Made by a program: the position numbers and the translations under genes
The notes under the pieces: generated by a model
Told to the model about the DNA's origin: nothing
Seen by the model: the letters and a program-made list of their open reading frames with translations, nothing else
Databases searched by the model: none
Part shown: one piece after another, positions 1 through 64,000 of the stretch
Position numbering within the stretch: position 1 is the first letter of the stretch
Layout of the letters: every line of letters starts with the position of its first letter
Origin: an uncultured Aequorivita sp.
GTDB taxonomy: Bacteria > Bacteroidota > Bacteroidia > Flavobacteriales > Flavobacteriaceae
Direction of reading: 5' to 3'
DNA: 64,000 nucleotides
Assembly (NCBI GenBank): GCA_937125455.1
Contig: CAKZLK010000002.1
Location: 1 to 64,000, forward strand

Positions 1-57
1 ATTCTCAAGTGCCGCCCAATCCGCAAATACGAATATGTCAAATTTTCCTTTCGCCAT
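1..57 (-). CDS. HipA-family toxin, N-terminal fragment (runs off the window)
   Basis: The reverse strand from the ATG at 57 reads 19 codons beginning MAKGKFDIFVFADW and leaves the window. This opening resembles the start of HipA-type serine/threonine kinase toxins of Bacteroidota. It starts 5 bp after the stop of the upstream HTH gene, the usual order for an antitoxin-toxin operon. HipA kinases phosphorylate translation factors such as glutamyl-tRNA synthetase and induce growth arrest. Only the first beta strand is visible, so whether the toxin is intact cannot be judged. The call rests on this short match plus the neighbour. Confidence 0.6.
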   Translation of the reverse strand, partial: MAKGKFDIFVFADWAALEN

Positions 58-62
58 ATCAT

Positions 63-350
63 TTACAATAGATCAAGATCCTGAAGCTTCCTGCCGAACG
101 CATCATCCACTGCCAACTTTAAAAAATCATCCTGCAAGTTCAGCACTCTAAAGACATTAAAGTACAATCCTATAGCAACTGCTGGATCGCCTTTTTCTAT
201 ACGGTATAATGTAGTCCTGTGAATACCTGCCCGCTCAGAAACTTGTTCTGTAGTGAGTTTCCTCCTTTTACGTGCAAGCTTTATATTTTCCCCAATCTGA
301 CTGAAAATTTTTCGATGTTTCGGGAGTACTATCGCTTTTTTAGAACTCAT
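63..350 (-). CDS. HipB-like XRE-family antitoxin / transcriptional regulator
   Basis: The 95-aa protein has a Cro/C1-type helix-turn-helix at about residues 20-75 (IGENIKLARKRRKLTTEQV, then SERAGIHRTTLYRIEKGDP). The basic N-terminus is typical of flavobacterial HipB-like antitoxins. It lies directly upstream of the HipA-type start at position 57, so the two probably form a type II toxin-antitoxin operon in which this protein neutralizes the kinase and represses its own promoter. A TATATTTG -7 box sits about 20 bp upstream of the start. It could equally be called simply an XRE regulator; the HipA neighbour favours the antitoxin reading. Confidence 0.8.
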   Translation of the reverse strand: MSSKKAIVLPKHRKIFSQIGENIKLARKRRKLTTEQVSERAGIHRTTLYRIEKGDPAVAIGLYFNVFRVLNLQDDFLKLAVDDAFGRKLQDLDLL

Positions 351-368
351 AATGATGCTTATTTACAA

Positions 369-376
369 CAAATATA
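369..376 (-). promoter_or_regulatory. Predicted -7 box of the hipB-hipA operon
   Basis: The reverse strand reads TATATTTG, an exact match to the flavobacterial TAnnTTTG -7 consensus. Transcription would start near 363, about 12 nt before the HTH start codon. No TTG -33 box is found at the usual 19-21 nt spacing. TACAA and TTGTA half-sites flank the box and could bind the HTH protein, which is only inference. Confidence 0.45.
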
Positions 377-533
377 GTTCTTTTGTATTTAATAAGAAAC
401 ATAAATAGGGGTATTGATAATTTGCAGCTTGCTGTCAAAAACTTCTTATTACAATCCTTCAGAAGTTTTTATTTGTATTCTATAAAATTATTTTCTACTT
501 CATTTTAAAAATGAGACAAAAAAGAAACTCAAA

Positions 534-2117
534 TTAATTTATGAAAATTGATTTTGCTTCTTTGTATATTTTTTCAAAGTTAGATTCTAAATCAGCCGCT
601 GTATAATTATGAATTTTAGTAGGTAATTGCCTTTCAATTTTGGAAAGTTTAAACTGCACCTTCTTATCCTTCCCATCCGCATAGGTTATAAACTCGCCCT
701 GTTTCAACCTGAAAAAAACATCCGCCCTTATTTTAGGAATATCTCTTTCCCCTGTAGTAATCCTTGTGTCAAAATTGAGATTGTGGCCACGATTAACACT
801 TGTAGTTTCTTTCTTTACGATTTCAAAAAAACGTTCGTAGTATTTAGCCGTGTCCGGATCGTTTACCTTTCCAAAGAACTGATAGGAAAGGTTGCTTAAT
901 ATTGCTTTGCTCGCCTTATCTCCATACATCATATCGTTCTGTATCTTATCCTGCATCACATAGATCGTTGCAATGTCATAGCTTCGTAATGTTGCTGGTA
1001 TGCGGTGCATATTCAATAATCTTATGGTTGGGGCTTCCTCCATCATCAAAAAGGAAGGAAGCGAGTTTCGAACACTCATTTGCTTGGTGATTGTATGGAT
1101 TATAGTAGCAATTACTGGGGAATAGGCGGTTTCAAATTTCGGGTTGTTCACTACAGAGATCACCGCAGGATTATTCTTGTTGTTTATGTTGAGTGGAACT
1201 TCATCCGCGGAAAGTGCCAAAAATATCCGTTGGGTACTTATGCGCTTGAGGGCATTGGCCAATGTACTCTTTACCCCTGCAGTCTGCCTCTCCGATTCCT
1301 TTCCGCTTATAAAGGCATCAGCCATTGCCCTGGAAGTGGTATTTGAACTTAAAAAAGCGACCAAGCTTTCGGTGTCAAGATATTGATAGATTGCGATAAG
1401 ATGTGGCAATGTGCAGTACTGCGGATAGGAGGTTCGAAGTTTCCAGATAAGTCCCCCGATCAATCCTTCGGCAGCATCATTAAAGAATTTTGTGCTTCCA
1501 GTGGTGCCAGATTCCCTTTGTTCTAGAAGATTCTCAACAAGAACCCGGGAAACCTCGTTAACGCTTTCCTCGTTTTCAAGATATCTTGGAGCAATGGGAT
1601 TTACTCGATGAATTATTCTGTCCATGGAAACGATATAAAAAGGAACATCAGAATCCCTAAAAAGCGGATAGGCCATTTCAGTGATTTCAAAATCCTTGTA
1701 ATCGTGGATTACACCGCAGAAAGAATACTTTTTAAAATGCTTTAGAAAACCATATACTACACTTTCAGTCTTACCGCTTCCAGCCGCTCCAATTATTGAT
1801 GCTCCCCTCTTTATGTTTAGTATTTTGAAACTACCGTGTTTCAATTTGAAATGGACCTCATATTTGGAACCAGCATTTGATGAATTATCCTCCTTTTGAA
1901 AGAAGACAAAGAGTATTGTATTCAGCAACAATATTGGACAACCAAAATATAAAAGAGAATTTGTCAAGCCAATAGAACCCGTTATAAAGTACACCAACGA
2001 AACAATTATAACCAAGTTAATCCAAAAGGCAAATCTGATCATTCGAAAGATGCCATAAAAAATCAAACTGGCCATAGCGATGACTGCAATGATCATTATC
2101 GGATTATTAAAGTCCAT
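534..2117 (-). CDS. mobC: Type IV coupling protein-like mobilization ATPase (MobC / BfmC-like)
   Basis: The 527-aa protein starts with hydrophobic segments (about residues 5-80, membrane anchor) followed by a VirD4/TraG-type P-loop domain. Walker A GAAGSGKT is at about residues 109-116 and Walker B FLMMEEAP at about 355. Such proteins bring the relaxase-DNA complex to a conjugation pore and drive DNA transfer by ATP hydrolysis. It is last in a three-gene leftward cassette (BfmA/BtgA, relaxase, coupling protein); the gap to the relaxase is 11 bp. The combination is typical of Bacteroidota mobilizable elements that borrow a helper's mating channel, since no mating-pair-formation genes are visible here. 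Confidence 0.88.
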   Translation of the reverse strand: MDFNNPIMIIAVIAMASLIFYGIFRMIRFAFWINLVIIVSLVYFITGSIGLTNSLLYFGCPILLLNTILFVFFQKEDNSSNAGSKYEVHFKLKHGSFKILNIKRGASIIGAAGSGKTESVVYGFLKHFKKYSFCGVIHDYKDFEITEMAYPLFRDSDVPFYIVSMDRIIHRVNPIAPRYLENEESVNEVSRVLVENLLEQRESGTTGSTKFFNDAAEGLIGGLIWKLRTSYPQYCTLPHLIAIYQYLDTESLVAFLSSNTTSRAMADAFISGKESERQTAGVKSTLANALKRISTQRIFLALSADEVPLNINNKNNPAVISVVNNPKFETAYSPVIATIIHTITKQMSVRNSLPSFLMMEEAPTIRLLNMHRIPATLRSYDIATIYVMQDKIQNDMMYGDKASKAILSNLSYQFFGKVNDPDTAKYYERFFEIVKKETTSVNRGHNLNFDTRITTGERDIPKIRADVFFRLKQGEFITYADGKDKKVQFKLSKIERQLPTKIHNYTAADLESNFEKIYKEAKSIFIN

Positions 2118-2128
2118 ATTTTTAAAAA

Positions 2129-3157
2129 TTAGATTCCGATGGAGCTGGATTTGATTGCCACCTCCACTCCCCGTATCAGTCTGTTGAATACCTTTAATGC
2201 CAATTGTGCCGAGTTTGTTGGAATGCTTTGGACTGGCATTCCGGATTCCCGTATCAATTTAAAGGCAATGACTTTTTCATTGGTAGGCAATTGCAATAAT
2301 GCAGAAAAATAGAAATTCGGGTTTTTTATGAAATCCTTTCTAGCTTGGTAGGTTTCCACAAAATTTCGTTGGTATGCGAAAGTCCTATCAAAAGTTTGTT
2401 CTGCTTTAGTAAAAAATTGATCTCGGTCAAAACCGCGCTTGACAATCTTGCCATTCATCATTACCTCGGAGGATTTGTATTTGCTCCCCGGAGAAAGACT
2501 GAAAGAATTTGAAGCATCCTTTCTGCTTACGATGATATGGATGTGGCTTTGGTTACCTTCCTTCTTCATCCCCCTGACAATTCGTTGACCATTTTGCTGG
2601 TGGGGAGCTTCACGTTCCAGTTTGATTATTTCCCTTTCCAGCGCTTTGATACTTCCCTCCTTTTCCCCAGCTTGGATTGTTCGTATTTCTTTTTCTAGCT
2701 TAAGTATTTTGGTTGCAAACGGCTGGTTCTCCCGAATTTGAAAATCCGAACCTTTAAAAGTGCGTTGGTGTTCAATTTTCGCATAGTATTTTATATCATC
2801 AATACTGATAGGCTTGCCGTTTATCTCTCGGTTAAAACATTTCACATAATCTTTCATCAATTCCCGGGTGTATTTTTTTAGATCCTCGCTACTGCTCTGC
2901 AAACGTTTCAGTTCATACTTTGAGGGACTGACCGTAATGGAATAAAATTTCGGTTCTATCTTTTTAAGTTTGGCGGCGTTGCCATCAATTTCTTTCACCA
3001 CATCCTTTGCCGATATTTTGTCCTCATATTGATTGAAAAAGAATTCCTCATTTCCGGGATCAAGACCTTGGTTTTCCTTTTCAAGATATTCAACAAAAGC
3101 AATAGAACTCTGTGAATAATTGTCTCCCAATTTTTGAGGTGTTATAGTGACATGCAT
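2129..3157 (-). CDS. mobB: MobB-like relaxase (DUF5712 family)
   Basis: The 342-aa protein opens with MHVTITPQKLGDNYSQSSIAF and has an HxHxxVSRKD motif (SHIHIIVSRKD, about residues 210-220). These features fit DUF5712 / MobB-type relaxases, which nick oriT and stay covalently bound to the transferred strand. The His-hydrophobic-His pair would bind the catalytic metal. A coiled-coil stretch rich in Glu and Lys occupies about residues 155-190. It lies between the BfmA/BtgA gene and the coupling ATPase, 17 and 11 bp away. The catalytic tyrosine cannot be assigned from sequence reading alone. Confidence 0.85.
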   Translation of the reverse strand: MHVTITPQKLGDNYSQSSIAFVEYLEKENQGLDPGNEEFFFNQYEDKISAKDVVKEIDGNAAKLKKIEPKFYSITVSPSKYELKRLQSSSEDLKKYTRELMKDYVKCFNREINGKPISIDDIKYYAKIEHQRTFKGSDFQIRENQPFATKILKLEKEIRTIQAGEKEGSIKALEREIIKLEREAPHQQNGQRIVRGMKKEGNQSHIHIIVSRKDASNSFSLSPGSKYKSSEVMMNGKIVKRGFDRDQFFTKAEQTFDRTFAYQRNFVETYQARKDFIKNPNFYFSALLQLPTNEKVIAFKLIRESGMPVQSIPTNSAQLALKVFNRLIRGVEVAIKSSSIGI

Positions 3158-3174
3158 ACTATCCAGTATTAATT

Positions 3175-3555
3175 TTAATCCTTGCGTTCCTGATATTTTA
3201 CAGATTTTTCCTCCAACTGTTTCTTTTCCAAAATGAGGGGTTTTTCATTTGTTATGGACTCCTCAAAAAGGGATAGTATCATCGCGGCCGTTGGCTTTGT
3301 CTGTGTCTTTTCCACATCCCTCATAATAGCTATTACCGCATTTATACGTTTCATAATCCGTACTTCCGAAGCCATCAAATTTGGCCCCAGAGATTCCATG
3401 GGGGAAATACCATGGTCACGGAAGAACTCCAGCATCAGCAAGAGGGTCATGGACTGTGATTTTGAAATCGACCTACAGTAGTTCCTAAATTTAATGGCCA
3501 CAGACTGCTTGATACTCAAGCTCTCGAACCGTTCTTTTTCATATCCTTTGTCCAT
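3175..3555 (-). CDS. BfmA/BtgA family mobilization protein
   Basis: The 126-aa protein carries an early RHH-like segment (ESLSIKQSVAIKFRNYCRSI, about residues 11-30) and matches the overall shape of BfmA/BtgA accessory mobilization proteins of Bacteroidota. These bind oriT-proximal DNA and help the relaxase form the relaxosome. It is first in the leftward mobilization cassette. The 390-bp gene-free region upstream is the natural place for oriT. The C-terminal 25 residues are Lys/Glu-rich. Confidence 0.82.
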   Translation of the reverse strand: MDKGYEKERFESLSIKQSVAIKFRNYCRSISKSQSMTLLLMLEFFRDHGISPMESLGPNLMASEVRIMKRINAVIAIMRDVEKTQTKPTAAMILSLFEESITNEKPLILEKKQLEEKSVKYQERKD

Positions 3556-3945
3556 TTTTCCGTGAAAAATTTGTTGATTTCTTTTAAGTGCAGGCTTTTT
3601 TTCGTGATATATAAGTACCTCCCAGATTTTTCAAAAGTCCCATAATAACGCTAAATCCTGTAAATCAATATTTTAAAAAATATTTGAAATAATTAACATC
3701 GCGCAGCGTGTTATCCTCTTGCTTCTCCAATTTGTCCGCGCGCGGACAAAATTTTAGAACTTATCCAAAGAAAATTAGATGTCTTTTTCGAAGCTTAAAA
3801 TTGATTGATTCATTTTGTGATATTCAATTTTGACAATGGATATTTTCCTCAGTAAATAGGCAATTCAGTTGTGAATTTTTCAATGGATTACTTACAAAAA
3901 AGAGACCCTTGAAATTTCAAAGGCCTTTTCATTTTGTTCAACTCG
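3556..3945. other. Gene-free region upstream of the mobilization cassette, candidate oriT region
   Basis: These 390 bp have no convincing ORF on either strand. The left two-thirds contains a 20-bp perfect palindrome (3731-3750) in otherwise AT-rich DNA. The right end contains a TTGAAATTTCAA palindrome at about 3910. The position just upstream of bfmA-mobB-mobC is where an origin of transfer normally sits in such elements, but I see no recognised nic consensus. Confidence 0.35.
3731..3750. repeat. 20-bp GC-rich perfect palindrome
   Basis: The sequence TTTGTCCGCGCGCGGACAAA is its own reverse complement. It lies 176 bp upstream of the BfmA/BtgA start. A GC-rich palindrome in AT-rich surroundings next to mobilization genes could be a relaxosome or repressor binding site, or part of oriT. 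Function is inferred only from position. Confidence 0.6.
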
Positions 3946-4143
3946 TTACATATTGAATACAAAATCATAGCTGTAAAGATTTCGCTGTGCTTCCTCTTCC
4001 AGCATCTTATCAAAATCAATATGATTTTCATCGGCATAGTTTCGGATATCATCCCCAAACCGCTCTTGGATTTCCATTTTGGAATTTTCCAAAAGTTGTG
4101 TTTGGGTTTCCTCGTTCAAGTTTGAATAATTAAGATAAATCAT
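3946..4143 (-). CDS. Small conserved hypothetical protein of mobile elements
   Basis: The 65-aa acidic protein (MIYLNYSNLNEETQTQLLEN at the start, YSYDFVFNM at the end) resembles short proteins that recur in flavobacterial integrative elements, usually beside SSB and DUF6876 genes. No catalytic motif or membrane segment is visible. It is the last gene of a leftward group with DUF6876 and ssb, 17 bp after the DUF6876 gene. Function unknown. Confidence 0.65.
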   Translation of the reverse strand: MIYLNYSNLNEETQTQLLENSKMEIQERFGDDIRNYADENHIDFDKMLEEEAQRNLYSYDFVFNM

Positions 4144-4160
4144 AACTCACGTTTTAAAAC

Positions 4161-4586
4161 TTAATATTCACTTGGCAACAAGAGTGTATTGTCAATAAAA
4201 TAAAGACGAAGTTCATCAAGTGGAAAATCCGTTGCTCTGTATTTATGTGTTTCCAATACAGTACCATTTCCATCACCATAGGTAATGGTTGCCTGACATC
4301 CTAATCTTGCCTGTTCCTCTTCCGATAACTTTTTAAAGTCAATGGTTATAAAATAGCTTTTTTCCATTAGGCTTTTTGCTATTATAGAAGTATCCGTGAC
4401 CAGCCAAAAACATTCAGCGGCTTCTGCCAAATACTTTATTCCGTTGGTAAATCGGGTGCGTGTCAATGGGATTTGGTAGAACATATCTGTTCCAGAAAAA
4501 TGTTGTAATCCCTGTTTTATTTCGTTAACTTGTACATTACTCATTCGCGAGTATTTATTTTGGTATTCGTGAATCTGCGATTTCAT
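4161..4586 (-). CDS. DUF6876 family protein
   Basis: The 141-aa protein has the pattern LQHFSGTDMFYQIPLTRTRF, then GIKYLAEAAECFWLVTD, which fits DUF6876, a family of unknown function common in Bacteroidota mobile elements. It is soluble by appearance. It is encoded in the same direction as the downstream 65-aa gene and the upstream ssb gene, but separated from ssb by 79 bp holding a strong hairpin. Family assignment is from memory of conserved positions. Confidence 0.72.
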   Translation of the reverse strand: MKSQIHEYQNKYSRMSNVQVNEIKQGLQHFSGTDMFYQIPLTRTRFTNGIKYLAEAAECFWLVTDTSIIAKSLMEKSYFITIDFKKLSEEEQARLGCQATITYGDGNGTVLETHKYRATDFPLDELRLYFIDNTLLLPSEY

Positions 4587-4616
4587 TGTAATTTCGATTT
4601 AGAAGTTAATAATGAA

Positions 4617-4652
4617 TAAGAGGGCGTTGGTTTGGTCGCGAACGCCCTCTTA
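4617..4652 (-). terminator. 12-bp perfect stem hairpin between ssb and the DUF6876 gene
   Basis: TAAGAGGGCGTT (4617-4628) pairs exactly with AACGCCCTCTTA (4641-4652) around a 12-nt loop. It begins 14 bp after the ssb stop and ends 31 bp before the DUF6876 start. The downstream strand is AT-rich but lacks a long U tract, so it may attenuate, stabilise an mRNA end or serve as a processing site rather than being a classical terminator. Confidence 0.5.
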
Positions 4653-4665
4653 CATTTTACCGCTG

Positions 4666-5019
4666 TTATTCAGCGTTTCCGTTGTCCTTGGCACCAAGCA
4701 ACAGGATTTCATCGGCTACCACTTCGGTAAGATATCGTTTCTCTCCTGCCCCGGTTTCATAGGAGCGGGAGGTCAATTTGCCGGCTATGGCAATTTCCTT
4801 TCCCTTGCCCACGTATTCCGCTACGATTTCGGCAATCTTGCCCCAGGCAACAATATTGTGCCATTGGGTGTTCTGCACTTTTTCTCCATCTGAATTTTTA
4901 TAAAATTCATTGGTTGCAAGTGAAAAGTTTGCGACTTTTTTGCCGCTCTCTAGAGTCTTGGTTTCGGGGGCATTGCCCACGTTCCCCATAAGCTGTACTT
5001 TGTTTTTAAGAGTACTCAT
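4666..5019 (-). CDS. ssb: Single-stranded DNA-binding protein (mobile-element copy)
   Basis: The 117-aa protein has a full OB fold: MSTLKNKVQLMGNVGNAPET, then KKVANFSLATNEFYKN, NTQWHNIVAWGKIAEIVAEYVGKGKEIAIAGKLTSRSY. It lacks the long Gly/Pro/Gln-rich tail with an acidic tip found in housekeeping SSB, as is usual for short copies on Bacteroidota integrative elements. It would coat single-stranded DNA during transfer or replication of the element. It lies 12 bp downstream of the 79-aa ORF and before the hairpin at 4617-4652. Confidence 0.93.
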   Translation of the reverse strand: MSTLKNKVQLMGNVGNAPETKTLESGKKVANFSLATNEFYKNSDGEKVQNTQWHNIVAWGKIAEIVAEYVGKGKEIAIAGKLTSRSYETGAGEKRYLTEVVADEILLLGAKDNGNAE

Positions 5020-5031
5020 GATTGAAAAAAT

Positions 5032-5271
5032 TTAAGGATTAATTAAAATACCATCCGAACCCTTCGGATAGTTTGCGTTTCTATTTTTTTGAAGTGATTT
5101 ACTTATTATATCCAAAGCGTTTTCCTCTTTTTGTTTTTTTAACTTTGTTTCCGCTTCCCTTTTATTGATTTCGTAAGATTCCATAATTTCCGTTTTAGAT
5201 TTACTTCCCATAGAGCCGTCGCTGTTACCTTTTTTTGTTGCTGATACATTTTCAATATTTGGAATTAACAA
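5032..5271 (-). CDS. Small Lys/Glu-rich hypothetical protein, possibly truncated by a DNA inversion
   Basis: The 79-aa frame starts at TTG 5271; an ATG at 5211 would give 59 aa. The body (about residues 20-60) is a charged helix rich in Glu, Lys and Ala. Its last in-frame homology is the motif QKNRNANY, encoded inside the left inverted repeat (5070-5096). The remaining 11 residues (ending GILINP) look like accidental read-through. On the plus strand the right repeat encodes KNRNANY followed by a good-looking C-terminal sequence. Flipping the segment between the repeats would join this N-terminal part to that C-terminal part in frame. Function unknown. Confidence 0.5.
   Translation of the reverse strand: MLIPNIENVSATKKGNSDGSMGSKSKTEIMESYEINKREAETKLKKQKEENALDIISKSLQKNRNANYPKGSDGILINP
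5070..5096 (-). repeat. Left arm of a 26-bp inverted repeat
   Basis: The reverse complement, CTTCAAAAAAATAGAAACGC plus AAACTAT, matches 5976-6001 except for one base in the A run (7 A here, 6 A there). The arms are about 880 bp apart in opposite orientation. Both arms encode RNANY in the same reading phase. Confidence 0.8.
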
Positions 5272-5539
5272 GGACTTATAAAAGTGAGCCCGCGACCGGT
5301 TATGCAGTCCGTTTAACTTCCAAATGTTGGTATTTTGCTGTCAAAAAAAGGTAGGGACAGTGGCGGTTCGGGAAGTCCCTAAAGAACGTATGTGAGATAC
5401 TTAAATCAAGGGAAGTGGGAACAAACGCAGAAATATCAATTCCGAACGGGCGGACTCCGTGCCCAATTTATGGTTGTAATGTAGCGTTCCTCCCAGTTTA
5501 CAGGAGGGTTAGTGCAATGGAAAGCAGAAATTGGGGACG

Positions 5540-5691
5540 GTGTCCAAGACCTTGGTAGTGAAGCTCTTTTCCCGAAATTAAGCTTTTCGCGGAATGTAGG
5601 GGAAAGTGCTGAACGGGATTTAAAAGCTGTATTTTATTATTGGCAGAATTTAAAACGGACTTAATTTCAAAGATGGAGATGGAATGGAGTT
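5540..5691. repeat. Imperfect direct repeat, copy 1 (about 152 bp)
   Basis: Starts GTGTCCAAGACCTTG and ends GGAATGGAGTTT. It aligns over its whole length with 5759-5910, sharing blocks such as GAAGCTCTTTTCC, GAAAGTGCTGAACGG and CGGACTTAA. The repeat period is 219 bp. No ORF, tRNA or CRISPR-like organisation fits. Confidence 0.65.
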
Positions 5692-5758
5692 TGGCCGCTT
5701 TCCGAATTTTCTCGGGAATGAGCGGACAAGTGGAATGGAAGTCGGAATCTTTGGAGTT

Positions 5759-5910
5759 GTGTCCAAGATATTTGAATTGAAGCTCTTTTCCAGAAATGGA
5801 GTCTTTCAAGGGATGTAGGTGAAAGTGCTGAACGGTTTACTAAAACAAAACTTGATTTTTAGAAGGATTTAGAGCGGACTTAACTTCAAAGTTGGAAATG
5901 TAATGGAGTT
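5759..5910. repeat. Imperfect direct repeat, copy 2 (about 152 bp)
   Basis: Starts GTGTCCAAGATATTTG and ends TAATGGAGTT. It is the second copy of the repeat at 5540-5691, clearly diverged by substitutions and small indels. It ends 16 bp before the open frame of the truncated gene fragment at 5927. Confidence 0.65.
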
Positions 5911-5926
5911 ATTATCCTTATCATAA

Positions 5927-6160
5927 AAGTCAACGAAATTACGAACGAGGAATTTTATAACACAGAAGTATATACCTTCAAAAAATAGAAACGCAAACTA
6001 TACCGAGTTCAATATCAAGACCCGTTCCCTCTTCAACACGCAACGATTGTTGCGAAAGAAAGGCAAGGACCCAAATTCATCAAGGGATGACATTATTTCC
6101 CTGAACGGTCGGGTTATAAAAAAAGATGTTGCAGTTAATGAGGAATCTAAAGGCAAGTAA
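5927..6160 (+). pseudogene. C-terminal gene fragment without a start codon, joined to the right inverted repeat
   Basis: A 77-codon open frame without any ATG ends at TAA 6158-6160. The part from 5987 onward (RNANYTEFNIKTRSLFNTQR, then a basic Lys/Arg stretch and VIKKDVAVNEESKGK) looks like a genuine protein C-terminus. Upstream of the inverted repeat arm (5976-6001) the frame looks random. Its missing N-terminus is probably the reverse-strand ORF at 5032-5271, whose reading phase inside the repeat is identical. It is followed 5 bp later by the 51-aa gene, so it may once have been first in that operon. Confidence 0.55.
5976..6001 (+). repeat. Right arm of a 26-bp inverted repeat
   Basis: CTTCAAAAAATAGAAACGCA plus AACTAT, identical to the reverse complement of 5070-5096 apart from a one-base difference in the A run. 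It forms a potential recombination pair for inversion of the enclosed segment. Confidence 0.8.
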
Positions 6161-6165
6161 CCATT

Positions 6166-6321
6166 ATGGATTCTTATTTAGGTTTGTTCAGTGACAGACA
6201 GAAAGCCATTGATCATGCATCGTGGCTCAACTTCAAGTATCGCATCGCCAATATCAAGTTCGGGATCGTTCACGGTCCCGAAAATGATTGGGCGGTATTT
6301 TGTGCAAGCTACTGCCGATGA
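6166..6321 (+). CDS. Small hypothetical protein
   Basis: A 51-codon frame from ATG 6166 reads MDSYLGLFSDRQKAIDHASW and ends at TGA 6319-6321. It begins 5 bp after the stop of the upstream gene fragment, and the next ATG follows 1 bp after its stop, which suggests an operon with translational coupling. Composition is like a folded domain. No family recognised. It belongs with the mobile module by position. Confidence 0.45.
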   Translation: MDSYLGLFSDRQKAIDHASWLNFKYRIANIKFGIVHGPENDWAVFCASYCR

Positions 6322-6322
6322 A

Positions 6323-6595
6323 ATGGGACAGACGTTTTTGAATGTAATGCCAGATGACCATTCCAAGATGAGCTATTGTGATATTCGACACATTAGGATG
6401 GACAGAGAACCGCTTCCCCATTGGGAGGCCATTACGGGAATGTTCTCGGTTGCCGATGGGGAGATACTACGGTATCTCCTGCACGCAAAAGTGCCCATCG
6501 AGATGTTCGTAAGGCACGAGCTCGCATCACGTGGCTATGACAAAAACCACAGATGGTGCGGGTTTGATAAAGCTGAAGAGATTTGGCTAAAATAA
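6323..6595 (+). CDS. Small hypothetical protein
   Basis: A 90-aa frame from ATG 6323 (MGQTFLNVMPDDHSKMSYCD) to TAA 6595. I chose this start because the upstream extension of the frame overlaps the 51-aa gene out of frame and does not look coding. The C-terminus has a helical stretch (DGEILRYLLHAKVPIEMFVR) followed by GYDKNHRWCGFDKAEEIWL. It resembles small proteins of Bacteroidota mobile elements. No function assigned. A hairpin terminator follows at 6607-6636. Confidence 0.6.
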   Translation: MGQTFLNVMPDDHSKMSYCDIRHIRMDREPLPHWEAITGMFSVADGEILRYLLHAKVPIEMFVRHELASRGYDKNHRWCGFDKAEEIWLK

Positions 6596-6606
6596 TTGAA
6601 TATTTT

Positions 6607-6636
6607 AAACACCTTTCTTTTTGGAGGGGTGTTTTT
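6607..6636 (+). terminator. Rho-independent terminator-like hairpin
   Basis: AAACACC (6607-6613) pairs with GGTGTTT (6628-6634), followed by a short T run. It lies 11 bp after the stop of the 90-aa gene and closes the small rightward operon. Confidence 0.55.
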
Positions 6637-6697
6637 AAAATTTTACAGATTTGCCAAATTCTCCTGTCTGCTTTCTTCTAACACAGATACATTATAA

Positions 6698-6981
6698 TTA
6701 TTTCATAGTAGAAAAATCATACACTATAATATCCCGTTCTTCCAAGATATCTAAATAATCTTTGGTAGTGACTCCAGCCGCCATCCAGTGTAAGATAATT
6801 CATAAGACGTAAATTTCACCCTCAATGTTGGTGGTGTAACCTCCCCATCCGTACGCTCCCATAATCCAATAGGATCAGAAAAAAAGATAGAGTTATTAAA
6901 GGCAAACCTATAAGGCGTATATTCAAAAGCATCTTCTGCCATCTCGTCGATTACATTAAATCTTCCTATGGCAGGCTTATA
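6698..6981 (-). pseudogene. Displaced RHS core/tip fragment, frameshifted
   Basis: The reverse strand from 6981 reads YKPAIGRFNVIDEMAED, then YTPYRFAFNNSIFFSDPIGL, the hallmark end of an RHS-associated core just before a toxin tip. A TAA lies immediately upstream (6982-6984), so the fragment has no start. After about 45 residues the frame ends at TAG (6751-6753), but the alternative frame continues with GVTTKDYLDILEERDIIVYD to TAA 6698. A frameshift near 6795 therefore truncates the tip. It is the most distal and most decayed of the RHS tips downstream of the main RHS operon. Confidence 0.7.
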
Positions 6982-7170
6982 TTACCTAAAAACCATTGCG
7001 GACATTTTTAGAATAGTTCTGATTTTCAATTTTGGGTATTGATTGCCAATGATTTAAATAGTCCGAAAACATATCTTACACATTACCGAAAATAACATCT
7101 TGGCGTATTCCATACATTGTCGGGTCTTCAAATAGTCCAAAAAGACATTCTATCTGTTTTATAATTTCTA

Positions 7171-7668
7171 TTAATTCCTTTTTGTAGGTGGAGCGGTAAT
7201 ATATTCAATTGTTTCTGGTACTTTTGTATTATTCAGTTTACTTTTTATAAATTCCTCAAAATTCTTTATAAATTCTAATCCCGATTTTCTATCAATTTTA
7301 TAATATGGAATATCTATATATTTAGTTGTGTTTGATAACCTATAACCATTCCTTATCTCTTCTTCAATAAATACAGTTCCATTCTTTATCGATAAAACTC
7401 TAATATGATTCATGCCATTTTCTTGCATTAAAAAAATGCCATTTGGATGTATATCTCTTAGTAATAATTTATAAGACTCAAAAAGCTCCCCATCATCATA
7501 AATTTTAAAAATTACAGTTTCCTTTTTCTCAATATAATCTGCTTCATATTTTAATTGATTAAAAGATAAATTAGAAAAAGAATGAACAAATTCTGGTAAA
7601 GAATCTTTTTTACTATTTTGACATTGCGCATTTATAGTAATGAGTAAGATGATTAATATTTTATACAT
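7171..7668 (-). CDS. Putative secreted protein or lipoprotein, candidate immunity partner of an orphan RHS tip
   Basis: The 165-aa protein has an N-terminal signal sequence (MYKILIILLITINAQCQNSK); a cysteine at residue 16 makes a lipobox possible. The rest is a predicted beta-rich periplasmic domain with no recognised family. Its start overlaps the end of the 126-aa membrane protein gene by 8 bp. It lies between two displaced RHS tips, the position where orphan immunity genes accumulate in RHS and CDI loci. The immunity role is inferred from position only. Confidence 0.55.
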   Translation of the reverse strand: MYKILIILLITINAQCQNSKKDSLPEFVHSFSNLSFNQLKYEADYIEKKETVIFKIYDDGELFESYKLLLRDIHPNGIFLMQENGMNHIRVLSIKNGTVFIEEEIRNGYRLSNTTKYIDIPYYKIDRKSGLEFIKNFEEFIKSKLNNTKVPETIEYITAPPTKRN

Positions 7669-8041
7669 AATAACTATTGAAGTTTTTTACCGCTTTTAAA
7701 TCGTTTTGTATGCTAATTTTTGCAATTAAAAAAGGAATTGAAAACCCCAATGCTAATGCATAGTATTGAAAATTCGAAGTCCTGCTAACAAATACGAAAT
7801 TAGAAAAAATAAGGACTAAAGCAAGAGCAATTATGTCTACCAGGAGAGCTATACCATAAACAAAATTATTATACGGACTAATTTTAGCTTTTACCCTGTT
7901 AGCATCAATTTCATTTTTATACTTACAATAAGAGCATACTTCTATTTGATTACACTTTCTGTTAAATTCTCCTCTATCATTTGCTTTTGAATTTAATGGA
8001 AATGTTCTGAAACATCTATGGCATTTGTAAATCAATATCAT
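7661..8041 (-). CDS. Membrane protein with N-terminal CxxC zinc-ribbon-like pairs, candidate immunity protein
   Basis: The 126-aa protein starts with two CxxC pairs (CHRC at residues 7-10 and CSYC at about 36-39), followed by two hydrophobic segments (about residues 60-85 and 90-110). It starts 5 bp after the stop of the orphan RHS tip at 8047, the usual arrangement of toxin and cognate immunity gene. Inner-membrane location is predicted. No family name assigned. Confidence 0.55.
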   Translation of the reverse strand: MILIYKCHRCFRTFPLNSKANDRGEFNRKCNQIEVCSYCKYKNEIDANRVKAKISPYNNFVYGIALLVDIIALALVLIFSNFVFVSRTSNFQYYALALGFSIPFLIAKISIQNDLKAVKNFNSYYV

Positions 8042-8046
8042 AATCC

Positions 8047-8907
8047 CTAACCTTTGTTCTTTTGAGAAGTCTTATAGTCATTAGCTGCTTTTAACACCCA
8101 ATTTTTTCCTAAGCCTTTATACTTCCCTTTGTTTACTTGTAAAAATCTAATCCACGAATTATTTGATAGTTTTGCTCTGGGTGTGAAAACAGGGGAAAAT
8201 TTATTGTTACCACTATCTCTACTATTTGGTCGTGGCGAAGGACCTATCGATGTTCCATAATCAACTATTGTCTGAAGCATTCCGGTATGAGCAGCCAACG
8301 CAAGTCCAGAATCGTTTCCTTGTGTTTCGAATAATTTTAGTCTTAAATCGGTATTATCCCAAATTTGATCTTTACGTGCAACTCCATTTTCTTCATAATT
8401 TCTAATCATATCATATTTTGAACCTCCTTCTTTTTTAGCTTCATATCGATCTTGTAAATCTCCCATTGTGTAGGCGCCTTGGTATTCATCGGGTAAGTCA
8501 GACCATAAATCTACAGTTGAAACTCCAATAGTTACATCTCCATCATTATGTCTTCCCGTAGAAGCCGCACCGACATAAATTGTTGACCCCGCGAGTGCGA
8601 CACCTGTTTTGTCATTATTAAAGTATATATGTTGGGTATCTTCTCCACCTTCATCTCCAGATTTTTCAAATTCGCCTGTTTTAGTGTTTACACGCCATTC
8701 AAACATACCATCTGGATCGATAAAAGAGAGGGGGTTATTATATGCATATCTATATGGAGTGAGAGAAGGTTCCATATCAGCGACCGGATCAATATTCATC
8801 CACCTGCCGAGTGCGGGATCATAATTTCTTGCTCCATAATCGTACCAATCTAAACCTAATTCCTCTCTAAGTTCCATTCCGTTGTACTTCCATTTCTGCG
8901 CGAGCAC
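8047..8907 (-). CDS. Orphan RHS core fragment with a C-terminal toxin-like domain
   Basis: The 286-aa frame (GTG start) begins MLAQKWKYNGMELREELGL, then YDYGARNYDPALGRWMNIDP and YRYAYNNPLSFIDPDGM, a canonical RHS core end. About 200 residues of variable tip follow, ending in SWIRFLQVNKGKYKGLGKNW. Homology to the main RHS protein extends upstream in frame to 8970 (PFGLKQKGYNNN) and then breaks, so this is a displaced tip rather than a full RHS gene. Tip activity is not recognised. It may be silent or serve as a donor cassette for tip exchange with the intact gene upstream. Confidence 0.72.
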   Translation of the reverse strand: MLAQKWKYNGMELREELGLDWYDYGARNYDPALGRWMNIDPVADMEPSLTPYRYAYNNPLSFIDPDGMFEWRVNTKTGEFEKSGDEGGEDTQHIYFNNDKTGVALAGSTIYVGAASTGRHNDGDVTIGVSTVDLWSDLPDEYQGAYTMGDLQDRYEAKKEGGSKYDMIRNYEENGVARKDQIWDNTDLRLKLFETQGNDSGLALAAHTGMLQTIVDYGTSIGPSPRPNSRDSGNNKFSPVFTPRAKLSNNSWIRFLQVNKGKYKGLGKNWVLKAANDYKTSQKNKG

Positions 8908-9139
8908 GTTCCCGCTGGGGGATACGTTGTTGTTGTACCCTTTTTGCTTGAGGCCAAATGGATAGAAGTCTAATAGAATTTTTTTGCTGTTTTAGTAATT
9001 TTGAACAGCTTTTACTATTTCTCTATGAGATATTTTCAAAGAACTTATGCTATTAATGAATATTTTATATTTTCCAGTATTATACCTTCAAAATAATCTT
9101 AAATAGTGATTCGAAATATTGAAGCAAGTTCAAATTTGA

Positions 9140-9535
9140 TTATTGACATATATTTTGATAATCAAGAACTTTATTTGATTTTAAGTTTATTCGGTATTGT
9201 AAATAACAATGGTCAACCGTATCAATGATAGCGCCATTATGACAATTTGTTCCAAAATAATAAATAAGATATCGATAATTTTCATTACTTCTAATTCTGT
9301 CTGATTTACCAAGATATTTAATAAGATTTTTTTCTCTTTTATTGATAAAATTAAACTTATCATTTATAGAGTCCGAGTATTCCTTACTTCTTAAATTCAT
9401 ACAACCTAATGCATCTTTTCTCCAATTTTTGGTATAATCAAAAAAAATATCATTTTGTACAGAGGTACAAGAAAAGAATAAAATTACCAAGCTAGTGCAC
9501 AACACATATTTACTGAGGATTTCCATTTTCATCAT
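9140..9535 (-). CDS. Lipoprotein, candidate immunity protein for the RHS zincin toxin
   Basis: The 131-aa protein has a signal sequence ending in LFFSC (lipobox, Cys at about residue 23), so it should be lipidated and face the periplasm. Three nearby ATGs (9535, 9532, 9526) are possible starts. It overlaps the end of the RHS gene by 26 bp in another frame, implying coupled translation. An immunity role against the upstream protease tip is inferred from this coupling and the predicted location. No recognised family; four further Cys may form disulfides. Confidence 0.6.
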   Translation of the reverse strand: MMKMEILSKYVLCTSLVILFFSCTSVQNDIFFDYTKNWRKDALGCMNLRSKEYSDSINDKFNFINKREKNLIKYLGKSDRIRSNENYRYLIYYFGTNCHNGAIIDTVDHCYLQYRINLKSNKVLDYQNICQ

Positions 9536-12500
9536 AGATTGTATTTGTTAATTTTCCAATATTAGCTTTTCCATTGCTAAAATTTATATTTTTAAAAATC
9601 AAATTAATGTTTGATTGCAGTACTTGTCTATATTTTGGATTGATTGTACCTCCATAATCTCCAGCATTTGCTTGGGGATTCCATTGATATTTAGAATCAA
9701 CTAACGTTCCTCTAGCAGCCATAATATCTGGAATACCAACACCTCTCTGATCACTATTACTATGCTCCAAACCATAACCATGACCAATTTCGTGAGGTGC
9801 AGTTGTGGAATTTCCTAATCCATCAGATACCAGCCAAAAACCTGCATTCCCACCTACCTCCATAAATGATCGATTTACTGAAGTAGATTTGTTTTCAATT
9901 CTAATAAAGTTCGTACTAATATCCGTATTTGCACTTGCTATCTTTTTAGCTTCTTCTTCCGAAACAACACTAACAGAAATACTGAAAATCACACTATATT
10001 CAACGTTATTATACAATATTGTTCCGTTCGCCCCATTATAAGAATTTTGAATTTCACTTGCTATTGCTTGGGCATCAACATTACTGGCTTCATTCCCATA
10101 AAGTACTAAATTAGAAGTGACAGTTATAGTTTTTGTTTCATCATTTTTAGTTGCCAAACCACTGTCATCATTACTTTTCCTTTCCCAGGGTGGTATATAA
10201 ACTCCATTTCTATCGTGTGTATTTCTTCCCCATATATCCTGACTATCTGCGCCACTTGGATCTGCCCAGAACACTGGATTGTTATCAAATGCGGTATAAG
10301 TGGACATTGAAAAATGATTAAGAGGGTCAATTGAATTGAATCTTCCTATCGTTGGGTCATATTGCCTAAAATCCATCTCATAAAGATTAGTTCCAAGGCT
10401 TTCGTTAAGCTCTACCCCATTGTACTTCCATTGTTGGGCGAGCGTGTTCCCACTCGGCGAGATGGTTGTATTATACCCCTTTTGCTTGAGCCCGAAGGGA
10501 TAGTAGTTCGATTCCTCTATGATTTCAGAAGTGGGGTTAATTGATCCATCGAGATTACTGTCAGAGTAGGATAATCGCACATTTCCAAGGTGGTCCTTAT
10601 ACTGAAAGACATAACTATAAGTGGAATTGGTCGTGCCCCCTATGTCCTTGTCAAAGCCCTCCACGGATTCTGATGTTCCCGACACGGGCTTCACATAGCC
10701 TTCGAGCTGGGATATGAACTGGAGCTTCATATTGCCCACCCCCAATCCCATGTCGGCATAGACGATACCGCCTGCATACTGGGTATTGGAAAATTGAAGT
10801 GCATTGCCAACGAGTTCCTGCACCTTTTTTGAAAGCTTGGTGCCCGTTGCATCATAGACATATTCGATCTTGTTATTTTGAGCCGTTCCGAAAACAATCT
10901 CAGTTGGCAAATTCAAGTGGTTGTAAGTGATGGAAGTAATGTCCTTATTGTTGTCCAGATTCATATTACCGTTGTAGTCGTACCTGTAGTCTGCACCGCC
11001 ATTGATACCGTCCTTGAACCCAAAACCCTTATGGGAACCCGATGTGGAGTTGTCAACCACCTTCATTAGTCGGTTTCCGCCATCATAGATATAGGTAAGA
11101 TCATCCCATTGTCCAAAGGATGGTACGGTGTTATCGTCGGCTCCCTTTCGGGCAAGGGTAAGGATATTTCCGTTCTGGTCATAGCTGATTCCATTAACTG
11201 TATATTCGGTATTCAATCCCATTGTGTTTAGGCTCGCGCCCTTATAGCTCTCCGCTCCTTTTATTCGGTTAAGAGGGTCATATGAATAGGAATAGCCTCT
11301 TACATTCTTGTCGGCGCTTTTGGTTTTCCATAGCGTTTGAGCAATGTTACCGTTATAGAGGGGTGCATTGGTGGCATTGCCCTCCACTCGGTTATAATTA
11401 ATGCGGAAATTGAACAGATCATTATCCAGTCCTATAAGTCCTTCGGTATAGGTACCCACGTAATTAATATCTGTCAGCCATCCACGAATATTGTATAGAT
11501 AGTCCACATTCTGGAGTTTTTTGTCAATGTTATCTCCAAAAATTCCAAAATCACTGATTTGTGCCCCAGAGCTATAAATCACCGCTTTACCCACCAAACT
11601 TTGGGTGTTGGCAGTAATGGGGCCATAAAACGTAGCACCGTTCTTTTTGAAATATATATTAGTTCCGGAACGTACCACGGTAAAGCTGTCCCCAGCCTGA
11701 TATCCTGTTTTGATACCGCTTACCCCACCGTCAACGATTACCTTCACGTCCTTCTGGCCATCATTATTTCCATCAAGATCCTCAATATAGATTCCATAGG
11801 TGAAATTGGTATCTCCAGTAATAGTCCCGCGAAGACCGATCTTTGCATAAACATTCCCCACGTCCACAGTAAAACCAACCCCTCCATTGCCCGTTACCTT
11901 GCCCTTAGTGGATATCCACGCATCCCAGGCATTGGTGCCGTTATTCTTGTTCATTATCCCGTCATAGGTCACGGCTATATTTGCGATATCGGTATATCCA
12001 TTGGCCTGGGTCTCCCCGCCAACATCCTTCCGTAACAACTGTCCGAGCTCGTCATAGTGATTCTCTGCAATAAGTTGGAGGGGAGAGTTGTCGATCTTTT
12101 GTTTTTGGGAAAGCAGCCTTCCCATATGGTCATAGGTAAAATAGTCGAAAATATTGATGGCCGGTCCTGTGCCCTTCTTATGGACGGTAAAGGTCTCTAT
12201 CGGCCTGCCAGTAATAAGATCCAGGTTGCTGTGCAGGATATCCCTGCTATCGAGGTATTCATTATAGCTGTCCGAATAGATGGCGCGACCACGACTATCA
12301 TAGGCGGTAAGTGATGTTGTCCATTCATTGGTGCCCAATATCCGTACCTTCCCAACCGTGGGAAGTCCCTTAGTGGTCGTTCCGACCGAAATATTTTCAG
12401 TAGTCTTTTGGTCGTAAATAATTATAGGGAGCAGGAGTCCATTGTTTCCGGGAACGGTATAATCTACATATTGATCATAGTAATTTATGGTCAGCACCTG

Positions 12501-13769
12501 CAGGTTGTCGTATGGGAAGGAACTGTTGGTATAATAGACCTGTGTGTCCCCAATCTGAATCGGTCCCTGTGCAGTAGTTTTTTGTATTTCAGAAATACTA
12601 GCAGGTGTTTTACTCTGAAGTGAGTCCTCAATAGACTGCTTGGAGATTGAAGCGGTGTAGAAACCAGTATAAGCAACCCTTCCAAGTCCATCGTACTTGG
12701 TAAAAAGATATTTGTTTGGGTTATCTTCGCGCATATTTGCATCCTGGGTAAGAACCGGCCGGTTCAGGACGTTGTAAAGGATGGTCTCATAGTCTTTACC
12801 GGGAATCTTTTTCCATACCAGACGGTTGCGGTAATCATATTTGTACTGGTAACAGAGCTTGTTTAGCTCATCTGGACTCACATCATTATTGTTTTTGTCC
12901 ACCAACGGGGGGATCACATAGGTCAGGTTGCCAAAATCATCATAGACATAATAGGTATCCAACCAACCGTTATCAAAGGTACGTTTAAGGACCACACGGC
13001 CTAGCTTGTCCCTGAACTCCTCAGTTGTATGGTTCTTCACATTGGTCTGGCGGGGTTCCCAGTTCTCATCCTTGGTAACGGTTTTATAAAGATGGTTCGG
13101 AGGGTAGTAGCCCTGCTGGTCCTCCAGATTGGGCTGGGATGGATCGTCGTTTGTAAAAGACACGGTAAACCGTATGACATAGTCCTCAGCTGCATTCGTC
13201 TGATAATCGAATTTGATGGTGTGGTCGACATCGAGCGTGGGGAGCAATCTCCAATCCTCACCTGGTGCCGCCTGTTCCATGACCCTGTTGAGCGGGGAGT
13301 TTTCGAACCGTTTTTCGGAATAGGGGTTCAATATTACCCCTGGAATGAAGCCTTGCGGCAAGTCATTGGAAAACTTCGTTTGGTAATAATCTTCCAAGTT
13401 CTTTGTAACACCAGGCTCTCCACCGACTGTGGTATTGCTATTGAAGACTCCATTGTTTTCGATAAGTGGGAGCGGAAGAAATTCTTTTGGCTGTCGTCCG
13501 AGGGGATCATAGAGAATAGGAATGACCAGATCCTCTCTGTTGCCACCTGCACGGATGGCCACGCTCTGCTTAGGGCGTCCAAGGCCATCGTAATAGACAA
13601 TGTTCTCTATTTTTTTGTCGTTGTTAATAGCGGTATTGGGAAGATCCGTTGTAACGGGTACTTGGTACTGTGTCTGCAGCACATAGTTTTCAATGGAGGG
13701 GTTGGTCTGTCCCAACGCAACCATTGAAAGAAGCAAGAGAGGAAATAGGGTATATGGAAAATATCTCAT
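9510..13769 (-). CDS. DUF6443-RHS protein with C-terminal zincin-like metalloprotease tip (RHS-B1)
   Basis: The 1419-aa protein has a Sec signal peptide (residues 1-20, ending ALGQ) and a DUF6443-type N-terminus (IENIVYYDGLGRPKQSVAIR). RHS/YD repeats follow, such as YDDFGNLTYV and YDHMGRLLSQ. A beta-rich insert spans about residues 600-735. The core ends at YDPTIGRFNSIDP, about residue 1145. The last 250 residues differ and contain APHEIGHGYGLEH with DIMAARG behind it, matching the HExxHxxGxxH zinc site and Met-turn of metzincin-like proteases. RHS cores form a closed shell that releases the tip by autoproteolysis. No T9SS C-terminal domain is present. It is second in the operon, 21 bp after RHS-A1; the tip is clearly more AT-rich than the core. 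Confidence 0.88.
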   Translation of the reverse strand: MRYFPYTLFPLLLLSMVALGQTNPSIENYVLQTQYQVPVTTDLPNTAINNDKKIENIVYYDGLGRPKQSVAIRAGGNREDLVIPILYDPLGRQPKEFLPLPLIENNGVFNSNTTVGGEPGVTKNLEDYYQTKFSNDLPQGFIPGVILNPYSEKRFENSPLNRVMEQAAPGEDWRLLPTLDVDHTIKFDYQTNAAEDYVIRFTVSFTNDDPSQPNLEDQQGYYPPNHLYKTVTKDENWEPRQTNVKNHTTEEFRDKLGRVVLKRTFDNGWLDTYYVYDDFGNLTYVIPPLVDKNNNDVSPDELNKLCYQYKYDYRNRLVWKKIPGKDYETILYNVLNRPVLTQDANMREDNPNKYLFTKYDGLGRVAYTGFYTASISKQSIEDSLQSKTPASISEIQKTTAQGPIQIGDTQVYYTNSSFPYDNLQVLTINYYDQYVDYTVPGNNGLLLPIIIYDQKTTENISVGTTTKGLPTVGKVRILGTNEWTTSLTAYDSRGRAIYSDSYNEYLDSRDILHSNLDLITGRPIETFTVHKKGTGPAINIFDYFTYDHMGRLLSQKQKIDNSPLQLIAENHYDELGQLLRKDVGGETQANGYTDIANIAVTYDGIMNKNNGTNAWDAWISTKGKVTGNGGVGFTVDVGNVYAKIGLRGTITGDTNFTYGIYIEDLDGNNDGQKDVKVIVDGGVSGIKTGYQAGDSFTVVRSGTNIYFKKNGATFYGPITANTQSLVGKAVIYSSGAQISDFGIFGDNIDKKLQNVDYLYNIRGWLTDINYVGTYTEGLIGLDNDLFNFRINYNRVEGNATNAPLYNGNIAQTLWKTKSADKNVRGYSYSYDPLNRIKGAESYKGASLNTMGLNTEYTVNGISYDQNGNILTLARKGADDNTVPSFGQWDDLTYIYDGGNRLMKVVDNSTSGSHKGFGFKDGINGGADYRYDYNGNMNLDNNKDITSITYNHLNLPTEIVFGTAQNNKIEYVYDATGTKLSKKVQELVGNALQFSNTQYAGGIVYADMGLGVGNMKLQFISQLEGYVKPVSGTSESVEGFDKDIGGTTNSTYSYVFQYKDHLGNVRLSYSDSNLDGSINPTSEIIEESNYYPFGLKQKGYNTTISPSGNTLAQQWKYNGVELNESLGTNLYEMDFRQYDPTIGRFNSIDPLNHFSMSTYTAFDNNPVFWADPSGADSQDIWGRNTHDRNGVYIPPWERKSNDDSGLATKNDETKTITVTSNLVLYGNEASNVDAQAIASEIQNSYNGANGTILYNNVEYSVIFSISVSVVSEEEAKKIASANTDISTNFIRIENKSTSVNRSFMEVGGNAGFWLVSDGLGNSTTAPHEIGHGYGLEHSNSDQRGVGIPDIMAARGTLVDSKYQWNPQANAGDYGGTINPKYRQVLQSNINLIFKNINFSNGKANIGKLTNTIYDENGNPQ

Positions 13770-13790
13770 TTTCTGCCGTTGTTTGGTTGG

Positions 13791-16700
13791 TTAGTTTTTA
13801 TAGCGGTATTCGTTCTTGCCAAGGATATTGTTATCCTGGTCCCTGACATATTCCAGTCTTCCAAAATTGTCATAGATATAATCAACACGAACACCCTTGG
13901 GATCCGTGATGGTACTGATTCCCTCCAAAGGATCATAGGTATACGTGGTAACCTGGGCACTAGGATAGGACGTTCTTAGCCCATTGAGCATAGCGATCAA
14001 CGAAGCCTCATTATAAGGATTGGCGACGGAAAGATCCTTAATATTGGTTATCGTACCAGTTTGAATAGTTGCATAAGAGAGGCCGACTATTTTGGCTACT
14101 GGATACTGATCATTATAGCCCCAGATGTAGGAGGTCACTACCCCGTCCTGACCCTTTACCTGGGTTGGCTTGCCCTGCTCAGTAAGATAGGAGACATCAA
14201 GTTCATACTCTTGTGGAACATATCCAGGTCCCCCGCTATGAGAGCCACCACCTTTGTTCAAGCGGTAAGTACTCTTTATATTACCTCGTATGTCATAATC
14301 AAAATACTGACCCGATATGGGAGCGGTATTATTGGTTACTTTTTTACTTATTGCAAGACCAAAGGGAATATTCGGTATAGGATATATGTCTTTTGGATAT
14401 TCATAATTGACTTCAATAATTTTCCCGTTAGGATCACCCAACGGATTGTATTCAATATCCCCATTGCCATTCAAAGATGCAAGATATTTCGTATTTGTCG
14501 TTTCTTTAGTGACCAACATGTCGTCATTGTATTCAAAATCGTTTACAACTGTAATAGGTTCTATATCATTTCCCACAGTAAAAAAATTAGTACTCTTTTT
14601 TGAGGACATGTACTTTTTGAAACTTTTGTGTCCAAAATCGCGAACATCAGAACTAAATCCAGATTTTATAATTTGCATAGTGCCAACAAATACGCCTCCA
14701 AAGAAACAATCGTCTTGATATTCAATGCTCAAGTTCATTAATGATGGTACCTTAAAAACAAATTCGTCCTTCTCTTCTTCAAAATAATTGTAATCGATGT
14801 TTCTTAAAATATTTTCATCCTTATCATATATTTTGTTTGAAATTATATCCCCGCCCTCTATAGAGTTGAAAACTTTATTGGGTCTATATTCATCGACTGT
14901 CTTTCCATGAACATTTTGGTCTTTATTCTCTATTTCAACTTTTGTATAGGTATATCCATCAATAGTTGGATAATAGTCATACAAAGGCATAAGATCTGAA
15001 TTAAAAATTACTTGTCCATTCTGATCCCAATTATATTTTTTGAAATTTCTCCCATATGAGTCATATACATTTGTTTCATCAATAAAAAAATCTTTATAAT
15101 TAAAAATCTTCTCGTTATATATGGCATTATCAACATCAATATCTTTAACCTCCTTTATTCTCAAGCCCCCAAAATAATTTTGTTCATATAATTCATTCCC
15201 ATTTCCATCTACCTTTTTCCTAGCACCAAATAGGTTAACACTAACGAAAGTACTATTAGGATCATTTAAATTATAAGTAGATTTACGTACTTTCAACTGC
15301 AATAAATAGATGCCGCTTTCCAATGGATTATAAATTGACACTTGTAAGTCGCCTTCCCTACCATGTAAGCTATTGCCCGCCCTAAAATCTCCTCTTCTAT
15401 TTAGGGTTATTGGATCGTTCAATGAGCCATTAAAATCATATAATCTAAGAATTGGTAATTCATAACTTATTAGTTCGTCGTCACATGCTGGACAATAAGT
15501 TTGTGGATTTACCCAAAAATGAATTCGATTACTTAATTCGTCTAGTCTTATCAAAGTGCTAAAAACATAATAATCTAATGCCTCAGGGTCAACTTCGTTC
15601 CAAGGTCCAAATTCTTCACCAGTGTTTAATATTCTTTCAAAACTTTCCAGCAGGGGTGCAGATTGATTTACACCTATAGCATTTGGTTCATAATCAAAGT
15701 GTGTCTTACCACCTGTAGGATATTCAATATCCGTTAGCACACCTGTAGTTAAATATTCAAAATCAAAATAACGATCGGACAGTTTTGAACTCAAACTCCC
15801 TATTTGTTGAATATATGCCCTTGCCGACATTGGCATTAAGGAAGTATTTGACTTCCCATTATAATAGCCTTCATAATCCTTTGACTTAGAAGCAACCTCA
15901 GGGAGGGCATTATCTTCATCGTATGTAAATTTATAGGAAGGTTTAAAAAAACCATCAAATCCCTCTTCATAGATTTCGGTCAATTTAAGCCTAGGGTCGC
16001 CATTAAATACACTATATTTAAAATGAAATTTTTTAACTTTGTTTTGTAATTTATCGGTTATAATTATTTGATCAATCCTTTTTTTCCATCCTGAGATTAC
16101 CGTTGTTGTGCTGCCATCAATAATATTGCCCTCATCATACAAAAATTGTACGTCAACGTTCTGACTGGATATTTTTTTTATTAAGGAGTTTTGGGAAATA
16201 TATTGCATAGAGGTTCCATGAAATGAATAGTGACGTTGACTACTACTGCTCTCCAATAAACAATCTAATGGTAAGGTCTCTCCAGCCATACAACCATTAT
16301 CTAACCCGCATCCCATGGCGTAAATTATTTTTTGGGAAATGGGGTTTATGGTCTGTGTATAGGTATAATAATCCGGAACACCATTTTGTGTGTTTTCATA
16401 TTCAAAATTTATATTAAATCCATTTCTAGTATCTATATCATCTAACAACCAACCCACAATATGACTGCTCCTATTCGTTAGAGTAGATGCACTACCTTCC
16501 GTATAGTTCAAATATTGATATGCTGTGTGGCTTAGATCCTTGTTGTTCATATTATTGGAAAATAAAAACTCGTTCCCTACTGCGTCTTTAACACTAAAAT
16601 AGCTATAATTCAAATTTGAAGTTCCAATGTTATGGGGTTGGATTACAAGATTGTCCTCTATTCCTTTTACTAAGGTTCCGTCTGGCTTGAATTTAAATTC

Positions 16701-17249
16701 ACCGGACATATTCAAAAAATTATAGCTAAAATCATCTGGCCAGTTGTCCATATTTGTTACATCGCGCCCTATACCATATAACTGGTGTTCAGGAAGACTA
16801 TAGTCATAATTGGGATGACCGTTCACCCATTCATCAAAATGGCTTATCGATGTATTGTTTATCCATCCCAGACCACCTGCCAAATCATCAAGATCATTTA
16901 CAGTTCGAAAAACTCCACCACCTGCATTTAGAGTCCATTTGAGCCCTACAGTAGATGAGATATCGTCAACTTTAACTCCTGTTGGAATATAATCAACAGA
17001 AATTGGAATCTGGACTCCATCTACCTCTAATGTATAAATCGGTATGGAAATATTGGTCAATCCCTTTGAGGTATTTACGGGTATACTCCCATATTCAATA
17101 AAACCTGAAGCATTAGGGGTTGGTGGAATACTATTTACCATAGGATCGGTATAGTACGAATTGAAATTATTGCCATCGGGATTCTGGGCAGATACCCCAA
17201 TGTAAGCAAAAATCAACATTGCGAGGAGCGGTAAAAATTGGTTTCTCAT
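13791..17249 (-). CDS. Large secreted RHS-repeat protein, N-terminal partner (RHS-A1)
   Basis: The 1152-aa protein has a signal peptide (residues 1-21, ending VSAQ). Its N-terminal region (PTPNASGFIEYGSIPVNTS, then IPISVDYIPTGVKVDDISS) resembles SpvB/TcB-like starts of secreted RHS proteins. It ends in RHS/YD repeats (YDPLEGISTITDPKGVRVDY, then YDNFGRLEYVRDQDNN) and stops at EYRYKN without a core or tip. It is first in the operon; RHS-B1 follows after 21 bp. The pair could together make one cocoon, as TcB and TcC do in Tc toxins. A TTG/TATATTTG promoter and about 90 nt of leader precede it. Its paralogue is 30795-34283. Confidence 0.85.
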   Translation of the reverse strand: MRNQFLPLLAMLIFAYIGVSAQNPDGNNFNSYYTDPMVNSIPPTPNASGFIEYGSIPVNTSKGLTNISIPIYTLEVDGVQIPISVDYIPTGVKVDDISSTVGLKWTLNAGGGVFRTVNDLDDLAGGLGWINNTSISHFDEWVNGHPNYDYSLPEHQLYGIGRDVTNMDNWPDDFSYNFLNMSGEFKFKPDGTLVKGIEDNLVIQPHNIGTSNLNYSYFSVKDAVGNEFLFSNNMNNKDLSHTAYQYLNYTEGSASTLTNRSSHIVGWLLDDIDTRNGFNINFEYENTQNGVPDYYTYTQTINPISQKIIYAMGCGLDNGCMAGETLPLDCLLESSSSQRHYSFHGTSMQYISQNSLIKKISSQNVDVQFLYDEGNIIDGSTTTVISGWKKRIDQIIITDKLQNKVKKFHFKYSVFNGDPRLKLTEIYEEGFDGFFKPSYKFTYDEDNALPEVASKSKDYEGYYNGKSNTSLMPMSARAYIQQIGSLSSKLSDRYFDFEYLTTGVLTDIEYPTGGKTHFDYEPNAIGVNQSAPLLESFERILNTGEEFGPWNEVDPEALDYYVFSTLIRLDELSNRIHFWVNPQTYCPACDDELISYELPILRLYDFNGSLNDPITLNRRGDFRAGNSLHGREGDLQVSIYNPLESGIYLLQLKVRKSTYNLNDPNSTFVSVNLFGARKKVDGNGNELYEQNYFGGLRIKEVKDIDVDNAIYNEKIFNYKDFFIDETNVYDSYGRNFKKYNWDQNGQVIFNSDLMPLYDYYPTIDGYTYTKVEIENKDQNVHGKTVDEYRPNKVFNSIEGGDIISNKIYDKDENILRNIDYNYFEEEKDEFVFKVPSLMNLSIEYQDDCFFGGVFVGTMQIIKSGFSSDVRDFGHKSFKKYMSSKKSTNFFTVGNDIEPITVVNDFEYNDDMLVTKETTNTKYLASLNGNGDIEYNPLGDPNGKIIEVNYEYPKDIYPIPNIPFGLAISKKVTNNTAPISGQYFDYDIRGNIKSTYRLNKGGGSHSGGPGYVPQEYELDVSYLTEQGKPTQVKGQDGVVTSYIWGYNDQYPVAKIVGLSYATIQTGTITNIKDLSVANPYNEASLIAMLNGLRTSYPSAQVTTYTYDPLEGISTITDPKGVRVDYIYDNFGRLEYVRDQDNNILGKNEYRYKN

Positions 17250-17345
17250 TGAGTGAATATAGTTATGGTTATGTCAATAGACTTAATTTTCAGGCATGGC
17301 AAGCCCAATACAAATTCCGTGATTGTAATTAAAAGGGGAGAATTT

Positions 17346-17377
17346 CAAATATATAAAAATTAAGATTTAATTAACAA
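17346..17377 (-). promoter_or_regulatory. Promoter of the RHS-A1/B1 operon with conserved leader
   Basis: On the reverse strand TTG (17375-17377), 21 nt, then TATATTTG (17346-17353) fit the flavobacterial -33/-7 pattern. Transcription should begin near 17340, giving a leader of about 90 nt. The downstream leader (CTCCCCTTTTAATT and a TTGC-ATG block) is conserved in the second RHS operon at the same spacing. Confidence 0.7.
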
Positions 17378-17510
17378 ACAAAAGAAGATCTTTTCGATGA
17401 AAGGCAATAATTTTTTTTTATTACATTAATCCCCTTTAAAATTTTAAGAGACATCAAGACCTATCTGACATCTTAAAATAGTATCTACTTACAGAGTAAA
17501 TAAAAATTGA

Positions 17511-17538
17511 AAATGGCACCTTTTACAAAATGCCATTT
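17511..17538 (-). terminator. Hairpin in the intergenic region, possible leftward terminator
   Basis: AAATGGCA (17511-17518) pairs with TGCCATTT (17531-17538) around a 12-nt loop, with a T-rich sequence on the reverse strand behind it. It would end leftward transcripts from the Cas2-like gene. A near-perfect palindrome, ATCCTTGACAAGGAT (17575-17589), lies next to it. Apart from these and the RHS promoter, 17250-17640 holds nothing recognisable. Confidence 0.45.
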
Positions 17539-17639
17539 CTTTAAAGACTGGTTCGTTTTAAGCCTTTTTTTATTATCCTTGACAAGGATTCTTCAACGTA
17601 TGTACTGATATTATATATAAATGTGTCAATGTATATGTT

Positions 17640-17776
17640 TATATTTGTAGTAATTTTATCACTATATAGATTGATGTAACAACAATTTTATGAAAGATTC
17701 AAAACAAAAATTGATTATCCAACAAATGGATAACAAGCTTAGGGAACTTATGCCGTGCTCTAAGACCAGATATTAA
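17640..17776 (+). pseudogene. Remnant of mobile mystery protein A with its promoter
   Basis: A TATATTTG box at 17640-17647 precedes ATG 17690, which starts a 28-codon frame: MKDSKQKLIIQQMDNKLREL, then PCSKTRY and TAA (17774-17776). The first 20 residues match the opening of mobile mystery protein A, an HTH protein linked to mobile elements and usually paired with a Fic-type partner. The HTH part and the partner gene are absent, so this is a 5' stub left by deletion. Confidence 0.5.
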
Positions 17777-17800
17777 AATAGCTGTTCTCTTTCAATTTAT

Positions 17801-18052
17801 TTACAGATCATTTGGACTATTGTCCAAGCCTCTCCCAGCCCAAAATGCAGATTTTATAATGATCAAGCCGTCATCTTTACCTATAAACTTTGAGAAGTGG
17901 TCACGGAGTTCTTCGGTCTGGTCATCTTTATAATTAAAACAATATAAGGATTCCAGTACCCGAACTGCTTTGAATTTATTCAACTCATCATAGAGCTTTT
18001 GATAATCCCTACTATTGCGAAGGTCATAACTTACAAAATATTTTACCATCAT
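17801..18052 (-). CDS. Stand-alone Cas2-like / SinR-family small protein
   Basis: The 83-aa protein reads MMVKYFVSYDLRNSRDYQKL, then VRVLESLYCFNYKDDQTEEL and DDGLIIIKSAFWAGRGLDNS. This is the ferredoxin-like pattern (YDL on strand 1, basic central strand, hydrophobic strand 4) of Cas2/VapD-related small proteins annotated as SinR-like. No CRISPR array or Cas1 is present, so a CRISPR role is unlikely. Related proteins are nucleases or toxins, but activity here is unknown. It stands alone between a mobile-element remnant and a pseudogene. Confidence 0.55.
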   Translation of the reverse strand: MMVKYFVSYDLRNSRDYQKLYDELNKFKAVRVLESLYCFNYKDDQTEELRDHFSKFIGKDDGLIIIKSAFWAGRGLDNSPNDL

Positions 18053-18219
18053 TTATTTGGTTTTGGATTATACTATTCCTTTGAGGTTTCCAAATTCAAA
18101 AATAAATAATCAATATTATCCTCCGTTACGGAAATCCACATTCAAAATAATAATTTCGAATTGTTATTGGATAGATAAAACCAGATACCTTTTTAATAAA
18201 AAATACCACTGTTGAAATT

Positions 18220-19649
18220 TTAATTTACTTTTTCAAAAAAAGAGGCCTTTACCCATCCTGCGTAGGTATCCTTTGTAGCAAATTCCTCGTAACCCACTAA
18301 AATCCATATACGGTTACTCTTGATTACAGTAACATTTTGTTTAATTGGGATAACGGCCAATATTTTTGATTTAGCATATGCCCTACTGTACAGGTTTACG
18401 TTTTTTTGTGCCTGAAGTATTTCAGCGCCATCAATAGATCCATTTTTCTTTAGTTCGTTCAATAATATTATTTCTTCCTCTCTAATCTTTAACTCCTTAT
18501 CTTGAGTTTTTTGAATTTTGTCGTTTTGCTCAATGATAGTCTCGTTTTGTACCCTTATGACCGTAGAATTTTGGATTCCTCCAATAGCAATGCCAATGCA
18601 ACAATACTCATCAGGAATTGGGCAACAACACGTGATTTCGTTAGGCGCGTTGTCGTGAAATTTGTTTCTACCCACGCAGTAACTTTTTTATAAAATGTCT
18701 GAAATATTTCTTCGCTAAGCTCTATTTCTTCCGACTGTATAACTTCAGAAAACTCATTTAAAAAATCCTGTGTCTCTATTTTGAAGCTTGAATCCTTTTT
18801 TATTTTTTCCAATATCTCATCAGCCTCCTCCCCTTTTTCAAAGGCATTTATATTATTCAAAAAAGTGCTTCCGGAAATAAAATCAAAAGATGTTAAATTT
18901 TCCGGTCCCTTTAGGAAATTTTCGGCAGAAAAATAGGTGTTGAGCTCCGTCACCCCAAGAATTGATCGTGTCAGTTCCGAATTAAAATCAAGATAATCTT
19001 CATAAAGATTTTTATTGCCCAGAATCTTATTGGAAATATCAAGAGAAGTGGTATTCAGATTAACGGCATCACTCCAATCGCCCATAAATGCAGATTTTGG
19101 CATTAAATAATCCTTATTAACAAGGTCATAAAAGGCGCTCTGGATATTTAATTGATTTTTTACCAAATCATCTATTTTATCGAATTGACCATATGGTTTT
19201 GTTACCATATCGATCCATGTAGGTGTTTTTGTTATTACACTTTCTCTAAAAAAATCCAAAGCGGATGACAGTTCATAAGCTTGTGAGCCAAGACTTAGGG
19301 ATGTTGCCTTATCAAGAGCATTTATGGTAGGAACTCCAACACTTCTAAATGACTCAAATACAGGATTGTTATATGCCGATGTTAGTCTATTAACCTTATC
19401 GTCCATTGCCGTAAATGGTTTTATTCCAGTATTTAATTTTTCATGCGAAGATAATCCCTTGGATTTATTAGCTTTTTTATTGCTATCAGCTAGCAATTTT
19501 TTTATCCGTTTTAATAAGCTCGGATCAATTTTTTCAGTATTAGAAATTACAATCATTTCATATTCATTGAACTATATTCCAAGTTTGCCTGCCATTTCTT
19601 TTGTGGAGAGGTCTTTTAATTTTCTATATTTTTCTAATTTATTTTTCAT
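18220..19649 (-). pseudogene. HTH-transmembrane-SH3 protein gene broken by a stop codon and a frameshift
   Basis: Three pieces read in order. Codons 1-25 from ATG 19649 give an XRE-type start (MKNKLEKYRKLKDLSTKEMA) and end at TAG 19572-19574. The same frame continues from 19571 through 333 more codons (ATG 19556), ending in a membrane segment (FLMSIVALALLL). Near 18590 a one-base shift joins the frame of the last piece (IGGIQNSTVIRVQNETIIEQ), which has a coiled coil and an SH3-like end (GWVKASFF). The shift lies in an ATTG-rich slippage-prone stretch. Neither lesion looks like programmed recoding. The intact protein would bind DNA inside the cell and place an SH3b domain outside. Sequencing error could explain one lesion but less easily both. 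Confidence 0.65.
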
Positions 19650-19676
19650 TATTTCTTAAAGAATTTAGAAAAATTA

Positions 19677-20807
19677 TCACCCAATCACACTACTCAGCTT
19701 AAACATCGGCAAATACATCGCAACCAAAATAATACCCACAATAAGACCTACGAACAGGGTAAGCAAAAAATTAAGCACATTGGAGATGATCTGACCCTGG
19801 TATTTGATTTCGAGACTGTACTGGTCATAAAGTTTTTGGAATATATACTCGGTCTGGTTGGTCTCCTCCGCAACTTTTAAAAGCGCTATTAGTTTTTTAT
19901 CGTAGAACGGATGCTCGGCAAAACTTTCATCAAGCTTTTTTCCTTGTATGATATCTTTTTCTATAGACACTAGGGTCTTTTCCAATGGGTAGAACCTGAT
20001 CATATCGCGTACCAATGCAATTCCACTGACCACTGGGATACGGGCATTGGTAAGCAGGGCCATTGCCTGCGTAAACTGTATCAAGTAGATTTTCTTGATG
20101 TAATTGCCCATTACGGGAATCTTTATTTGGAGGTTGCCGATAAAGCGATAGTACCAATCCTTTTTGGAAACAGCCTTAAATAAGATTATCATCAATAGTA
20201 TTGATATAAAAACAATCCAACCATTGTTTACCACAAAACCCGAAAGTTTTACAATTACTTTAGTAAGCCACGGCAGTTCCACTCTATTCTGCTTAAAAAT
20301 ATCGACAAACATTGGCACCACATACCGTAGCATAAAGAAGACAACGCCGCAGGCGGTCAACAACACTATCAATGGATAGGAAAGGGATGTGATAAGCTGT
20401 CGCCTCAGTTCGGTCTTCCGGTTGAAGAATTCCCTGAGGTCGTTGGTTATTTTGTTCAACTGTCCCGTCTGTTCCCCGATTTTTACAGCATGGTATTCAT
20501 AGGGAGTGAAGTTTTTATTCTTTTGCAAAGCTTCTGACAGTGAGCTACCGGCGACGATCTGTTCAGAAATATCATCGATTAATTTTTTGTCCTTCTGCTT
20601 TTTTTGCATCTCTGAAATCAGGTCTAGGGCACGTTTCAGGTTTACCCCTGAATTGAGCAGCACGCTGAGCTCCGAATAAAACTGCTCCTTGGCCTTATTT
20701 GAAAAGAAATTGCCGAATAGCGATATCTCCCTGTTCAGAAAACTTGTTTTGCTTTTCTGGGTCTCTACTATTTTGGGCGAAGTTATATTTTCAAATTTAA
20801 TCCCCAT
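19677..20807 (-). CDS. gspF: Type II secretion / type IV pilus inner-membrane platform protein GspF
   Basis: The 376-aa protein has two repeated GspF domains. The first includes FYSELSVLLNSGVNLKRALD and GSSLSEALQ (about residues 40-105). The second includes FTQAMALLTNARIPVVSGIA and GKKLDESFAEHPFYDKKLIALLKVAEETNQ (about 240-320). Three membrane segments lie at about 145-165, 195-215 and 350-370. GspF anchors the pseudopilus assembly platform and contacts the ATPase GspE, which is encoded on the right half of the locus (35531-36931). It is last in a tight leftward operon and overlaps the pseudopilin gene by 11 bp. Confidence 0.92.
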   Translation of the reverse strand: MGIKFENITSPKIVETQKSKTSFLNREISLFGNFFSNKAKEQFYSELSVLLNSGVNLKRALDLISEMQKKQKDKKLIDDISEQIVAGSSLSEALQKNKNFTPYEYHAVKIGEQTGQLNKITNDLREFFNRKTELRRQLITSLSYPLIVLLTACGVVFFMLRYVVPMFVDIFKQNRVELPWLTKVIVKLSGFVVNNGWIVFISILLMIILFKAVSKKDWYYRFIGNLQIKIPVMGNYIKKIYLIQFTQAMALLTNARIPVVSGIALVRDMIRFYPLEKTLVSIEKDIIQGKKLDESFAEHPFYDKKLIALLKVAEETNQTEYIFQKLYDQYSLEIKYQGQIISNVLNFLLTLFVGLIVGIILVAMYLPMFKLSSVIG

Positions 20808-21270
20808 TTTCCTTTATTTGGCTATATGCATCTTTGCTCTGAAAGATAAATATAAAATCCCCTTTCTTTTCCCCGAAATTGATTTTTATGGCATCCATAT
20901 TTCCGGCTTCTACTTTTTCCCCTGAATTATATAGTTCAATATCCGTCAGCAAATCCAGTACGGTATCCTTTTCCCGTAGCACCCAATTTTCTTCCCAGAT
21001 ATAACTGACCGAATCCAGAGAATTTTTGAAAGTCAGTTCCCTTCCCAATGGATCGAAGCCGATGGTGTGGTATCTATTAAAATCCACGGTCAGTTGGTCT
21101 GTGAACAAACTGCGTTTGGTGCCTTTGCTGTAATTGTTTTCTATGCTCTGCATATTCTTGGTGAACAGGGTAATAATGGCAAAAGCAAGTCCTGCAACAA
21201 TTGCTGTGACTGCAAGAACAACGAGCATCTCGGTAAGGGTAAATGCGGGTATTTTTTTTTGAAACCTCAT
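20797..21270 (-). CDS. Type II secretion pseudopilin (GspJ/GspH-like)
   Basis: The 157-aa protein has a class III leader ending KKIPA, then FTLTEMLVVLAVTAIVAGLA: F at +1, E at +5 and a hydrophobic helix, the pattern cut by prepilin peptidase. Residue -1 is Ala instead of Gly. The globular part (FTDQLTVDFNRYHTIGFD, then LTFKNSLDSVSYIWEENWVL) fits minor pseudopilins of the J type. It overlaps both neighbours (GspF by 11 bp, the next pseudopilin by 4 bp). Confidence 0.82.
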   Translation of the reverse strand: MRFQKKIPAFTLTEMLVVLAVTAIVAGLAFAIITLFTKNMQSIENNYSKGTKRSLFTDQLTVDFNRYHTIGFDPLGRELTFKNSLDSVSYIWEENWVLREKDTVLDLLTDIELYNSGEKVEAGNMDAIKINFGEKKGDFIFIFQSKDAYSQIKENGD

Positions 21271-21584
21271 TCGGCAAGTTTTATCCGTACTTCCTTTCCG
21301 TTCTTTTTGTTCAGAACTTCTATCACTTTTTCACCTCCCTGTATTTCTATGCCAATATCCCAAAGTGCGGTGTCTTCATAAAAGGGAGCTTTTATTTTTT
21401 CGTTGTTGACAAAATAGGTCAGTTCATTGATCCGGTTCTGGAGTGCCGAGTCATCGGAATTGATGGTTCCCCGAAAAATATTGTTCAGGCTGAGACTGGC
21501 TATCAAAAAAACGATGACAATGATCACCGAGGCGACCATTGTTTCCACAAGTGTGGCCGATCTAACTTTTTTCAATATAACCAT
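21267..21584 (-). CDS. Small minor pseudopilin (GspI-like)
   Basis: The 105-aa protein reads KKVRSATLVETMVASVIIVIV near the N-terminus: cleavage would leave A-T-L-V-E with the conserved Glu at +5 and Ser at -1. Length and position between K-like and J-like genes match GspI. It overlaps the upstream gene by 13 bp and the downstream gene by 4 bp, so translation is coupled. The globular part is short and Lys-rich. Confidence 0.75.
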   Translation of the reverse strand: MVILKKVRSATLVETMVASVIIVIVFLIASLSLNNIFRGTINSDDSALQNRINELTYFVNNEKIKAPFYEDTALWDIGIEIQGGEKVIEVLNKKNGKEVRIKLAE

Positions 21585-22840
21585 TTTACTATGGCTTTAT
21601 CGGAATCCTTAAATGGGAGTCCCCCGAATGCAGGGTCAAGGTCACGCCCCAATACTTTTCCGTTATAGATGTGGTTGATGTAGACCGAACCAAATTCCCT
21701 TGCCAAAAAGCGATCTGCATAAATAGCGCCTTTTACCGTTCCCATTAACTCCACGTTCCCTTGGCAATATACATATCCGTTAACTGTTCCCATTGGACCA
21801 ATGGCTATATGCGTGAATGAATTCATTCTGTTTTCCATCTTCTCTTCCCGTTCGTCCAAATAGATAACCGTTCCTGTTATAGTAGATTTGTCGGCAATAA
21901 AAATAGGTTCTTTACCTTTCGGGACAGGTAGGTTTTCATCTATATCGGTATTCACTATAATCAAAGAAGAGGGATACTTTAGATGTACGTCCTCAGCAAT
22001 TATAATTTTTTCCTTGGCAATAAATGAGGCACTTCCATTAAAACCTTTTTCAATGGCAATCTTGGGAGCTATGACCAAAACATCGGTCAATTGTGCTTCT
22101 TTGGTTATTAAAATTTCGGTTTCGCTCTTGATGACAATGTTTCCAATATAGGTTTCATTTAGGGTAATCTTATTTTTATCATAAACAAATTGTGTATTTT
22201 CAAAAAAAGAATTTTTGTTGATGGCTTCCCGTTGGATTACTTCATCTGAATTTAAAGGAATATACTCCTGCAATCTTCTAATATCGTACAACCAAACAGG
22301 GTCAAGTTCGGGCAGGTCCCCTTTTCCCAAACTGATATTTCCCTTTACCAGTTCCTTGCCGTTGTAGTAATGACCGGAGATAATCCCTGGTTTTATTCCG
22401 AGATCAGAAATATAGGCATCGCCTTCTATAATGGTGTTTCCCACAAGCACCAAGGGGAGCTTATCCTCGGATAAATAAATACTTAGTGCAGGATCGGAAA
22501 CTTTGTTTCCTGTCAAGGCCATTTTGGAAAAATTTTTCGTCTTTGCCGAAGCGGTGCTGTTGATTTTTAAATATCCGCCCCAACTTGTTTTTTTAATATT
22601 TGTGACATATATGTCATTTTCAATTGAAATGGAGTCCGCTATTACGTGTTCTTTCTTTAGGGAATATTCAATTCCAGCAGTGGCACTGTCAATTACATTC
22701 CCCAAAATTTTTGACTGGGTATTAAAAAAAAGATGGGTCTGGGATAGGGTTAAAAAAGAACCTAAAAGTACAGCGATAATGGTAGCGACCAATATCGCAA
22801 ACTGCATCGCGGAGGCTTTTATTTTTTTTGGTCGTATCAC
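21572..22840 (-). CDS. GspK/PilX-like component with a bactofilin-like repeat region
   Basis: The 422-aa protein has a short basic leader and one N-terminal helix (SAMQFAILVATIIAVLLGSF) without a clear Glu at +5, as known for GspK. The rest contains repeated short beta units (GNTIIEGDAYISDLGIKPGI, GNIVIKSETEILITKE, GTVNGYVYCQGNVELMGTVK, GAIYADRF) resembling a bactofilin-like beta helix. By position it corresponds to the tip pseudopilin K of a T2SS. It overlaps its neighbours (4 bp upstream, 13 bp downstream). The assignment to K is positional. Confidence 0.6.
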   Translation of the reverse strand: MIRPKKIKASAMQFAILVATIIAVLLGSFLTLSQTHLFFNTQSKILGNVIDSATAGIEYSLKKEHVIADSISIENDIYVTNIKKTSWGGYLKINSTASAKTKNFSKMALTGNKVSDPALSIYLSEDKLPLVLVGNTIIEGDAYISDLGIKPGIISGHYYNGKELVKGNISLGKGDLPELDPVWLYDIRRLQEYIPLNSDEVIQREAINKNSFFENTQFVYDKNKITLNETYIGNIVIKSETEILITKEAQLTDVLVIAPKIAIEKGFNGSASFIAKEKIIIAEDVHLKYPSSLIIVNTDIDENLPVPKGKEPIFIADKSTITGTVIYLDEREEKMENRMNSFTHIAIGPMGTVNGYVYCQGNVELMGTVKGAIYADRFLAREFGSVYINHIYNGKVLGRDLDPAFGGLPFKDSDKAIVKWLY

Positions 22841-23304
22841 ATTATCGGGAATTTCTTGGTCTGACCCTCATGGCGGATAAAGATGTTCTCTTCTGAGCCT
22901 TTGATAATTTTTAGATTTTGGAGGGTATCCCCTTTTTTCAATAAATATTGCTGGCCATTGACGCTTACAATATAAACACTTGAGGTGGACTTTTTGTCGG
23001 CAACGGTCCCAAAATATCCTATGTCTGGCCATTGTTTCTCGCTTTTTGATTTATAGGTAGCATTTGCGTTTTGGGAAGTGGGCTTTGATTTTGAATAGAC
23101 CGTCCCCAAAAAAGGATCTGTTTCAACTGGAGCCAATGAAAAGGTATCCTTTTGGATTCCCTTGGGAGGTTTGAAGTTTGCTTTCTGTGTTTTGGCTATA
23201 TCGGTGCTCTCTGAACTGAAGGCATCGACAATTTTATAGATCAAAAACCCCCAGATTACAATTACCACGGACAAGAGTATCTTTATGTTTTTGTTGCCCT
23301 TCAA
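22837..23304 (-). CDS. GspC/PilP-like periplasmic connector
   Basis: The 155-aa bitopic protein has one membrane helix (ILLSVVIVIWGFLIYKIVDA, residues 9-28), a disordered linker, and a C-terminal domain (IGYFGTVADKKSTSSVYIVS, then GQQYLLKKGDTLQNLKIIKG) resembling the HR domain of GspC or PilP. These link the inner-membrane platform to the secretin. It overlaps the K-like gene by 4 bp (ATGA) and follows the FN3 lipoprotein by 2 bp. Confidence 0.78.
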   Translation of the reverse strand: MKGNKNIKILLSVVIVIWGFLIYKIVDAFSSESTDIAKTQKANFKPPKGIQKDTFSLAPVETDPFLGTVYSKSKPTSQNANATYKSKSEKQWPDIGYFGTVADKKSTSSVYIVSVNGQQYLLKKGDTLQNLKIIKGSEENIFIRHEGQTKKFPIM

Positions 23305-23306
23305 AA

Positions 23307-24242
23307 CTATTCGTTGGTTGTAAAACTAAAGACGGTGCTGTCATCACTTTGATTTCCCGCTTCGTCAAAAGCTTTCATATACCAGTAATAGGTCTCATTG
23401 GTGTCCAAAGTGGTCTCAAAGGGAGCGGTAACTTCATCCTTTAAAACCAAATCGGTAAGGTTCAGGTTCCGGTATACATAGATGCTATCAAACTCTACAC
23501 TGCCTTCTATTAAAGTTCTTGTCCAATCGAATGAGACCAATGGATTGGTGAGTATCTGCTCATCAGTAGGTGCCGTAAGGCTCGGAATATTTGGAGCGGT
23601 CTTGTCAACAAGGATATTTCGTGAGGAGTAAAGGGTGTATTGATTGTCCTTTTCAGCTCGTACCTGCCATTGTAGGCTGCCCTCTGGGAAAGTAATATCC
23701 AGATTTGTTTCGGTTGTTGTCTCGCTTTGTATGGGTTCTCCATTTTCATCCAGTACTTGAATTCTGTATTGGGTCGCTTCCAGTATCTCATCCCACTTTA
23801 AGTTAAAGGAATCTTCATTGGTAATGAGACCGTTTGATGGAGAAAGCAGGATTACGGTATTATTTGAAAAGTTCGTAATGGGTATTACTTTAAATTTTGC
23901 GGATGAATAGGCCGTAACATAACCACTGTTCTGTGCACGTACCCGCCACTCATATTCATTCTCGATCAATTCAATCTGATAGAAAGTGGAGTCTGTCACA
24001 GTATTTAGAACCAACTGATTTGCATTTGCAAAATTTGGGGTGGCAATCTGAATTTCATAATTGGTAGCCCCTTCCAAACTTTCCCAGTTAAAACGAACCG
24101 AATTGGCTTCTATCTCGGTATTGTTGGCCGGGGCTATCAGTGTTACGCTATCCTCACTGATTTCCTGCTCGAAGAGCACCTCTTCGCAGGAGTATGACCC
24201 AAGGATTAAAAAACATCCCAATATGTATTTGAAATTCTTCAT
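23307..24242 (-). CDS. Outer lipoprotein with three fibronectin-III-like repeats
   Basis: The 311-aa protein has a lipobox (LILGSYSC, Cys at about residue 19). Three repeats follow, with patterns such as LIAPANNTEIEANSVRFNWE, LLSPSNGLITNEDSFNLKWD and LTAPTDEQILTNPLVSFDWT, each with Y-x-W-R-V-R-A or a similar strand F motif. It is the second gene of the T2SS-like operon. It may act as pilotin-like or surface accessory protein, which is inferred only from operon position; a carbohydrate-binding role is also possible. Confidence 0.7.
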   Translation of the reverse strand: MKNFKYILGCFLILGSYSCEEVLFEQEISEDSVTLIAPANNTEIEANSVRFNWESLEGATNYEIQIATPNFANANQLVLNTVTDSTFYQIELIENEYEWRVRAQNSGYVTAYSSAKFKVIPITNFSNNTVILLSPSNGLITNEDSFNLKWDEILEATQYRIQVLDENGEPIQSETTTETNLDITFPEGSLQWQVRAEKDNQYTLYSSRNILVDKTAPNIPSLTAPTDEQILTNPLVSFDWTRTLIEGSVEFDSIYVYRNLNLTDLVLKDEVTAPFETTLDTNETYYWYMKAFDEAGNQSDDSTVFSFTTNE

Positions 24243-24923
24243 CTAAAATTTGAACTCGTTTTTCTTTTCCACTTTTTTAGCTGATTTGTAGGTATCTCCA
24301 CTGCATTCCGTTCCATCTGGCACGAGGTCAAAGATCTCGGGTTCCCTTCGTTTGTTTAGTCCCCAACAAAATTCGGTTGTTCTGAACTTAACAATTTTAC
24401 CATCGGTAAATTCTATCTGGTTGAAAACTTTGTTATTTTTTAAAAGACTTAGTGATAGTGTTTTTGCTTTGCTTTGGATCAAATATACTTCATCAGAGGA
24501 TTGTACCTCTTGCAAGATAGCTTTTGGAAAATGAACGGTAACTTGGGAAATCAACCTATACTTCTCATTCTTGCGAAGATATTTCATCAACTCTTTGTCC
24601 GCATTGATCTGTTTTAGTAATCCCACTTTGTCCAAAACCTTAAAAGAAATAAGGATGCTGTCTTTTTGTGTTTGGCTTAGGGAATCTTTTTTTATAAAAA
24701 TTTCTCTTTTTTGGATTTTTATCTCTTCCCATTGGAGCCGTACCGGTTCGAATAAATTTGTAATTGTTTTGGGCTGGTAGTCATTTCCTAAAAGATAGGT
24801 GGTATATATGCCCAGTGTTCCCAGTTCGGGCAAGGAGGTATTTGTAGACTGCTTGTACTGAATGGGTCTACAGGAAGCAGCAACAAAGAAAAGTAAAATA
24901 TAAACTGGTCTCAAGGGCGACAT
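24243..24923 (-). CDS. Lipoprotein, first gene of the leftward T2SS-like operon
   Basis: I start at ATG 24923 because it gives a clean lipoprotein signal (MSPLRPVYILLFFVAASC); the longer frame adds a non-signal-like stretch. The 226-aa protein has no known family; it ends ECSGDTYKSAKKVEKKNEFK. It abuts the FN3 lipoprotein gene directly. A TTG/TACATTTG promoter sits just upstream. It could be a pilotin for the secretin GspD, inferred from its place in the locus. Confidence 0.68.
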   Translation of the reverse strand: MSPLRPVYILLFFVAASCRPIQYKQSTNTSLPELGTLGIYTTYLLGNDYQPKTITNLFEPVRLQWEEIKIQKREIFIKKDSLSQTQKDSILISFKVLDKVGLLKQINADKELMKYLRKNEKYRLISQVTVHFPKAILQEVQSSDEVYLIQSKAKTLSLSLLKNNKVFNQIEFTDGKIVKFRTTEFCWGLNKRREPEIFDLVPDGTECSGDTYKSAKKVEKKNEFKF

Positions 24924-24963
24924 TATTTTAGGGATTAAATATACTTGATGGTAATGGATTGAA

Positions 24964-24994
24964 CAAATGTAATTGCATTGAATCAACGAAACAA
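24964..24994 (-). promoter_or_regulatory. Promoter of the leftward T2SS-like operon
   Basis: The reverse strand has TTG (24992-24994), 20 nt, then TACATTTG (24964-24971), matching the Bacteroidota -33/-7 pattern. The start of transcription would be near 24957, about 34 nt before ATG 24923. The seven leftward genes behind it overlap or nearly touch, so one promoter could serve all. Confidence 0.6.
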
Positions 24995-25233
24995 AAAAAG
25001 GCCGTAAAGTATATTTCCAAAATCAAAACGCTACTCAGAATAAAAGGTTAAGCCAAAAACCAAGTTCAAATTTTCAAAGATCGTTTTGCAATTAGTGTTC
25101 TTCTAGTATAATCCAATGAGCGGCACACTATACCTTAAGATGACCGTAAAGATAGCACTGCTGTAAACTTCAAGAGCAAAGAATTTATCATATTGTCAAA
25201 AATAAGTAAACGTTTAAACTGGATAGGGCGCAT

Positions 25234-25263
25234 AAAGTGAGCCACTTGCAGGTGGTTCACTTT
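25234..25263. repeat. Inverted repeat, 12-bp arms, possible transposon-end remnant
   Basis: AAAGTGAGCCAC (25234-25245) pairs with GTGGTTCACTTT (25252-25263) with one mismatch and a 6-nt loop. A third partial copy (GCTCACTTT) lies at 25279-25287. Repeated transposase-binding sites of this kind occur at the ends of IS21-family elements, but no transposase gene is present. Apart from this and the T2SS promoter I see nothing in 24995-25328. Confidence 0.45.
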
Positions 25264-25328
25264 CACACGCCGAGCTATGCTCACTTTAATCCGCTGTGGG
25301 TGGTATACTATGCCCGTTTTTTGCAACT

Positions 25329-25667
25329 ATGTTATCTAGAGAAGAAAGGCAAGATGTTGAAGTTGAAATTACTAAATTTCAAATGTACTTGAATGATATT
25401 GACAAGAAACTTCCAAGTAATAAATTGGTTTACGACCATACATTTTTATTCTTTCAGAAAATACTTGGATATCACAATGCACCTATTTTTTTTAATCCTT
25501 CTCCGAACAAATATGCTTCGCTATTATTTATGTGGCAACCGTATGTTTTGAATGAGTTAGATATATTCGATGAGGATTCTTTTCAGAATATAAATAAAGA
25601 AAATGATGATGTATACCAAATTTCATTAGCCGATATAAAATCATATATCAAAAGTATGACTGATTGA
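25329..25667 (+). CDS. Small hypothetical protein
   Basis: A 112-aa frame from ATG 25329 (MLSREERQDVEVEITKFQMY) to TGA 25667. The longer frame from 25296 is not used because the extra residues overlap the transposon-like repeat region. It is acidic, has no signal peptide or membrane helix, and ends in DIKSYIKSMTD. It is the only rightward gene between two leftward operons. No family recognised. Confidence 0.5.
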   Translation: MLSREERQDVEVEITKFQMYLNDIDKKLPSNKLVYDHTFLFFQKILGYHNAPIFFNPSPNKYASLLFMWQPYVLNELDIFDEDSFQNINKENDDVYQISLADIKSYIKSMTD

Positions 25668-25717
25668 AAATGTACTCTTTAAATTCAATCTATTCTAGTA
25701 TTGAACCACTTATTTCC

Positions 25718-25921
25718 TTACTCTGTATTCTCCAAATCGGTGTTTTTATTTGAATCTTTACTTGCCTTTCCAAAAATTTTACTAAAGGGTATAGAGGGCA
25801 TCACTTTTGCAATAAAATTCCCTATCAATGTTATTCTGTCTTTCTTAATCACATTAAGGATTAGCGTCATTACAATTATAAATCCAAAGATAATTAAAAG
25901 TGTTATGTGGATACTATTCAT
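25718..25921 (-). CDS. Small single-span membrane protein
   Basis: The 67-aa protein has one N-terminal membrane helix (ITLLIIFGFIIVMTLILNVI) followed by a basic then acidic cytoplasmic or periplasmic tail. No homologue recognised. It lies about 390 bp downstream of the RHS-B2 immunity candidate, in the same direction but behind a terminator, so it is probably a separate unit or a leftover orphan immunity gene. Confidence 0.4.
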   Translation of the reverse strand: MNSIHITLLIIFGFIIVMTLILNVIKKDRITLIGNFIAKVMPSIPFSKIFGKASKDSNKNTDLENTE

Positions 25922-26157
25922 TTGTTCTAAATTTTAATTCATCCTGTTATTGAATATTATGATAGCATCATATTTCTAAAAGTCAATAGTTCTTTTAAAA
26001 ATAAAATGACATCATCTTTTCGCAATCTAAAAAGGAAGATTGAATTAAGTTGTGACATGAAAAAAGACACACTATCTCTACCTGCGAAAAGCAAGGTATT
26101 TAAAGGGATTATAATAAAAAATAACACTTTTATAAAACGAGTTGAGGTATTGGCAAT

Positions 26158-26184
26158 AAAAAAAGCAACCGTTTTAGGGTTGCT
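26158..26184 (-). terminator. Rho-independent terminator of the second RHS operon
   Basis: On the reverse strand AGCAACC pairs with GGTTGCT (26178-26184 and 26164-26170, 7-nt loop), followed by at least six T. It lies 125 bp after the stop of the small membrane protein gene at 26309. The rest of 25922-26308 holds no supported gene. Confidence 0.7.
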
Positions 26185-26308
26185 TCTCTAATTGTAAATA
26201 TTTCGTTTTATATTATTCTATAAATTCATTTTAAGTAATCGATTAGTCTTATCAATTACTCGCTAATTTCACAATTACATTCTCAGTAAATTTTAATACT
26301 AATTACTA

Positions 26309-26605
26309 TTAAGATATACTTTTCTTGCGAAAAAATAACTTTGTCAAAAAATAGATAATAACTGCATAAAAATTTAAATTAAGAAAAATTCCCATGAAAT
26401 TAGCTAGCGTTGACTTTAGGTTAAATAAATAATTAATTGGAAATTGAAAAATTTCAGCTAGTCCAATTATTGTGGCATTTATAATTTTTCCATAATCAGA
26501 TGTTTCCATCATAATACTCTCATACATAAACCCAGTTATAAAATATGTGATTAATAGAATAAGGAAAATAGCAATATGGAAACTTATTTTATATTTAATT
26601 TTCAT
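26309..26605 (-). CDS. Small polytopic membrane protein, candidate immunity protein for the RHS lipase-like toxin
   Basis: The 98-aa protein has about three hydrophobic segments (FHIAIFLILLITYFITGFMY, IINATIIGLAEIFQF, and LNLNFYAVIIYFLTKLFF). It starts 6 bp after the RHS-B2 stop and is followed by a terminator, so it forms the last gene of the operon. A membrane location suits protection against a lipase or other membrane-acting tip. Immunity is inferred from position; no family recognised. Confidence 0.58.
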   Translation of the reverse strand: MKIKYKISFHIAIFLILLITYFITGFMYESIMMETSDYGKIINATIIGLAEIFQFPINYLFNLKSTLANFMGIFLNLNFYAVIIYFLTKLFFRKKSIS

Positions 26606-26611
26606 GCTGAT

Positions 26612-29600
26612 TTAATTTTGCTGTTCTTTTTCTTCTTTACGTTCCTTTCTTCTTTCTTTTCTTTCAGCTTTTCTCTCTTCTTTTCTATCTCTTCTCTCAT
26701 TATAATCATTTAATTCTTGAAGAATTCTACCGAGAACCTCATCAAATGTATTATCATCAATAGTATAATGAGTATCATCAGACTCATAACAATTTGTTAT
26801 ACAAGTTGTTGAGTTATTCTTACTTCTTTTATTCTTTCTGCCACGAGAACCAATTTTTCCAAAAGTTCTTTGATAAAAATTAAGGTTTTCTAATACATTA
26901 TCAAACAATTCCCTAGAGATAGTATCTGACATAGGACCATCAGCTGCATCTATTGTGATAAGTAAATCTACATCAATCCCTAAGTCATAAAGAGCTCTAG
27001 ATAAATTAAGTGCGTGCTCACCCCCTTTACTATAGCCATAAATAATTAAAGGTTCATTCGGGTCAGCTGATTTTGCTTCTTCTAATCCTGCTAAAATTAC
27101 TCCAGTTGGATTCCAATAATTTGAATTAATTAGCACGACACTTCCAACTTTCATGTCTACCTCTTTCACAATAGCTTTTGCTAATTTAGGAGGCACATCA
27201 CCATAATCACCCTTGTTACTAAACTCAGCTCCAGCAAAAATTATTACTTTTTCTAGCCCTTCCATTTCTCGGGCATCGATAACTCTGTTTTCACTAAAAG
27301 CATATGTAGAATTGTGAACATAATTCGGTGCTAATGGGTCGATTGTAACAAATCTAGCTATTGCAGGGTCATAGTGCCTAAACTTATACTCATGCATGTT
27401 GTAACCTAGTTCTTCAGAATATTCTTGCTCTTGAAAAGTTTTATATGATTGTGCCAAACTATTTCCGTTTGGAGAAACCGTGTTATTATATCCTTTTTGT
27501 TTCAAGCCAAAGGGATAATAATTTTTCTCCTCAATGATTTCGGTCGATGGGTTGATACTGCCGTTCAAATCTGCATCCGAGTAGGACAGACGTATATTCC
27601 CTAAGTGGTCCTTATACTGAAAGACATATTTAAAAGTAGAATTGGTCGTCCCTCCTGAGTCTTTATCAAAGCCCTCCACGGATTCAGATGTTGCTGCCAC
27701 GGGCTTTACATAGCCCTCTGGCTGTGACATAAATTGGAGCTCCAGATTGCCAGGCGAACCCATATCGGAATAGATATAACCCCCAGCGTATTGGGTAATG
27801 GTGACAGCACTGTTCACATTGGTTATTTTTTCCAGTTTGTTGCCCGTGGCATCATAGACATAACTTATGGAGTTGGTCAGGGTATTGCCCGGCTCGAAAC
27901 GAACAAAGGTTGGTAGGTTAAGGTGGTTGTAACGTATAGACTTGATTCCCTTGTTATTATCCACCTCCATATTACCGTTGTTGTCATATAAATAGTCATC
28001 CCCAGGGTTTATGCCATCCTTGAACCCAAAGATCTTGTGTGAAGTCGGTTGAGGGTTGTCAATAACCTTCATAAGTCGGTTCCCATCATAGGTATAGGCA
28101 AGGTTGTCCCATTGCCCGAATGTTGGCACTGTATTTTCGTCCGCTCCCCACCGCACAAGGTTGAGTATGTTACCATTTTTGTCGTAGTCTATATTACCGA
28201 CCTTATATTCAGTGTTCAGTTCCATGGCACCCAGGGTTGTACCCATATAGCTCTCCGCATCCGTAATGCGGTTAAGGCGATCGTAACCATAGGCATATCC
28301 CCTTAGTTTTTTATCGCTACTCATCGTCTTCCAAAGTGTCTGGGCTATATTACCGTTGTAAAGGGGCGCATTGGTAGCACTGCCCTCCACGGTGTTGTAA
28401 TTGATCCTGAAGTTGAACAGGTCTATATTGCCGATTTCCTCAATTCCGCCCGCTCCTGCTTCAATGTCATTTATGTCCGTGAGCCAACCCCGTATGTTAT
28501 AGGCATAGTCTACGCTCTGTAGTGTCTTGTCGATGTTGCCACCAAAGAGTGCTAAGCCCGTTACCTGTGCTCCAGTACTCTTGAAACTTACCTTCCCGAC
28601 CAGTCCAGGCGCGGTCGGTTGGCTGGTGAGCGTTAGAAAGGCCACATTGTTCTTCTTGAAGGTTACGGATGTTCCCGACCTTCCTATGGAAAAGCTGTCG
28701 CCCTCGTCATACTCATAGATGGTTGACTGCTCCACGCCGTTTACGATCGCCTTCATATCCTTGTGCCCATCGCTGTCAGCGTCGGTATTGATGAAGTAGA
28801 GGCCATAGTCATAGCCAGTGGTCCAGTTGTCGTTTGTGGTAGTGGTTTTGAGCAGTCCCGCACGCAGGAGTTTGTCCTCCTGAGTCACGGTAAAGTAAAT
28901 ACCACCATTGCCCACAACCTTCCCCTTGGTCTTGGCCCCGGAATCCCAGCTATTTGCACTTCCTGTTTTTGTAAGTGTTCCGTCAAAGGTAGCCTCGGCA
29001 AGGGTAAGGAGTGTATATCCGTCAAACTCGGTCTCCCCACCCACGTTCTTTCGGATCAGCTGCCCTAGCTCATCGTACTCGTTCTCCGCAATAAGTTGAA
29101 GGGGGGAACTCCCAATCTGTTGTTTCTGGGACAGTAGCCTTCCCATATGGTCATAAGTAAAATAGTCGTTTACCAAAAGCGTAGGCTGCCCAGTTTTGGC
29201 GTGTGTATTGTGTGTTTCCAGTACTCTGCCAGAGATCTGGTCAAGTTGGCTCCTGTTCCAGTCCCGTGTCTGAAGGTATTGATTATAGCTATCCACTTGT
29301 ATGGCACGGCCACGACTATCATAGGCGATAACAGATGTGATCCACATCTGCGCATCCAGAACTTTTACCCAGCTTACCGTGGGAAGACCTTGTGTGGTGG
29401 TGACCACAGAGGTATCCTCTGTGGTCTTGGTCCCTAGAACATCAGTCGGTGGGGTAAGTACCGTACCGCCACCTACGACTGTATAGTCCACATAGTCGTC
29501 ATAATAGTTTATCGTAAGCACCTCCATTACTGAAGAATTGGTCGGATAAGCCAAATTGGAATAATAAAAAGATTTTCCGTTAATAGTAGTACTTGCTGTT

Positions 29601-30784
29601 GGAGTCCTCGCTTCGGAAATGGCACCCGTATGCTGTGAAAAATCCTGCTCGACATCAAAACCCATGGAGGGGGAGTAGGTACCGGTATATACTATCCTAT
29701 CCAGAGCGTCGTATTTGGTAAAGAGCCATTGGTTGGACAATGCCTGATTAGCGTCTTGGGTAAGCACGGGACGATCAAGACTATCATACCTTATTTTCTC
29801 AGCTCCCTTGCCAGGGATTTTTTTCCAAACCAAACGATTACGTTGGTCATAATGGTACTGATAACAGAGCTTGTCAAGAATGGTCTGGTGCCCAGGCACT
29901 AGGGCGCTGTTGCTCACGATCTGAGCCGTGCCCTTAGGCGAAAGAACATATACTAAGTTTCCATAGTCGTCATAAATATAGTAAGAGTCTATATTGTAAG
30001 ACTGGTTATTGGCATCAAGCGCTGTTTGTCTTTTCAGGAGGGTCTGTCCCTGTTTGTTCTGGAACTCCAAGACCCTACCCGTAGACCCATCAGCAGGCTG
30101 CCAGTTTTCGTCCTTTGTAACGGTCCGTGAGAGTGTATTAACAGCATAAAGGCCATCCAACTCAAGCTCGGGAGCATCGGCTCCGTTCTCATAGTTCACG
30201 GAAAAATTCCATACCTCTGAACCGGAATTGAAGCCAAAGCCAAACTTGATGGTATGATCGCTATCCGCAAGGGGGTCAATCTTCCAATCGGAGCCAGGTG
30301 CGCCCTGTTCCAGCACCCTGTTTAACGGGGAGTCCTCAAAACGTTTTTCGGAATAGGGATTGATCGTATAGGGGTGAAAACCATCAGGGTATGCATTGTC
30401 ATAATATGCCAATAAAGGGGTATGGAGATTGGGATTGAACTCCCCATTGTTCCCAAGATCAGGATAGGGTAGCCAGTCCTTGGGCTGTCTGCCAAAATCA
30501 TCATAGTCGACAGGGGTGACAAGATCCTCACGGTTGCCCCCGGCACGGATGGCCACGCTCTGTTTGGGTCGGCCAAGGCCGTCGTAATAGACAATGTTCT
30601 CTATTTTCTTGTCGTTGTTTATAGGTAAATCGTCAAAATCTATTGCCTCTACTTCTCCCTGATCGAGTGCGGTCTGGTAACTTATCTGTCTAACATAGTT
30701 CTGGTCCTGGGAGGGGCTGGTCTGCCCAAGTGCCATCAATGGCAACAAAAAGAAAGGCAGCAGGGTATATAAAAAGTATCTCAT
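26612..30784 (-). CDS. DUF6443-RHS protein with C-terminal alpha/beta-hydrolase-like tip (RHS-B2)
   Basis: The 1390-aa protein is a paralogue of RHS-B1: signal peptide (ending ALGQ), DUF6443-type start (IENIVYYDGLGRPKQSVAIR), RHS/YD repeats, a beta-rich insert, and a core ending YDPAIARFVTIDP. The tip of about 200 residues starts after GLEKVIIFAGAEF and contains IIYGYSKGGEHAL, the G-x-S-x-G nucleophile elbow of lipases, followed by DVDLLITIDAADG as possible acid site. A conserved His lies in DDTHYTIDD. The extreme C-terminus is a Lys/Arg/Glu-rich coil. A lipase or esterase toxin is likely but substrate unknown. It follows RHS-A2 by 10 bp and precedes the membrane immunity candidate by 6 bp. 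Confidence 0.87.
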   Translation of the reverse strand: MRYFLYTLLPFFLLPLMALGQTSPSQDQNYVRQISYQTALDQGEVEAIDFDDLPINNDKKIENIVYYDGLGRPKQSVAIRAGGNREDLVTPVDYDDFGRQPKDWLPYPDLGNNGEFNPNLHTPLLAYYDNAYPDGFHPYTINPYSEKRFEDSPLNRVLEQGAPGSDWKIDPLADSDHTIKFGFGFNSGSEVWNFSVNYENGADAPELELDGLYAVNTLSRTVTKDENWQPADGSTGRVLEFQNKQGQTLLKRQTALDANNQSYNIDSYYIYDDYGNLVYVLSPKGTAQIVSNSALVPGHQTILDKLCYQYHYDQRNRLVWKKIPGKGAEKIRYDSLDRPVLTQDANQALSNQWLFTKYDALDRIVYTGTYSPSMGFDVEQDFSQHTGAISEARTPTASTTINGKSFYYSNLAYPTNSSVMEVLTINYYDDYVDYTVVGGGTVLTPPTDVLGTKTTEDTSVVTTTQGLPTVSWVKVLDAQMWITSVIAYDSRGRAIQVDSYNQYLQTRDWNRSQLDQISGRVLETHNTHAKTGQPTLLVNDYFTYDHMGRLLSQKQQIGSSPLQLIAENEYDELGQLIRKNVGGETEFDGYTLLTLAEATFDGTLTKTGSANSWDSGAKTKGKVVGNGGIYFTVTQEDKLLRAGLLKTTTTNDNWTTGYDYGLYFINTDADSDGHKDMKAIVNGVEQSTIYEYDEGDSFSIGRSGTSVTFKKNNVAFLTLTSQPTAPGLVGKVSFKSTGAQVTGLALFGGNIDKTLQSVDYAYNIRGWLTDINDIEAGAGGIEEIGNIDLFNFRINYNTVEGSATNAPLYNGNIAQTLWKTMSSDKKLRGYAYGYDRLNRITDAESYMGTTLGAMELNTEYKVGNIDYDKNGNILNLVRWGADENTVPTFGQWDNLAYTYDGNRLMKVIDNPQPTSHKIFGFKDGINPGDDYLYDNNGNMEVDNNKGIKSIRYNHLNLPTFVRFEPGNTLTNSISYVYDATGNKLEKITNVNSAVTITQYAGGYIYSDMGSPGNLELQFMSQPEGYVKPVAATSESVEGFDKDSGGTTNSTFKYVFQYKDHLGNIRLSYSDADLNGSINPSTEIIEEKNYYPFGLKQKGYNNTVSPNGNSLAQSYKTFQEQEYSEELGYNMHEYKFRHYDPAIARFVTIDPLAPNYVHNSTYAFSENRVIDAREMEGLEKVIIFAGAEFSNKGDYGDVPPKLAKAIVKEVDMKVGSVVLINSNYWNPTGVILAGLEEAKSADPNEPLIIYGYSKGGEHALNLSRALYDLGIDVDLLITIDAADGPMSDTISRELFDNVLENLNFYQRTFGKIGSRGRKNKRSKNNSTTCITNCYESDDTHYTIDDNTFDEVLGRILQELNDYNERRDRKEERKAERKERRKERKEEKEQQN

Positions 30785-30794
30785 AGCTGGATGA

Positions 30795-33700
30795 TTAGTC
30801 GTTTATGTAGCGGTATTGGTTCTCGCTCAGAACATTATTGTCCATATCCATTACGTATTGAAGTCTCCCGTAGTCATCGTACTCATAGATCATCTTGAAT
30901 CCTTTTGGGTCGGTTACCGTATGGACGCCGACTAAAGGAATATATGTAAGGGTAGTCACCTGGGCATTGGGCAATCCATTGCGAATCTTGTCCAGTTCGG
31001 CATCAAGGTTGCCAGTGGAAGGATCCTCTATAATAGACATATTAAGACCACCAACGCCCATAGCTTGCGCATAGGTCGCATTCTCTATTTTTGCAACGGG
31101 GTACAGGCCGTGGTAGCCCCATATGTAACTTATATGGGCGCCCCCCACTTTTGATACCTCCTTGGGGTTCCCGTAACCGTCATAGCTATGGTAAATGATA
31201 CGGCTTTCCAATTGGAGAGAGCCCTGGGCCTCTCCTTTTAGTGTCTGGATGAATTTAGGGAGGTACTGCCCTCCAAAATTATCATATTCAGTTCTTTGGG
31301 TGCTCAAAAGCTGTTCTGGGCCTTCTCCTACTTTTTTAAATGAACGCGTTTGGACAGGTTCTGCGATGCGATAATCGTCGATAAGGCCCTGGATGCCAAG
31401 ATCGTTCGCATAGTCTGTCTGTACAATCAATTTCTTATTATCCGTGCTGGTAGTTTTCTCCACCCGAGTTTGCTGTAAATGTTGGGGGTTATCGTAATAA
31501 TAATAGGTAGTTGTCTGAGCGAAGTTACCGTTGTCATCATACTCCTTGGTAATTGAAGAATTCTGATAGAACCAATAGGAGTTATTAGAGTATTCCATGA
31601 TGTTTAAATTTTCTAACATCTTGTCATAGATGATAAGATGATTGACAGGTTTTTGATAACAGGGGTTTCCTACCCAGCGCCATTTCATATTGTGCCCAGA
31701 AGCAATACAATTTCTAGTTGGAGTATTAGGTAAGAATGGGATATCATGTATTAAATATACATGTTTGTGATTAGTCGCGCAGTACCAATCTTTTTCATGT
31801 TTTAGTACATCTTCTTGAGTACAGTTATAAGTGATATCAATATATTTTGTTAATTGAAACATTTTATTTACAGTATATCCATAGTTTCGTGCAAAAACAG
31901 AATCAACTTTCTTATATGAATTACTAACTTCCTTTAAAAGCAGTATTTCATTATCCTCTTTTTTAAATACAGTTTCCCTTTTGAGAAGTCCATTGCCCCA
32001 ACCACTATTAACCCAAGGAGATCCATCTATGGCAGCCCCATGGATAATATTTCCCTGAACATCAGGCATTATTAGATATTCATTTTCAACTCCACCACCC
32101 TCAAAGTTATCACCACCATAGCTTACCGTTACATATTTATAGTTTATTGATCCAGAATCAGAAGAATTATATAATTGACGTACACTGTTGGAATTTAGTG
32201 ATTGATAGGTAATATCATAGTCGGCTCCAGAACAACTTTCTCTATATATTGAATTGGTTATATAATATGGTCTTGGACCTTTTTGTCCAGAAGAAACACT
32301 TAAGTCATCTTTTTTACCATAATAATATCGTACTATGTTATTTGGAGCGAGGGATGTTGGTGTATCAAACGACTTAACCCTTTTTAATCGCATTCCGCCA
32401 GTCGTGATATTTTGAGATGCCTCATAGGGTGTATCGCTACTTCGGTAAACAATATCAGTCCAGGTCTCAGTACATTTCCACTCAGTGCTCAATGTGAATG
32501 TATAAATTCTATCCTTTTTAAATTCCACTGAGTAATAATCGTTAGGCGATGGGTAACCAACTTGAAATAAAGTATTATTGGGTATAACAATCATCCCACT
32601 GACTGTTTCCCTCATTATGTCAATATTGTTATTTAAATCATCAGTTATACTCAGTCGCACTTTGAGTGGTTTTGAAGGTGGAGAAGTATGACATGGTGAA
32701 TGTGGATCATAGGGAAGCCCTATATTTAACTTAAATTTCACAAGTTGATCAAAAATTATTTTTTGAGTCTGCCCTATATCTTCTACTACTTGTGGGACAT
32801 CACCATATTCTGAAATAGCTGACAAGTTTAAATGCACGTTGTGTTCATTGGGATATACTGTAGTCATTTCATTATAACTATTCGCTTCGTATTCAAATTC
32901 ATTGTAACCTTTGGTAGGATAATGGACTTCTTTAAGAAGGCCGTTGATCGCCTTTGTAGGGTCAATGGTCTTGTCAGACCCATCATCACTTAGACTATAA
33001 TAAAGAAATTGTGGATAAATATAGGATCTTATAAAAGGATCATTAGGGTTTGGATAACGGTTTTTACCCAAATTAGCTTTTCCATTATAATATCCATAAT
33101 AATCAGTGCTGTTCGTAAGTCTTGCAGGGATTTCGCTCGGATTGTAATAATCAAAGGAATAGCTCTTTTCTGGGTCTAAGTACTGGATTTCGTTAAGCAG
33201 AATTCTATCATTGTCGGTAGTAATATAATTAAAATCAAATTGAGACTTTGTAGCTGGTACTGGAGCATTATCCTTTACAATAATACTTGATATCAACTTA
33301 AAGGAAGAAATTTCTGGATGGGATACATTGGACTCAAATAACACCTCCCCAAAGTCTGGTTCATTGCTAGATATTTTAATAAGTCTCTTAGGGTTTAATG
33401 TCCTTAATCTGGAATATGTACTGTTAACGTTTTGACTTCCTGCATAATTTTGACAACCATATTGAAAATATGGCATCAATACTGATAGCGCATCAGAAAT
33501 ACCAATATCGTACGTAAAAGAATTTGATTCTTCATAAATAAAATTGACTATATCGCCCTTGGGATGTTCAATTTTGGTAAGGTACCAGGCCGTTATTGCG
33601 GGCACTTCAGGAACGCTGTGTTGTCCAGAACCATAAGTTCTACATCCAGTTATTTCTTGTTCCTTAAATGAATAAACTACCCCGTCTGGGGTTGTAATTT

Positions 33701-34283
33701 CAAAACCATCAAGAATCATTTCCACTTTAAGTCCATTTTGCGGCATCATTAATATGCCAGAATATTCTCCCACAATGTCCTGTTTTTTTTTGTTGTCAAA
33801 TAAAAACTTTCCTGAGTGCCCCATAAAGTTATACATATAGATATCCGTCTCAGTATCCGCATCCTCACCTCCTGCAGCAAATAAAAAATCCATCGCCTCT
33901 TGACTATAAAAGCCCACTTCATGAATTTCTTTATCTGGCAGGATATTTACACGTTCCTCGTCTGGCTTGTCTCTAATTACCCTAGAGATAACCCCACCAG
34001 CATTCAAGCTCCATCCGAGGCCTACATTAGAGGAGAGTTGATCGACCTTAATCCCGTTTGAACTATAGCTTAATGAAATTGGGACAGAAAGGTTTCTAGT
34101 ATTATAAGTATACAAAGGAATCGAAACATTTGGCGTCCCAGTAAACATTCCAACGGGAACTTGACCATACTTTCCCAGTTCATATGCGGTTGGAGAGGGA
34201 GGAACAATCTTTGGGAGATCGATATTCTGACTGTAAAAAAAAATAGATGAGAATGCAAAGAGAAGGAAACAATACTTTTTCAT
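30795..34283 (-). CDS. Large secreted RHS-repeat protein, N-terminal partner (RHS-A2)
   Basis: I start at ATG 34283 (MKKYCFLLFAFSSIFFYSQN, a clear signal peptide), giving 1162 aa; an in-frame ATG at 34328 would add 15 unsuitable residues and lies in the conserved leader. The N-terminal part (PTAYELGKYGQVPVGMFTGT, then VPISLSYSSNGIKVDQLSS) parallels RHS-A1. The C-terminal part shares WGYHGLYPVAKIE, TDPKGFKMIYEYDDYGRL and the final QYRY. There is no core and no toxin tip. Together with RHS-B2 it forms a second two-gene RHS operon. The first two-thirds are AT-rich and divergent from RHS-A1, the last 250 residues conserved. Confidence 0.85.
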   Translation of the reverse strand: MKKYCFLLFAFSSIFFYSQNIDLPKIVPPSPTAYELGKYGQVPVGMFTGTPNVSIPLYTYNTRNLSVPISLSYSSNGIKVDQLSSNVGLGWSLNAGGVISRVIRDKPDEERVNILPDKEIHEVGFYSQEAMDFLFAAGGEDADTETDIYMYNFMGHSGKFLFDNKKKQDIVGEYSGILMMPQNGLKVEMILDGFEITTPDGVVYSFKEQEITGCRTYGSGQHSVPEVPAITAWYLTKIEHPKGDIVNFIYEESNSFTYDIGISDALSVLMPYFQYGCQNYAGSQNVNSTYSRLRTLNPKRLIKISSNEPDFGEVLFESNVSHPEISSFKLISSIIVKDNAPVPATKSQFDFNYITTDNDRILLNEIQYLDPEKSYSFDYYNPSEIPARLTNSTDYYGYYNGKANLGKNRYPNPNDPFIRSYIYPQFLYYSLSDDGSDKTIDPTKAINGLLKEVHYPTKGYNEFEYEANSYNEMTTVYPNEHNVHLNLSAISEYGDVPQVVEDIGQTQKIIFDQLVKFKLNIGLPYDPHSPCHTSPPSKPLKVRLSITDDLNNNIDIMRETVSGMIVIPNNTLFQVGYPSPNDYYSVEFKKDRIYTFTLSTEWKCTETWTDIVYRSSDTPYEASQNITTGGMRLKRVKSFDTPTSLAPNNIVRYYYGKKDDLSVSSGQKGPRPYYITNSIYRESCSGADYDITYQSLNSNSVRQLYNSSDSGSINYKYVTVSYGGDNFEGGGVENEYLIMPDVQGNIIHGAAIDGSPWVNSGWGNGLLKRETVFKKEDNEILLLKEVSNSYKKVDSVFARNYGYTVNKMFQLTKYIDITYNCTQEDVLKHEKDWYCATNHKHVYLIHDIPFLPNTPTRNCIASGHNMKWRWVGNPCYQKPVNHLIIYDKMLENLNIMEYSNNSYWFYQNSSITKEYDDNGNFAQTTTYYYYDNPQHLQQTRVEKTTSTDNKKLIVQTDYANDLGIQGLIDDYRIAEPVQTRSFKKVGEGPEQLLSTQRTEYDNFGGQYLPKFIQTLKGEAQGSLQLESRIIYHSYDGYGNPKEVSKVGGAHISYIWGYHGLYPVAKIENATYAQAMGVGGLNMSIIEDPSTGNLDAELDKIRNGLPNAQVTTLTYIPLVGVHTVTDPKGFKMIYEYDDYGRLQYVMDMDNNVLSENQYRYIND

Positions 34284-34376
34284 AAATTGGATAGTTTTGA
34301 AAGTGTAAAAAGTGTTTATTTTGGACATAGCAAACCCATGTCAAATTCTGTAAAACGAATTAAAAGGGGAGAGTTT

Positions 34377-34408
34377 CAAATATATAAAAATTTAGTTTTC
34401 TTTAACAA
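34377..34408 (-). promoter_or_regulatory. Promoter of the RHS-A2/B2 operon with conserved leader
   Basis: TTG (34406-34408), 21 nt, TATATTTG (34377-34384) on the reverse strand. Spacing and boxes are identical to the promoter at 17346-17377. The leader down to ATG 34283 is about 88 nt and shares the CTCCCCTTTTAATT and TTGC-ATG blocks with the first operon. Confidence 0.7.
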
Positions 34409-34598
34409 ATAAAAAACGGAATTTTCGATGAAATGTAATTTTTATATCATCAAATTTTTTAGGATAAAAATCAAGTTAATAGCGTAAGTAATTATATATG
34501 TGATACTTGATTTTAGATATTCTAATAATATAGAATTCTTTTAAATTAGTAGTTAGTATATTATTTACCAAAATTTTAATACTTTATCGGAGTTATTA

Positions 34599-34606
34599 TA
34601 TATTTG
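34599..34606 (+). promoter_or_regulatory. Predicted -7 box of the rightward T2SS-like operon
   Basis: TATATTTG on the plus strand, with the same wider context (TATATATTTGAAA) as the divergent RHS-A2 promoter. Transcription would start near 34613, about 26 nt before ATG 34639. No exact TTG -33 box at 19-21 nt; TTT is present instead. The two promoters share an intergenic space of 355 bp (34284-34638), which holds nothing else I recognise. Confidence 0.45.
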
Positions 34607-34638
34607 AAAATTATTGAATCTGAAAGTTGAAACCTGCG

Positions 34639-35040
34639 ATGAGATTAAAAAGAACTAACGCCTTTACCCTCAATGAGATGCTGATGGTATTGGCCATTAT
34701 AGGAATACTTCTTTTGTTGGCGCTTCCGACTTTTATGCCCCTCATTTCAAAAACCAAGGCGCAGGAAGCAAAAATACAGCTGAAATACATTGCCAATCTA
34801 CAGACCCAGTACCGTTATCTCAATTCCAAATACACGATGGAATTCAACGAACTTGATTTCGAGGCTCCGAAAACTGTCAATGAGGGTGGGACAGCCAATT
34901 ATAGATATGAAGTGATCGAGGCTTCAACTGGAAATTTTAAGGCTCGCGCGGAGGCAATTGTAGATTTTGACGGGGATGGAGTGTTCAATATTTGGGAGAT
35001 CGATGAGAATGGCAACCCCAAGGAAGTGGTTAAAGACTGA
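34639..35040 (+). CDS. gspG: Major pseudopilin GspG-like
   Basis: I start at ATG 34639 (MRLKRTNAFTLNEMLMVLAI); a TTG 12 bp upstream is less likely. The 133-aa protein has a class III leader cut before FTLNE (Glu at +5) with Ala at -1, then a long hydrophobic helix and a pilin-like body (KAQEAKIQLKYIANLQTQYR, typical of GspG). The end DGDGVFNIWEIDENG holds an acidic, possibly calcium-binding loop, as in T2SS major pseudopilins. It is first in the rightward operon; its stop overlaps the peptidase start. Confidence 0.85.
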   Translation: MRLKRTNAFTLNEMLMVLAIIGILLLLALPTFMPLISKTKAQEAKIQLKYIANLQTQYRYLNSKYTMEFNELDFEAPKTVNEGGTANYRYEVIEASTGNFKARAEAIVDFDGDGVFNIWEIDENGNPKEVVKD

Positions 35041-35531
35041 TGCTTATTACAGTCAAAATTTTCTTGTCCCTATCCCTTTTACTTATATTTTTTCAGGATT
35101 ATAGAGATCGACAGGTATTTATTTTTCTGTTTCCACTTTTTGGTATTATGGGAACTTATTTATTTCTTTCTAATTCCAATCTTGAATATTATTTTTTTTC
35201 TGTTTGTATAAATCTAGGAATCGTCTTAATCGTAGTTTTACTGAATTACCTTTTTGCAGAACTGGTACTCAAAAAAAATCTTTTAAAGGAAGCTATGGGC
35301 CTGGGGGATATACTCTTCTTTATTGCTTTTGCACTTTGTTTCCCTACGGTTACATTTATAAATTTCTTTGTTTTCTCCATTTTGTTTACATTCGTTATTC
35401 ACCTTGCCCTATCCAAACTGTTGAAGAAAACAAATAAAAATATTCCATTAGCGGGCTATATGTCCCTTTTTTTGATGGCCGTTTATTCGGTGAACTGGCT
35501 TGGTTTATATGATTCCCTATACCTACTGTGA
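35040..35531 (+). CDS. gspO: Prepilin peptidase (A24 family, without methylase domain)
   Basis: The 163-aa polytopic membrane protein has the two catalytic Asp of A24 aspartic peptidases: D in FFQDYRDRQV (about residue 20) and GLGDILFF (about 86). It lacks the N-terminal cytoplasmic methylase domain with CxxC pairs found in proteobacterial GspO/PilD, so it probably only cleaves. It sits between pseudopilin G and ATPase E and would process all pseudopilins of the locus. Start overlaps the gspG stop by 1 bp; its own stop overlaps the gspE start by 1 bp. Confidence 0.87.
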   Translation: MLITVKIFLSLSLLLIFFQDYRDRQVFIFLFPLFGIMGTYLFLSNSNLEYYFFSVCINLGIVLIVVLLNYLFAELVLKKNLLKEAMGLGDILFFIAFALCFPTVTFINFFVFSILFTFVIHLALSKLLKKTNKNIPLAGYMSLFLMAVYSVNWLGLYDSLYLL

Positions 35532-36931
35532 TGAAACGATTTGAGATACCCGTTGCCCTTAAGCAGCTGATTACGCCAAATCAGGCTTTTCACTACCGGA
35601 TTGTTCCAATTGAGGAAAAGGATGGCATTGTGCTAGTAAAAAGCGACAATCCAAAATTGAAGACTTTGGCATCGGAACTGGAAGTCCTGTTAAATTTCAA
35701 AATAAGTCTTATCTCCGAATCCTCAGAAAACATCCAGTCCTATCTCACCTACAACTATCGACAGGCCACTGCTGAAACACAGGAACTGCACGCTTCCAAT
35801 TTTCTAGAACGATTGCTCCAGACTGCAAAGGATTTTAATAGTAGCGATATCCATTTGGAAATATATGAGGCCCATTGTAGGGTACGCTTTCGGTTGGATG
35901 GCAAGCTGAAGGAACAATACACCATTCCACAGATTGAATATCCACAGCTCATCAATCAGATAAAAATACAAGCGGGACTTGATATCTCGCAAAAACGTCT
36001 TTCGCAAGATGGTCGTATTACTGTTAAGGCGGCTTCTGATGATTTTGATATCCGGGTCTCAACAATGCCCACATTATATGGAGAAAAAGTGGTACTTCGT
36101 ATATTAAAACGCGATGCACAGGCAGTAGACCTTCAACAGCTCGGTTTCAATCCACGGGAACTCAAACTATACTTAGAAGGTGTGAAAATGCCTAATGGGA
36201 TTGTGCTTATCTCTGGTCCGACGGGTTCAGGTAAAACAACCACTCTCTATGGAACTCTTAAACTTTTAAACAAGGAAGAAACAAACATCCTCACCATAGA
36301 GGATCCCATTGAATATACCCTAGACGGGATTAACCAAGTTCAGTTGAAAGAGGATATTGGGTTTGACTTCCCTACTGCTTTGCGTACATTTCTGCGACAG
36401 GATCCTGATATTATTATGGTCGGTGAAATACGTGACGAAAAAACAGCCAATATGGCCATCAAAGCTGCCCTAACGGGGCATTTGGTTCTTTCTACCATCC
36501 ATACCAACTCCGCTTGGGCGACCATTTCCAGATTGATTGATATGGGAGTGCCTCCCTATTTATTAGCAACCACCCTAAATATGAGTGTAGCGCAACGCTT
36601 GGTGCGGAAGTTATGTTCCCATTGTAAAAAGGAAGATATCATTTCGGAAGACTTGTTCCCTGAAAGTTTTACTGAAACTTCCACCATTCAAAAACATTTT
36701 GTGGCGGTGGGCTGCAATCATTGTTACTATACAGGTTATGATGGCAGAAAAGCGGTGTATGAGATAATTCCCATCAACAAAGAACTGGAAACCGCGATCA
36801 AGCACAATGAATTACAAATAGATGATTATCTTGCATCGCATAATTTGAATACGCTCAAAACAAATGCCATTGAAATGATAAACAAGGGTGAGACATCCAT
36901 TGATGAGGCCTATTCGCTATTGGCAAACTGA
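35531..36931 (+). CDS. gspE: Type II secretion ATPase GspE
   Basis: ATG 35531 is chosen over GTG 35528; 466 aa. It has an N-terminal GspE/PilB domain, then SDIHLEIYEAHCRVRFRLDG, Walker A GPTGSGKT at about residue 230, the Asp box EDPIEYTLDGINQVQ, Walker B PDIIMVGEIRDEKTA and the His box GHLVLSTIHTN. A four-Cys zinc site is present (CSHCKKE and CNHCYYTGYDGR). It hydrolyses ATP at the inner membrane to drive pseudopilus assembly with GspF (19677-20807) and GspL. The N-terminal domain is short compared with proteobacterial GspE. Confidence 0.95.
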   Translation: MKRFEIPVALKQLITPNQAFHYRIVPIEEKDGIVLVKSDNPKLKTLASELEVLLNFKISLISESSENIQSYLTYNYRQATAETQELHASNFLERLLQTAKDFNSSDIHLEIYEAHCRVRFRLDGKLKEQYTIPQIEYPQLINQIKIQAGLDISQKRLSQDGRITVKAASDDFDIRVSTMPTLYGEKVVLRILKRDAQAVDLQQLGFNPRELKLYLEGVKMPNGIVLISGPTGSGKTTTLYGTLKLLNKEETNILTIEDPIEYTLDGINQVQLKEDIGFDFPTALRTFLRQDPDIIMVGEIRDEKTANMAIKAALTGHLVLSTIHTNSAWATISRLIDMGVPPYLLATTLNMSVAQRLVRKLCSHCKKEDIISEDLFPESFTETSTIQKHFVAVGCNHCYYTGYDGRKAVYEIIPINKELETAIKHNELQIDDYLASHNLNTLKTNAIEMINKGETSIDEAYSLLAN

Positions 36932-36940
36932 TAAATTAAT

Positions 36941-39073
36941 ATGAGAAAGATACTTTTAAGCTTACTGTTACTGCTCTTAGTTTTTGGGACTGGCTTTGCT
37001 CAGGACGATAGCCGAATCAATTCCATTCGCAACCAGTTTGAGATCTTAAAGTTGGATGCCCCAGGGCTTGAGGAAATCATCAACATTAACATTACTCAGA
37101 CTACCCTATCAAATTTTTTGCTCGCCATTGCCAAGGTGCACACCTTGAACATAAATGTTTCCCCAGAACTAAGCTCAATTTCCATCGTCAATAATTTTTC
37201 CAATGTAATGGTCGGGGATGTACTGATATTTCTGGTCAAGGAGTATCAACTTGATATTGATTTTACAGGCAATATTTTATCGATAAAAAAATATAATGAG
37301 CCACAGCCAGAGGTCAGGGAAAAAGAAATCAATGCCTCATATTCAATGGCAAACGGCAATCTAAGCCTTGATCTCAAGAATGATAGACTGGATAAGGTTT
37401 TCCGAAAGGTTATGGACATCTCGGGGAAAAATCTTCTATATTCTCCAGAAATAGAATCTAGTCCCCTTTCGATTTACATAAAAGATGTACCGTTTGATCT
37501 AGCGATGGAAAAGCTTGCCGAATCCAACAACCTGCTCTTCTCAAAATCACGGGATGGGTTTTATGTTTTTGATTCGGCCTATGTTCCTTCAGAAGGAGGC
37601 AATTCTTCTGCTGAAAATACAAGACCCATCCGCAGGGGTAGGACCAACTTTTATTATAAGATTACTGATACCTTGGAGCGCAAGGTAACTGTTGACCTTC
37701 AGAATACTCCCATAGCCGATGTAATATATACTATCGGTGATGATCTTAATCTGGATATATTCACGGCCTCCCCACTCGACAATGCAGGAGTTGCTACTGT
37801 AAATGCGGAAAATATATCGTTTGATCTTTTATTGGACAAAATTTTTGAAAGCTCTATCGGCTCACAAAAAAGCAACCAAGGAGGAAACGACGGAAAAAAC
37901 AATGACCAAAATTTTACCTATACCAAAGATGGGGATGTCTATTATTTTGGAACGGAGAACCAGCTTTCCCTAAAGCAAACGGAACTAGTCCCGATGATGT
38001 ACCGTTCCGTTCAATTACTCTCAAATCCATCAGGAAACGCGCAGCGTAAGGCATCGAGAAATACGAGCGGTGTTAACTCAAACACTTATTATGATTCAAA
38101 CCCATCAAACAGCCAAAACCAACCACAAAATTATAGAAACAATAATAATAGAGGTTCAGATACTGGCAATAGTGGTTCAGGACTTTCCTCGATTGAGAAT
38201 ATTTTACCCGATGATATAAAAAATGGGATCGACATAAAAATTGATGCTGAACTCAATAGTTTTGTCGTCAGCGGTCCTGGTATAAAAGTGGAAAAGTTCA
38301 AGGATTTTATTAAATATATTGATAAACCCGTTCCGGTAATACTTATTGAGGTAATGATATTGGAGGTAAACCGAAGCGCTATTGTTGAAACGGGAATATC
38401 CTTTGGCCTGGGCGAAAAACCAACTACTACTCAGGGAGGAATTTTCCCTTCCACTGATCTTCGTTTGAATGCTAACAGGGTAAATAGAATTATAGGTGGC
38501 TTTAATGGTTTTGGCACACTGAACCTTGGGCAGGTATTGCCTGAATTCTATTTGGACATTAAGGCCATGGAAAGCAACGGAAAGATCAAGGTGCTCTCCA
38601 CTCCAAAATTGAGTACCCTCAATGGACACAAGGCATATCTCTCAAGCGGTCAGACCACCTATTACGCAGTTACCACACAAAGTTTTTATGGGTCGCAGAT
38701 TCCCCAAACTTCAGAAATAACCAACTATGTTCCAATAGATGCAGAACTTGCCCTTGAAATTATGCCCATTGTTGCGGGAGATGGGGAAATAACCCTTGAT
38801 ATCCAAGTTATCCAATCGACATTTAATGGTGAACGGATTGCCGAGGATGCCCCGCCGGGAATAAACAGTAGGGAATTCTCTTCCATCATACGTATGCGGG
38901 ATCAGGACGTGGCCATACTTGGCGGTATCGAGGAAGTCCGCAAGGACGATTCGGGCTCAGGAGTTCCTTTATTGGCACGTATCCCGGTCATCAAATGGCT
39001 TTTCAGTAAGAAAAGACGGGAGGATAGCAACCGGAAGTTGAACATACTCATCAAACCTACCGTAATCTATTGA
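36941..39073 (+). CDS. gspD: Secretin GspD/PilQ-like
   Basis: The 710-aa protein has a signal peptide (ending TGFAQ, about 20 residues), N-terminal STN/N0-like repeats (for example NITQTTLSNFLLAIAKVHTL and YSPEIESSPLSIYIKDVPFD), and an Asn/Ser/Gly-rich linker at about residues 370-425. The secretin domain includes PVILIEVMILEVNRSAIVET, VLSTPKLSTLNGHKAYLSSG and VAILGGIEEVRKDDSGSGVP. It forms the outer-membrane pore for folded substrates. No S-domain is obvious, so pilotin dependence is uncertain. It follows gspE by 9 bp. Confidence 0.93.
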   Translation: MRKILLSLLLLLLVFGTGFAQDDSRINSIRNQFEILKLDAPGLEEIININITQTTLSNFLLAIAKVHTLNINVSPELSSISIVNNFSNVMVGDVLIFLVKEYQLDIDFTGNILSIKKYNEPQPEVREKEINASYSMANGNLSLDLKNDRLDKVFRKVMDISGKNLLYSPEIESSPLSIYIKDVPFDLAMEKLAESNNLLFSKSRDGFYVFDSAYVPSEGGNSSAENTRPIRRGRTNFYYKITDTLERKVTVDLQNTPIADVIYTIGDDLNLDIFTASPLDNAGVATVNAENISFDLLLDKIFESSIGSQKSNQGGNDGKNNDQNFTYTKDGDVYYFGTENQLSLKQTELVPMMYRSVQLLSNPSGNAQRKASRNTSGVNSNTYYDSNPSNSQNQPQNYRNNNNRGSDTGNSGSGLSSIENILPDDIKNGIDIKIDAELNSFVVSGPGIKVEKFKDFIKYIDKPVPVILIEVMILEVNRSAIVETGISFGLGEKPTTTQGGIFPSTDLRLNANRVNRIIGGFNGFGTLNLGQVLPEFYLDIKAMESNGKIKVLSTPKLSTLNGHKAYLSSGQTTYYAVTTQSFYGSQIPQTSEITNYVPIDAELALEIMPIVAGDGEITLDIQVIQSTFNGERIAEDAPPGINSREFSSIIRMRDQDVAILGGIEEVRKDDSGSGVPLLARIPVIKWLFSKKRREDSNRKLNILIKPTVIY

Positions 39074-40284
39074 TGCTATCCAAACTGAGATCATATTGGG
39101 ATTACGGAAATACCTTTTGTGGTATTGAACTAACCACGGTTGAGGGCAAAGAAAAGTTATATGGTGTTACTGCAAAAAAGAAGCAGGGAGAGTTTACCGA
39201 TCTGGAGTATTTGCAGTTTCCTTCCTTACTGGAAGTCGGTAAAAATCTTCCAGATCATCAACACTGCTTTCTGGTTATAAATTCAGATAGGGTACTTATC
39301 AAAACCGTTTCTTTCCAAGAAAGCGACCCAAAAACAGTTTCAAACGCGTTCCCCGGACTATCGCTTGTAGATTTCTATTTCGAAATATTAAAAACGCCCT
39401 ATGGCAGTCTTTTAGCCGTATGCCGAAAGGACTATGTCCAAAACATCATAAAAGAACTGGAACAACAGAAAATACATGTTTTGGGCTTTCATTTGGGAAT
39501 CACCTCCCTTCAGGTATTGACATCTTTGTTTAAAGAGGAAAAAATAATTGTCCCTCGTTACCAAATCGGCATCGAAGAAAACAGTATAAGGGATATTGTT
39601 CCCCATCAAAATCATAGCGGAACAATTTATGAATTGGAGGACATAAAGGTAATGTCAGAATTTTTACTGTCACTCGGTCTCCTCTCCAGTTATACAGGTG
39701 CTGGTTTAGATTCATCCAATAATTTCGGGGATGAAAACAAACATCTTTTTAATCAACATCAGGAAAAGAATTTCTTTAAAAAAGGAATGTTTTTGGGAGT
39801 TGGTTTGTTGTTGGTTTCTTTATTGGTCAATACTTTTTTTTTCAACGCATATTTTAAAAAAGAACAACAGCTGAATGAGGAATTGGTTTTTATGGAAACA
39901 CAACAAAAAGGGATGGAAAGCAAGATGGAAGAGGTAAATAAAAAAGAGAAACTGGTTGACCATATTTTGAACAGCGGCTCTTCCAAAAGCTCCTACTTTA
40001 TCAACAAGATTATTGCCTTAAAACCTTCAACTATTGGTTTTTCAGATATTCAATACCAGCCCTTAAACAGATCCATTCGACCCGATAAACAAATAGAATA
40101 TTCCCAAAACAGTATTGTTGTTTCTGGTGAGAGTAAGGATAAAGATGAGTTTTCACAGTGGATTACGGATCTGGGCAAACTGAAATGGGTAGAAAAGGTA
40201 AGTGTTGTAAATTATGGGAACGTAAGTAAAGGCGTAAATTCTTTTTCCATAACAATAGCGTTAAAAAATGAATCCAAGGACTAA
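39073..40284 (+). CDS. GspL / PilM-PilN fusion-like assembly protein
   Basis: ATG 39073 is used, overlapping the gspD stop by 1 bp; 403 aa. The first 230 residues resemble a reduced actin-like cytoplasmic PilM/GspL domain. One membrane helix follows (GMFLGVGLLLVSLLVNTFFF, about residue 240), then a coiled coil and a ferredoxin-like periplasmic PilN-type domain. It would couple GspE to the periplasmic platform together with the M-like protein, whose gene overlaps its end by 17 bp. Confidence 0.78.
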   Translation: MLSKLRSYWDYGNTFCGIELTTVEGKEKLYGVTAKKKQGEFTDLEYLQFPSLLEVGKNLPDHQHCFLVINSDRVLIKTVSFQESDPKTVSNAFPGLSLVDFYFEILKTPYGSLLAVCRKDYVQNIIKELEQQKIHVLGFHLGITSLQVLTSLFKEEKIIVPRYQIGIEENSIRDIVPHQNHSGTIYELEDIKVMSEFLLSLGLLSSYTGAGLDSSNNFGDENKHLFNQHQEKNFFKKGMFLGVGLLLVSLLVNTFFFNAYFKKEQQLNEELVFMETQQKGMESKMEEVNKKEKLVDHILNSGSSKSSYFINKIIALKPSTIGFSDIQYQPLNRSIRPDKQIEYSQNSIVVSGESKDKDEFSQWITDLGKLKWVEKVSVVNYGNVSKGVNSFSITIALKNESKD

Positions 40285-40786
40285 AAATATTCTTCTTGTT
40301 ATATGGTTTTTCCTATCAATGGCAATTGCCTATAATCTGGCATTTTCCAAAACTTTTATTTTAAAAGAAAGGATAAATAAAATGAATATAAAGACCAAGT
40401 CTCTTGAGAATACTGTTGTTATTGCCTCCAATCTTGAACAACGCGAGCAATTCGTGGATTCCATATTAAACCTCAACAACATGAAAGGAAATTCCGTTCA
40501 AAACAACCTTTTAGAATTTTTGAATACAAAATCTGAATCAGAGGGTTTTACTATTTCGGATTTTAACGAACCCCATACCTTTTCACAGGATGGTGCTACC
40601 ACAACATCCTATAGGTTTACATTGGAAGGAAGCTATGAGGAGATTGAACAAGTTCTCTATAGTTTGGAACAGGAATATAATTTTGGGCAAATTGCCCATG
40701 TACATTTTGAGAAAAAAAAGGATTACAGAAAGGGCAAGGATTATCTGGAATGTTTTGTGATTGTGGAGAGCTTAGTTTCAGAATGA
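40268..40786 (+). CDS. GspM/PilO-like assembly protein
   Basis: The 172-aa bitopic protein has a membrane helix (ILLVIWFFLSMAIAYNLAFS, about residues 8-27), a short coiled coil, and a ferredoxin-like domain (TTTSYRFTLEGSYEEIEQVL, then FGQIAHVHFEKKKDY), the layout of PilO/GspM. It pairs with the PilN-like part of the upstream protein. It is last in the rightward T2SS-like operon; 105 bp later an IS3 element begins. Confidence 0.75.
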   Translation: MNPRTKNILLVIWFFLSMAIAYNLAFSKTFILKERINKMNIKTKSLENTVVIASNLEQREQFVDSILNLNNMKGNSVQNNLLEFLNTKSESEGFTISDFNEPHTFSQDGATTTSYRFTLEGSYEEIEQVLYSLEQEYNFGQIAHVHFEKKKDYRKGKDYLECFVIVESLVSE

Positions 40787-40891
40787 TTTATATTTAAACA
40801 AATTAAAATATTGTCTTAGTAACCTCCTTTTGATTGAAGAATGATTTTAACTATTTATAATAAGGTGTAAGCTTCCCCTAATTAGAACTGT

Positions 40892-41881
40892 TCATTCTTC
40901 TAATATTTGTACAAACTTATTGTTTTTAATTCTCTTGGGGCTAGCCCCAAGAGAATTAAGTTCCGCATATTTTACCGGCGATATCTTACCCAGTCCGTCG
41001 TGCGGTCGGTAATGGTTGTAATCGTGCATCCATATCTGTGTCTGTTCCCTTACTTGGTCTATATCCTCAAAAATATATTTGTTTAGAACTCCTCTCCTGT
41101 AGCTCCCGTTGAATCGCTCCACAAAGGCATTTTGAGTGGGTTTCCCCGGCTGTATATACTTGAACTCGATATCGTGCATCTCGCTCCATTCCGAGGCGAT
41201 CTTGGCTATAAATTCAGGTCCGTTATCCATCCGTATCCTTTTTGGCTTGCCCTTTTTGTTGATAAGGTGGTTGAGCACCCAGACCACGCGGTTGCTCGTC
41301 AGTGAGAAGTCGACCTCAATATGGAGTGCCTCTCTGTTAAAATCATCAATTATATTAAATGCCCTAAAGCGTCTTTTGTTTTCTATGACGTCTGTTACAA
41401 AATCCATACTCCAGGTATGGTTGAGTTCATTCGGAACCTCTAAATGCTCCTTTACCCGTGCGGGCAAGCGTTTCTTCACCTTTCTTCGCAAGGGAAGTCC
41501 CAGCGCCACATAGACCCGGTGCATACGCTTGTGGTTCCAGGGTTTTCCTTCTTCGCGTAGACGTCCATGGGCCTTCCAAAAGCCTTCTTCTGAATGTTCC
41601 TTTGCCTTTTGCCGCAAGGCTTGTTCTATCTCGCTGTCGTCCTTGGGCAACGGACTGTAGTAATAGACACTCTTGCTCATATTGTGTACACGGCAAGCCC
41701 TGCAGATACCGTAATGAACAAGTTCCTTGGCGATGGTTCGCTCTCTGCAAGGCCTTAGAGCTTTTTTTTCGATGATCTCCTTGGCCATCTGGTGGTCAAG
41801 GGCCAGGGTGGCATACATCTGCTTGAGCCTGGCGTTCTCTTCCTCCAGCTCCTTGAGGCGCTTGAGCTCCTTGGCATTCAT
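40892..41881 (-). CDS. IS3-family transposase (OrfB with part of OrfA in the same frame)
   Basis: The 329-aa frame begins with the OrfA leucine-zipper part ([20 protein letters not shown]) and continues through the OrfB HTH_21-like region. The rve integrase domain follows: D in [14 protein letters not shown] in [10 protein letters not shown] and E in [14 protein letters not shown] (DDE triad), ending [17 protein letters not shown]. The two parts join across an A8 run, where IS3 elements normally shift frame, so here they are already fused. The true orfA start (ATG 42021) is separated from this frame by a one-base deletion near 41978, so transposition competence is doubtful. Confidence 0.85.
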
Positions 41882-42021
41882 ACCGGCATACCTAGAGTGC
41901 CACTTATAAAAGGTGGCAGGGCTGACCCCGTACTCACGGCTGATCTGGTCAACACTCTTTCCGTTGTCGAATTCCTTTAAATCTTTGCAATCTGTAGCGG
42001 TGAAAATTTACTTCGTCTCAT
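41882..42021 (-). pseudogene. 5' part of IS3 orfA, interrupted by a 1-bp deletion
   Basis: From ATG 42021 the frame reads [14 protein letters not shown] and stops at TAA. With one extra T it would continue [20 protein letters not shown], then [13 protein letters not shown], joining the downstream frame at MNAKE. This is the classical HTH_Tnp_1 start of IS3 OrfA, so the lesion is a one-base deletion. Confidence 0.75.
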
Positions 42022-42044
42022 AATACTGTTTAAAATTAAGATAA

Positions 42045-43095
42045 TTATTCTACTTTTAAACAGTTCGGTTTTAAGGGAAGCTTACAATCCCTTTTGTCTT
42101 CACATTCTTTTAAGAGTTCAACTAATTCTTTCATCCAGACAAATCCATTTGCTAGTTGCCCCTTTAATTCTAAATCAATTTTTGTTGTATCTGAATCATG
42201 ACTAATCAAATATCTGATAACCGAAGCTCTAACCAATGCTTCATTTAACATGAAACTCCAATTTTCATAGGCTAGCCTTTTCATCTTAATCCTTTCTTTA
42301 TCAAATATGATTTTCGCTGAATGTTGTAATTCCTCGCTAAAAATTTCGGTCAAGTGATTTATAAATGAGTGGTTAAATTCATGAATCAATGTTGGCAGAT
42401 AATCTTCTTCTTCAAATATCGGTAGGCAATTATCATCAAATGTTGAAGCTCCTATTATTGCATACAGGTTTCTTGGTTTATTAGGCAAAGCTATGTTTGG
42501 TCCAAAGTTATTCCCTCCATTTCCAAGACCAATAATAATGTTGAAATTCTCATTAGGTAATTTTCCATATAACTTATAGTACCAATCAACATTCAGTTTT
42601 TTAAATATGGAGTGAAATTTGCTTTCTGCAGTTGCGTAATAATCCTTATTGGATTCAAAGAAGCTTTTACAATCCGTGTCTTTATAAAAGAGTTTAAGCA
42701 AATCAATAAATTTTGTTGCAGTCTCCAAACCTCACCTTACGTCTGGACCATTTTCGGAAAAAGGAATGACTGGATTTAAACTTGAAACAGAATCAAGTTG
42801 AATAGCAAGGGACATTACAGCATCATAACGGTTCCATTACTTTCAGAAATCTGTTTTGTATAGTTTATCAATTCATGATTTTGAACCTATCAAAATGTCT
42901 ATGGATTCTTTCCACGTACAAAGAATTGTCATTTAAATTATATTCCGTGTTTCCAGCAAGTCTAAAAACGATACTTAATAATTCAACTCTTAAATCAACT
43001 TTTAGGTTTGAAATTTCACTTGTTTGTCCACTTACCCCTATCGATAAACAAAGTAGTACAATAAGAATGATTCTAATATTTTGATTTTTGCTTTT
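42045..43095 (-). pseudogene. DUF4932-type secreted metalloprotease-like protein, inactivated
   Basis: Reading from about 43095, the pieces are: a signal-like start (IRIILIVLLCLSIGVSGQTS) to FDRFK; a shifted frame (NHELINYTKQISESNG); another shifted frame (NRYDAVMSLAIQLDSVSSLN) interrupted by TGA just before GLETATKF; and the open 227-codon rest (42045-42728). The rest contains LIHEFNHSFINHL, an HExxH zinc site. This order fits DUF4932 proteins. At least two frameshifts, one nonsense codon and no start ATG make it a pseudogene. The long open 3' part could be mistaken for a gene. Confidence 0.75.
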
Positions 43096-43248
43096 AGAAG
43101 ATGAAACCCAACCCTAGTATATGGAGCATCAAATGTTCTATTTCCAATATATACGGTTAGATCAATATAATTTTATAAATATAAAACAAACATATTCCCA
43201 CTCATTACGGAAAACCGAAACGCCGTGCATTTTAACAGAGGAGAATAT

Positions 43249-43280
43249 GAAATATACTAAATTAACCAGCTAGAAAGGAA
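43249..43280 (-). promoter_or_regulatory. Degenerate third copy of the RHS promoter-leader
   Basis: The reverse strand has TTC, 21 nt, TATATTTC, one mismatch in each box compared with the two RHS promoters, then ATTCTCCTCTGTTAA and CACGG, which align with ATTCTCCCCTTTTAA and CACGG of the first RHS leader. It lies upstream of the DUF4932 pseudogene and may mark a lost third RHS operon or a shared regulon. Confidence 0.4.
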
Positions 43281-43437
43281 GCTTTTCGAAAATTATTGAA
43301 CATATAATATATATGATAATACTAGTCAACAATTGTAATCAATAATGTTATAATTTATAAATTTGCAAAACGAAAGTTTTATTTGACATATTAAAATCAA
43401 ACAAGTTCACAATTCGTCAACACGAATTGAAATAATT

Positions 43438-43498
43438 AGCAGATCGCCTGTTATAATTGGCGTAAGAAGATTAGGTTTGAATCCTGGCAAGGTCACTA
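43438..43498 (+). other. tRNA-like 3' remnant, possible att site
   Basis: The segment shows CGCC/GGCG arms around a GTTATAA-type loop, and a T arm of TTAGG, TTTGAAT loop, CCTGG (43471-43487). CAAGGTC, A and CTA follow. That is the layout of the 3' two-thirds of a tRNA, but no matching 5' acceptor strand or D arm lies upstream, and the anticodon loop has one extra base. It is not a functional tRNA. A 7-bp inverted repeat (43411-43428) precedes it. It falls exactly where accessory DNA gives way to core genes. Confidence 0.35.
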
Positions 43499-43502
43499 AA
43501 AG

Positions 43503-43534
43503 AAAAAACCACGTTTTAAAAACGTGGTTTTTTT
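43503..43534. terminator. Bidirectional Rho-independent terminator
   Basis: AAAACCACGTTTT pairs with AAAACGTGGTTTT with a one-base centre, flanked by A and T runs on both sides. It lies 40 bp after the clpS stop on the reverse strand and just after the tRNA-like remnant on the plus strand, so it can serve both directions. Confidence 0.75.
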
Positions 43535-43573
43535 ATTTTTAGCCTTTTTAGTTCAACCGCTTATAGCGAATCG

Positions 43574-43849
43574 TTAGACTATTTCGGCACTCAACCCAGC
43601 TTCCAAAAGCATTGTGCACCGCGGTTTTAATTCACTAAACTCACCTGTTTTCACAGTACATTTTCCTTTGTAATGAACAATAATAGAACACTGTTCAGCC
43701 TGTTCAGGCGTATGTTCACACGCGAAAATCAAACTGTTTATCACATGGTCAAACGTGTTAACATCGTCATTGTAAAGTACAATTTCATTGAGGTTGCTTT
43801 CCTTTTCGGCAACCGATACATCTTCCTGAATTTTTTCTTTAGTACTCAT
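43574..43849 (-). CDS. clpS: ATP-dependent Clp protease adaptor ClpS
   Basis: The 91-aa protein has the ClpS core: NEIVLYNDDVNTFDHVINSL, then ACEHTPEQAEQCSIIVHYKG and CTVKTGEFSELKPRCTMLLE. The N-D-D and H residues form the pocket that binds N-degron residues and hands them to ClpAP-type protease. Length is usual for the family. It is last in a leftward run with prmA and tpiA, 32 bp after prmA. Confidence 0.95.
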   Translation of the reverse strand: MSTKEKIQEDVSVAEKESNLNEIVLYNDDVNTFDHVINSLIFACEHTPEQAEQCSIIVHYKGKCTVKTGEFSELKPRCTMLLEAGLSAEIV

Positions 43850-43881
43850 AACTTTTATAAAATTCCTAAAACAATTGAAAA

Positions 43882-44718
43882 TTACGAAATTTTAAACTTA
43901 GCGGCAACCCAATTGTTTTTCTCCTTGTTTTCAACGAAAGTAAAACCTAGATTATTGCAACTTTCTTTAATAATCGGCAGATCTTCTTTATAAAATCCAC
44001 TTAAATAAAGTTCTCCGTTATCATTTAAACTTTCGCGATAGGTTTGCATATCGTTAAGTAAAATATTTCTGTTTATGTTGGCTATCAACACATCGTATTT
44101 TTTACCTTTCAATAAGGAGGCATCTCCCAAATACACCGAAATAGCTCTGCAGTTATTTCTCTGAATGTTTTCCTGTGAATTCTCAAAACACCACTCATCA
44201 ATATCAATGGCATCTAGTTTTGAAGCGCCGCGCATTTCAGCTAAAATAGCTAGAACCGCTGTACCACAACCCATATCGAGTACCGTTTTGTTTTCAAAGT
44301 TGTTTTCCAAAATAAACTGAAGCATCATAAAAGTAGTTTCGTGATGTCCAGTTCCAAAAGACATTTTGGGCTCGATTACAATTTCATATTCAAAATTTTT
44401 AGCTGGGTGAAATGGCGCACGAACGGTACATTTTCCATCCACTTCAATAGGGTCGAAGTTTTTTTCCCATTCAGAATTCCAATTGATTTGCTCAATTTCA
44501 GAAAATGTATATTCAATTTTAAATTCCTCCGAATCCAAAATATTTATATCCTCTAAAATGGCAGCATCCCATTCGTCTTTTTGAATATAGGCGGTAACGC
44601 CATCTTCAGTTTCCACAAAACTTTCAAAGCCTGCGTAGCCCAATTCAGCAATCAAAATTTCTGTCCCGGGCTGAAGTGGATTTACCGTAAAATCGTATCC
44701 AATATAAATCTGCGACAT
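43882..44718 (-). CDS. prmA: Ribosomal protein L11 methyltransferase
   Basis: The 278-aa protein has an N-terminal substrate-binding part and a Rossmann methyltransferase domain. Motif I is TVLDMGCGTAVLAILAEMRG; KMSFGTGHHETTFMMLQF precedes it and VLIANINRNILL follows, which is the PrmA-specific N-x-N site. It trimethylates ribosomal protein L11. Its start overlaps the tpiA stop by 1 bp, so the two genes are translationally coupled. Confidence 0.95.
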   Translation of the reverse strand: MSQIYIGYDFTVNPLQPGTEILIAELGYAGFESFVETEDGVTAYIQKDEWDAAILEDINILDSEEFKIEYTFSEIEQINWNSEWEKNFDPIEVDGKCTVRAPFHPAKNFEYEIVIEPKMSFGTGHHETTFMMLQFILENNFENKTVLDMGCGTAVLAILAEMRGASKLDAIDIDEWCFENSQENIQRNNCRAISVYLGDASLLKGKKYDVLIANINRNILLNDMQTYRESLNDNGELYLSGFYKEDLPIIKESCNNLGFTFVENKEKNNWVAAKFKIS

Positions 44719-45467
44719 TAAAAAGAATTTACAATTTTCATAAAGCTATCTACTTTCAGTGAAGCGCCTCCAATAAGGCCACCGTCAACATCATTTTGGC
44801 CAAAAATTTCAGCCGCGTTATCTGGCTTCACACTTCCGCCGTATAGAATTGAAACATTATCGGCTATTGCTTTTGAGTAATTTTCAGCAATAATTTTTCT
44901 AATGAATTTATGCATTTCCTGGGCTTGTTCTGGGCTAGCAGTTTCACCAGTTCCTATAGCCCAAACAGGTTCATACGCAATTATTATATTTTCCCAGGCG
45001 CCGTCAGAAACGTGAAAAAGTCCCTCGGAAAGTTGCTTTTTTATCAAATCAAAATGGCTTCCTTTTTTTCGGTCTTCCAGTTCTTCACCGATGCAGAAAA
45101 TAACGGTCATTTCATTTTCGAGAGCAGTATTAACCTTCGCTGCAAGAATAGGACTATCTTCATTAAAAAGTGCACGACGTTCGCTATGGCCTAATATAAC
45201 CGTTTTCGCACCTACACTTTTCAACATCTTTGCCGAAATTTCACCCGTAAAAGCGCCTTCATTGTTTTGGTGCATATTCTGTGCGGCAAGTTCTACGTTG
45301 TGATCACGCAAAGATTTAAACGCGTGATTTAAACTTGTAAACGGCGGGGCAATCATAATTACTACCTTCTCCGGAAACACTTGTTTTTTCAGTTCGGCCA
45401 AAAATAGTTCTGTTTCGTCCAAATCATTGTTCATTTTCCAGTTTCCAGCTACAATTTTTTTTCTCAT
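44718..45467 (-). CDS. tpiA: Triose-phosphate isomerase
   Basis: The 249-aa TIM barrel begins RKKIVAGNWKMNNDLDETEL (catalytic Lys and Asn). Other key motifs are VILGHSERRALFNED (catalytic His), AYEPVWAIGTGETASPEQA (catalytic Glu and loop 6) and ILYGGSVKPDNA with GLIGGASL (phosphate binding). It interconverts dihydroxyacetone phosphate and glyceraldehyde 3-phosphate. It overlaps the upstream thioredoxin-like gene by 4 bp. Confidence 0.98.
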   Translation of the reverse strand: MRKKIVAGNWKMNNDLDETELFLAELKKQVFPEKVVIMIAPPFTSLNHAFKSLRDHNVELAAQNMHQNNEGAFTGEISAKMLKSVGAKTVILGHSERRALFNEDSPILAAKVNTALENEMTVIFCIGEELEDRKKGSHFDLIKKQLSEGLFHVSDGAWENIIIAYEPVWAIGTGETASPEQAQEMHKFIRKIIAENYSKAIADNVSILYGGSVKPDNAAEIFGQNDVDGGLIGGASLKVDSFMKIVNSF

Positions 45468-45940
45468 TTCAATGCTTTTAAAAGGTTTTTGTCATTTGTT
45501 TCAATGGCTTTATAAAGGCTTATTTCTCCTTCAGAGTTTACAACCATATATCTCGGAATCCAGTCCAAATCTATTGAAGAACAGAAAGAGCCTTTCCAAC
45601 CGGAAGAGATAAAATAATTTTCACCAACTACTCCATATTTTTCGATACCGTGTTTCCAACTATCAGTTTCTTTGTCCAATGAAAGGAAAAGAAAAACTAT
45701 CTCCGGATTTTTTTCGCGAAGCTTTTGCACCTTTGGCAATCCCACGATACAGTCCTTACACCAACTGGCCCAAATATCTATAAAAACCGTTTTGCCTTTG
45801 TATTGCTGAAAAATATCGGAAAGTGTGATTTCCTCGTTCTTTTCTGAAAGAAATACATCGTTCAACGCAGCCTCAGAAAAAGATTTTTGTTGCGCTTGGG
45901 CAAAGGTTATAAATAAAAGAAAGACGATTACTATTTTCAT
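45464..45940 (-). CDS. TlpA-like periplasmic thioredoxin-family protein
   Basis: The 158-aa protein has a signal peptide (ending TFAQAQ), then a thioredoxin fold with FIDIWASWCKDCIVGLPKVQ (redox pair CKDC) and the cis-Pro region WIPRYMVVNSEGEI. It probably reduces or protects cysteines in the periplasm. It overlaps the tpiA start (ATGA), an operon arrangement. Substrate not predictable. Confidence 0.87.
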   Translation of the reverse strand: MKIVIVFLLFITFAQAQQKSFSEAALNDVFLSEKNEEITLSDIFQQYKGKTVFIDIWASWCKDCIVGLPKVQKLREKNPEIVFLFLSLDKETDSWKHGIEKYGVVGENYFISSGWKGSFCSSIDLDWIPRYMVVNSEGEISLYKAIETNDKNLLKALK

Positions 45941-46008
45941 ATTATAAAATCTATTAAAATGATGGACTCTATTTAAAATGTGACAAAATTACTGAATACT
46001 GAAAATTT

Positions 46009-47085
46009 TTATTGCCTACTTATTTTAGGATCGAGCCAACCGTAAATTATATCCACAAAAATATTGATTATAATGAACAAGGTGGCAATTACAATCACGG
46101 CACCCATTATTATTGGCAAATCCAAAGTATTTAACGCATTTACAATTTCCTTTCCCAAACCGTTCCATCCGAAAATATATTCTACAAAAACTGCTCCTGC
46201 AAGCATTGAGGCAAACCATCCGGAAATTGCTGTTATTACAGGATTCATTGAGTTTTTTAACGCATGCCTTTTAATGATTTGATAAAAAGAAAGTCCTTTT
46301 GCTTTTGCGGTGCGGATGTAATCTTGGTTTAAAACCTCAAGCAGTGAATTTCGCATTAATTGACTAACGACCGCCAACGGACGAATTCCCAAAACAATTG
46401 CGGGAAGTATTAAATTTTTCCATTGGATGTATTTGCCATTGCCGAAATCATCTACTTCATAAAGACTTCCTGTCATATTCAAATTTGTGTATTTGTGAAG
46501 CAAAAAACCGAAAATCCATGCAAAGATAATAGCGCTGAAAAAAGAGGGAACGCTCATCCCCAAAGTGCTCACCAATTGTATCATTTTATCGATAAAGCCA
46601 TCTTTAAAGAGCACCGAAATAATTCCCAAGAAAACACCTATAATCATTGCGATAACGATTGCAGAAACCGCTAAAATAAAAGTGTTCGGAAGGGTTTCAG
46701 CAATAACCTCACTTACTTCCTTTCCATTCTTTTGAAATGATTCCCGCAAATAGGGCGTTTTTAAAACTATGGTTGTGTTTCCAACAGCAAACAATTTTGC
46801 AGCGTTGTATTTTCCTTCAGAAAGAAATGTGTAATCTTCAGGGTTTTTACTGTGGAATGAAATAGGCGATAAATCATTTAAATATCTTACATATTGAACT
46901 GAAACGGGCTGGTCAAAACCATACTTCTTTTTTACAACAGCAAGTTGTTCTGCGGTTTCGTTTTGGCCCAACATCATTCGCGCGGGATCGCCGGGAAGAA
47001 TTGTAAAAAGTAAAAAAATTACGGTTACAACGCCAAACAATGTGAGCACAGCATAGCCTAATTTTTGAAGTATGTAACCTACCAA
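46009..47085 (-). CDS. ABC transporter permease, DppB/OppB type
   Basis: The 358-aa protein has six predicted membrane segments, the DppB start (LQKLGYAVLTLFGVVTVIFL, LPGDPARMMLG), and the EAA loop (QDYIRTAKAKGLSFYQIIKRHALKNSMNPVI) with GAVFVEYIFGWNGLG. A hydrophilic insert of about 45 residues after the first domain is common in Bacteroidota. It imports peptides or nickel-like solutes together with partners not encoded in the window. It lies 5 bp after the DoxX-like gene. Confidence 0.9.
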   Translation of the reverse strand: MVGYILQKLGYAVLTLFGVVTVIFLLFTILPGDPARMMLGQNETAEQLAVVKKKYGFDQPVSVQYVRYLNDLSPISFHSKNPEDYTFLSEGKYNAAKLFAVGNTTIVLKTPYLRESFQKNGKEVSEVIAETLPNTFILAVSAIVIAMIIGVFLGIISVLFKDGFIDKMIQLVSTLGMSVPSFFSAIIFAWIFGFLLHKYTNLNMTGSLYEVDDFGNGKYIQWKNLILPAIVLGIRPLAVVSQLMRNSLLEVLNQDYIRTAKAKGLSFYQIIKRHALKNSMNPVITAISGWFASMLAGAVFVEYIFGWNGLGKEIVNALNTLDLPIIMGAVIVIATLFIIINIFVDIIYGWLDPKISRQ

Positions 47086-47090
47086 ATCGT

Positions 47091-48800
47091 CTAGTTTATT
47101 TGTTCCATAGTACGCGGCTCATACACAAAGTCATCTCCAAAAAGAATTTTTGCATAGTCTTCAATGGTTTCTTCAAAACCTACTTCTTTTCTTCTTTGGT
47201 TGACGGTTTCGGGGTTTTCAATTGGCCAAATGAAAGATCCACGAGCATCATCATAGGTCATTCCTTGGGTGCCATAAATTTGTGGTTTTCCTTCCGTCAT
47301 CAAGTAGCGGTCTTCCATCATTGCAGCAGCGGTTTTGGGAATTTCGCCAGCTTCAGCAGCTTTTTTGACCAATGGTAAGTAAAGTGGAATTTTATCTGGA
47401 TTATGTTGCAACACATTCCACGCAACAAGACTGGATTCTTCTCCCACAATTGACTTCCCTGGATAACCATTTTGTAAAAAATATTTTTCAACAAAAACCA
47501 TATTTACACTGTCCAGAACTCGCTGCATTTGAGAAAGATCGCCGCTATACTCAGCTTCGGATAGTCCCATGCCTTCACCAAGTTTTTTTCTTTCTTCCAA
47601 AGATTGTGCTTGCATAAGCAAACGGTATTTTTGGTCGAGTACTGCAATACTGTCCAAACGCTGTTTCAATGAAAGGTTCAATTTTGGTTTTGCATTTTCT
47701 ACCGTAGGAAGTTCCAATTTTTGTGCATCGTTCCAATGAAGCTTTTGTTTGATGGTTCCATTGTCCAGTTCCAAAATTCCAGGATTACTGCGGACGATGG
47801 TTTTCAATGTAGTTTCATCACAGAAATAAAACTTAAAATTCAATTTATATTCTTCTGCCAATGCTTCTGTCATTTCCTGTGATGATGCTGAAAGACCAAT
47901 CACGTTATACCCATTTTTCAATGCTTTATCTGTAATCTCTTTTATTGGAATGTAACCGTCTTTTTCTGTATTTCCTAAGCTATACGCAATAACGACCACA
48001 AGATTTTCCTCATTTAGAAACTCAACTGTGTAATCCTCACCATCCCTTTCCATAGTAAAATCGTGTATTGGCGGCGTATACCCTTCTTGGATCATTTCGG
48101 TTTCAGTACTAATCAATTCACCATCCACTTGCGGGTATTCCCCATTTGTAGTTATTGTTTTTTCTTCGCCATTAACATTAAACTTCCACTTATATTCATA
48201 AATAGGTGCTGGCGCATTTTCTGGAATGGTCATTCCTTCTTTAATATTTGCGCCAATTTTATAGGGACGAAAATCAATTATAGGAAGGTGCATCAATACA
48301 TAATATGTGATTCCAAGACAGGCTACGAATGAAGCAAAAATGAGGATGCTTCGTGTTCCCTTCGTGAAAATCGGCTGAATGTATTTTCTTCCAAAGAATA
48401 GAATTAAAATCAGAACCAATAGCACAATATCTTTACTGAAAGATTCCCAAGGTGTAAGTTTTATTGCATCCCCAAAACAGCCACAATCGGTCACTTTATT
48501 AAAATATGCCGAATAGAACGTAAGGAAAGTAAAAAACACGATCATCAACAGTAGGCACCAGGAAGTGAACTTTTTTAGATAGCCCAAAAGCAGCGCAACT
48601 CCTAATAAAACTTCAAAAATCACAACGAATATTGCAATCAATAAAGCATAGGGAACCAAAAATCCAAGATCCAAAACTTCGGGTGCGAAATAGTCTTTCA
48701 GCTTAAATGAAAAACCAACTGGATCATTCAACTTAATCAATCCACTGATTATAAATAATACGCCAACAACTATTCTTGATATTCCTACTAATATTTTCAT
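47091..48800 (-). CDS. BT_3928-family DoxX/MauE-like membrane protein with thioredoxin-like domain
   Basis: The 569-aa protein begins with a DoxX-like four-helix domain (IVVGVLFIISGLIKLNDPVG, about residues 1-130, with CGCFGDAIKL typical of MauE-like proteins). A further helix and a periplasmic region containing a degenerate thioredoxin-like fold (VVVIAYSLGNTEKDGYIPIK, about residues 270-370) follow. No CxxC pair is visible in this fold. The remaining 200 residues are helical. The family is conserved in Bacteroidota; role unclear. Confidence 0.85.
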   Translation of the reverse strand: MKILVGISRIVVGVLFIISGLIKLNDPVGFSFKLKDYFAPEVLDLGFLVPYALLIAIFVVIFEVLLGVALLLGYLKKFTSWCLLLMIVFFTFLTFYSAYFNKVTDCGCFGDAIKLTPWESFSKDIVLLVLILILFFGRKYIQPIFTKGTRSILIFASFVACLGITYYVLMHLPIIDFRPYKIGANIKEGMTIPENAPAPIYEYKWKFNVNGEEKTITTNGEYPQVDGELISTETEMIQEGYTPPIHDFTMERDGEDYTVEFLNEENLVVVIAYSLGNTEKDGYIPIKEITDKALKNGYNVIGLSASSQEMTEALAEEYKLNFKFYFCDETTLKTIVRSNPGILELDNGTIKQKLHWNDAQKLELPTVENAKPKLNLSLKQRLDSIAVLDQKYRLLMQAQSLEERKKLGEGMGLSEAEYSGDLSQMQRVLDSVNMVFVEKYFLQNGYPGKSIVGEESSLVAWNVLQHNPDKIPLYLPLVKKAAEAGEIPKTAAAMMEDRYLMTEGKPQIYGTQGMTYDDARGSFIWPIENPETVNQRRKEVGFEETIEDYAKILFGDDFVYEPRTMEQIN

Positions 48801-48815
48801 TCCTCTCTCTGTTTT

Positions 48816-49364
48816 TTATTTTTCTTTGATTTCTTCCAAATGAATTAGCGCAAACACCGCATAATTAATCATATCCTGATAATTTGCATCAATCCCTTCA
48901 GAAACCAAGGTTTTACCACTGTTATTCTCAATTTGCTTTACGCGAAGTAGTTTCTGAAGAATTAAATCTGTCAAAGAACTTACTCGCATATCGCGCCAAG
49001 CTTCGCCATAGTCATGGTTTTTATCTAGCATCAATTGCTTGGTTTTGGCTACTTGCTCATCATAAAGCTGGGTGGCTTCTTCCAGGGAAAGATCGGGTTG
49101 TTCCACTACACCTTTGTTCAATTGAATTAAAGCCATTATGGAATAATTTACAATCCCGATGAACTCGCTGGTTTCGTCTTCGGCAATTTTTTGCTCTTTA
49201 TTTTGCTGTAAACCACGGATGCGTTGTGCTTTTATAAAAATTTGGTCGGTTAATGAAGGAAGCCGAAGAATACGCCACGCACTTCCATAATCGTGCATTT
49301 TATTGATAAACAGCTTTCTGCATTTTTCAATCTGATCATTGTATTGATTTGAAGTATCCGCCAT
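48816..49364 (-). CDS. DUF1599 domain-containing protein
   Basis: I start at ATG 49364 (MADTSNQYNDQIEKCRKLFI), the family's usual start; the extra 15 upstream codons look untranslated. The 182-aa protein contains two tandem copies of one motif: KMHDYGSAWRILRLPSLTDQ, then KNHDYGEAWRDMRVSSLTDL, each followed by a helix KxxRxxxxE. DUF1599 proteins are annotated as nucleotide-modification associated in some contexts, but in Bacteroidota this is a housekeeping gene beside folP. It diverges from folP. Confidence 0.88.
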   Translation of the reverse strand: MADTSNQYNDQIEKCRKLFINKMHDYGSAWRILRLPSLTDQIFIKAQRIRGLQQNKEQKIAEDETSEFIGIVNYSIMALIQLNKGVVEQPDLSLEEATQLYDEQVAKTKQLMLDKNHDYGEAWRDMRVSSLTDLILQKLLRVKQIENNSGKTLVSEGIDANYQDMINYAVFALIHLEEIKEK

Positions 49365-49497
49365 TACTGATGTGTAAGATTTTGCGTAAATTTCGCTTAA
49401 ATAGTTCAAAGTTCAAAGTTGAACGCTTAAAGTTATTCGCCAAAGGGCACATTGACTAAAAGTTTTTGAATTTTGAAAGCTAAAAAAGATTAAAAAA

Positions 49498-50325
49498 TTG
49501 CAGACCCTTAATTGCCTCGGCAAACTCATAGACCTATCTGTGCCCAAAGTGATGGGCATTATAAACATAACGCCCGATTCGTTTTATGACGGCGGAAAAA
49601 CGTTTTCTGAAAAGGATATTCTAAAACAAACTGAAAAAATGCTTTCGGAAGGCGCTACATTTCTCGACATTGGTGGTTACAGTTCACGACCGGGAGCAGA
49701 TGAAATTTCAGAAAATGAAGAAATTAGTCGGATTAGCGGAGCTATTGAAAGCATTTTGAACAACTTTCCCGAAGCCATAATTTCTATAGATACCTTCCGA
49801 AGTGAAGTTGCCAAGAAAGCTGTTGAATCAGGTGCTGCAATTATAAATGATGTTTCCGGCGGAACATTGGATGCTGAAATGTTCAAAACAGCTGGAGAAC
49901 TGAAAGTCCCTTATATACTGATGCATATGCGCGGTACTCCAAAAACAATGACCAAATTGACGGATTACAAAAATGTGACAATTGAAGTTTTAAAAGATTT
50001 ATCTGAAAAAATTGCAATGGCTCGAGCCGAAGGGATTAACGATATTATTGCCGATCCGGGTTTTGGTTTTTCGAAAACACGGGAGCAGAGTTTTCAGCTA
50101 TTGAACAATCTTGAGCTTTTTCAAAATTTAGACCTACCGATTTTAGTTGGCGTTTCCCGAAAATCAATGATTTATAAAACACTGGATACTTCTGCAGAAG
50201 ATGCTTTGAATGGAACTACTTCACTCAATACAATCGCACTTTTAAAAGAAGCTTCCATACTTCGGGTACACGACGTAAAAGAAGCAGTAGAATGTGTAAA
50301 ATTGTTTAAAAACCTAAAATCCTGA
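49498..50325 (+). CDS. folP: Dihydropteroate synthase
   Basis: The 275-aa TIM barrel starts at TTG 49498; no ATG fits the family start. Motifs: KVMGIINITPDSFYDGGKTF, FLDIGGYSSRPGA, ISIDTFRSEVA, IINDVSGGTLD, YILMHMRGTPKTM and DPGFGFSKTREQSF, LVGVSRKSMI. It condenses p-aminobenzoate with dihydropterin pyrophosphate in folate synthesis and is the sulfonamide target. It precedes cdaA by 49 bp, a gene order common in Bacteroidota. Confidence 0.96.
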   Translation: MQTLNCLGKLIDLSVPKVMGIINITPDSFYDGGKTFSEKDILKQTEKMLSEGATFLDIGGYSSRPGADEISENEEISRISGAIESILNNFPEAIISIDTFRSEVAKKAVESGAAIINDVSGGTLDAEMFKTAGELKVPYILMHMRGTPKTMTKLTDYKNVTIEVLKDLSEKIAMARAEGINDIIADPGFGFSKTREQSFQLLNNLELFQNLDLPILVGVSRKSMIYKTLDTSAEDALNGTTSLNTIALLKEASILRVHDVKEAVECVKLFKNLKS

Positions 50326-50374
50326 CCCCAATTCATTAAAATTTTTAAAGTACTTTTACAAAAAACGCACACCT

Positions 50375-51148
50375 TTGGATTTTCTCGACATTCGGATTAT
50401 AGACATTGTAGATATTGTGCTAGTGGCATTCCTGCTTTACTATCTCTATAATTTGGTAAAAGGCACTGTGGCGATCAATATTTTGGTCGGAATCATTATT
50501 GTTTATGCAATTTTTATCGTTACCCAACTTTTAGAGATGGAACTGCTCAGCAAAATTCTCGGCGGTTTTCTCGGGGTGGGAATGTTTGCATTGATTGTTG
50601 TCTTTCAACAGGAAATAAGAAAGTTTCTTTTGATGTTGGGTTCTACAAATTTTAACGCTAGACGACGTTTTTTCAGGCAATTTAAAATGATGGGAAGGGA
50701 TACCGGACCAAAAACCAACATCGAAGGAATTGTAGCTGCTTGCAAAAAAATGTCTAGCACAAAGACAGGGGCCCTTATTGTTATTCAGCGTAATAATAGT
50801 CTTGATTTTGTAAAAAACACAGGCGACGAAATGAACCTCGAAGTGAACCAACCCATTATTGAAAGTGTTTTCTTCAAAAACAGCCCGCTGCATGATGGCG
50901 CAATGATTATTGAAGAAAACCGAATCACCGCAACCCGTGTTATTTTACCAGTTTCAAACGACCGGAAAATCCCGTTGCGTTTTGGACTTCGCCACAGAGC
51001 AGCCGTTGGCATTACAGAAAAGACAGATGCAGTTTGTTTAGTAGTTTCTGAAGAAAATGGGACAATTTCCTATTTAAAGGATGGTGATTTTGTACTTTTT
51101 GAAAATACGGACGAATTAATAAAAATTCTAAAAAAAGATTTAAGTTAA
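50375..51148 (+). CDS. cdaA: Diadenylate cyclase CdaA
   Basis: The 257-aa protein starts at TTG 50375 (no ATG nearby). Three N-terminal membrane segments (about residues 10-75) precede the DAC domain, with SPLHDGAMIIEENRI (DGA, about residue 172) and FGLRHRAAVGITE (RHR, about 205). It makes cyclic di-AMP from ATP. It follows folP and ends 4 bp inside the convergent ABC exporter gene. Confidence 0.95.
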   Translation: MDFLDIRIIDIVDIVLVAFLLYYLYNLVKGTVAINILVGIIIVYAIFIVTQLLEMELLSKILGGFLGVGMFALIVVFQQEIRKFLLMLGSTNFNARRRFFRQFKMMGRDTGPKTNIEGIVAACKKMSSTKTGALIVIQRNNSLDFVKNTGDEMNLEVNQPIIESVFFKNSPLHDGAMIIEENRITATRVILPVSNDRKIPLRFGLRHRAAVGITEKTDAVCLVVSEENGTISYLKDGDFVLFENTDELIKILKKDLS

Positions 51149-52911
51149 ATCGCTTCTTCTGCCATAAACTGTACTTCGTAAAGATTTCTATAAAAACCAT
51201 TTTGAAGTTTCAGCAATTCTTTGTGAGTACCTTCTTCCATTATTTTTCCAGCATCCATCACAATAATTTTATCAGCTTTTTTGATAGTGGCCAAACGGTG
51301 CGCTATTACTATTGAAGTTCGCCCTTTTGTAATTTTATCGGTAGCCGTTTGGATCATTTCTTCAGAATAGGTGTCAACGGAAGACGTAGCTTCATCCAAA
51401 ACCAAAATACTAGGTTTGCTTACATAAGCGCGAAGAAAAGCAATCAATTGTCTTTGTCCTGACGAAAGCATGCTTCCGCGTTCCTTAACGTTATAATGAT
51501 AACCACCAGGAAGGGATTCAATAAATTTGTGTACGCCAATTTCCTTAGCAGCAGCTATTACTTCTTTTTCCGAAATATCCGGATGGCCAAGCGTTATATT
51601 ATTTAAAATAGAATCTGCAAAGAGAAATACATCTTGCAAAACAACTGCAATTTGGTTTCGGAGGGAAGCAAGTTTATATTCTTTTATGGAAATTCCATCG
51701 ATAAGGATTTCACCGCTATTAATTTCATAAAAACGATTTAACAGATTGATAATCGTACTTTTCCCAGCACCGGTGGCACCGACAATCGCAATGGTTTCAC
51801 CTGGGTTTGCTTTAAATGAAATTCCCTTGATTACTTCCTCATCCTCATTATAGCCAAAGTGAACGTTTTTAAATTCAATTTCACCTTTGGTACTTGTGTA
51901 GTCAACCGTTCCCGAATCTGCAATGTGCGATTTGGTATCGAGAATTCCGAAAACACGGTTTGCGGCCACCATACCCATTTGCAGGGTATTAAACTTATCT
52001 GCAATCTGCCGCAATGGTCTAAAAAGCATTTCGGCATATTGGATAAAAGCAGTAATAATACCTAAGGTAACAATACCGCCGCCAATTACATTCAATCCAC
52101 CATACCATACCACCAAGCCTGTAGCCACAGCTCCTGCTGTTTCGGCAATTGGGAAGAAAATAGAGTTATACCAAACTGTTTTAATCCATGCTTTTCGGTG
52201 ATTTTTATTTATTTCTTGAAATCGCTCGTATTCGGTTTTTTCACGTGTGAAAATCTGGACTATTTTCATTCCTGTAATACGTTCTTGCACAAAAGTATTT
52301 AGGTTAGCAACTTGATTACGAACATCCTCAAAAGCAACTTTCATTGCTTTCTGGAATACGCGGGTAGCGTAAAGTATGAAAGGAAGAACAATAAATACTA
52401 TTAAAGAAAGCCTCCAGCTTTGGTAAAGCATAAAGCCAGCAATAACAAGCATTTTCAATAAATCGCTAATAATCATAAAAAGTCCTTCGCTGAAAATACT
52501 AGAAATGGTTTCCACATCATTTACCGCTCGGGTTGTTAATCTTCCCACAGCACTTTTATCAAAATATTGCATTTTGAAGCTCATCATCAACTTGAAAAGG
52601 CGTTGACGCATATCGCGAATTACACTCTGCCCGAGCCAGTTTGTGTAAAAAATGAAAGCAAACTGAAAAAACACTTCTAGCAACAGCACAACAATCATTA
52701 AAATGATATACTTCATAAATCCATCGCCATCTTTAGGCACCATGGAATTATCAATTGCCAACTCTAAAAGATAGGGTCGCAAAACCGCAAGACCAGACAT
52801 TATAATTGCAGCAAAAGCTACAAAATAGAATATAAGCTTATAGGGCTTTGTATAAGCCAGCAATCGCTTAAAAAGCTTAAAATCGAATGCATTACCTGTG
52901 GTTTCTGCCAT
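51145..52911 (-). CDS. ABC transporter ATP-binding protein/permease (MsbA/MdlB-like exporter)
   Basis: The 588-aa half-transporter has six membrane segments (about residues 20-310) and an ATPase domain: Walker A IVGATGAGKST (about 385), Q loop VLQDVFLFADS, signature LSSGQRQLIAFLRAY, Walker B ILVLDEATSSVD and H loop IVIAHRLATI. It probably forms a homodimer that exports lipids or drugs; substrate not predictable. Its start overlaps the truA stop by 1 bp. Confidence 0.93.
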   Translation of the reverse strand: MAETTGNAFDFKLFKRLLAYTKPYKLIFYFVAFAAIIMSGLAVLRPYLLELAIDNSMVPKDGDGFMKYIILMIVVLLLEVFFQFAFIFYTNWLGQSVIRDMRQRLFKLMMSFKMQYFDKSAVGRLTTRAVNDVETISSIFSEGLFMIISDLLKMLVIAGFMLYQSWRLSLIVFIVLPFILYATRVFQKAMKVAFEDVRNQVANLNTFVQERITGMKIVQIFTREKTEYERFQEINKNHRKAWIKTVWYNSIFFPIAETAGAVATGLVVWYGGLNVIGGGIVTLGIITAFIQYAEMLFRPLRQIADKFNTLQMGMVAANRVFGILDTKSHIADSGTVDYTSTKGEIEFKNVHFGYNEDEEVIKGISFKANPGETIAIVGATGAGKSTIINLLNRFYEINSGEILIDGISIKEYKLASLRNQIAVVLQDVFLFADSILNNITLGHPDISEKEVIAAAKEIGVHKFIESLPGGYHYNVKERGSMLSSGQRQLIAFLRAYVSKPSILVLDEATSSVDTYSEEMIQTATDKITKGRTSIVIAHRLATIKKADKIIVMDAGKIMEEGTHKELLKLQNGFYRNLYEVQFMAEEAI

Positions 52912-53654
52912 TATAAATTTATGTTATTGGGATAAATAACCTTAGTCAAATACAACCCATGTGCGGGCGCTGAAGGGCCAGCTTCTTCCCTACTCCTGCT
53001 GACCAATATATTTTGAAATTCTTCCAAGGAGGTTTTTCCATAACCTACATTTAAAAGTGTTCCAACGATTGCGCGGACCATATTCCGCAAAAAACGATCC
53101 GCAGCAATTGTAAAAATAATAGTATTATTTTGTGTTTCCCAATATGCTTTCACAATTGTACAATTGTACGTTTTCACATCGGTTTTGGAGCGCGAAAAGC
53201 ATTGAAAATTTTTATAATGCAATAGTATTTTGGCAGCTTCGTTCATCAAATCCACATTGGGTTTATTGTTTATTTGAAACGCAAAATCTTGTAAAAAGGG
53301 GTCTTTTTTAAGCGAAATAATGTATTCGTATTCCCTCTCAACTGCATCAAATCGGGCGTGTGCATCATCTTTTACCTCGAAAATATTTTTCACGGAAATA
53401 TCTTTCGGGAGAAAGGAATTCATTCTGAAAACCAAATCTTCTGTGTTTTCAATTTCATTAAAATCAAAGTGAGCAAAAAGTTGTTTTGAATGAACACCTG
53501 CGTCAGTTCTACCGGCACCAGTAATTTTCAAATCTTCCCGAAGCAACGTAGAAAGTGTTTCCTCCAAAACCTGTTGCACGCTAATCTGATCGGGCTGGCG
53601 CTGCCATCCAAAATAATTTTTCCCATTATAGGCTATTTCTATGAAATATCGCAA
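52911..53654 (-). CDS. truA: tRNA pseudouridine(38-40) synthase
   Basis: The 247-aa protein begins RYFIEIAYNGKNYFGWQRQP. The catalytic Asp is in ITGAGRTDAGVHSKQLFAHF (about residue 50). Also present are ARFDAVEREYEYII and ADRFLRNMVRAIVGTLLNVG. TruA isomerizes U38-U40 in tRNA anticodon arms. It is upstream of the ABC exporter in the same operon; the metallophosphoesterase gene diverges from it. Confidence 0.96.
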   Translation of the reverse strand: MRYFIEIAYNGKNYFGWQRQPDQISVQQVLEETLSTLLREDLKITGAGRTDAGVHSKQLFAHFDFNEIENTEDLVFRMNSFLPKDISVKNIFEVKDDAHARFDAVEREYEYIISLKKDPFLQDFAFQINNKPNVDLMNEAAKILLHYKNFQCFSRSKTDVKTYNCTIVKAYWETQNNTIIFTIAADRFLRNMVRAIVGTLLNVGYGKTSLEEFQNILVSRSREEAGPSAPAHGLYLTKVIYPNNINL

Positions 53655-53707
53655 TTGTTTTTTTTAGAATTCACAAAATTACAATTTACAGGTCAGCATT
53701 TCTGTTA

Positions 53708-53715
53708 TAAATTTG
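53708..53715 (+). promoter_or_regulatory. Predicted -7 box of the metallophosphoesterase gene
   Basis: TAAATTTG on the plus strand matches TAnnTTTG. A start near 53722 would fall inside the longest possible frame (TTG 53713), supporting TTG 53758 as the real translation start. Confidence 0.45.
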
Positions 53716-53757
53716 AAAAAACTTAAATACCTTCGCAATCCATCAAATCCGCACATT

Positions 53758-54249
53758 TTGAAAAAAATCCTCCTGCTTAGCGACACACATAGTTATATTG
53801 ACGAAAAAATCCTAAAATATGTAAAGCAAGCTGATGAAGTTTGGCATGCAGGCGACATTGGCGATCTTTCAGTTACAGACTCTATAAAAGATTTAAAACC
53901 ATTGCGAGCTGTTTATGGCAATATTGACAGCACCGAAGCGCGGATGGAGTTTCCGCTTAACAACCGTTTTATGTGTGAAGAAGTTGATGTTTGGATAACG
54001 CACATTGGTGGATATCCTGGAAAATATAATCCTTCCATTCGACAGGAAATTTATTCAAATCCGCCTAAAATTTTCATTTGTGGACATTCACATATTCTAA
54101 AAGTGATGCCCGATAAAACCACAGGTCTGCTTCATATGAATCCAGGCGCCGTTGGCAAACACGGTTTTCAAAAGGTGAGAACAATGCTTCGTTTTGAAAT
54201 TGATGGTGTAAAAATCCAAAATTTAGAAGTTATTGAGTTTGCGAAGTGA
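53758..54249 (+). CDS. YfcE/MJ0936-type metallophosphoesterase
   Basis: TTG 53758 is chosen as start (LKKILLLSDTHSYIDEKILK), because the -7 box at 53708-53715 rules out the longer frame. The 163-aa protein has metal ligands D and H in LLSDTH, D in WHAGDIGD, N in YGNID, H in WITHIGG and GHSH near the end. Such enzymes hydrolyse phosphodiesters with Mn or Ni; the cellular substrate is unknown. It diverges from truA. Confidence 0.88.
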   Translation: MKKILLLSDTHSYIDEKILKYVKQADEVWHAGDIGDLSVTDSIKDLKPLRAVYGNIDSTEARMEFPLNNRFMCEEVDVWITHIGGYPGKYNPSIRQEIYSNPPKIFICGHSHILKVMPDKTTGLLHMNPGAVGKHGFQKVRTMLRFEIDGVKIQNLEVIEFAK

Positions 54250-54288
54250 ATCAAAAAAGAAAGCATTTAACTTAACAAAAATCAAAAA

Positions 54289-54316
54289 ACCCCTAAAGGT
54301 GGCATCCTTTAGGGGT
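54289..54316 (-). terminator. Rho-independent terminator between convergent genes
   Basis: ACCCCTAAAGG (54289-54299) pairs with CCTTTAGGGGT (54306-54316). The T-rich tail lies on the reverse strand, so it ends the leftward DUF4293 gene; the strong stem could also stop rightward transcription of the metallophosphoesterase gene. Confidence 0.75.
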
Positions 54317-54341
54317 CTTGCACTAATATACCAAGATCGGT

Positions 54342-54752
54342 TTATCGCAAACGATCAACAGATTTTACGAGGTCCTCATCCCTTTTTATGGCCTTGTTGG
54401 CCAGCACTAAAAATACGATAGAAATGATGGGAAAAAGCACCCCAATACCCTTCTCTGAAACAATAGTCTCTCCGGATAGTGTTAGCAATCTGTAAACGAA
54501 AACTCCCAGTAATACAAAGTTTGATATTATATTTAAACGGTTGAGCACAAATTGTAACTGCCGCTTTTTGAAACTTAAAATTGAAATAATAGCTAACGCA
54601 ATAGAAACAAACATCAACCCAAAAATCAAGGGCTCATTACGTTCCATTATTACAGAGCCATCTTCCCCCAAAACAACAGGAAACCACATAAATAAGGCTC
54701 CGATTATAACGGCTGAAACAACTAAATAAATGGTTTGAATGCGTTGTATCAT
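54342..54752 (-). CDS. DUF4293 domain-containing membrane protein
   Basis: The 136-aa protein begins MIQRIQTIYLVVSAVIIGAL and has four hydrophobic segments, ending with a short charged tail. This matches DUF4293, a Bacteroidota membrane family of unknown function, often next to rho. It diverges from rho. A TATTTTTG box on the reverse strand at 54778-54785 is a probable -7 element. Confidence 0.87.
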   Translation of the reverse strand: MIQRIQTIYLVVSAVIIGALFMWFPVVLGEDGSVIMERNEPLIFGLMFVSIALAIISILSFKKRQLQFVLNRLNIISNFVLLGVFVYRLLTLSGETIVSEKGIGVLFPIISIVFLVLANKAIKRDEDLVKSVDRLR

Positions 54753-54777
54753 TTTTTAACAAAAATCTATTGCGCAG

Positions 54778-54785
54778 CAAAAATA
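54778..54785 (-). promoter_or_regulatory. Predicted -7 box of the DUF4293 gene
   Basis: The reverse strand reads TATTTTTG, a TAnnTTTG match 26 bp upstream of the DUF4293 start. A TTG lies 23 nt further upstream, slightly outside usual spacing. Confidence 0.35.
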
Positions 54786-54955
54786 CGCTATCTTTTTAAA
54801 AAAAATAACAACAGAATTTAATTTATTGTTGTATTATTGCAGTAACAATTCGTAACCAACTCAATCAAGGTTACTTAGTCTTCGAAAATTTTTTCAACGT
54901 ACTTACCTTCTCAATAGGAAAAAATAGTATCAACTTAAACTATAGGATTTTTTAA

Positions 54956-56701
54956 ATGTTTGAAATTTCAGAATTAAAAAACAAAAAGCTACCTGAACTT
55001 CAGGATATAGCAAAAGAGCTCAATGTGCCCAAATATCGCACTCAAAAAAAATTGGATTTGGTATATCAAATTCTTGATTACCAAGCTGCAAATCCCAAAG
55101 CCGTAAAAGCAGTTCTTAAGTCGGAAACGACTTCTCCAGAAACAAAAAAGACGGAACCAGCTACTTCATCTCCGAAGGATACAAAGGACACGAAGGACAC
55201 GAAGGAAAAGGATCAAAAACCTCGCCCTGTTAGGAACGAAAATCGAAACCAAAAGCCAAAACCGCAAAAGCCACAACCACAAAAGCCGCATCAAAACAAA
55301 AAGAATGATGACGACAATAAAGGCAGTGAGACTAACAAGCCTAACAACGACAAACGTTCCAATAATGATAAAAGGGACGACAAAAAGCCGTCGCACCAGA
55401 AGTCAAATTCCAATGATAACGACAACAGGCAAAAAAACCAACGCAACGATAATAATTCTGACAACCGTCAAAAACACCAAAGCAACAAGCAGAAAGACGG
55501 CAATGTTCAGGACAATAGAAATCAAGACAACAGAAATAATGGAAACAAAGATTCCAGAAACCGTTATCGCGAACCAGATTATGAGTTTGACGGAATAATT
55601 GAAAGCGAAGGCGTGCTGGATATCATGCAAGATGGCTATGGCTTCTTGCGATCCAGTGATTATAACTATTTGTCATCTCCCGATGATATATATGTTTCGC
55701 AATCGCAGATTCGTCTTTTCGGTTTAAAAACAGGTGATACTGTCTTGGGTGAAGTGCGACCGCCAAAAGAAGGAGAAAAATACTTTCCATTAATAAAAGT
55801 CAATAAAATAAACGGTTTGAATCCAAATGTGGTTCGCGACCGAGTTTCTTTTGAGCATTTAACACCACTTTTCCCGCAAGAAAAATTCAACCTTGCAGAT
55901 AAACAAAGTACCATTTCAACTAGAATTATTGATCTTTTTGCTCCTATCGGGAAAGGCCAGCGAGGCATGATTGTTTCGCAACCAAAAACAGGTAAAACCA
56001 TGTTGTTGAAGGATATTGCAAACGCAATAGCTGCAAACCATCCAGAGGTTTATCAAATCATCCTATTGATTGACGAACGCCCCGAAGAAGTTACCGATAT
56101 GCAACGTAACGTTCGCGGTGAGGTAGTTGCATCAACATTTGATAAAGAAGCTACTGAACATGTTCGTGTTGCAAACCTAGTTATTGATAAAGCAAAAAGG
56201 CTGGTAGAATGTGGCCACGATGTTGTTATTCTTTTAGATTCTATTACGCGTTTGGCTCGTGCTTATAATACTGTACAGCCTGCTAGTGGTAAAATTTTGA
56301 GTGGTGGTGTTGATGCAAATGCACTTCACAAACCAAAGCGTTTCTTCGGTGCCGCCCGTAATATCGAAAACGGTGGTTCTTTGACCATCATTGCTACAGC
56401 ACTTACAGAAACAGGATCGAAAATGGACGAGGTTATTTTTGAAGAATTCAAAGGAACCGGTAACATGGAACTTCAATTGGACAGAAAAATTTCCAATAGA
56501 AGAATTTTCCCTGCTATCGATCTTACTTCTTCCAGTACGCGTAGAGATGATTTATTGCTTGACGAAAACACCATTCAACGTATGTGGGTGTTGCGCAAAT
56601 ATCTTGCAGATATGAATCCGGTGGAAGCGATGGAATTCATCAATGACAGAATTAAAAAAACCAGAAACAATGAAGAGTTTTTGATTTCGATGAACGGATA
56701 A
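54956..56701 (+). CDS. rho: Transcription termination factor Rho with long disordered insert
   Basis: The 581-aa protein has the Rho_N helix bundle (residues 1-45), then a disordered Lys/Asn/Asp/Gln-rich region (about 60-205). The RNA-binding cold-shock domain follows ([20 protein letters not shown]), then the RecA-like motor: Walker [15 protein letters not shown], Walker [19 protein letters not shown] loop [11 protein letters not shown] loop [17 protein letters not shown]. It is a hexameric helicase that ends transcription. The long insert is typical of Bacteroidota Rho. Tandem 9-bp repeats encode DTKDTKDTK in the insert. Confidence 0.97.
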
Positions 56702-56722
56702 AAAATTTAAAAACAAGTCATT

Positions 56723-56753
56723 AGTCCCGCGAGCAATTGCGGGACTTTTTTTT
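56723..56753 (+). terminator. Rho-independent terminator after rho
   Basis: AGTCCCGC (56723-56730) pairs with GCGGGACT (56739-56746), loop of 8 nt, followed by T8. It lies 22 bp after the rho stop. Confidence 0.85.
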
Positions 56754-56796
56754 ATGGTTATTTTTTATTACTTAAAAAATAATCGTCCTGCTTTCC

Positions 56797-56804
56797 TATA
56801 TTTG
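56797..56804 (+). promoter_or_regulatory. Predicted -7 box of the M14 peptidase gene
   Basis: TATATTTG on the plus strand, 19 bp upstream of ATG 56824, matches TAnnTTTG. No TTG at the usual -33 spacing is seen. Confidence 0.5.
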
Positions 56805-56823
56805 TTTGACATAAAAAATTACA

Positions 56824-58554
56824 ATGAGGAAAATTCTATTTCTTATAAATCTTATAATCACGACTCTTTGTTATAGCCAACAAACTGTCTTCGAAGCTTC
56901 AAAAGGTTTAAAAACCGCAACCTATCAAGAAACAATAGCATTCTACAACGCTTTAGAAAAAAAATTTCCATCCATAACCGTTTTTGAAATGGACCAGACT
57001 GATAGTGGTTTTTCGCTTCATTTAGTGGTTTTTGATCCACAAAACAAAACCCAAGAGAAAACATCGGAAGCATTTTCAAAATATGGGAGGAATCTATTGC
57101 TAGTCAATAACGGAATTCACCCAGGAGAACCAGATGGAATTGATGCCACTATGATGTTGTTTCGTGATTTTGCCGAAAATAAAATCCCAACTCCTAAAAA
57201 TACAATTATTGCAACTATTCCTATTTATAACATTGGAGGAGCCTTGAACAGAAACAGCACGAGCCGCACCAATCAAAACGGTCCAGACGAATACGGTTTT
57301 CGCGGAAATGCCAGAAACTATGACTTAAATCGAGATTTTATTAAATCTGACACTAAAAACGAAAGAGCTTTTGCCAAAATTTTTCACTGGCTGAACCCAG
57401 ATCTGTTTATTGACAACCACGTTAGTAACGGTGCCGACTATCAGTATACGCTAACCCATCTTTTTACACAGCACGATAAATTGGGCGGAGCATTGGGAAA
57501 CTATTTACACACTTCGCTGATGCCACAATTGGAAGATTCACTACACCAAAAAAATTGGGATATTACTCCCTATGTAAACGTTTTTAATCAAGTTCCTGAA
57601 ATTGGTTTTGAGCAGTTTATGGACTCACCGCGATATTCCACAGGGTACACCACTTTGTTCAATACTTTAGGAATGATGGTGGAAACACACATGCTAAAAC
57701 CTTACAAACAGAGAGTTGAAGGCACTTATGAATTGATGAAAACTTTTATTTCGATTGTCGAAAAAGATGCTTCAGAAATAAAAATCCTTCGGGAAAATGC
57801 TATTGAGAAATACAAAGTTGGAAGTTATTATCCGCTTTCTTGGGAAGTGGATTCATCAAAGACATCAACCCTCATATTTAAAGGCTTTGAAGGAAAAATG
57901 ATTCCGAGCAAAATTACAGGTGCTGACCGGTTGAAGTATTTTCGAGACAAGCCATTTACAAAAAATGTTACCTATTACAATTATTTTGAAGCGAAGGACT
58001 CTGTGACAATTCCTTCGGCATATATTATTCCGAAAGGCTATTGGAACATAATTGAATTATTAAAATTGAACGGAATTAAGTTTTCTGAAATTAAAAATGA
58101 TTCAACCATCGCTGCAGAAGTTTACAGGATTAAAAGCTTTGAAACGGTAAAAAATCCGTTTGAAGGCCACTATTTTCATTACAAAACAGAGGTAACCAAA
58201 AACACAGAAAATGTTTTGGTAAAAAAAGGTGATATTTTAGTAAAAACCCAACAGTCGGGTGTTCGTTATCTTCTGGAAACACTGGAGCCCTCTGCTATTG
58301 ACTCCTTTTTTAATTGGAACTTTTTCGACGCAATGCTTCAACAAAAAGAAGGTTTTTCACCTTATGTTTGGGAAGATATGGCTGAAAAATTTCTAAGTGA
58401 AAATCCAGAAATTAAGAAAGAGTTTGAATCCAAAAAACGCAATGAGCCTGATTTTTCAAAAAATTGGTATGCACAGTTAGATTGGATCCACAAACAATCG
58501 CCTTATTATGAAAAATCACACCTCCGTTATCCTATCGTTCGGGTGGGTGGTTAA
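56824..58554 (+). CDS. Secreted M14-family zinc carboxypeptidase
   Basis: The 576-aa protein has a signal peptide (ending LCYSQ) and the M14 zinc motif NGIHPGEPDGIDA (HPGE, about residues 99-102). It continues with RNYDLNRDFIKSDTKN (the NxR substrate site) and LFIDNHVSNGADYQYT (third zinc ligand His). The last 250 residues form a second domain of unknown role. It should remove C-terminal residues of extracytoplasmic peptides. Its 3' end overlaps the convergent NUDIX gene by 39 bp. Confidence 0.88.
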   Translation: MRKILFLINLIITTLCYSQQTVFEASKGLKTATYQETIAFYNALEKKFPSITVFEMDQTDSGFSLHLVVFDPQNKTQEKTSEAFSKYGRNLLLVNNGIHPGEPDGIDATMMLFRDFAENKIPTPKNTIIATIPIYNIGGALNRNSTSRTNQNGPDEYGFRGNARNYDLNRDFIKSDTKNERAFAKIFHWLNPDLFIDNHVSNGADYQYTLTHLFTQHDKLGGALGNYLHTSLMPQLEDSLHQKNWDITPYVNVFNQVPEIGFEQFMDSPRYSTGYTTLFNTLGMMVETHMLKPYKQRVEGTYELMKTFISIVEKDASEIKILRENAIEKYKVGSYYPLSWEVDSSKTSTLIFKGFEGKMIPSKITGADRLKYFRDKPFTKNVTYYNYFEAKDSVTIPSAYIIPKGYWNIIELLKLNGIKFSEIKNDSTIAAEVYRIKSFETVKNPFEGHYFHYKTEVTKNTENVLVKKGDILVKTQQSGVRYLLETLEPSAIDSFFNWNFFDAMLQQKEGFSPYVWEDMAEKFLSENPEIKKEFESKKRNEPDFSKNWYAQLDWIHKQSPYYEKSHLRYPIVRVGG

Positions 58555-59145
58555 ATATTCTTTTGGGAAAAGGAGTTTTATATTTTCATATGAGTCTTGC
58601 AAAGCGATTTGCGACTTTTCAAAATTCTTCCACTTTACTTTTTTTATTCCTTCCTCTGGTTCGGGAATGAGAGGACCATTGTAATCGCTATACATTTCGT
58701 ACCAATAGGTTATTTTTAAGCGAAATTTATTATTCCGAGTAAAAACGTGATAGGTCTTCATAATAAAATCACGGATTTCCAGGTCTTTTACCCCAGTTTC
58801 CTCAATAACTTCACGAATCGCAGCTTCTCTGTGGGTTTCCCCTTTCTCAATTTTTCCTTTCGGAAGATCCCATTTTTTGTTGCGGCGAATAAAAAGAATT
58901 TCTTTTTTGTTGTTATAGACCAACCCACCTGCTGCTTCAACAACTTTTATTTTTTTCCGAAGAAAACGCTCCAGTTTTTCAGCATTTTTATGGTACAGGT
59001 TCACATAGAGCAGTTCACCATTGTTTATTTTTCTCACCAACTTCTTAAAATGCGCTTTTTTTAAAGGAATGGTGGTGTAATGCTCCCCAATATTTTTCTC
59101 TGTGGAAAGAATAATAGGAATTTCTTTTACAAAAACTTTATACAT
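58516..59145 (-). CDS. NUDIX hydrolase
   Basis: ATG 59145 is used as start (MYKVFVKEIPIILSTEKNIG), the typical flavobacterial start; 209 aa. The first 65 residues are a small N-terminal domain. The NUDIX box is GKIEKGETHREAAIREVIEETG (about residues 105-127; G-x5-E-x7-REVxEExG). It hydrolyses nucleoside-diphosphate-linked compounds, substrate unknown. Its start codon is only 7 bp from that of the divergent pyrE. Confidence 0.88.
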   Translation of the reverse strand: MYKVFVKEIPIILSTEKNIGEHYTTIPLKKAHFKKLVRKINNGELLYVNLYHKNAEKLERFLRKKIKVVEAAGGLVYNNKKEILFIRRNKKWDLPKGKIEKGETHREAAIREVIEETGVKDLEIRDFIMKTYHVFTRNNKFRLKITYWYEMYSDYNGPLIPEPEEGIKKVKWKNFEKSQIALQDSYENIKLLFPKEYLTTHPNDRITEV

Positions 59146-59148
59146 TTG
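59141..59148 (+). promoter_or_regulatory. Predicted -7 box of pyrE, implying a leaderless transcript
   Basis: TACATTTG on the plus strand ends 4 bp before the pyrE ATG at 59153, so transcription would begin at or next to the start codon. It also overlaps the start codon of the divergent NUDIX gene. No clear -33 box. Confidence 0.35.
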
Positions 59149-59152
59149 CACT

Positions 59153-59794
59153 ATGATATTAAACAAAGAAACGGCCCAAAAAACCGCTGCGTTACTATTG
59201 CAAATTAATGCAATTAAATTGCAACCACAAAACCCTTTTACATGGGCCTCCGGATGGAAGTCTCCAATTTATTGCGACAATCGCATTACACTCTCCTATC
59301 CGATGATTCGCAACTACATTCGCGAAAACCTCGCAAAACAAATTGAGGAACTTTACGGAAAGCCCGAAATGATTGCAGGTGTAGCCACTGGCGCGATAGG
59401 AATTGGCGCTTTGGTGGCAGATTACCTGAACGTTCCTTTTTGCTACGTTCGCCCCGAAGCAAAGGGGCACGGCCGCCAAAATAAAATTGAAGGCCATTTG
59501 GAAAAAAACACAAATGTAATTGTAGTTGAAGACCTAATTAGCACTGGGAAAAGCAGTTTGTTGGCCGTTGAGGCTTTAAAAGAAGCAGATGCTAATGTAA
59601 AAGGAATGCTTGCAATTTTTAGTTACGGTTTTAATACTGCAGAAGAAAATTTCAAAAAGGCAAATGTTACGTTGAACACCTTGAGCAATTATGAAATGTT
59701 GCTGGAAGAAGCGGAAAAGTCAAAGTATATAAATTCCAAAGAAGCAGTTTTACTTTCGGAATGGCGGAAGAATCCTGAGAGTTGGGGACAATAA
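59153..59794 (+). CDS. pyrE: Orotate phosphoribosyltransferase
   Basis: ATG 59153 is used (MILNKETAQKTAALLLQINA), 213 aa; the longer frame overlaps the NUDIX start and has no family support. The PRPP-binding motif is VIVVEDLISTGKSSLLAVEA (about residues 120-139), with WASGWKSPIYCDNR at the N-terminal side and the flexible loop PEAKGHGRQNKIEG. It converts orotate to OMP in pyrimidine synthesis. Confidence 0.95.
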   Translation: MILNKETAQKTAALLLQINAIKLQPQNPFTWASGWKSPIYCDNRITLSYPMIRNYIRENLAKQIEELYGKPEMIAGVATGAIGIGALVADYLNVPFCYVRPEAKGHGRQNKIEGHLEKNTNVIVVEDLISTGKSSLLAVEALKEADANVKGMLAIFSYGFNTAEENFKKANVTLNTLSNYEMLLEEAEKSKYINSKEAVLLSEWRKNPESWGQ

Positions 59795-59850
59795 AGTTTT
59801 CAGTATTTAGCAGCAGTGGGCAGGAGTTGGTTCTAACTTTGAAGCAAGTG

Positions 59851-60621
59851 ATGAAAAATATTATTTTAACCTTCGTTGTTTTAGTTTCTTCTAATTGCTA
59901 TGCGCAAGATTTCGAATTAAGGGTAACACCTTACGTAAAATGTAAAATTGTTTATAAAGACAGTACTTCAGAAAAAGGCTTTTTACGATTTGCCAGTTCG
60001 GCTTTTTCACCACAATTAAAAAAAGAAGAAAATGAAAAATCTATAAAATTAGACTTTGAACTGATCGATAAAATTATAAGCAATCCAGAAACCGAAAACG
60101 AAAGGGTTTTCCAATATTTAAATCATAATTACAATAAATTCAAAATTTTTGTCGAACTGATTTATAAAGATGTTCTAAGTATCTACATAAGCTCGACAGA
60201 TCCTGACGATCTTTTCTATTCCGATTTTGACCGACAAAGTATTCAGGAGATGATGGCGCAAAGTAAGTTTGAAGCTTACTCAGGCCTCACAAAACGTCTT
60301 AAAATTTCTGATACTTTAAATTTGCCAAATGGAAAAAAAATAACGCTTCCAATGAGGTATTCATACTATTATAATTTAGATTATGGAGTTGCAAGCGGCA
60401 TGACTCCTATACTCAATTATTACCTTTTAAAAGAAGGAAGTAATAAGCTATACAAAGTAGAAAGAAACAAACGATTCATAAAAAAAGCAGACGGTATTGT
60501 AAGTGAATGCCTAAATATTTTAAATGATTTGGAAAAAAATAAGATCAATATTTTTGATCTACCTAATTTTATTGAGTACTACAAGATTGCATGTAACCCT
60601 GAGATTAACACCAATAATTAG
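59851..60621 (+). CDS. Secreted protein of unknown function
   Basis: ATG 59851 is used because it begins a signal peptide (MKNIILTFVVLVSSNCYAQD); the longer frame from 59782 would bury it. The mature part of about 235 residues shows mixed alpha/beta composition and no recognised motif. A cysteine at the signal end makes lipoprotein status possible but the lipobox is weak. It lies 56 bp after pyrE, in the same direction, before the SRPBCC gene. Confidence 0.65.
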   Translation: MKNIILTFVVLVSSNCYAQDFELRVTPYVKCKIVYKDSTSEKGFLRFASSAFSPQLKKEENEKSIKLDFELIDKIISNPETENERVFQYLNHNYNKFKIFVELIYKDVLSIYISSTDPDDLFYSDFDRQSIQEMMAQSKFEAYSGLTKRLKISDTLNLPNGKKITLPMRYSYYYNLDYGVASGMTPILNYYLLKEGSNKLYKVERNKRFIKKADGIVSECLNILNDLEKNKINIFDLPNFIEYYKIACNPEINTNN

Positions 60622-60674
60622 TTATATAATAAAGATTACTTTTATCAATTAAAGAATAAAAAAAAATATTCCCA

Positions 60675-61067
60675 ATGAAATTAAACAGCAAAAAAGTAAC
60701 CACCCAAAAATCTGCAGCAGACCTTTGTGATTTTTTGACAGATGTAAAGAATTTTGAAAGGCTGATGCCCGAAAACATCAGTAAGTTTGAGGTTATAAGA
60801 GAAAATGCATTTGTTTTTGCACTAAAGGGAATGCCCGAAATTGCATTGGAGGTAAAAGAAGTTGAAAAGCCCAATAAAGTTGTTTTAGGTGCTATCAGCG
60901 ATAAAATCCCGTTTTCATTAACTGGAAATATTCAAGAGGTTTCTGAAAATAGTTCAACAGTAGAACTGCTTTTTGAAGGTGAATTCAACACAATGATGGC
61001 GATGATGGTAAAAGGGCCCATTTCAAAATTTATTGATACGCTAGCTTCAAACCTAGAACAACTTTAG
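60675..61067 (+). CDS. SRPBCC / START-like family protein
   Basis: The 130-aa protein reads KVTTQKSAADLCDFLTDVKN, FERLMPENISKFEVI, and ends FIDTLASNLEQL, the helix-grip pattern of SRPBCC proteins (coenzyme Q-binding COQ10-like). It probably binds a hydrophobic ligand. It ends 8 bp before the convergent birA stop. In Bacteroidota this gene is often next to birA and pyrE, as here. Confidence 0.83.
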   Translation: MKLNSKKVTTQKSAADLCDFLTDVKNFERLMPENISKFEVIRENAFVFALKGMPEIALEVKEVEKPNKVVLGAISDKIPFSLTGNIQEVSENSSTVELLFEGEFNTMMAMMVKGPISKFIDTLASNLEQL

Positions 61068-61075
61068 CTCCCATT

Positions 61076-61807
61076 TTAATAAATCAATTTTATTTCTTTC
61101 AGTTGAAATTTTTTCGACGGGTCATTTTCTGTTTCTACCAAAAGTTCACCAATGTCAGAAACTCCTTTTATTATTCCGTTGAAGCGCAATTCTTCAGGAG
61201 TTTCAAAAACCGAAACCATTTCTTTTCGGAATAAATTGTTTTCATAAAGCTGTTTCATTTCTGAAAAATCCAATGTTGAAAGATTTTTTAAATTTTTGAA
61301 AACATTTTTCAGAATTGCATCAAGCACCTCTTCCAATTGAAAGATTTTTCCTGTTTCAAGTTTCATTGAACTAGCCTGCGGCAGATTCGGAAAGTTAGTT
61401 TCATTCACATTAAGCCCAATTCCTATTATTGAATACTTTATGGAACTGCCTTCCAGCACGTTTTCAATTAAAATTCCGCCAATTTTTCGATTAGCTGACA
61501 ATATGTCGTTTGGCCATTTAATTGCCATTTGGGGAAGGTTAAAGCTTTTGAGTGCTTTCACAATAGCTAAAGATACTGCCATAGAAATCATAAATTGACG
61601 CTCAGTTTGCAGTCCATCAAAAACCTTAAACATACTGAATGTAAGGCTTTGCCCTTTCCTTGAAAGCCAGCCGTTGCCCATTTGTCCACGTCCAGAAAGT
61701 TGACGGTTTGTAAGAACAACCGTTTCGTCTTTCAAGTTTGTTTCTTTTGCCAATTGCTTTAAGTAGGAATTGGTAGAATCGATGGCACTAAGTTTGATTA
61801 TATTCAA
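61076..61807 (-). CDS. birA: Biotin-[acetyl-CoA-carboxylase] ligase
   Basis: Start TTG 61807 (LNIIKLSAIDSTNSYLKQLA) is chosen because flavobacterial BirA proteins open this way; the frame upstream is unlikely. 243 aa. Catalytic motif: TNRQLSGRGQMGNGWLSRKG; also IKWPNDILSANRKIGGILIE (catalytic Lys) and IGIGLNVNE. No N-terminal HTH, so it is a class I enzyme without repressor function. It diverges from rsfS. Confidence 0.92.
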   Translation of the reverse strand: MNIIKLSAIDSTNSYLKQLAKETNLKDETVVLTNRQLSGRGQMGNGWLSRKGQSLTFSMFKVFDGLQTERQFMISMAVSLAIVKALKSFNLPQMAIKWPNDILSANRKIGGILIENVLEGSSIKYSIIGIGLNVNETNFPNLPQASSMKLETGKIFQLEEVLDAILKNVFKNLKNLSTLDFSEMKQLYENNLFRKEMVSVFETPEELRFNGIIKGVSDIGELLVETENDPSKKFQLKEIKLIY

Positions 61808-61864
61808 AAGGATAATTATGTTTAGTATTACGCTTTTAAGGCGCTTCAAGAAACAAAAAAGTAA

Positions 61865-61872
61865 TAACTTTG
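61865..61872 (+). promoter_or_regulatory. Predicted -7 box of the rsfS-ftsH operon
   Basis: TAACTTTG on the plus strand matches TAnnTTTG and lies 24 bp upstream of ATG 61897. No clear TTG -33 box at 19-21 nt. The box falls between the divergent birA and rsfS starts. Confidence 0.45.
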
Positions 61873-61896
61873 CGAAAAAGAAAAGAAAAATAATTA

Positions 61897-62268
61897 ATGC
61901 AGAAAAAACAAGCAGAAACAGATCAGCTTATTACCCAAATAATACGAGGGATTGAAGAAGTGAAGGGAAAAGATATAGAAATTCTTGACCTTCGAGATAT
62001 AGAAAATACCGTTTGTGACTATTTTATAATATGTAATGGTACCTCAAACACTCAGGTAAATGCCATTGTGAATTCCGTTCAAAAATCCGTAAGCAAAGCT
62101 TTAAAAGAAAAACCTTGGCACGTCGAAGGAAGTGACAACTCGGAGTGGATTCTTATGGATTATGTGGACGTTGTTGTTCACGTTTTTCAAAAACATATTC
62201 GCGAGTTTTATGATATTGAAGGGCTATGGGGCGATGCTAAATCAGTTAAAATAGAAACAACAAACTAA
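61897..62268 (+). CDS. rsfS: Ribosome silencing factor RsfS
   Basis: The 123-aa protein has the RsfS/Iojap domain: KGKDIEILDLRDIENTVCDY, FIICNGTSNTQVNAIVNSVQ, WHVEGSDNSEWILMDYVDVV and VHVFQKHIREFYDIEGLWGD. It binds L14 and prevents subunit joining under nutrient limitation. ftsH follows 15 bp later. Confidence 0.96.
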   Translation: MQKKQAETDQLITQIIRGIEEVKGKDIEILDLRDIENTVCDYFIICNGTSNTQVNAIVNSVQKSVSKALKEKPWHVEGSDNSEWILMDYVDVVVHVFQKHIREFYDIEGLWGDAKSVKIETTN

Positions 62269-62283
62269 AAAGAGATTTGCCTT

Positions 62284-64000
62284 ATGGCTGAAGAAAATAA
62301 AAATAAGAAAAAAGAATCCAAAAAGCCGAGACCTAATTATTATTGGATCTATGCGGCAATAATTCTATTGTTTTTTGGCATCCAAATTTTTGGTGGTAGC
62401 AGCTGGTCTCAGCCTGCAAAGACAAACCAAGCAAAGTTTGAAGAATTTTTGAAAAATGGTGATGTAGAAAGAGTGGACGTAATAAACAAAAAGATTGCGA
62501 AAGTTTATCTAACCCCAGAAGCCAAAAAGAAAGAGATACATTCAAAAAAAGAAAAACTTCCATCATTTTTGGAAGGTGGCGCAAATGATGCTGATTATCA
62601 ATTTGAATTTGGCGATCTTCAACTCTTTCAAAAAGATTTCCAAGAAATAAAAGCAGAAAATAACCTACCTACCACCTTAAATTTTGATACAGAGTCCAAT
62701 GTTTGGGGTGATATCTTAATGGGCATTCTGCCATTTGTTATCATTATTGGTATTTGGATTTTTATTATGCGAAGAATGTCTTCTGGAGCTGGCGGTGGTG
62801 CTGGCGGTCAGCTTTTCAACATAGGAAAGTCTAAGGCAAAGCTTTTTGATGAAAAAACAGATGTAAAAACTTCTTTCAAGGATGTTGCGGGTTTGGAAGG
62901 TGCCAAGGAAGAAGTACAAGAAATTGTTGATTTCCTAAAACAACCGGAAAAATATACTTCCCTAGGGGGTAAAATTCCGAAAGGTGCATTATTGGTAGGA
63001 CCTCCAGGAACCGGTAAAACTCTTTTGGCAAAAGCCGTTGCTGGTGAAGCGAAAGTTCCGTTCTTCTCACTTTCAGGTTCTGATTTTGTTGAAATGTTTG
63101 TTGGGGTTGGAGCATCTCGTGTGCGCGACCTTTTTAAACAAGCTAAAGACAAATCACCATCTATAATTTTTATTGATGAAATAGACGCCATTGGTCGTGC
63201 CCGTGGAAAAAACAACTTTTCCGGAAGCAATGACGAACGCGAAAATACCTTGAACCAATTATTGACCGAAATGGACGGTTTTGGCACAAATACTAACGTA
63301 ATTGTAATTGCCGCTACAAACCGTGCAGACGTGTTGGATAAAGCCTTAATGCGTGCAGGTCGTTTTGACAGACAAATATATGTTGACCTTCCAGATGTAC
63401 GCGAACGAAAGGAAATTTTTGAAGTTCACCTACGCCCAATTAAAAAGGACGACAATTTAGATACCGATTTTCTTTCAAAACAAACTCCAGGATTTTCTGG
63501 AGCAGACATAGCAAACGTTTGTAACGAAGCTGCATTGATTGCTGCCCGTAACGGAAAAAAATCTGTTGGTAAGCAAGATTTCTTGGACGCTGTAGATAGA
63601 ATTGTTGGTGGCCTTGAAAAGAAAAACAAGATAATGACAATGGACGAAAAACGCGCTATTGCTTATCATGAAGCTGGTCACGCCACAGTTAGCTGGATGC
63701 TTGAGCATGCTGCGCCCTTGGTGAAAGTTACTATTGTTCCACGCGGACAATCTTTAGGTGCAGCTTGGTATTTACCTGAAGAAAGATTGATTATTCATCC
63801 AGAACAAATGTTGGATGAGATGTGTGCTGCACTTGGTGGCCGTGCTGCTGAAAAAGTAATTTTCAATCGTATTTCTACCGGAGCTTTGAGTGATTTGGAA
63901 AAAGTTACTAAACAGGCCCGTGCAATGGTTACCATTTATGGGCTAAACGATAAAATTGGAAACATTACTTATTACGATAGTAGCGGCCAATCTGAATACA
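62284..64000 (+). CDS. ftsH: ATP-dependent zinc metalloprotease FtsH (runs off the window)
   Basis: From ATG 62284 (MAEENKNKKKESKKPRPNYY) an open frame continues to the window end, 572 codons. Two membrane helices flank a periplasmic domain (about residues 20-40 and 145-165). The AAA domain has Walker A VGPPGTGKT (about residue 239), Walker B SIIFIDEIDAIGRARG and arginine-finger region AGRFDRQIY. The zinc site is AYHEAGHATVSWM (about 461). It degrades membrane and regulatory proteins. The C-terminal part lies outside the window. The periplasmic part is longer than in proteobacterial FtsH, usual for Bacteroidota. Confidence 0.97.
   Translation, partial: MAEENKNKKKESKKPRPNYYWIYAAIILLFFGIQIFGGSSWSQPAKTNQAKFEEFLKNGDVERVDVINKKIAKVYLTPEAKKKEIHSKKEKLPSFLEGGANDADYQFEFGDLQLFQKDFQEIKAENNLPTTLNFDTESNVWGDILMGILPFVIIIGIWIFIMRRMSSGAGGGAGGQLFNIGKSKAKLFDEKTDVKTSFKDVAGLEGAKEEVQEIVDFLKQPEKYTSLGGKIPKGALLVGPPGTGKTLLAKAVAGEAKVPFFSLSGSDFVEMFVGVGASRVRDLFKQAKDKSPSIIFIDEIDAIGRARGKNNFSGSNDERENTLNQLLTEMDGFGTNTNVIVIAATNRADVLDKALMRAGRFDRQIYVDLPDVRERKEIFEVHLRPIKKDDNLDTDFLSKQTPGFSGADIANVCNEAALIAARNGKKSVGKQDFLDAVDRIVGGLEKKNKIMTMDEKRAIAYHEAGHATVSWMLEHAAPLVKVTIVPRGQSLGAAWYLPEERLIIHPEQMLDEMCAALGGRAAEKVIFNRISTGALSDLEKVTKQARAMVTIYGLNDKIGNITYYDSSGQSEY

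Follow-up and report, generated by a model that had tools for sequence, protein, structure and literature searches.

A type IVa pilus-like secretin machine associated with two-part RHS toxins in Aequorivita and related bacteria

How do Sec-exported RHS toxins of Bacteroidota pass the outer membrane, and what does the T2SS-like machine of these bacteria carry? Both questions are raised by a 64-kb stretch of DNA from an uncultured Aequorivita sp. (the window, by which we mean the whole stretch analysed), where a 13-gene T2SS-like machine is split into two divergent halves—the left on the minus strand (19677–24986), the right on the plus strand (34627–40786)—that flank the operon of one RHS pair (pair 1), with the operon of another (pair 2) beyond the left half. 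The machine matters as a possible new secretion system (PMC6668835) whose mutants, according to the available sections of PMC5553014, barely change the bulk secretome; once a specific cargo is named, the cargo question becomes testable. An association between machine and RHS genes was noted in marine bacteria related to Aequorivita. The features of the locus are as follows.

8047..8907, minus: orphan RHS core with alternative tip, downstream of pair 2 (RHS-B match by phmmer)
9510..13769, minus: RHS-B of pair 2 (PF20041, E = 2e-35; TIGR03696, E = 5e-15)
13791..17249, minus: RHS-A of pair 2 (RHS-A family member)
19677..20807, minus: F-like inner-membrane platform protein (PF00482, E = 1.9e-41)
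20797..21270, minus: J-like minor pilin (N_methyl PF07963, E = 7e-6)
21267..21584, minus: I-like minor pilin (PF07963, E = 0.003, below cut-off; gene order kept in relatives)
21572..22840, minus: K-position large minor pilin, ComZ-like (AlphaFold model and Foldseek)
22837..23304, minus: C/PilP-like protein (position and conservation; at best Pfam CdsD_C, E = 0.017)
23307..24242, minus: FN3-type lipoprotein of the machine (fn3, E = 9e-4, below cut-off)
24243..24986, minus: second machine lipoprotein (gene order kept in relatives)
26309..26605, minus: candidate immunity gene for pair 1, 98-aa membrane protein (position only)
26612..30784, minus: RHS-B of pair 1, TcC-like half shell, RHS core and variable tip (DUF6443 PF20041, E = 1e-39; TIGR03696)
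30795..34328, minus: RHS-A of pair 1, TcB/SpvB-like half shell (AlphaFold pTM 0.68; Foldseek)
34329..34626, no strand: divergent intergenic region between RHS-A and pilin G (298 bp)
34627..35040, plus: G-like major pilin (N_methyl, E = 3e-4)
35040..35531, plus: prepilin peptidase O (PF01478, E = 1.4e-4, below curated cut-off)
35528..36931, plus: E ATPase (PF00437, E = 1e-125)
36941..39073, plus: D secretin, 710 aa, long subtype (PF00263, E = 1e-36)
39070..40284, plus: L, PilM/PilN-like (PF05137, E = 0.003, below cut-off)
40268..40786, plus: M, PilO-like (T2SSM_b, E = 0.012, below cut-off; gene order kept in relatives)

Secretin D, ATPase E and platform F thus occur together in one locus, all over the Pfam cut-off (PF00263, PF00437 and PF00482), and D is the single secretin match of the window's genome, which has four DUF6443 matches, two of them inside the window. 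The two-halved arrangement given in a preliminary description of this DNA, with one RHS operon between the halves and another adjoining the left one, was borne out by Pfam and gene order, as were, by eye, its Sec-like signal peptides at the start of all four large RHS proteins and, at E ≤ 0.1, its statement that these four proteins have no match to a T9SS sorting domain (Por_Secre_tail or CHU_C). Within the 80 named loci (±10 kb flanks), the J-like pilin family is present in 21, and 17 have RHS-A immediately beside G in divergent orientation. The FN3-type lipoprotein has matches in both machine subtypes; the second lipoprotein, with zero Pfam matches, has relatives restricted to long-secretin loci.

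What the RHS genes encode is suggested by their fold relatives. The model of RHS-A from pair 1 matched TcdB1 (E = 5e-17) and the N-terminal domain of SpvB (E = 4e-6) in Foldseek, placing it as a TcB-like first half shell, and the RHS-B family profile matched YenC2 (E = 4e-9 over about 180 residues), placing RHS-B, by profile comparison, as a TcC-like second half shell. Because RHS-A is predicted to fold like TcB/SpvB and RHS-B matches TcC, the two together are, as judged from a structural model of the former and sequence profiles of the latter, a Tc-like cocoon split between two proteins that each bear a Sec-like signal. DUF6443 and the RHS core (TIGR03696) sit in RHS-B in both pairs, where the core is followed by a variable C-terminal tip. 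The tips of the two window RHS-B proteins differ: that of pair 1 bears a GxSxG motif and that of pair 2 a metallopeptidase-like motif, both seen by eye, the latter with Pfam M10/M66 at E ~0.016, below cut-off. A Pfam scan of the candidate immunity protein was uninformative. One window RHS pair lies near conjugative-element genes.

The machine itself is probably a relative of the type IVa pilus (T4aP) rather than a true T2SS, judging from comparisons with solved relatives, a structural model and the literature. ATPase E scored 348 bits against PilB and 313 against GspE, pilin G 36 bits against PilA (its best) and 17 against GspG, and secretin D 95 and 80 bits against PilQ and 79 against GspD. 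The K-position protein, modelled as a pilin helix, a beta domain and a beta-helix (AlphaFold pTM 0.83), found its best Foldseek match in the Thermus ComZ pilin (E = 3e-5); the GspK likeness implied by its earlier label, 'K-like', is tentative at most. No second ATPase family, sought as a retraction ATPase PilT, was frequent among neighbours in the 80 named loci. The parts of PMC6668835 at hand group the 'so-called T2SS of Bacteroidetes' with T4aP in the type IV filament superfamily, and consider that it may be a new secretion system of T4aP origin.

We then consider how machine and toxins are distributed. Among 395 sampled genomes of the window's family, DUF6443-RHS was found in 73 of 79 secretin-bearing versus 15 of 316 secretin-less genomes (p = 1e-56, taking genomes as independent; both 73, secretin only 6, DUF6443 only 15, neither 301), and the genus-level table, in which genera are taken as independent (n = 203), gave 59, 5, 9, and 130 in the same order. 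One genome (G389) was later reassigned to the machine-bearing group, making 80 machine-bearing and 315 machine-less genomes, 14 of the latter with DUF6443. Once RHS-A was also searched, RHS was present in 80/80 machine-bearing genomes—RHS-A itself in 78, with G254 and G374 counting by DUF6443—and RHS-A was found in 0/31 genomes lacking both secretin and DUF6443. In the phylum sample, the secretin was absent in 33 of 65 DUF6443 genomes.

Linkage follows a similar direction: of the 190 DUF6443 genes with a known position, 54 are no more than 25 kb from the secretin, where a uniform expectation is 2.3, and 47 of the 73 co-occurring genomes have DUF6443 within that distance, with none listed for the other 26. 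At 24/80 named loci RHS was not seen within about 10 kb. Moreover, the secretin subtype of the machine tracks the RHS subtype: within 30 kb, long secretins are found with standard RHS in 44 cases and with giant RHS in 0, and short secretins with giant RHS in 14 and with standard RHS in one (a 521-aa frame in G107). The enrichment of RHS near such loci, put forward earlier as a check, is therefore present in co-occurrence, linkage and subtype match.

Because machine and RHS are nearly always inherited together, we suggest that RHS toxins form the main part of the machine's cargo; on balance, it is likely that the T2SS-like locus is a T4aP-derived export machine and the two-part RHS cocoon the principal substance that it would export. 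RHS-A and RHS-B, given their signal peptides, would each pass the inner membrane by Sec; in the periplasm, by analogy with their fold relatives, they would fold into a shell that encloses the tip, a step in which a Skp/OmpH-like chaperone and a lipoprotein, seen in relatives and absent from the window, may assist certain subtypes. The folded cocoon would then be pushed out via the secretin by a piston of pilins that the ATPase drives, with the large ComZ-like pilin as a possible contact for the cargo; a closed shell of that size may be a tight fit for the secretin. The candidate immunity genes and orphan tips point to rival bacteria as the probable target of the toxin. Unlinked RHS pairs in machine-bearing genomes are probably served by the same machine in trans, and machine-less lineages often encode a T9SS-tagged propeller protein beside their RHS pairs instead.

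Several alternatives must be weighed against main-cargo export of RHS. The recurrent neighbours in the 80 named loci are RHS (RHS-A or RHS-B labelled at 56), lectin-headed proteins (40), and a Skp/OmpH-like protein (PF03938, E = 9e-22) with a lipoprotein (19, compared with 0/20 machine-less RHS stretches), all others reaching at most 6. The lectin-headed proteins (122 frames) combine a signal-like start, a variable head (malectin, laminin-G, F5/8 type C, CBM96, or fn3) and one common coiled-coil tail, at 7.3 frames per 100 kb in machine loci versus 0.95 in the 82 RHS stretches that lie elsewhere. They may be a second cargo of the machine, or a targeting partner, and since they recur at its loci RHS is not the sole candidate; the earlier notion of a dedicated RHS exporter therefore stands as to the machine–RHS unit, but 'dedicated' is perhaps too strong. 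It could even be that a general T2SS-like or adhesive-pilus system is at work, with lectin-headed adhesins foremost among several cargoes and RHS just one of these, or a minor one. The Cytophaga hutchinsonii mutants, which in the consulted portion of PMC5553014 no longer adhere to cellulose and lack an outer-membrane protein, would fit, as would the 6/21 genomes outside the window's family that were selected for a T2SS-like secretin and have no DUF6443 match. We nonetheless consider this unlikely: RHS is present in all 80 machine-bearing genomes sampled from the window's family, neighbours more loci and follows the secretin subtype, and the window, when searched, held RHS and no lectin-headed family members. 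Rather unlikely, too, is that the machine displays RHS proteins on the cell surface as a contact weapon, a course compatible with main-cargo export until the last step. A lipoprotein gene adjoins RHS-A at some loci, and the part of PMC10433427 consulted presumes a surface location for large myxobacterial RHS proteins with signal peptides; however, the fold relatives are closed cocoons, not filaments, and Pfam matched none of the four window RHS proteins to a surface anchor.

RHS pairs away from the machine bear on a third reading: ecological causes would drive the joint gain and loss of machine and RHS as co-residents of a variable genomic island, and without any link through export the RHS proteins would leave by a T9SS carrier, vesicles or lysis. 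RHS pairs do occur without the machine, and are not wholly dependent on it; many unlinked pairs have the sorting domain in a separate upstream gene. Such a T9SS-tagged propeller gene lies upstream of RHS-A in 18 of 43 cases in machine-less genomes (the other 25, three at a stretch edge, have no carrier of this family) versus 2 of 39 unlinked cases in machine-bearing genomes (p = 9e-5). These 18 carriers are confined to two families (11/11 in family f2, 7/18 in the window's, 0/14 elsewhere), and the carrier label switches at least eight times on the RHS-A tree. Carriers at both unlinked pairs of the window's own genome would also suit an island, as would the conjugative-element genes. We judge this reading improbable, however, given that unlinked RHS genes track the machine too, that secretin and RHS subtypes agree, and that 37 of the 39 unlinked pairs in machine-bearing genomes have no T9SS carrier. 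More broadly, and only tentatively, Bacteroidota may have evolved a secretion system for split TcB/TcC-like cocoons and lectin-headed partners from the T4aP, independently of the T2SS, with the cocoon backbone repeatedly re-plumbed between machine and T9SS propeller carrier. If RHS is indeed the machine's cargo, Sec-exported RHS toxins of Bacteroidota would gain two candidate outer-membrane routes, and a split Tc-like cocoon would be located in ordinary marine and soil bacteria.

Among known systems, the BC cocoon of Tc (ABC) toxins (TcdB/TccC, YenB/YenC2) likewise comprises a TcB-like and a TcC-like protein from two neighbouring genes, but in our pairs both halves bear Sec-like signals, and the likeness of RHS-A to TcB is set for the half shell, leaving the TcB propeller out. 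Pfam gave no match to TcA, the pore partner, in any window protein scanned. The Tc toxin of Yersinia entomophaga is released through T10SS-dependent lysis, as the accessible text of PMC10847048 has it. T6SS-linked Rhs effectors (RhsA, Tse5, RhsP) share the RHS shell and core domain with the window proteins but are linked to VgrG/T6SS, whereas the latter have Sec-like signals, a split shell and linkage to a secretin machine. TANFOR polymorphic toxins are, in the extract of PMC7073777 used here, also Bacteroidetes toxins with signal peptides and a two-step secretion system linked by gene neighbourhood; they differ in their N-terminal domain and in linkage to the T9SS, and the TANFOR domain (TIGR02542) had no match in the 9 RHS proteins scanned. 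Similar in its list of components is the putative T2SS of C. hutchinsonii, whose L, M, C and minor pilins are divergent, and to which the excerpt of PMC5553014 lists Fjoh_0611-0622 of F. johnsoniae as homologous; that paper ties mutants of the homologous machine to cellulose-adhesion and outer-membrane phenotypes and favours a cellulose-related cargo, and its main text has 0 occurrences of Rhs. Our nearest-solved-relative scores agree in direction with the T4aP placement of the Bacteroidetes 'T2SS' in PMC6668835, whose available parts hold no cargo proposal; the linkage to RHS and the two secretin subtypes come from the present analysis.

The thirteen genes of the type II secretion (T2SS)-like machine are arranged as the preliminary description had them, in two half-operons, with one RHS pair between the halves and another beyond the left one. 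Each pair consists of RHS-A (TcB/SpvB-like) and RHS-B (TcC-like, carrying DUF6443, PF20041, and a variable tip), which together are proposed to form a toxin cocoon:

9510-17249, minus strand: RHS pair 2, beyond the left half-operon
19677-24986, minus strand: left half-operon of the machine
26612-34328, minus strand: RHS pair 1, between the divergent half-operons
34627-40786, plus strand: right half-operon of the machine

The window's own genome (3.73 Mb) has one secretin match, 87% identical to the secretin of its congener Aequorivita sp. CIP111184 (G021, locus L157). Of its four DUF6443 matches, two fall inside the window; the remaining two, on contigs 43 and 52, belong to RHS-A/RHS-B pairs as well. 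The window holds a simple RHS form, without the Skp-like protein and its lipoprotein and without the lectin-headed protein described below for other loci. Several other genes lie nearby: genes of a conjugative or mobilisable element (T4CP-like, DUF5712, DUF6876, and SSB; 534-5019) 4-9 kb from RHS pair 2, orphan RHS core and tip pieces downstream of that pair (6751-8907) of a kind typical of polymorphic toxin loci, a Cas2-like gene between RHS pair 2 and the machine (17801-18052; PF09827, E = 3e-8), and an IS3-type transposase with rve domains directly 3' of M (40892-41881).

The link between machine and RHS genes is real (STATISTICALLY), and chance placement of two RHS operons at the machine is ruled out by co-occurrence across the family, by physical linkage, and by a census of named loci. 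In an even draw of 395 Flavobacteriaceae genomes, 79 had the secretin, 88 had DUF6443, and 73 had both (odds ratio 244, p = 1e-56), bearing out the enrichment with the T2SS-like set that the preliminary description proposed to look for across flavobacterial genomes. Counted per genus, the association persisted (both in 59, secretin only in 5, DUF6443 only in 9, neither in 130; p = 3e-35), and it was also seen among 28 genomes of the window's genus (secretin in four, DUF6443 in five, both in three; p = 0.011). In two of the three with both, G001 and G007, secretin and DUF6443 frames are separated by 12 to 24 kb. Searching with a profile built on the long RHS-A N-terminus recovered RHS-A in 78 of 80 machine-bearing genomes—the 79 from the family draw plus G021—and in 0/31 genomes lacking both secretin and DUF6443. 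Since the other two machine-bearing genomes (G254 and G374) carry DUF6443, no machine-bearing genome of the family draw lacked RHS. The idea that secretin-only genomes are devoid of RHS was rejected. In three of them (G021, G209, and G267) the DUF6443 model missed large RHS-A/B genes that occupy the same slot; elsewhere RHS-A lies at a contig end (G077), about 21 kb from the secretin (G196), or on a contig other than the secretin's (G097 and G303).

Proximity, also part of that proposed test, was seen too. Of 190 DUF6443 genes with a listed position in genomes that bear the machine, 54 were no more than 25 kb from the secretin, where uniform placement in 4.2 Mb would give 2.3; linkage at this distance was seen in 47 of 73 genomes. 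These distances leave out two secretin entries, one a 54-aa fragment in G154 and the other a frame of 1025 aa in G323, and 18 of 228 DUF6443 matches whose position was unlisted or which were pieces of an already listed frame. Among 30 relatives inspected (28 with two stretches, two represented by short contigs), the slot between the half-operons was often filled by RHS genes, for example in G071, G113, G150, and G174. We also took a census of neighbours within 10 kb on either side of 80 named loci, which are the best matches to the secretin alignment and hence nearest relatives rather than a random sample. RHS-A was labelled at 53 loci (58 frames), RHS-B at 31 (39 frames), and either at 56, while an OmpH/Skp-like protein and a lipoprotein occurred at 19 loci each; apart from these and the lectin-headed family, no non-machine family was found in more than six of the 80 loci. 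An apparent RHS-B cluster spanning 60 of the 80 loci proved to be a single-linkage artefact, in which the RHS-B frames had been chained to the lectin-headed family. At the named loci, a crude signal-peptide score flagged 27 of 28 RHS-A and 11 of 12 RHS-B proteins, yet it is weak because 19 of 80 E ATPases were flagged too. In some machine loci, RHS pairs adjoin a protein of 1,246-1,284 aa with the motif IWYFGE near its start (L086:15450-19286, with similar frames in G123 and G254), the G174 copy of which has PKD together with a T9SS domain, CHU_C.

Outside the family, a phylum sample of 374 genomes contained DUF6443 in 65, 32 with some secretin and 33 without; secretin presence alone is uninformative here because the pilus secretin PilQ is counted among the secretins. 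We picked, on score and length, 27 genomes with a T2SS-like secretin (six in the family, 21 outside) from the 172 in which any secretin was found; five family genomes that had already been counted were not reused. DUF6443 lay within 25 kb of that secretin in 16 of the 27, including 13 of the 21 outside the family (at about 6 to 14 kb); six of these 21 had no DUF6443 match.

Machine and RHS proteins also match by subtype. Secretins come in two length classes, long (about 700-776 aa) and short (633-655 aa), and within 30 kb the long class was found with 44 standard DUF6443 frames and the short class with 14 giant frames (at least 2,900 aa), the sole cross-pair being a 521-aa frame in G107. Most short-class loci inspected share the gene order K I J F G O E D L M lipoprotein C, chaperone, lipoprotein, RHS-A, RHS-B, with an RHS-A of about 2,000 aa and a giant RHS-B. 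The long RHS-A type was present in all 19 short-only genomes; it is not exclusive to the machine, as 10 of 49 secretin-less DUF6443 genomes have it. The Skp-like protein of machine loci (PF03938, E = 9e-22) and its lipoprotein were absent from all 20 stretches from secretin-less genomes, and the Skp/OmpH-like protein is possibly a dedicated periplasmic chaperone. It is encoded with its lipoprotein alongside long RHS-A types at, for example, L157:6865-7398 and L098:523-1023.

Strict dependence of the RHS pair on the machine was rejected, the same operons being found in machine-less genomes (20 stretches from 18 genomes). Of the 49 secretin-less DUF6443 genomes (15 from the family draw, two from the genus, 32 from the phylum draw), 45 gave no match to the E ATPase; one of the others, G389, has an E gene truncated where its contig stops (E = 1e-80), and three weak matches were seen, the best at 6e-9. 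In many cases in such genomes, the gene immediately before RHS-A encodes a putative carrier, about 480-570 aa long, which combines propeller-type repeats with a T9SS type A sorting domain (PF18962, E = 5e-11; TIGR04183 above cut-off). Across 82 stretches, counting RHS-A frames longer than 650 aa, the carrier stood directly 5' of RHS-A in 18 of 43 cases in secretin-less genomes (the other 25 lacking it) versus 2 of 39 unlinked cases in machine-bearing genomes (p = 9e-5). By family, it was found in 11/11 secretin-less cases in one family, 7/18 in the window's family, and 0/14 elsewhere. In the window's own genome it precedes each of the two unlinked pairs (L237:11652-13253 on contig 43 and L238:2223-3824 on contig 52). 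The carrier profile had no match at any of the 80 named machine loci; in the window plus 30 relatives it had two weak matches (E = 3e-7 and 4e-7), to frames 846 and 670 aa long. On a FastTree phylogeny of 103 RHS-A proteins—with long branches, without bootstrap, and excluding long-type sequences, those of up to 850 aa, and those that contain X—the carrier label changes at least eight times and is intermingled with machine-linked RHS-A. Together, the carrier pattern and this mixing of labels suggest a single cocoon type with exchangeable exporters, and the carrier possibly offers RHS cocoons a piggy-back route through the T9SS. Distant secretin-less RHS loci (L285, L287, L288, L290, L291, and L293) have a gene of 390-521 aa directly upstream of RHS-A, with an FRxGY-like terminal strand in most, which could be another carrier. 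By eye, eight upstream genes in distant machine-less genomes have PorP/SprF-like ends, with Pfam support in none of the six scanned.

A further family bears on what the machine exports. Proteins with a signal-like start, a variable head, and one common C-terminal coiled-coil tail (motif LLEKIEELTLY) account for 122 frames in 40 of the 80 named loci (e.g., L204:5427-7142, L207:6060-7094, L196:3198-4373, and L110:708-7523), often several in tandem and sometimes directly 5' of RHS-A. Of 15 scanned, seven had heads over the Pfam cut-off, either carbohydrate-binding/lectin-type (malectin, laminin G, F5/8 type C, CBM96) or fn3, and eight had none. Their density was 7.3 per 100 kb at machine loci versus 0.95 across 82 RHS-bearing stretches remote from it; RHS and lectin-headed proteins coincided at 30 of the 80 loci and were both missing from 14. 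On inspection they are not orphan RHS tails but a family distinct from RHS-B, which gives somewhat more weight to a machine with several cargoes, chiefly lectin-headed adhesins, and RHS as one or a minor cargo, and slightly less to RHS as the main cargo. We still regard the several-cargo alternative as unlikely, and consider it probable that a machine derived from the type IVa pilus (T4aP) has the RHS cocoon as its main cargo, with the lectin-headed proteins possibly a second cargo or targeting partner. Under this preferred reading, each RHS half would cross the inner membrane by Sec, the cocoon would close in the periplasm and leave through the secretin, presumably for use against bacteria, and unlinked RHS pairs may use the machine in trans. 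More tentatively, the machine may constitute a T4aP-derived, T2SS-independent exporter of split TcB/TcC-like cocoons, re-plumbed with a T9SS carrier elsewhere.

By the nearest relatives of its parts, the machine looks closer to pili than to the canonical T2SS: the E ATPase is nearest PilB (348 bits vs 313 for GspE), the G pilin nearest a PilA (36 bits vs 17 for GspG), and the protein at the K position is most like ComZ, a competence pilin of Thermus; the D secretin favors neither side clearly, with 95 and 80 bits against PilQ and 79 against GspD. The nearest relatives of E, G, and the K-position protein agree with PMC6668835, which puts the "so-called T2SS of Bacteroidetes" together with T4aP as a possible separate secretion system. 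Searches of the open-access literature found no paper on DUF6443 and, among the matches listed, no published pairing of Rhs proteins with a Bacteroidetes T2SS-like secretin or the T9SS, or of a TcB-like protein with a Bacteroidetes secretion system. The best studied relative, the Cytophaga machine, is linked to cellulose use and adhesion, with bulk extracellular proteins hardly changed, and the main text of that report does not mention Rhs (PMC5553014). The homologous machine genes of Flavobacterium johnsoniae UW101 are given there as Fjoh_0611-0622, with Fjoh_0618 as the secretin gene. We infer that a lectin-headed cargo would be compatible with this cellulose and adhesion phenotype.
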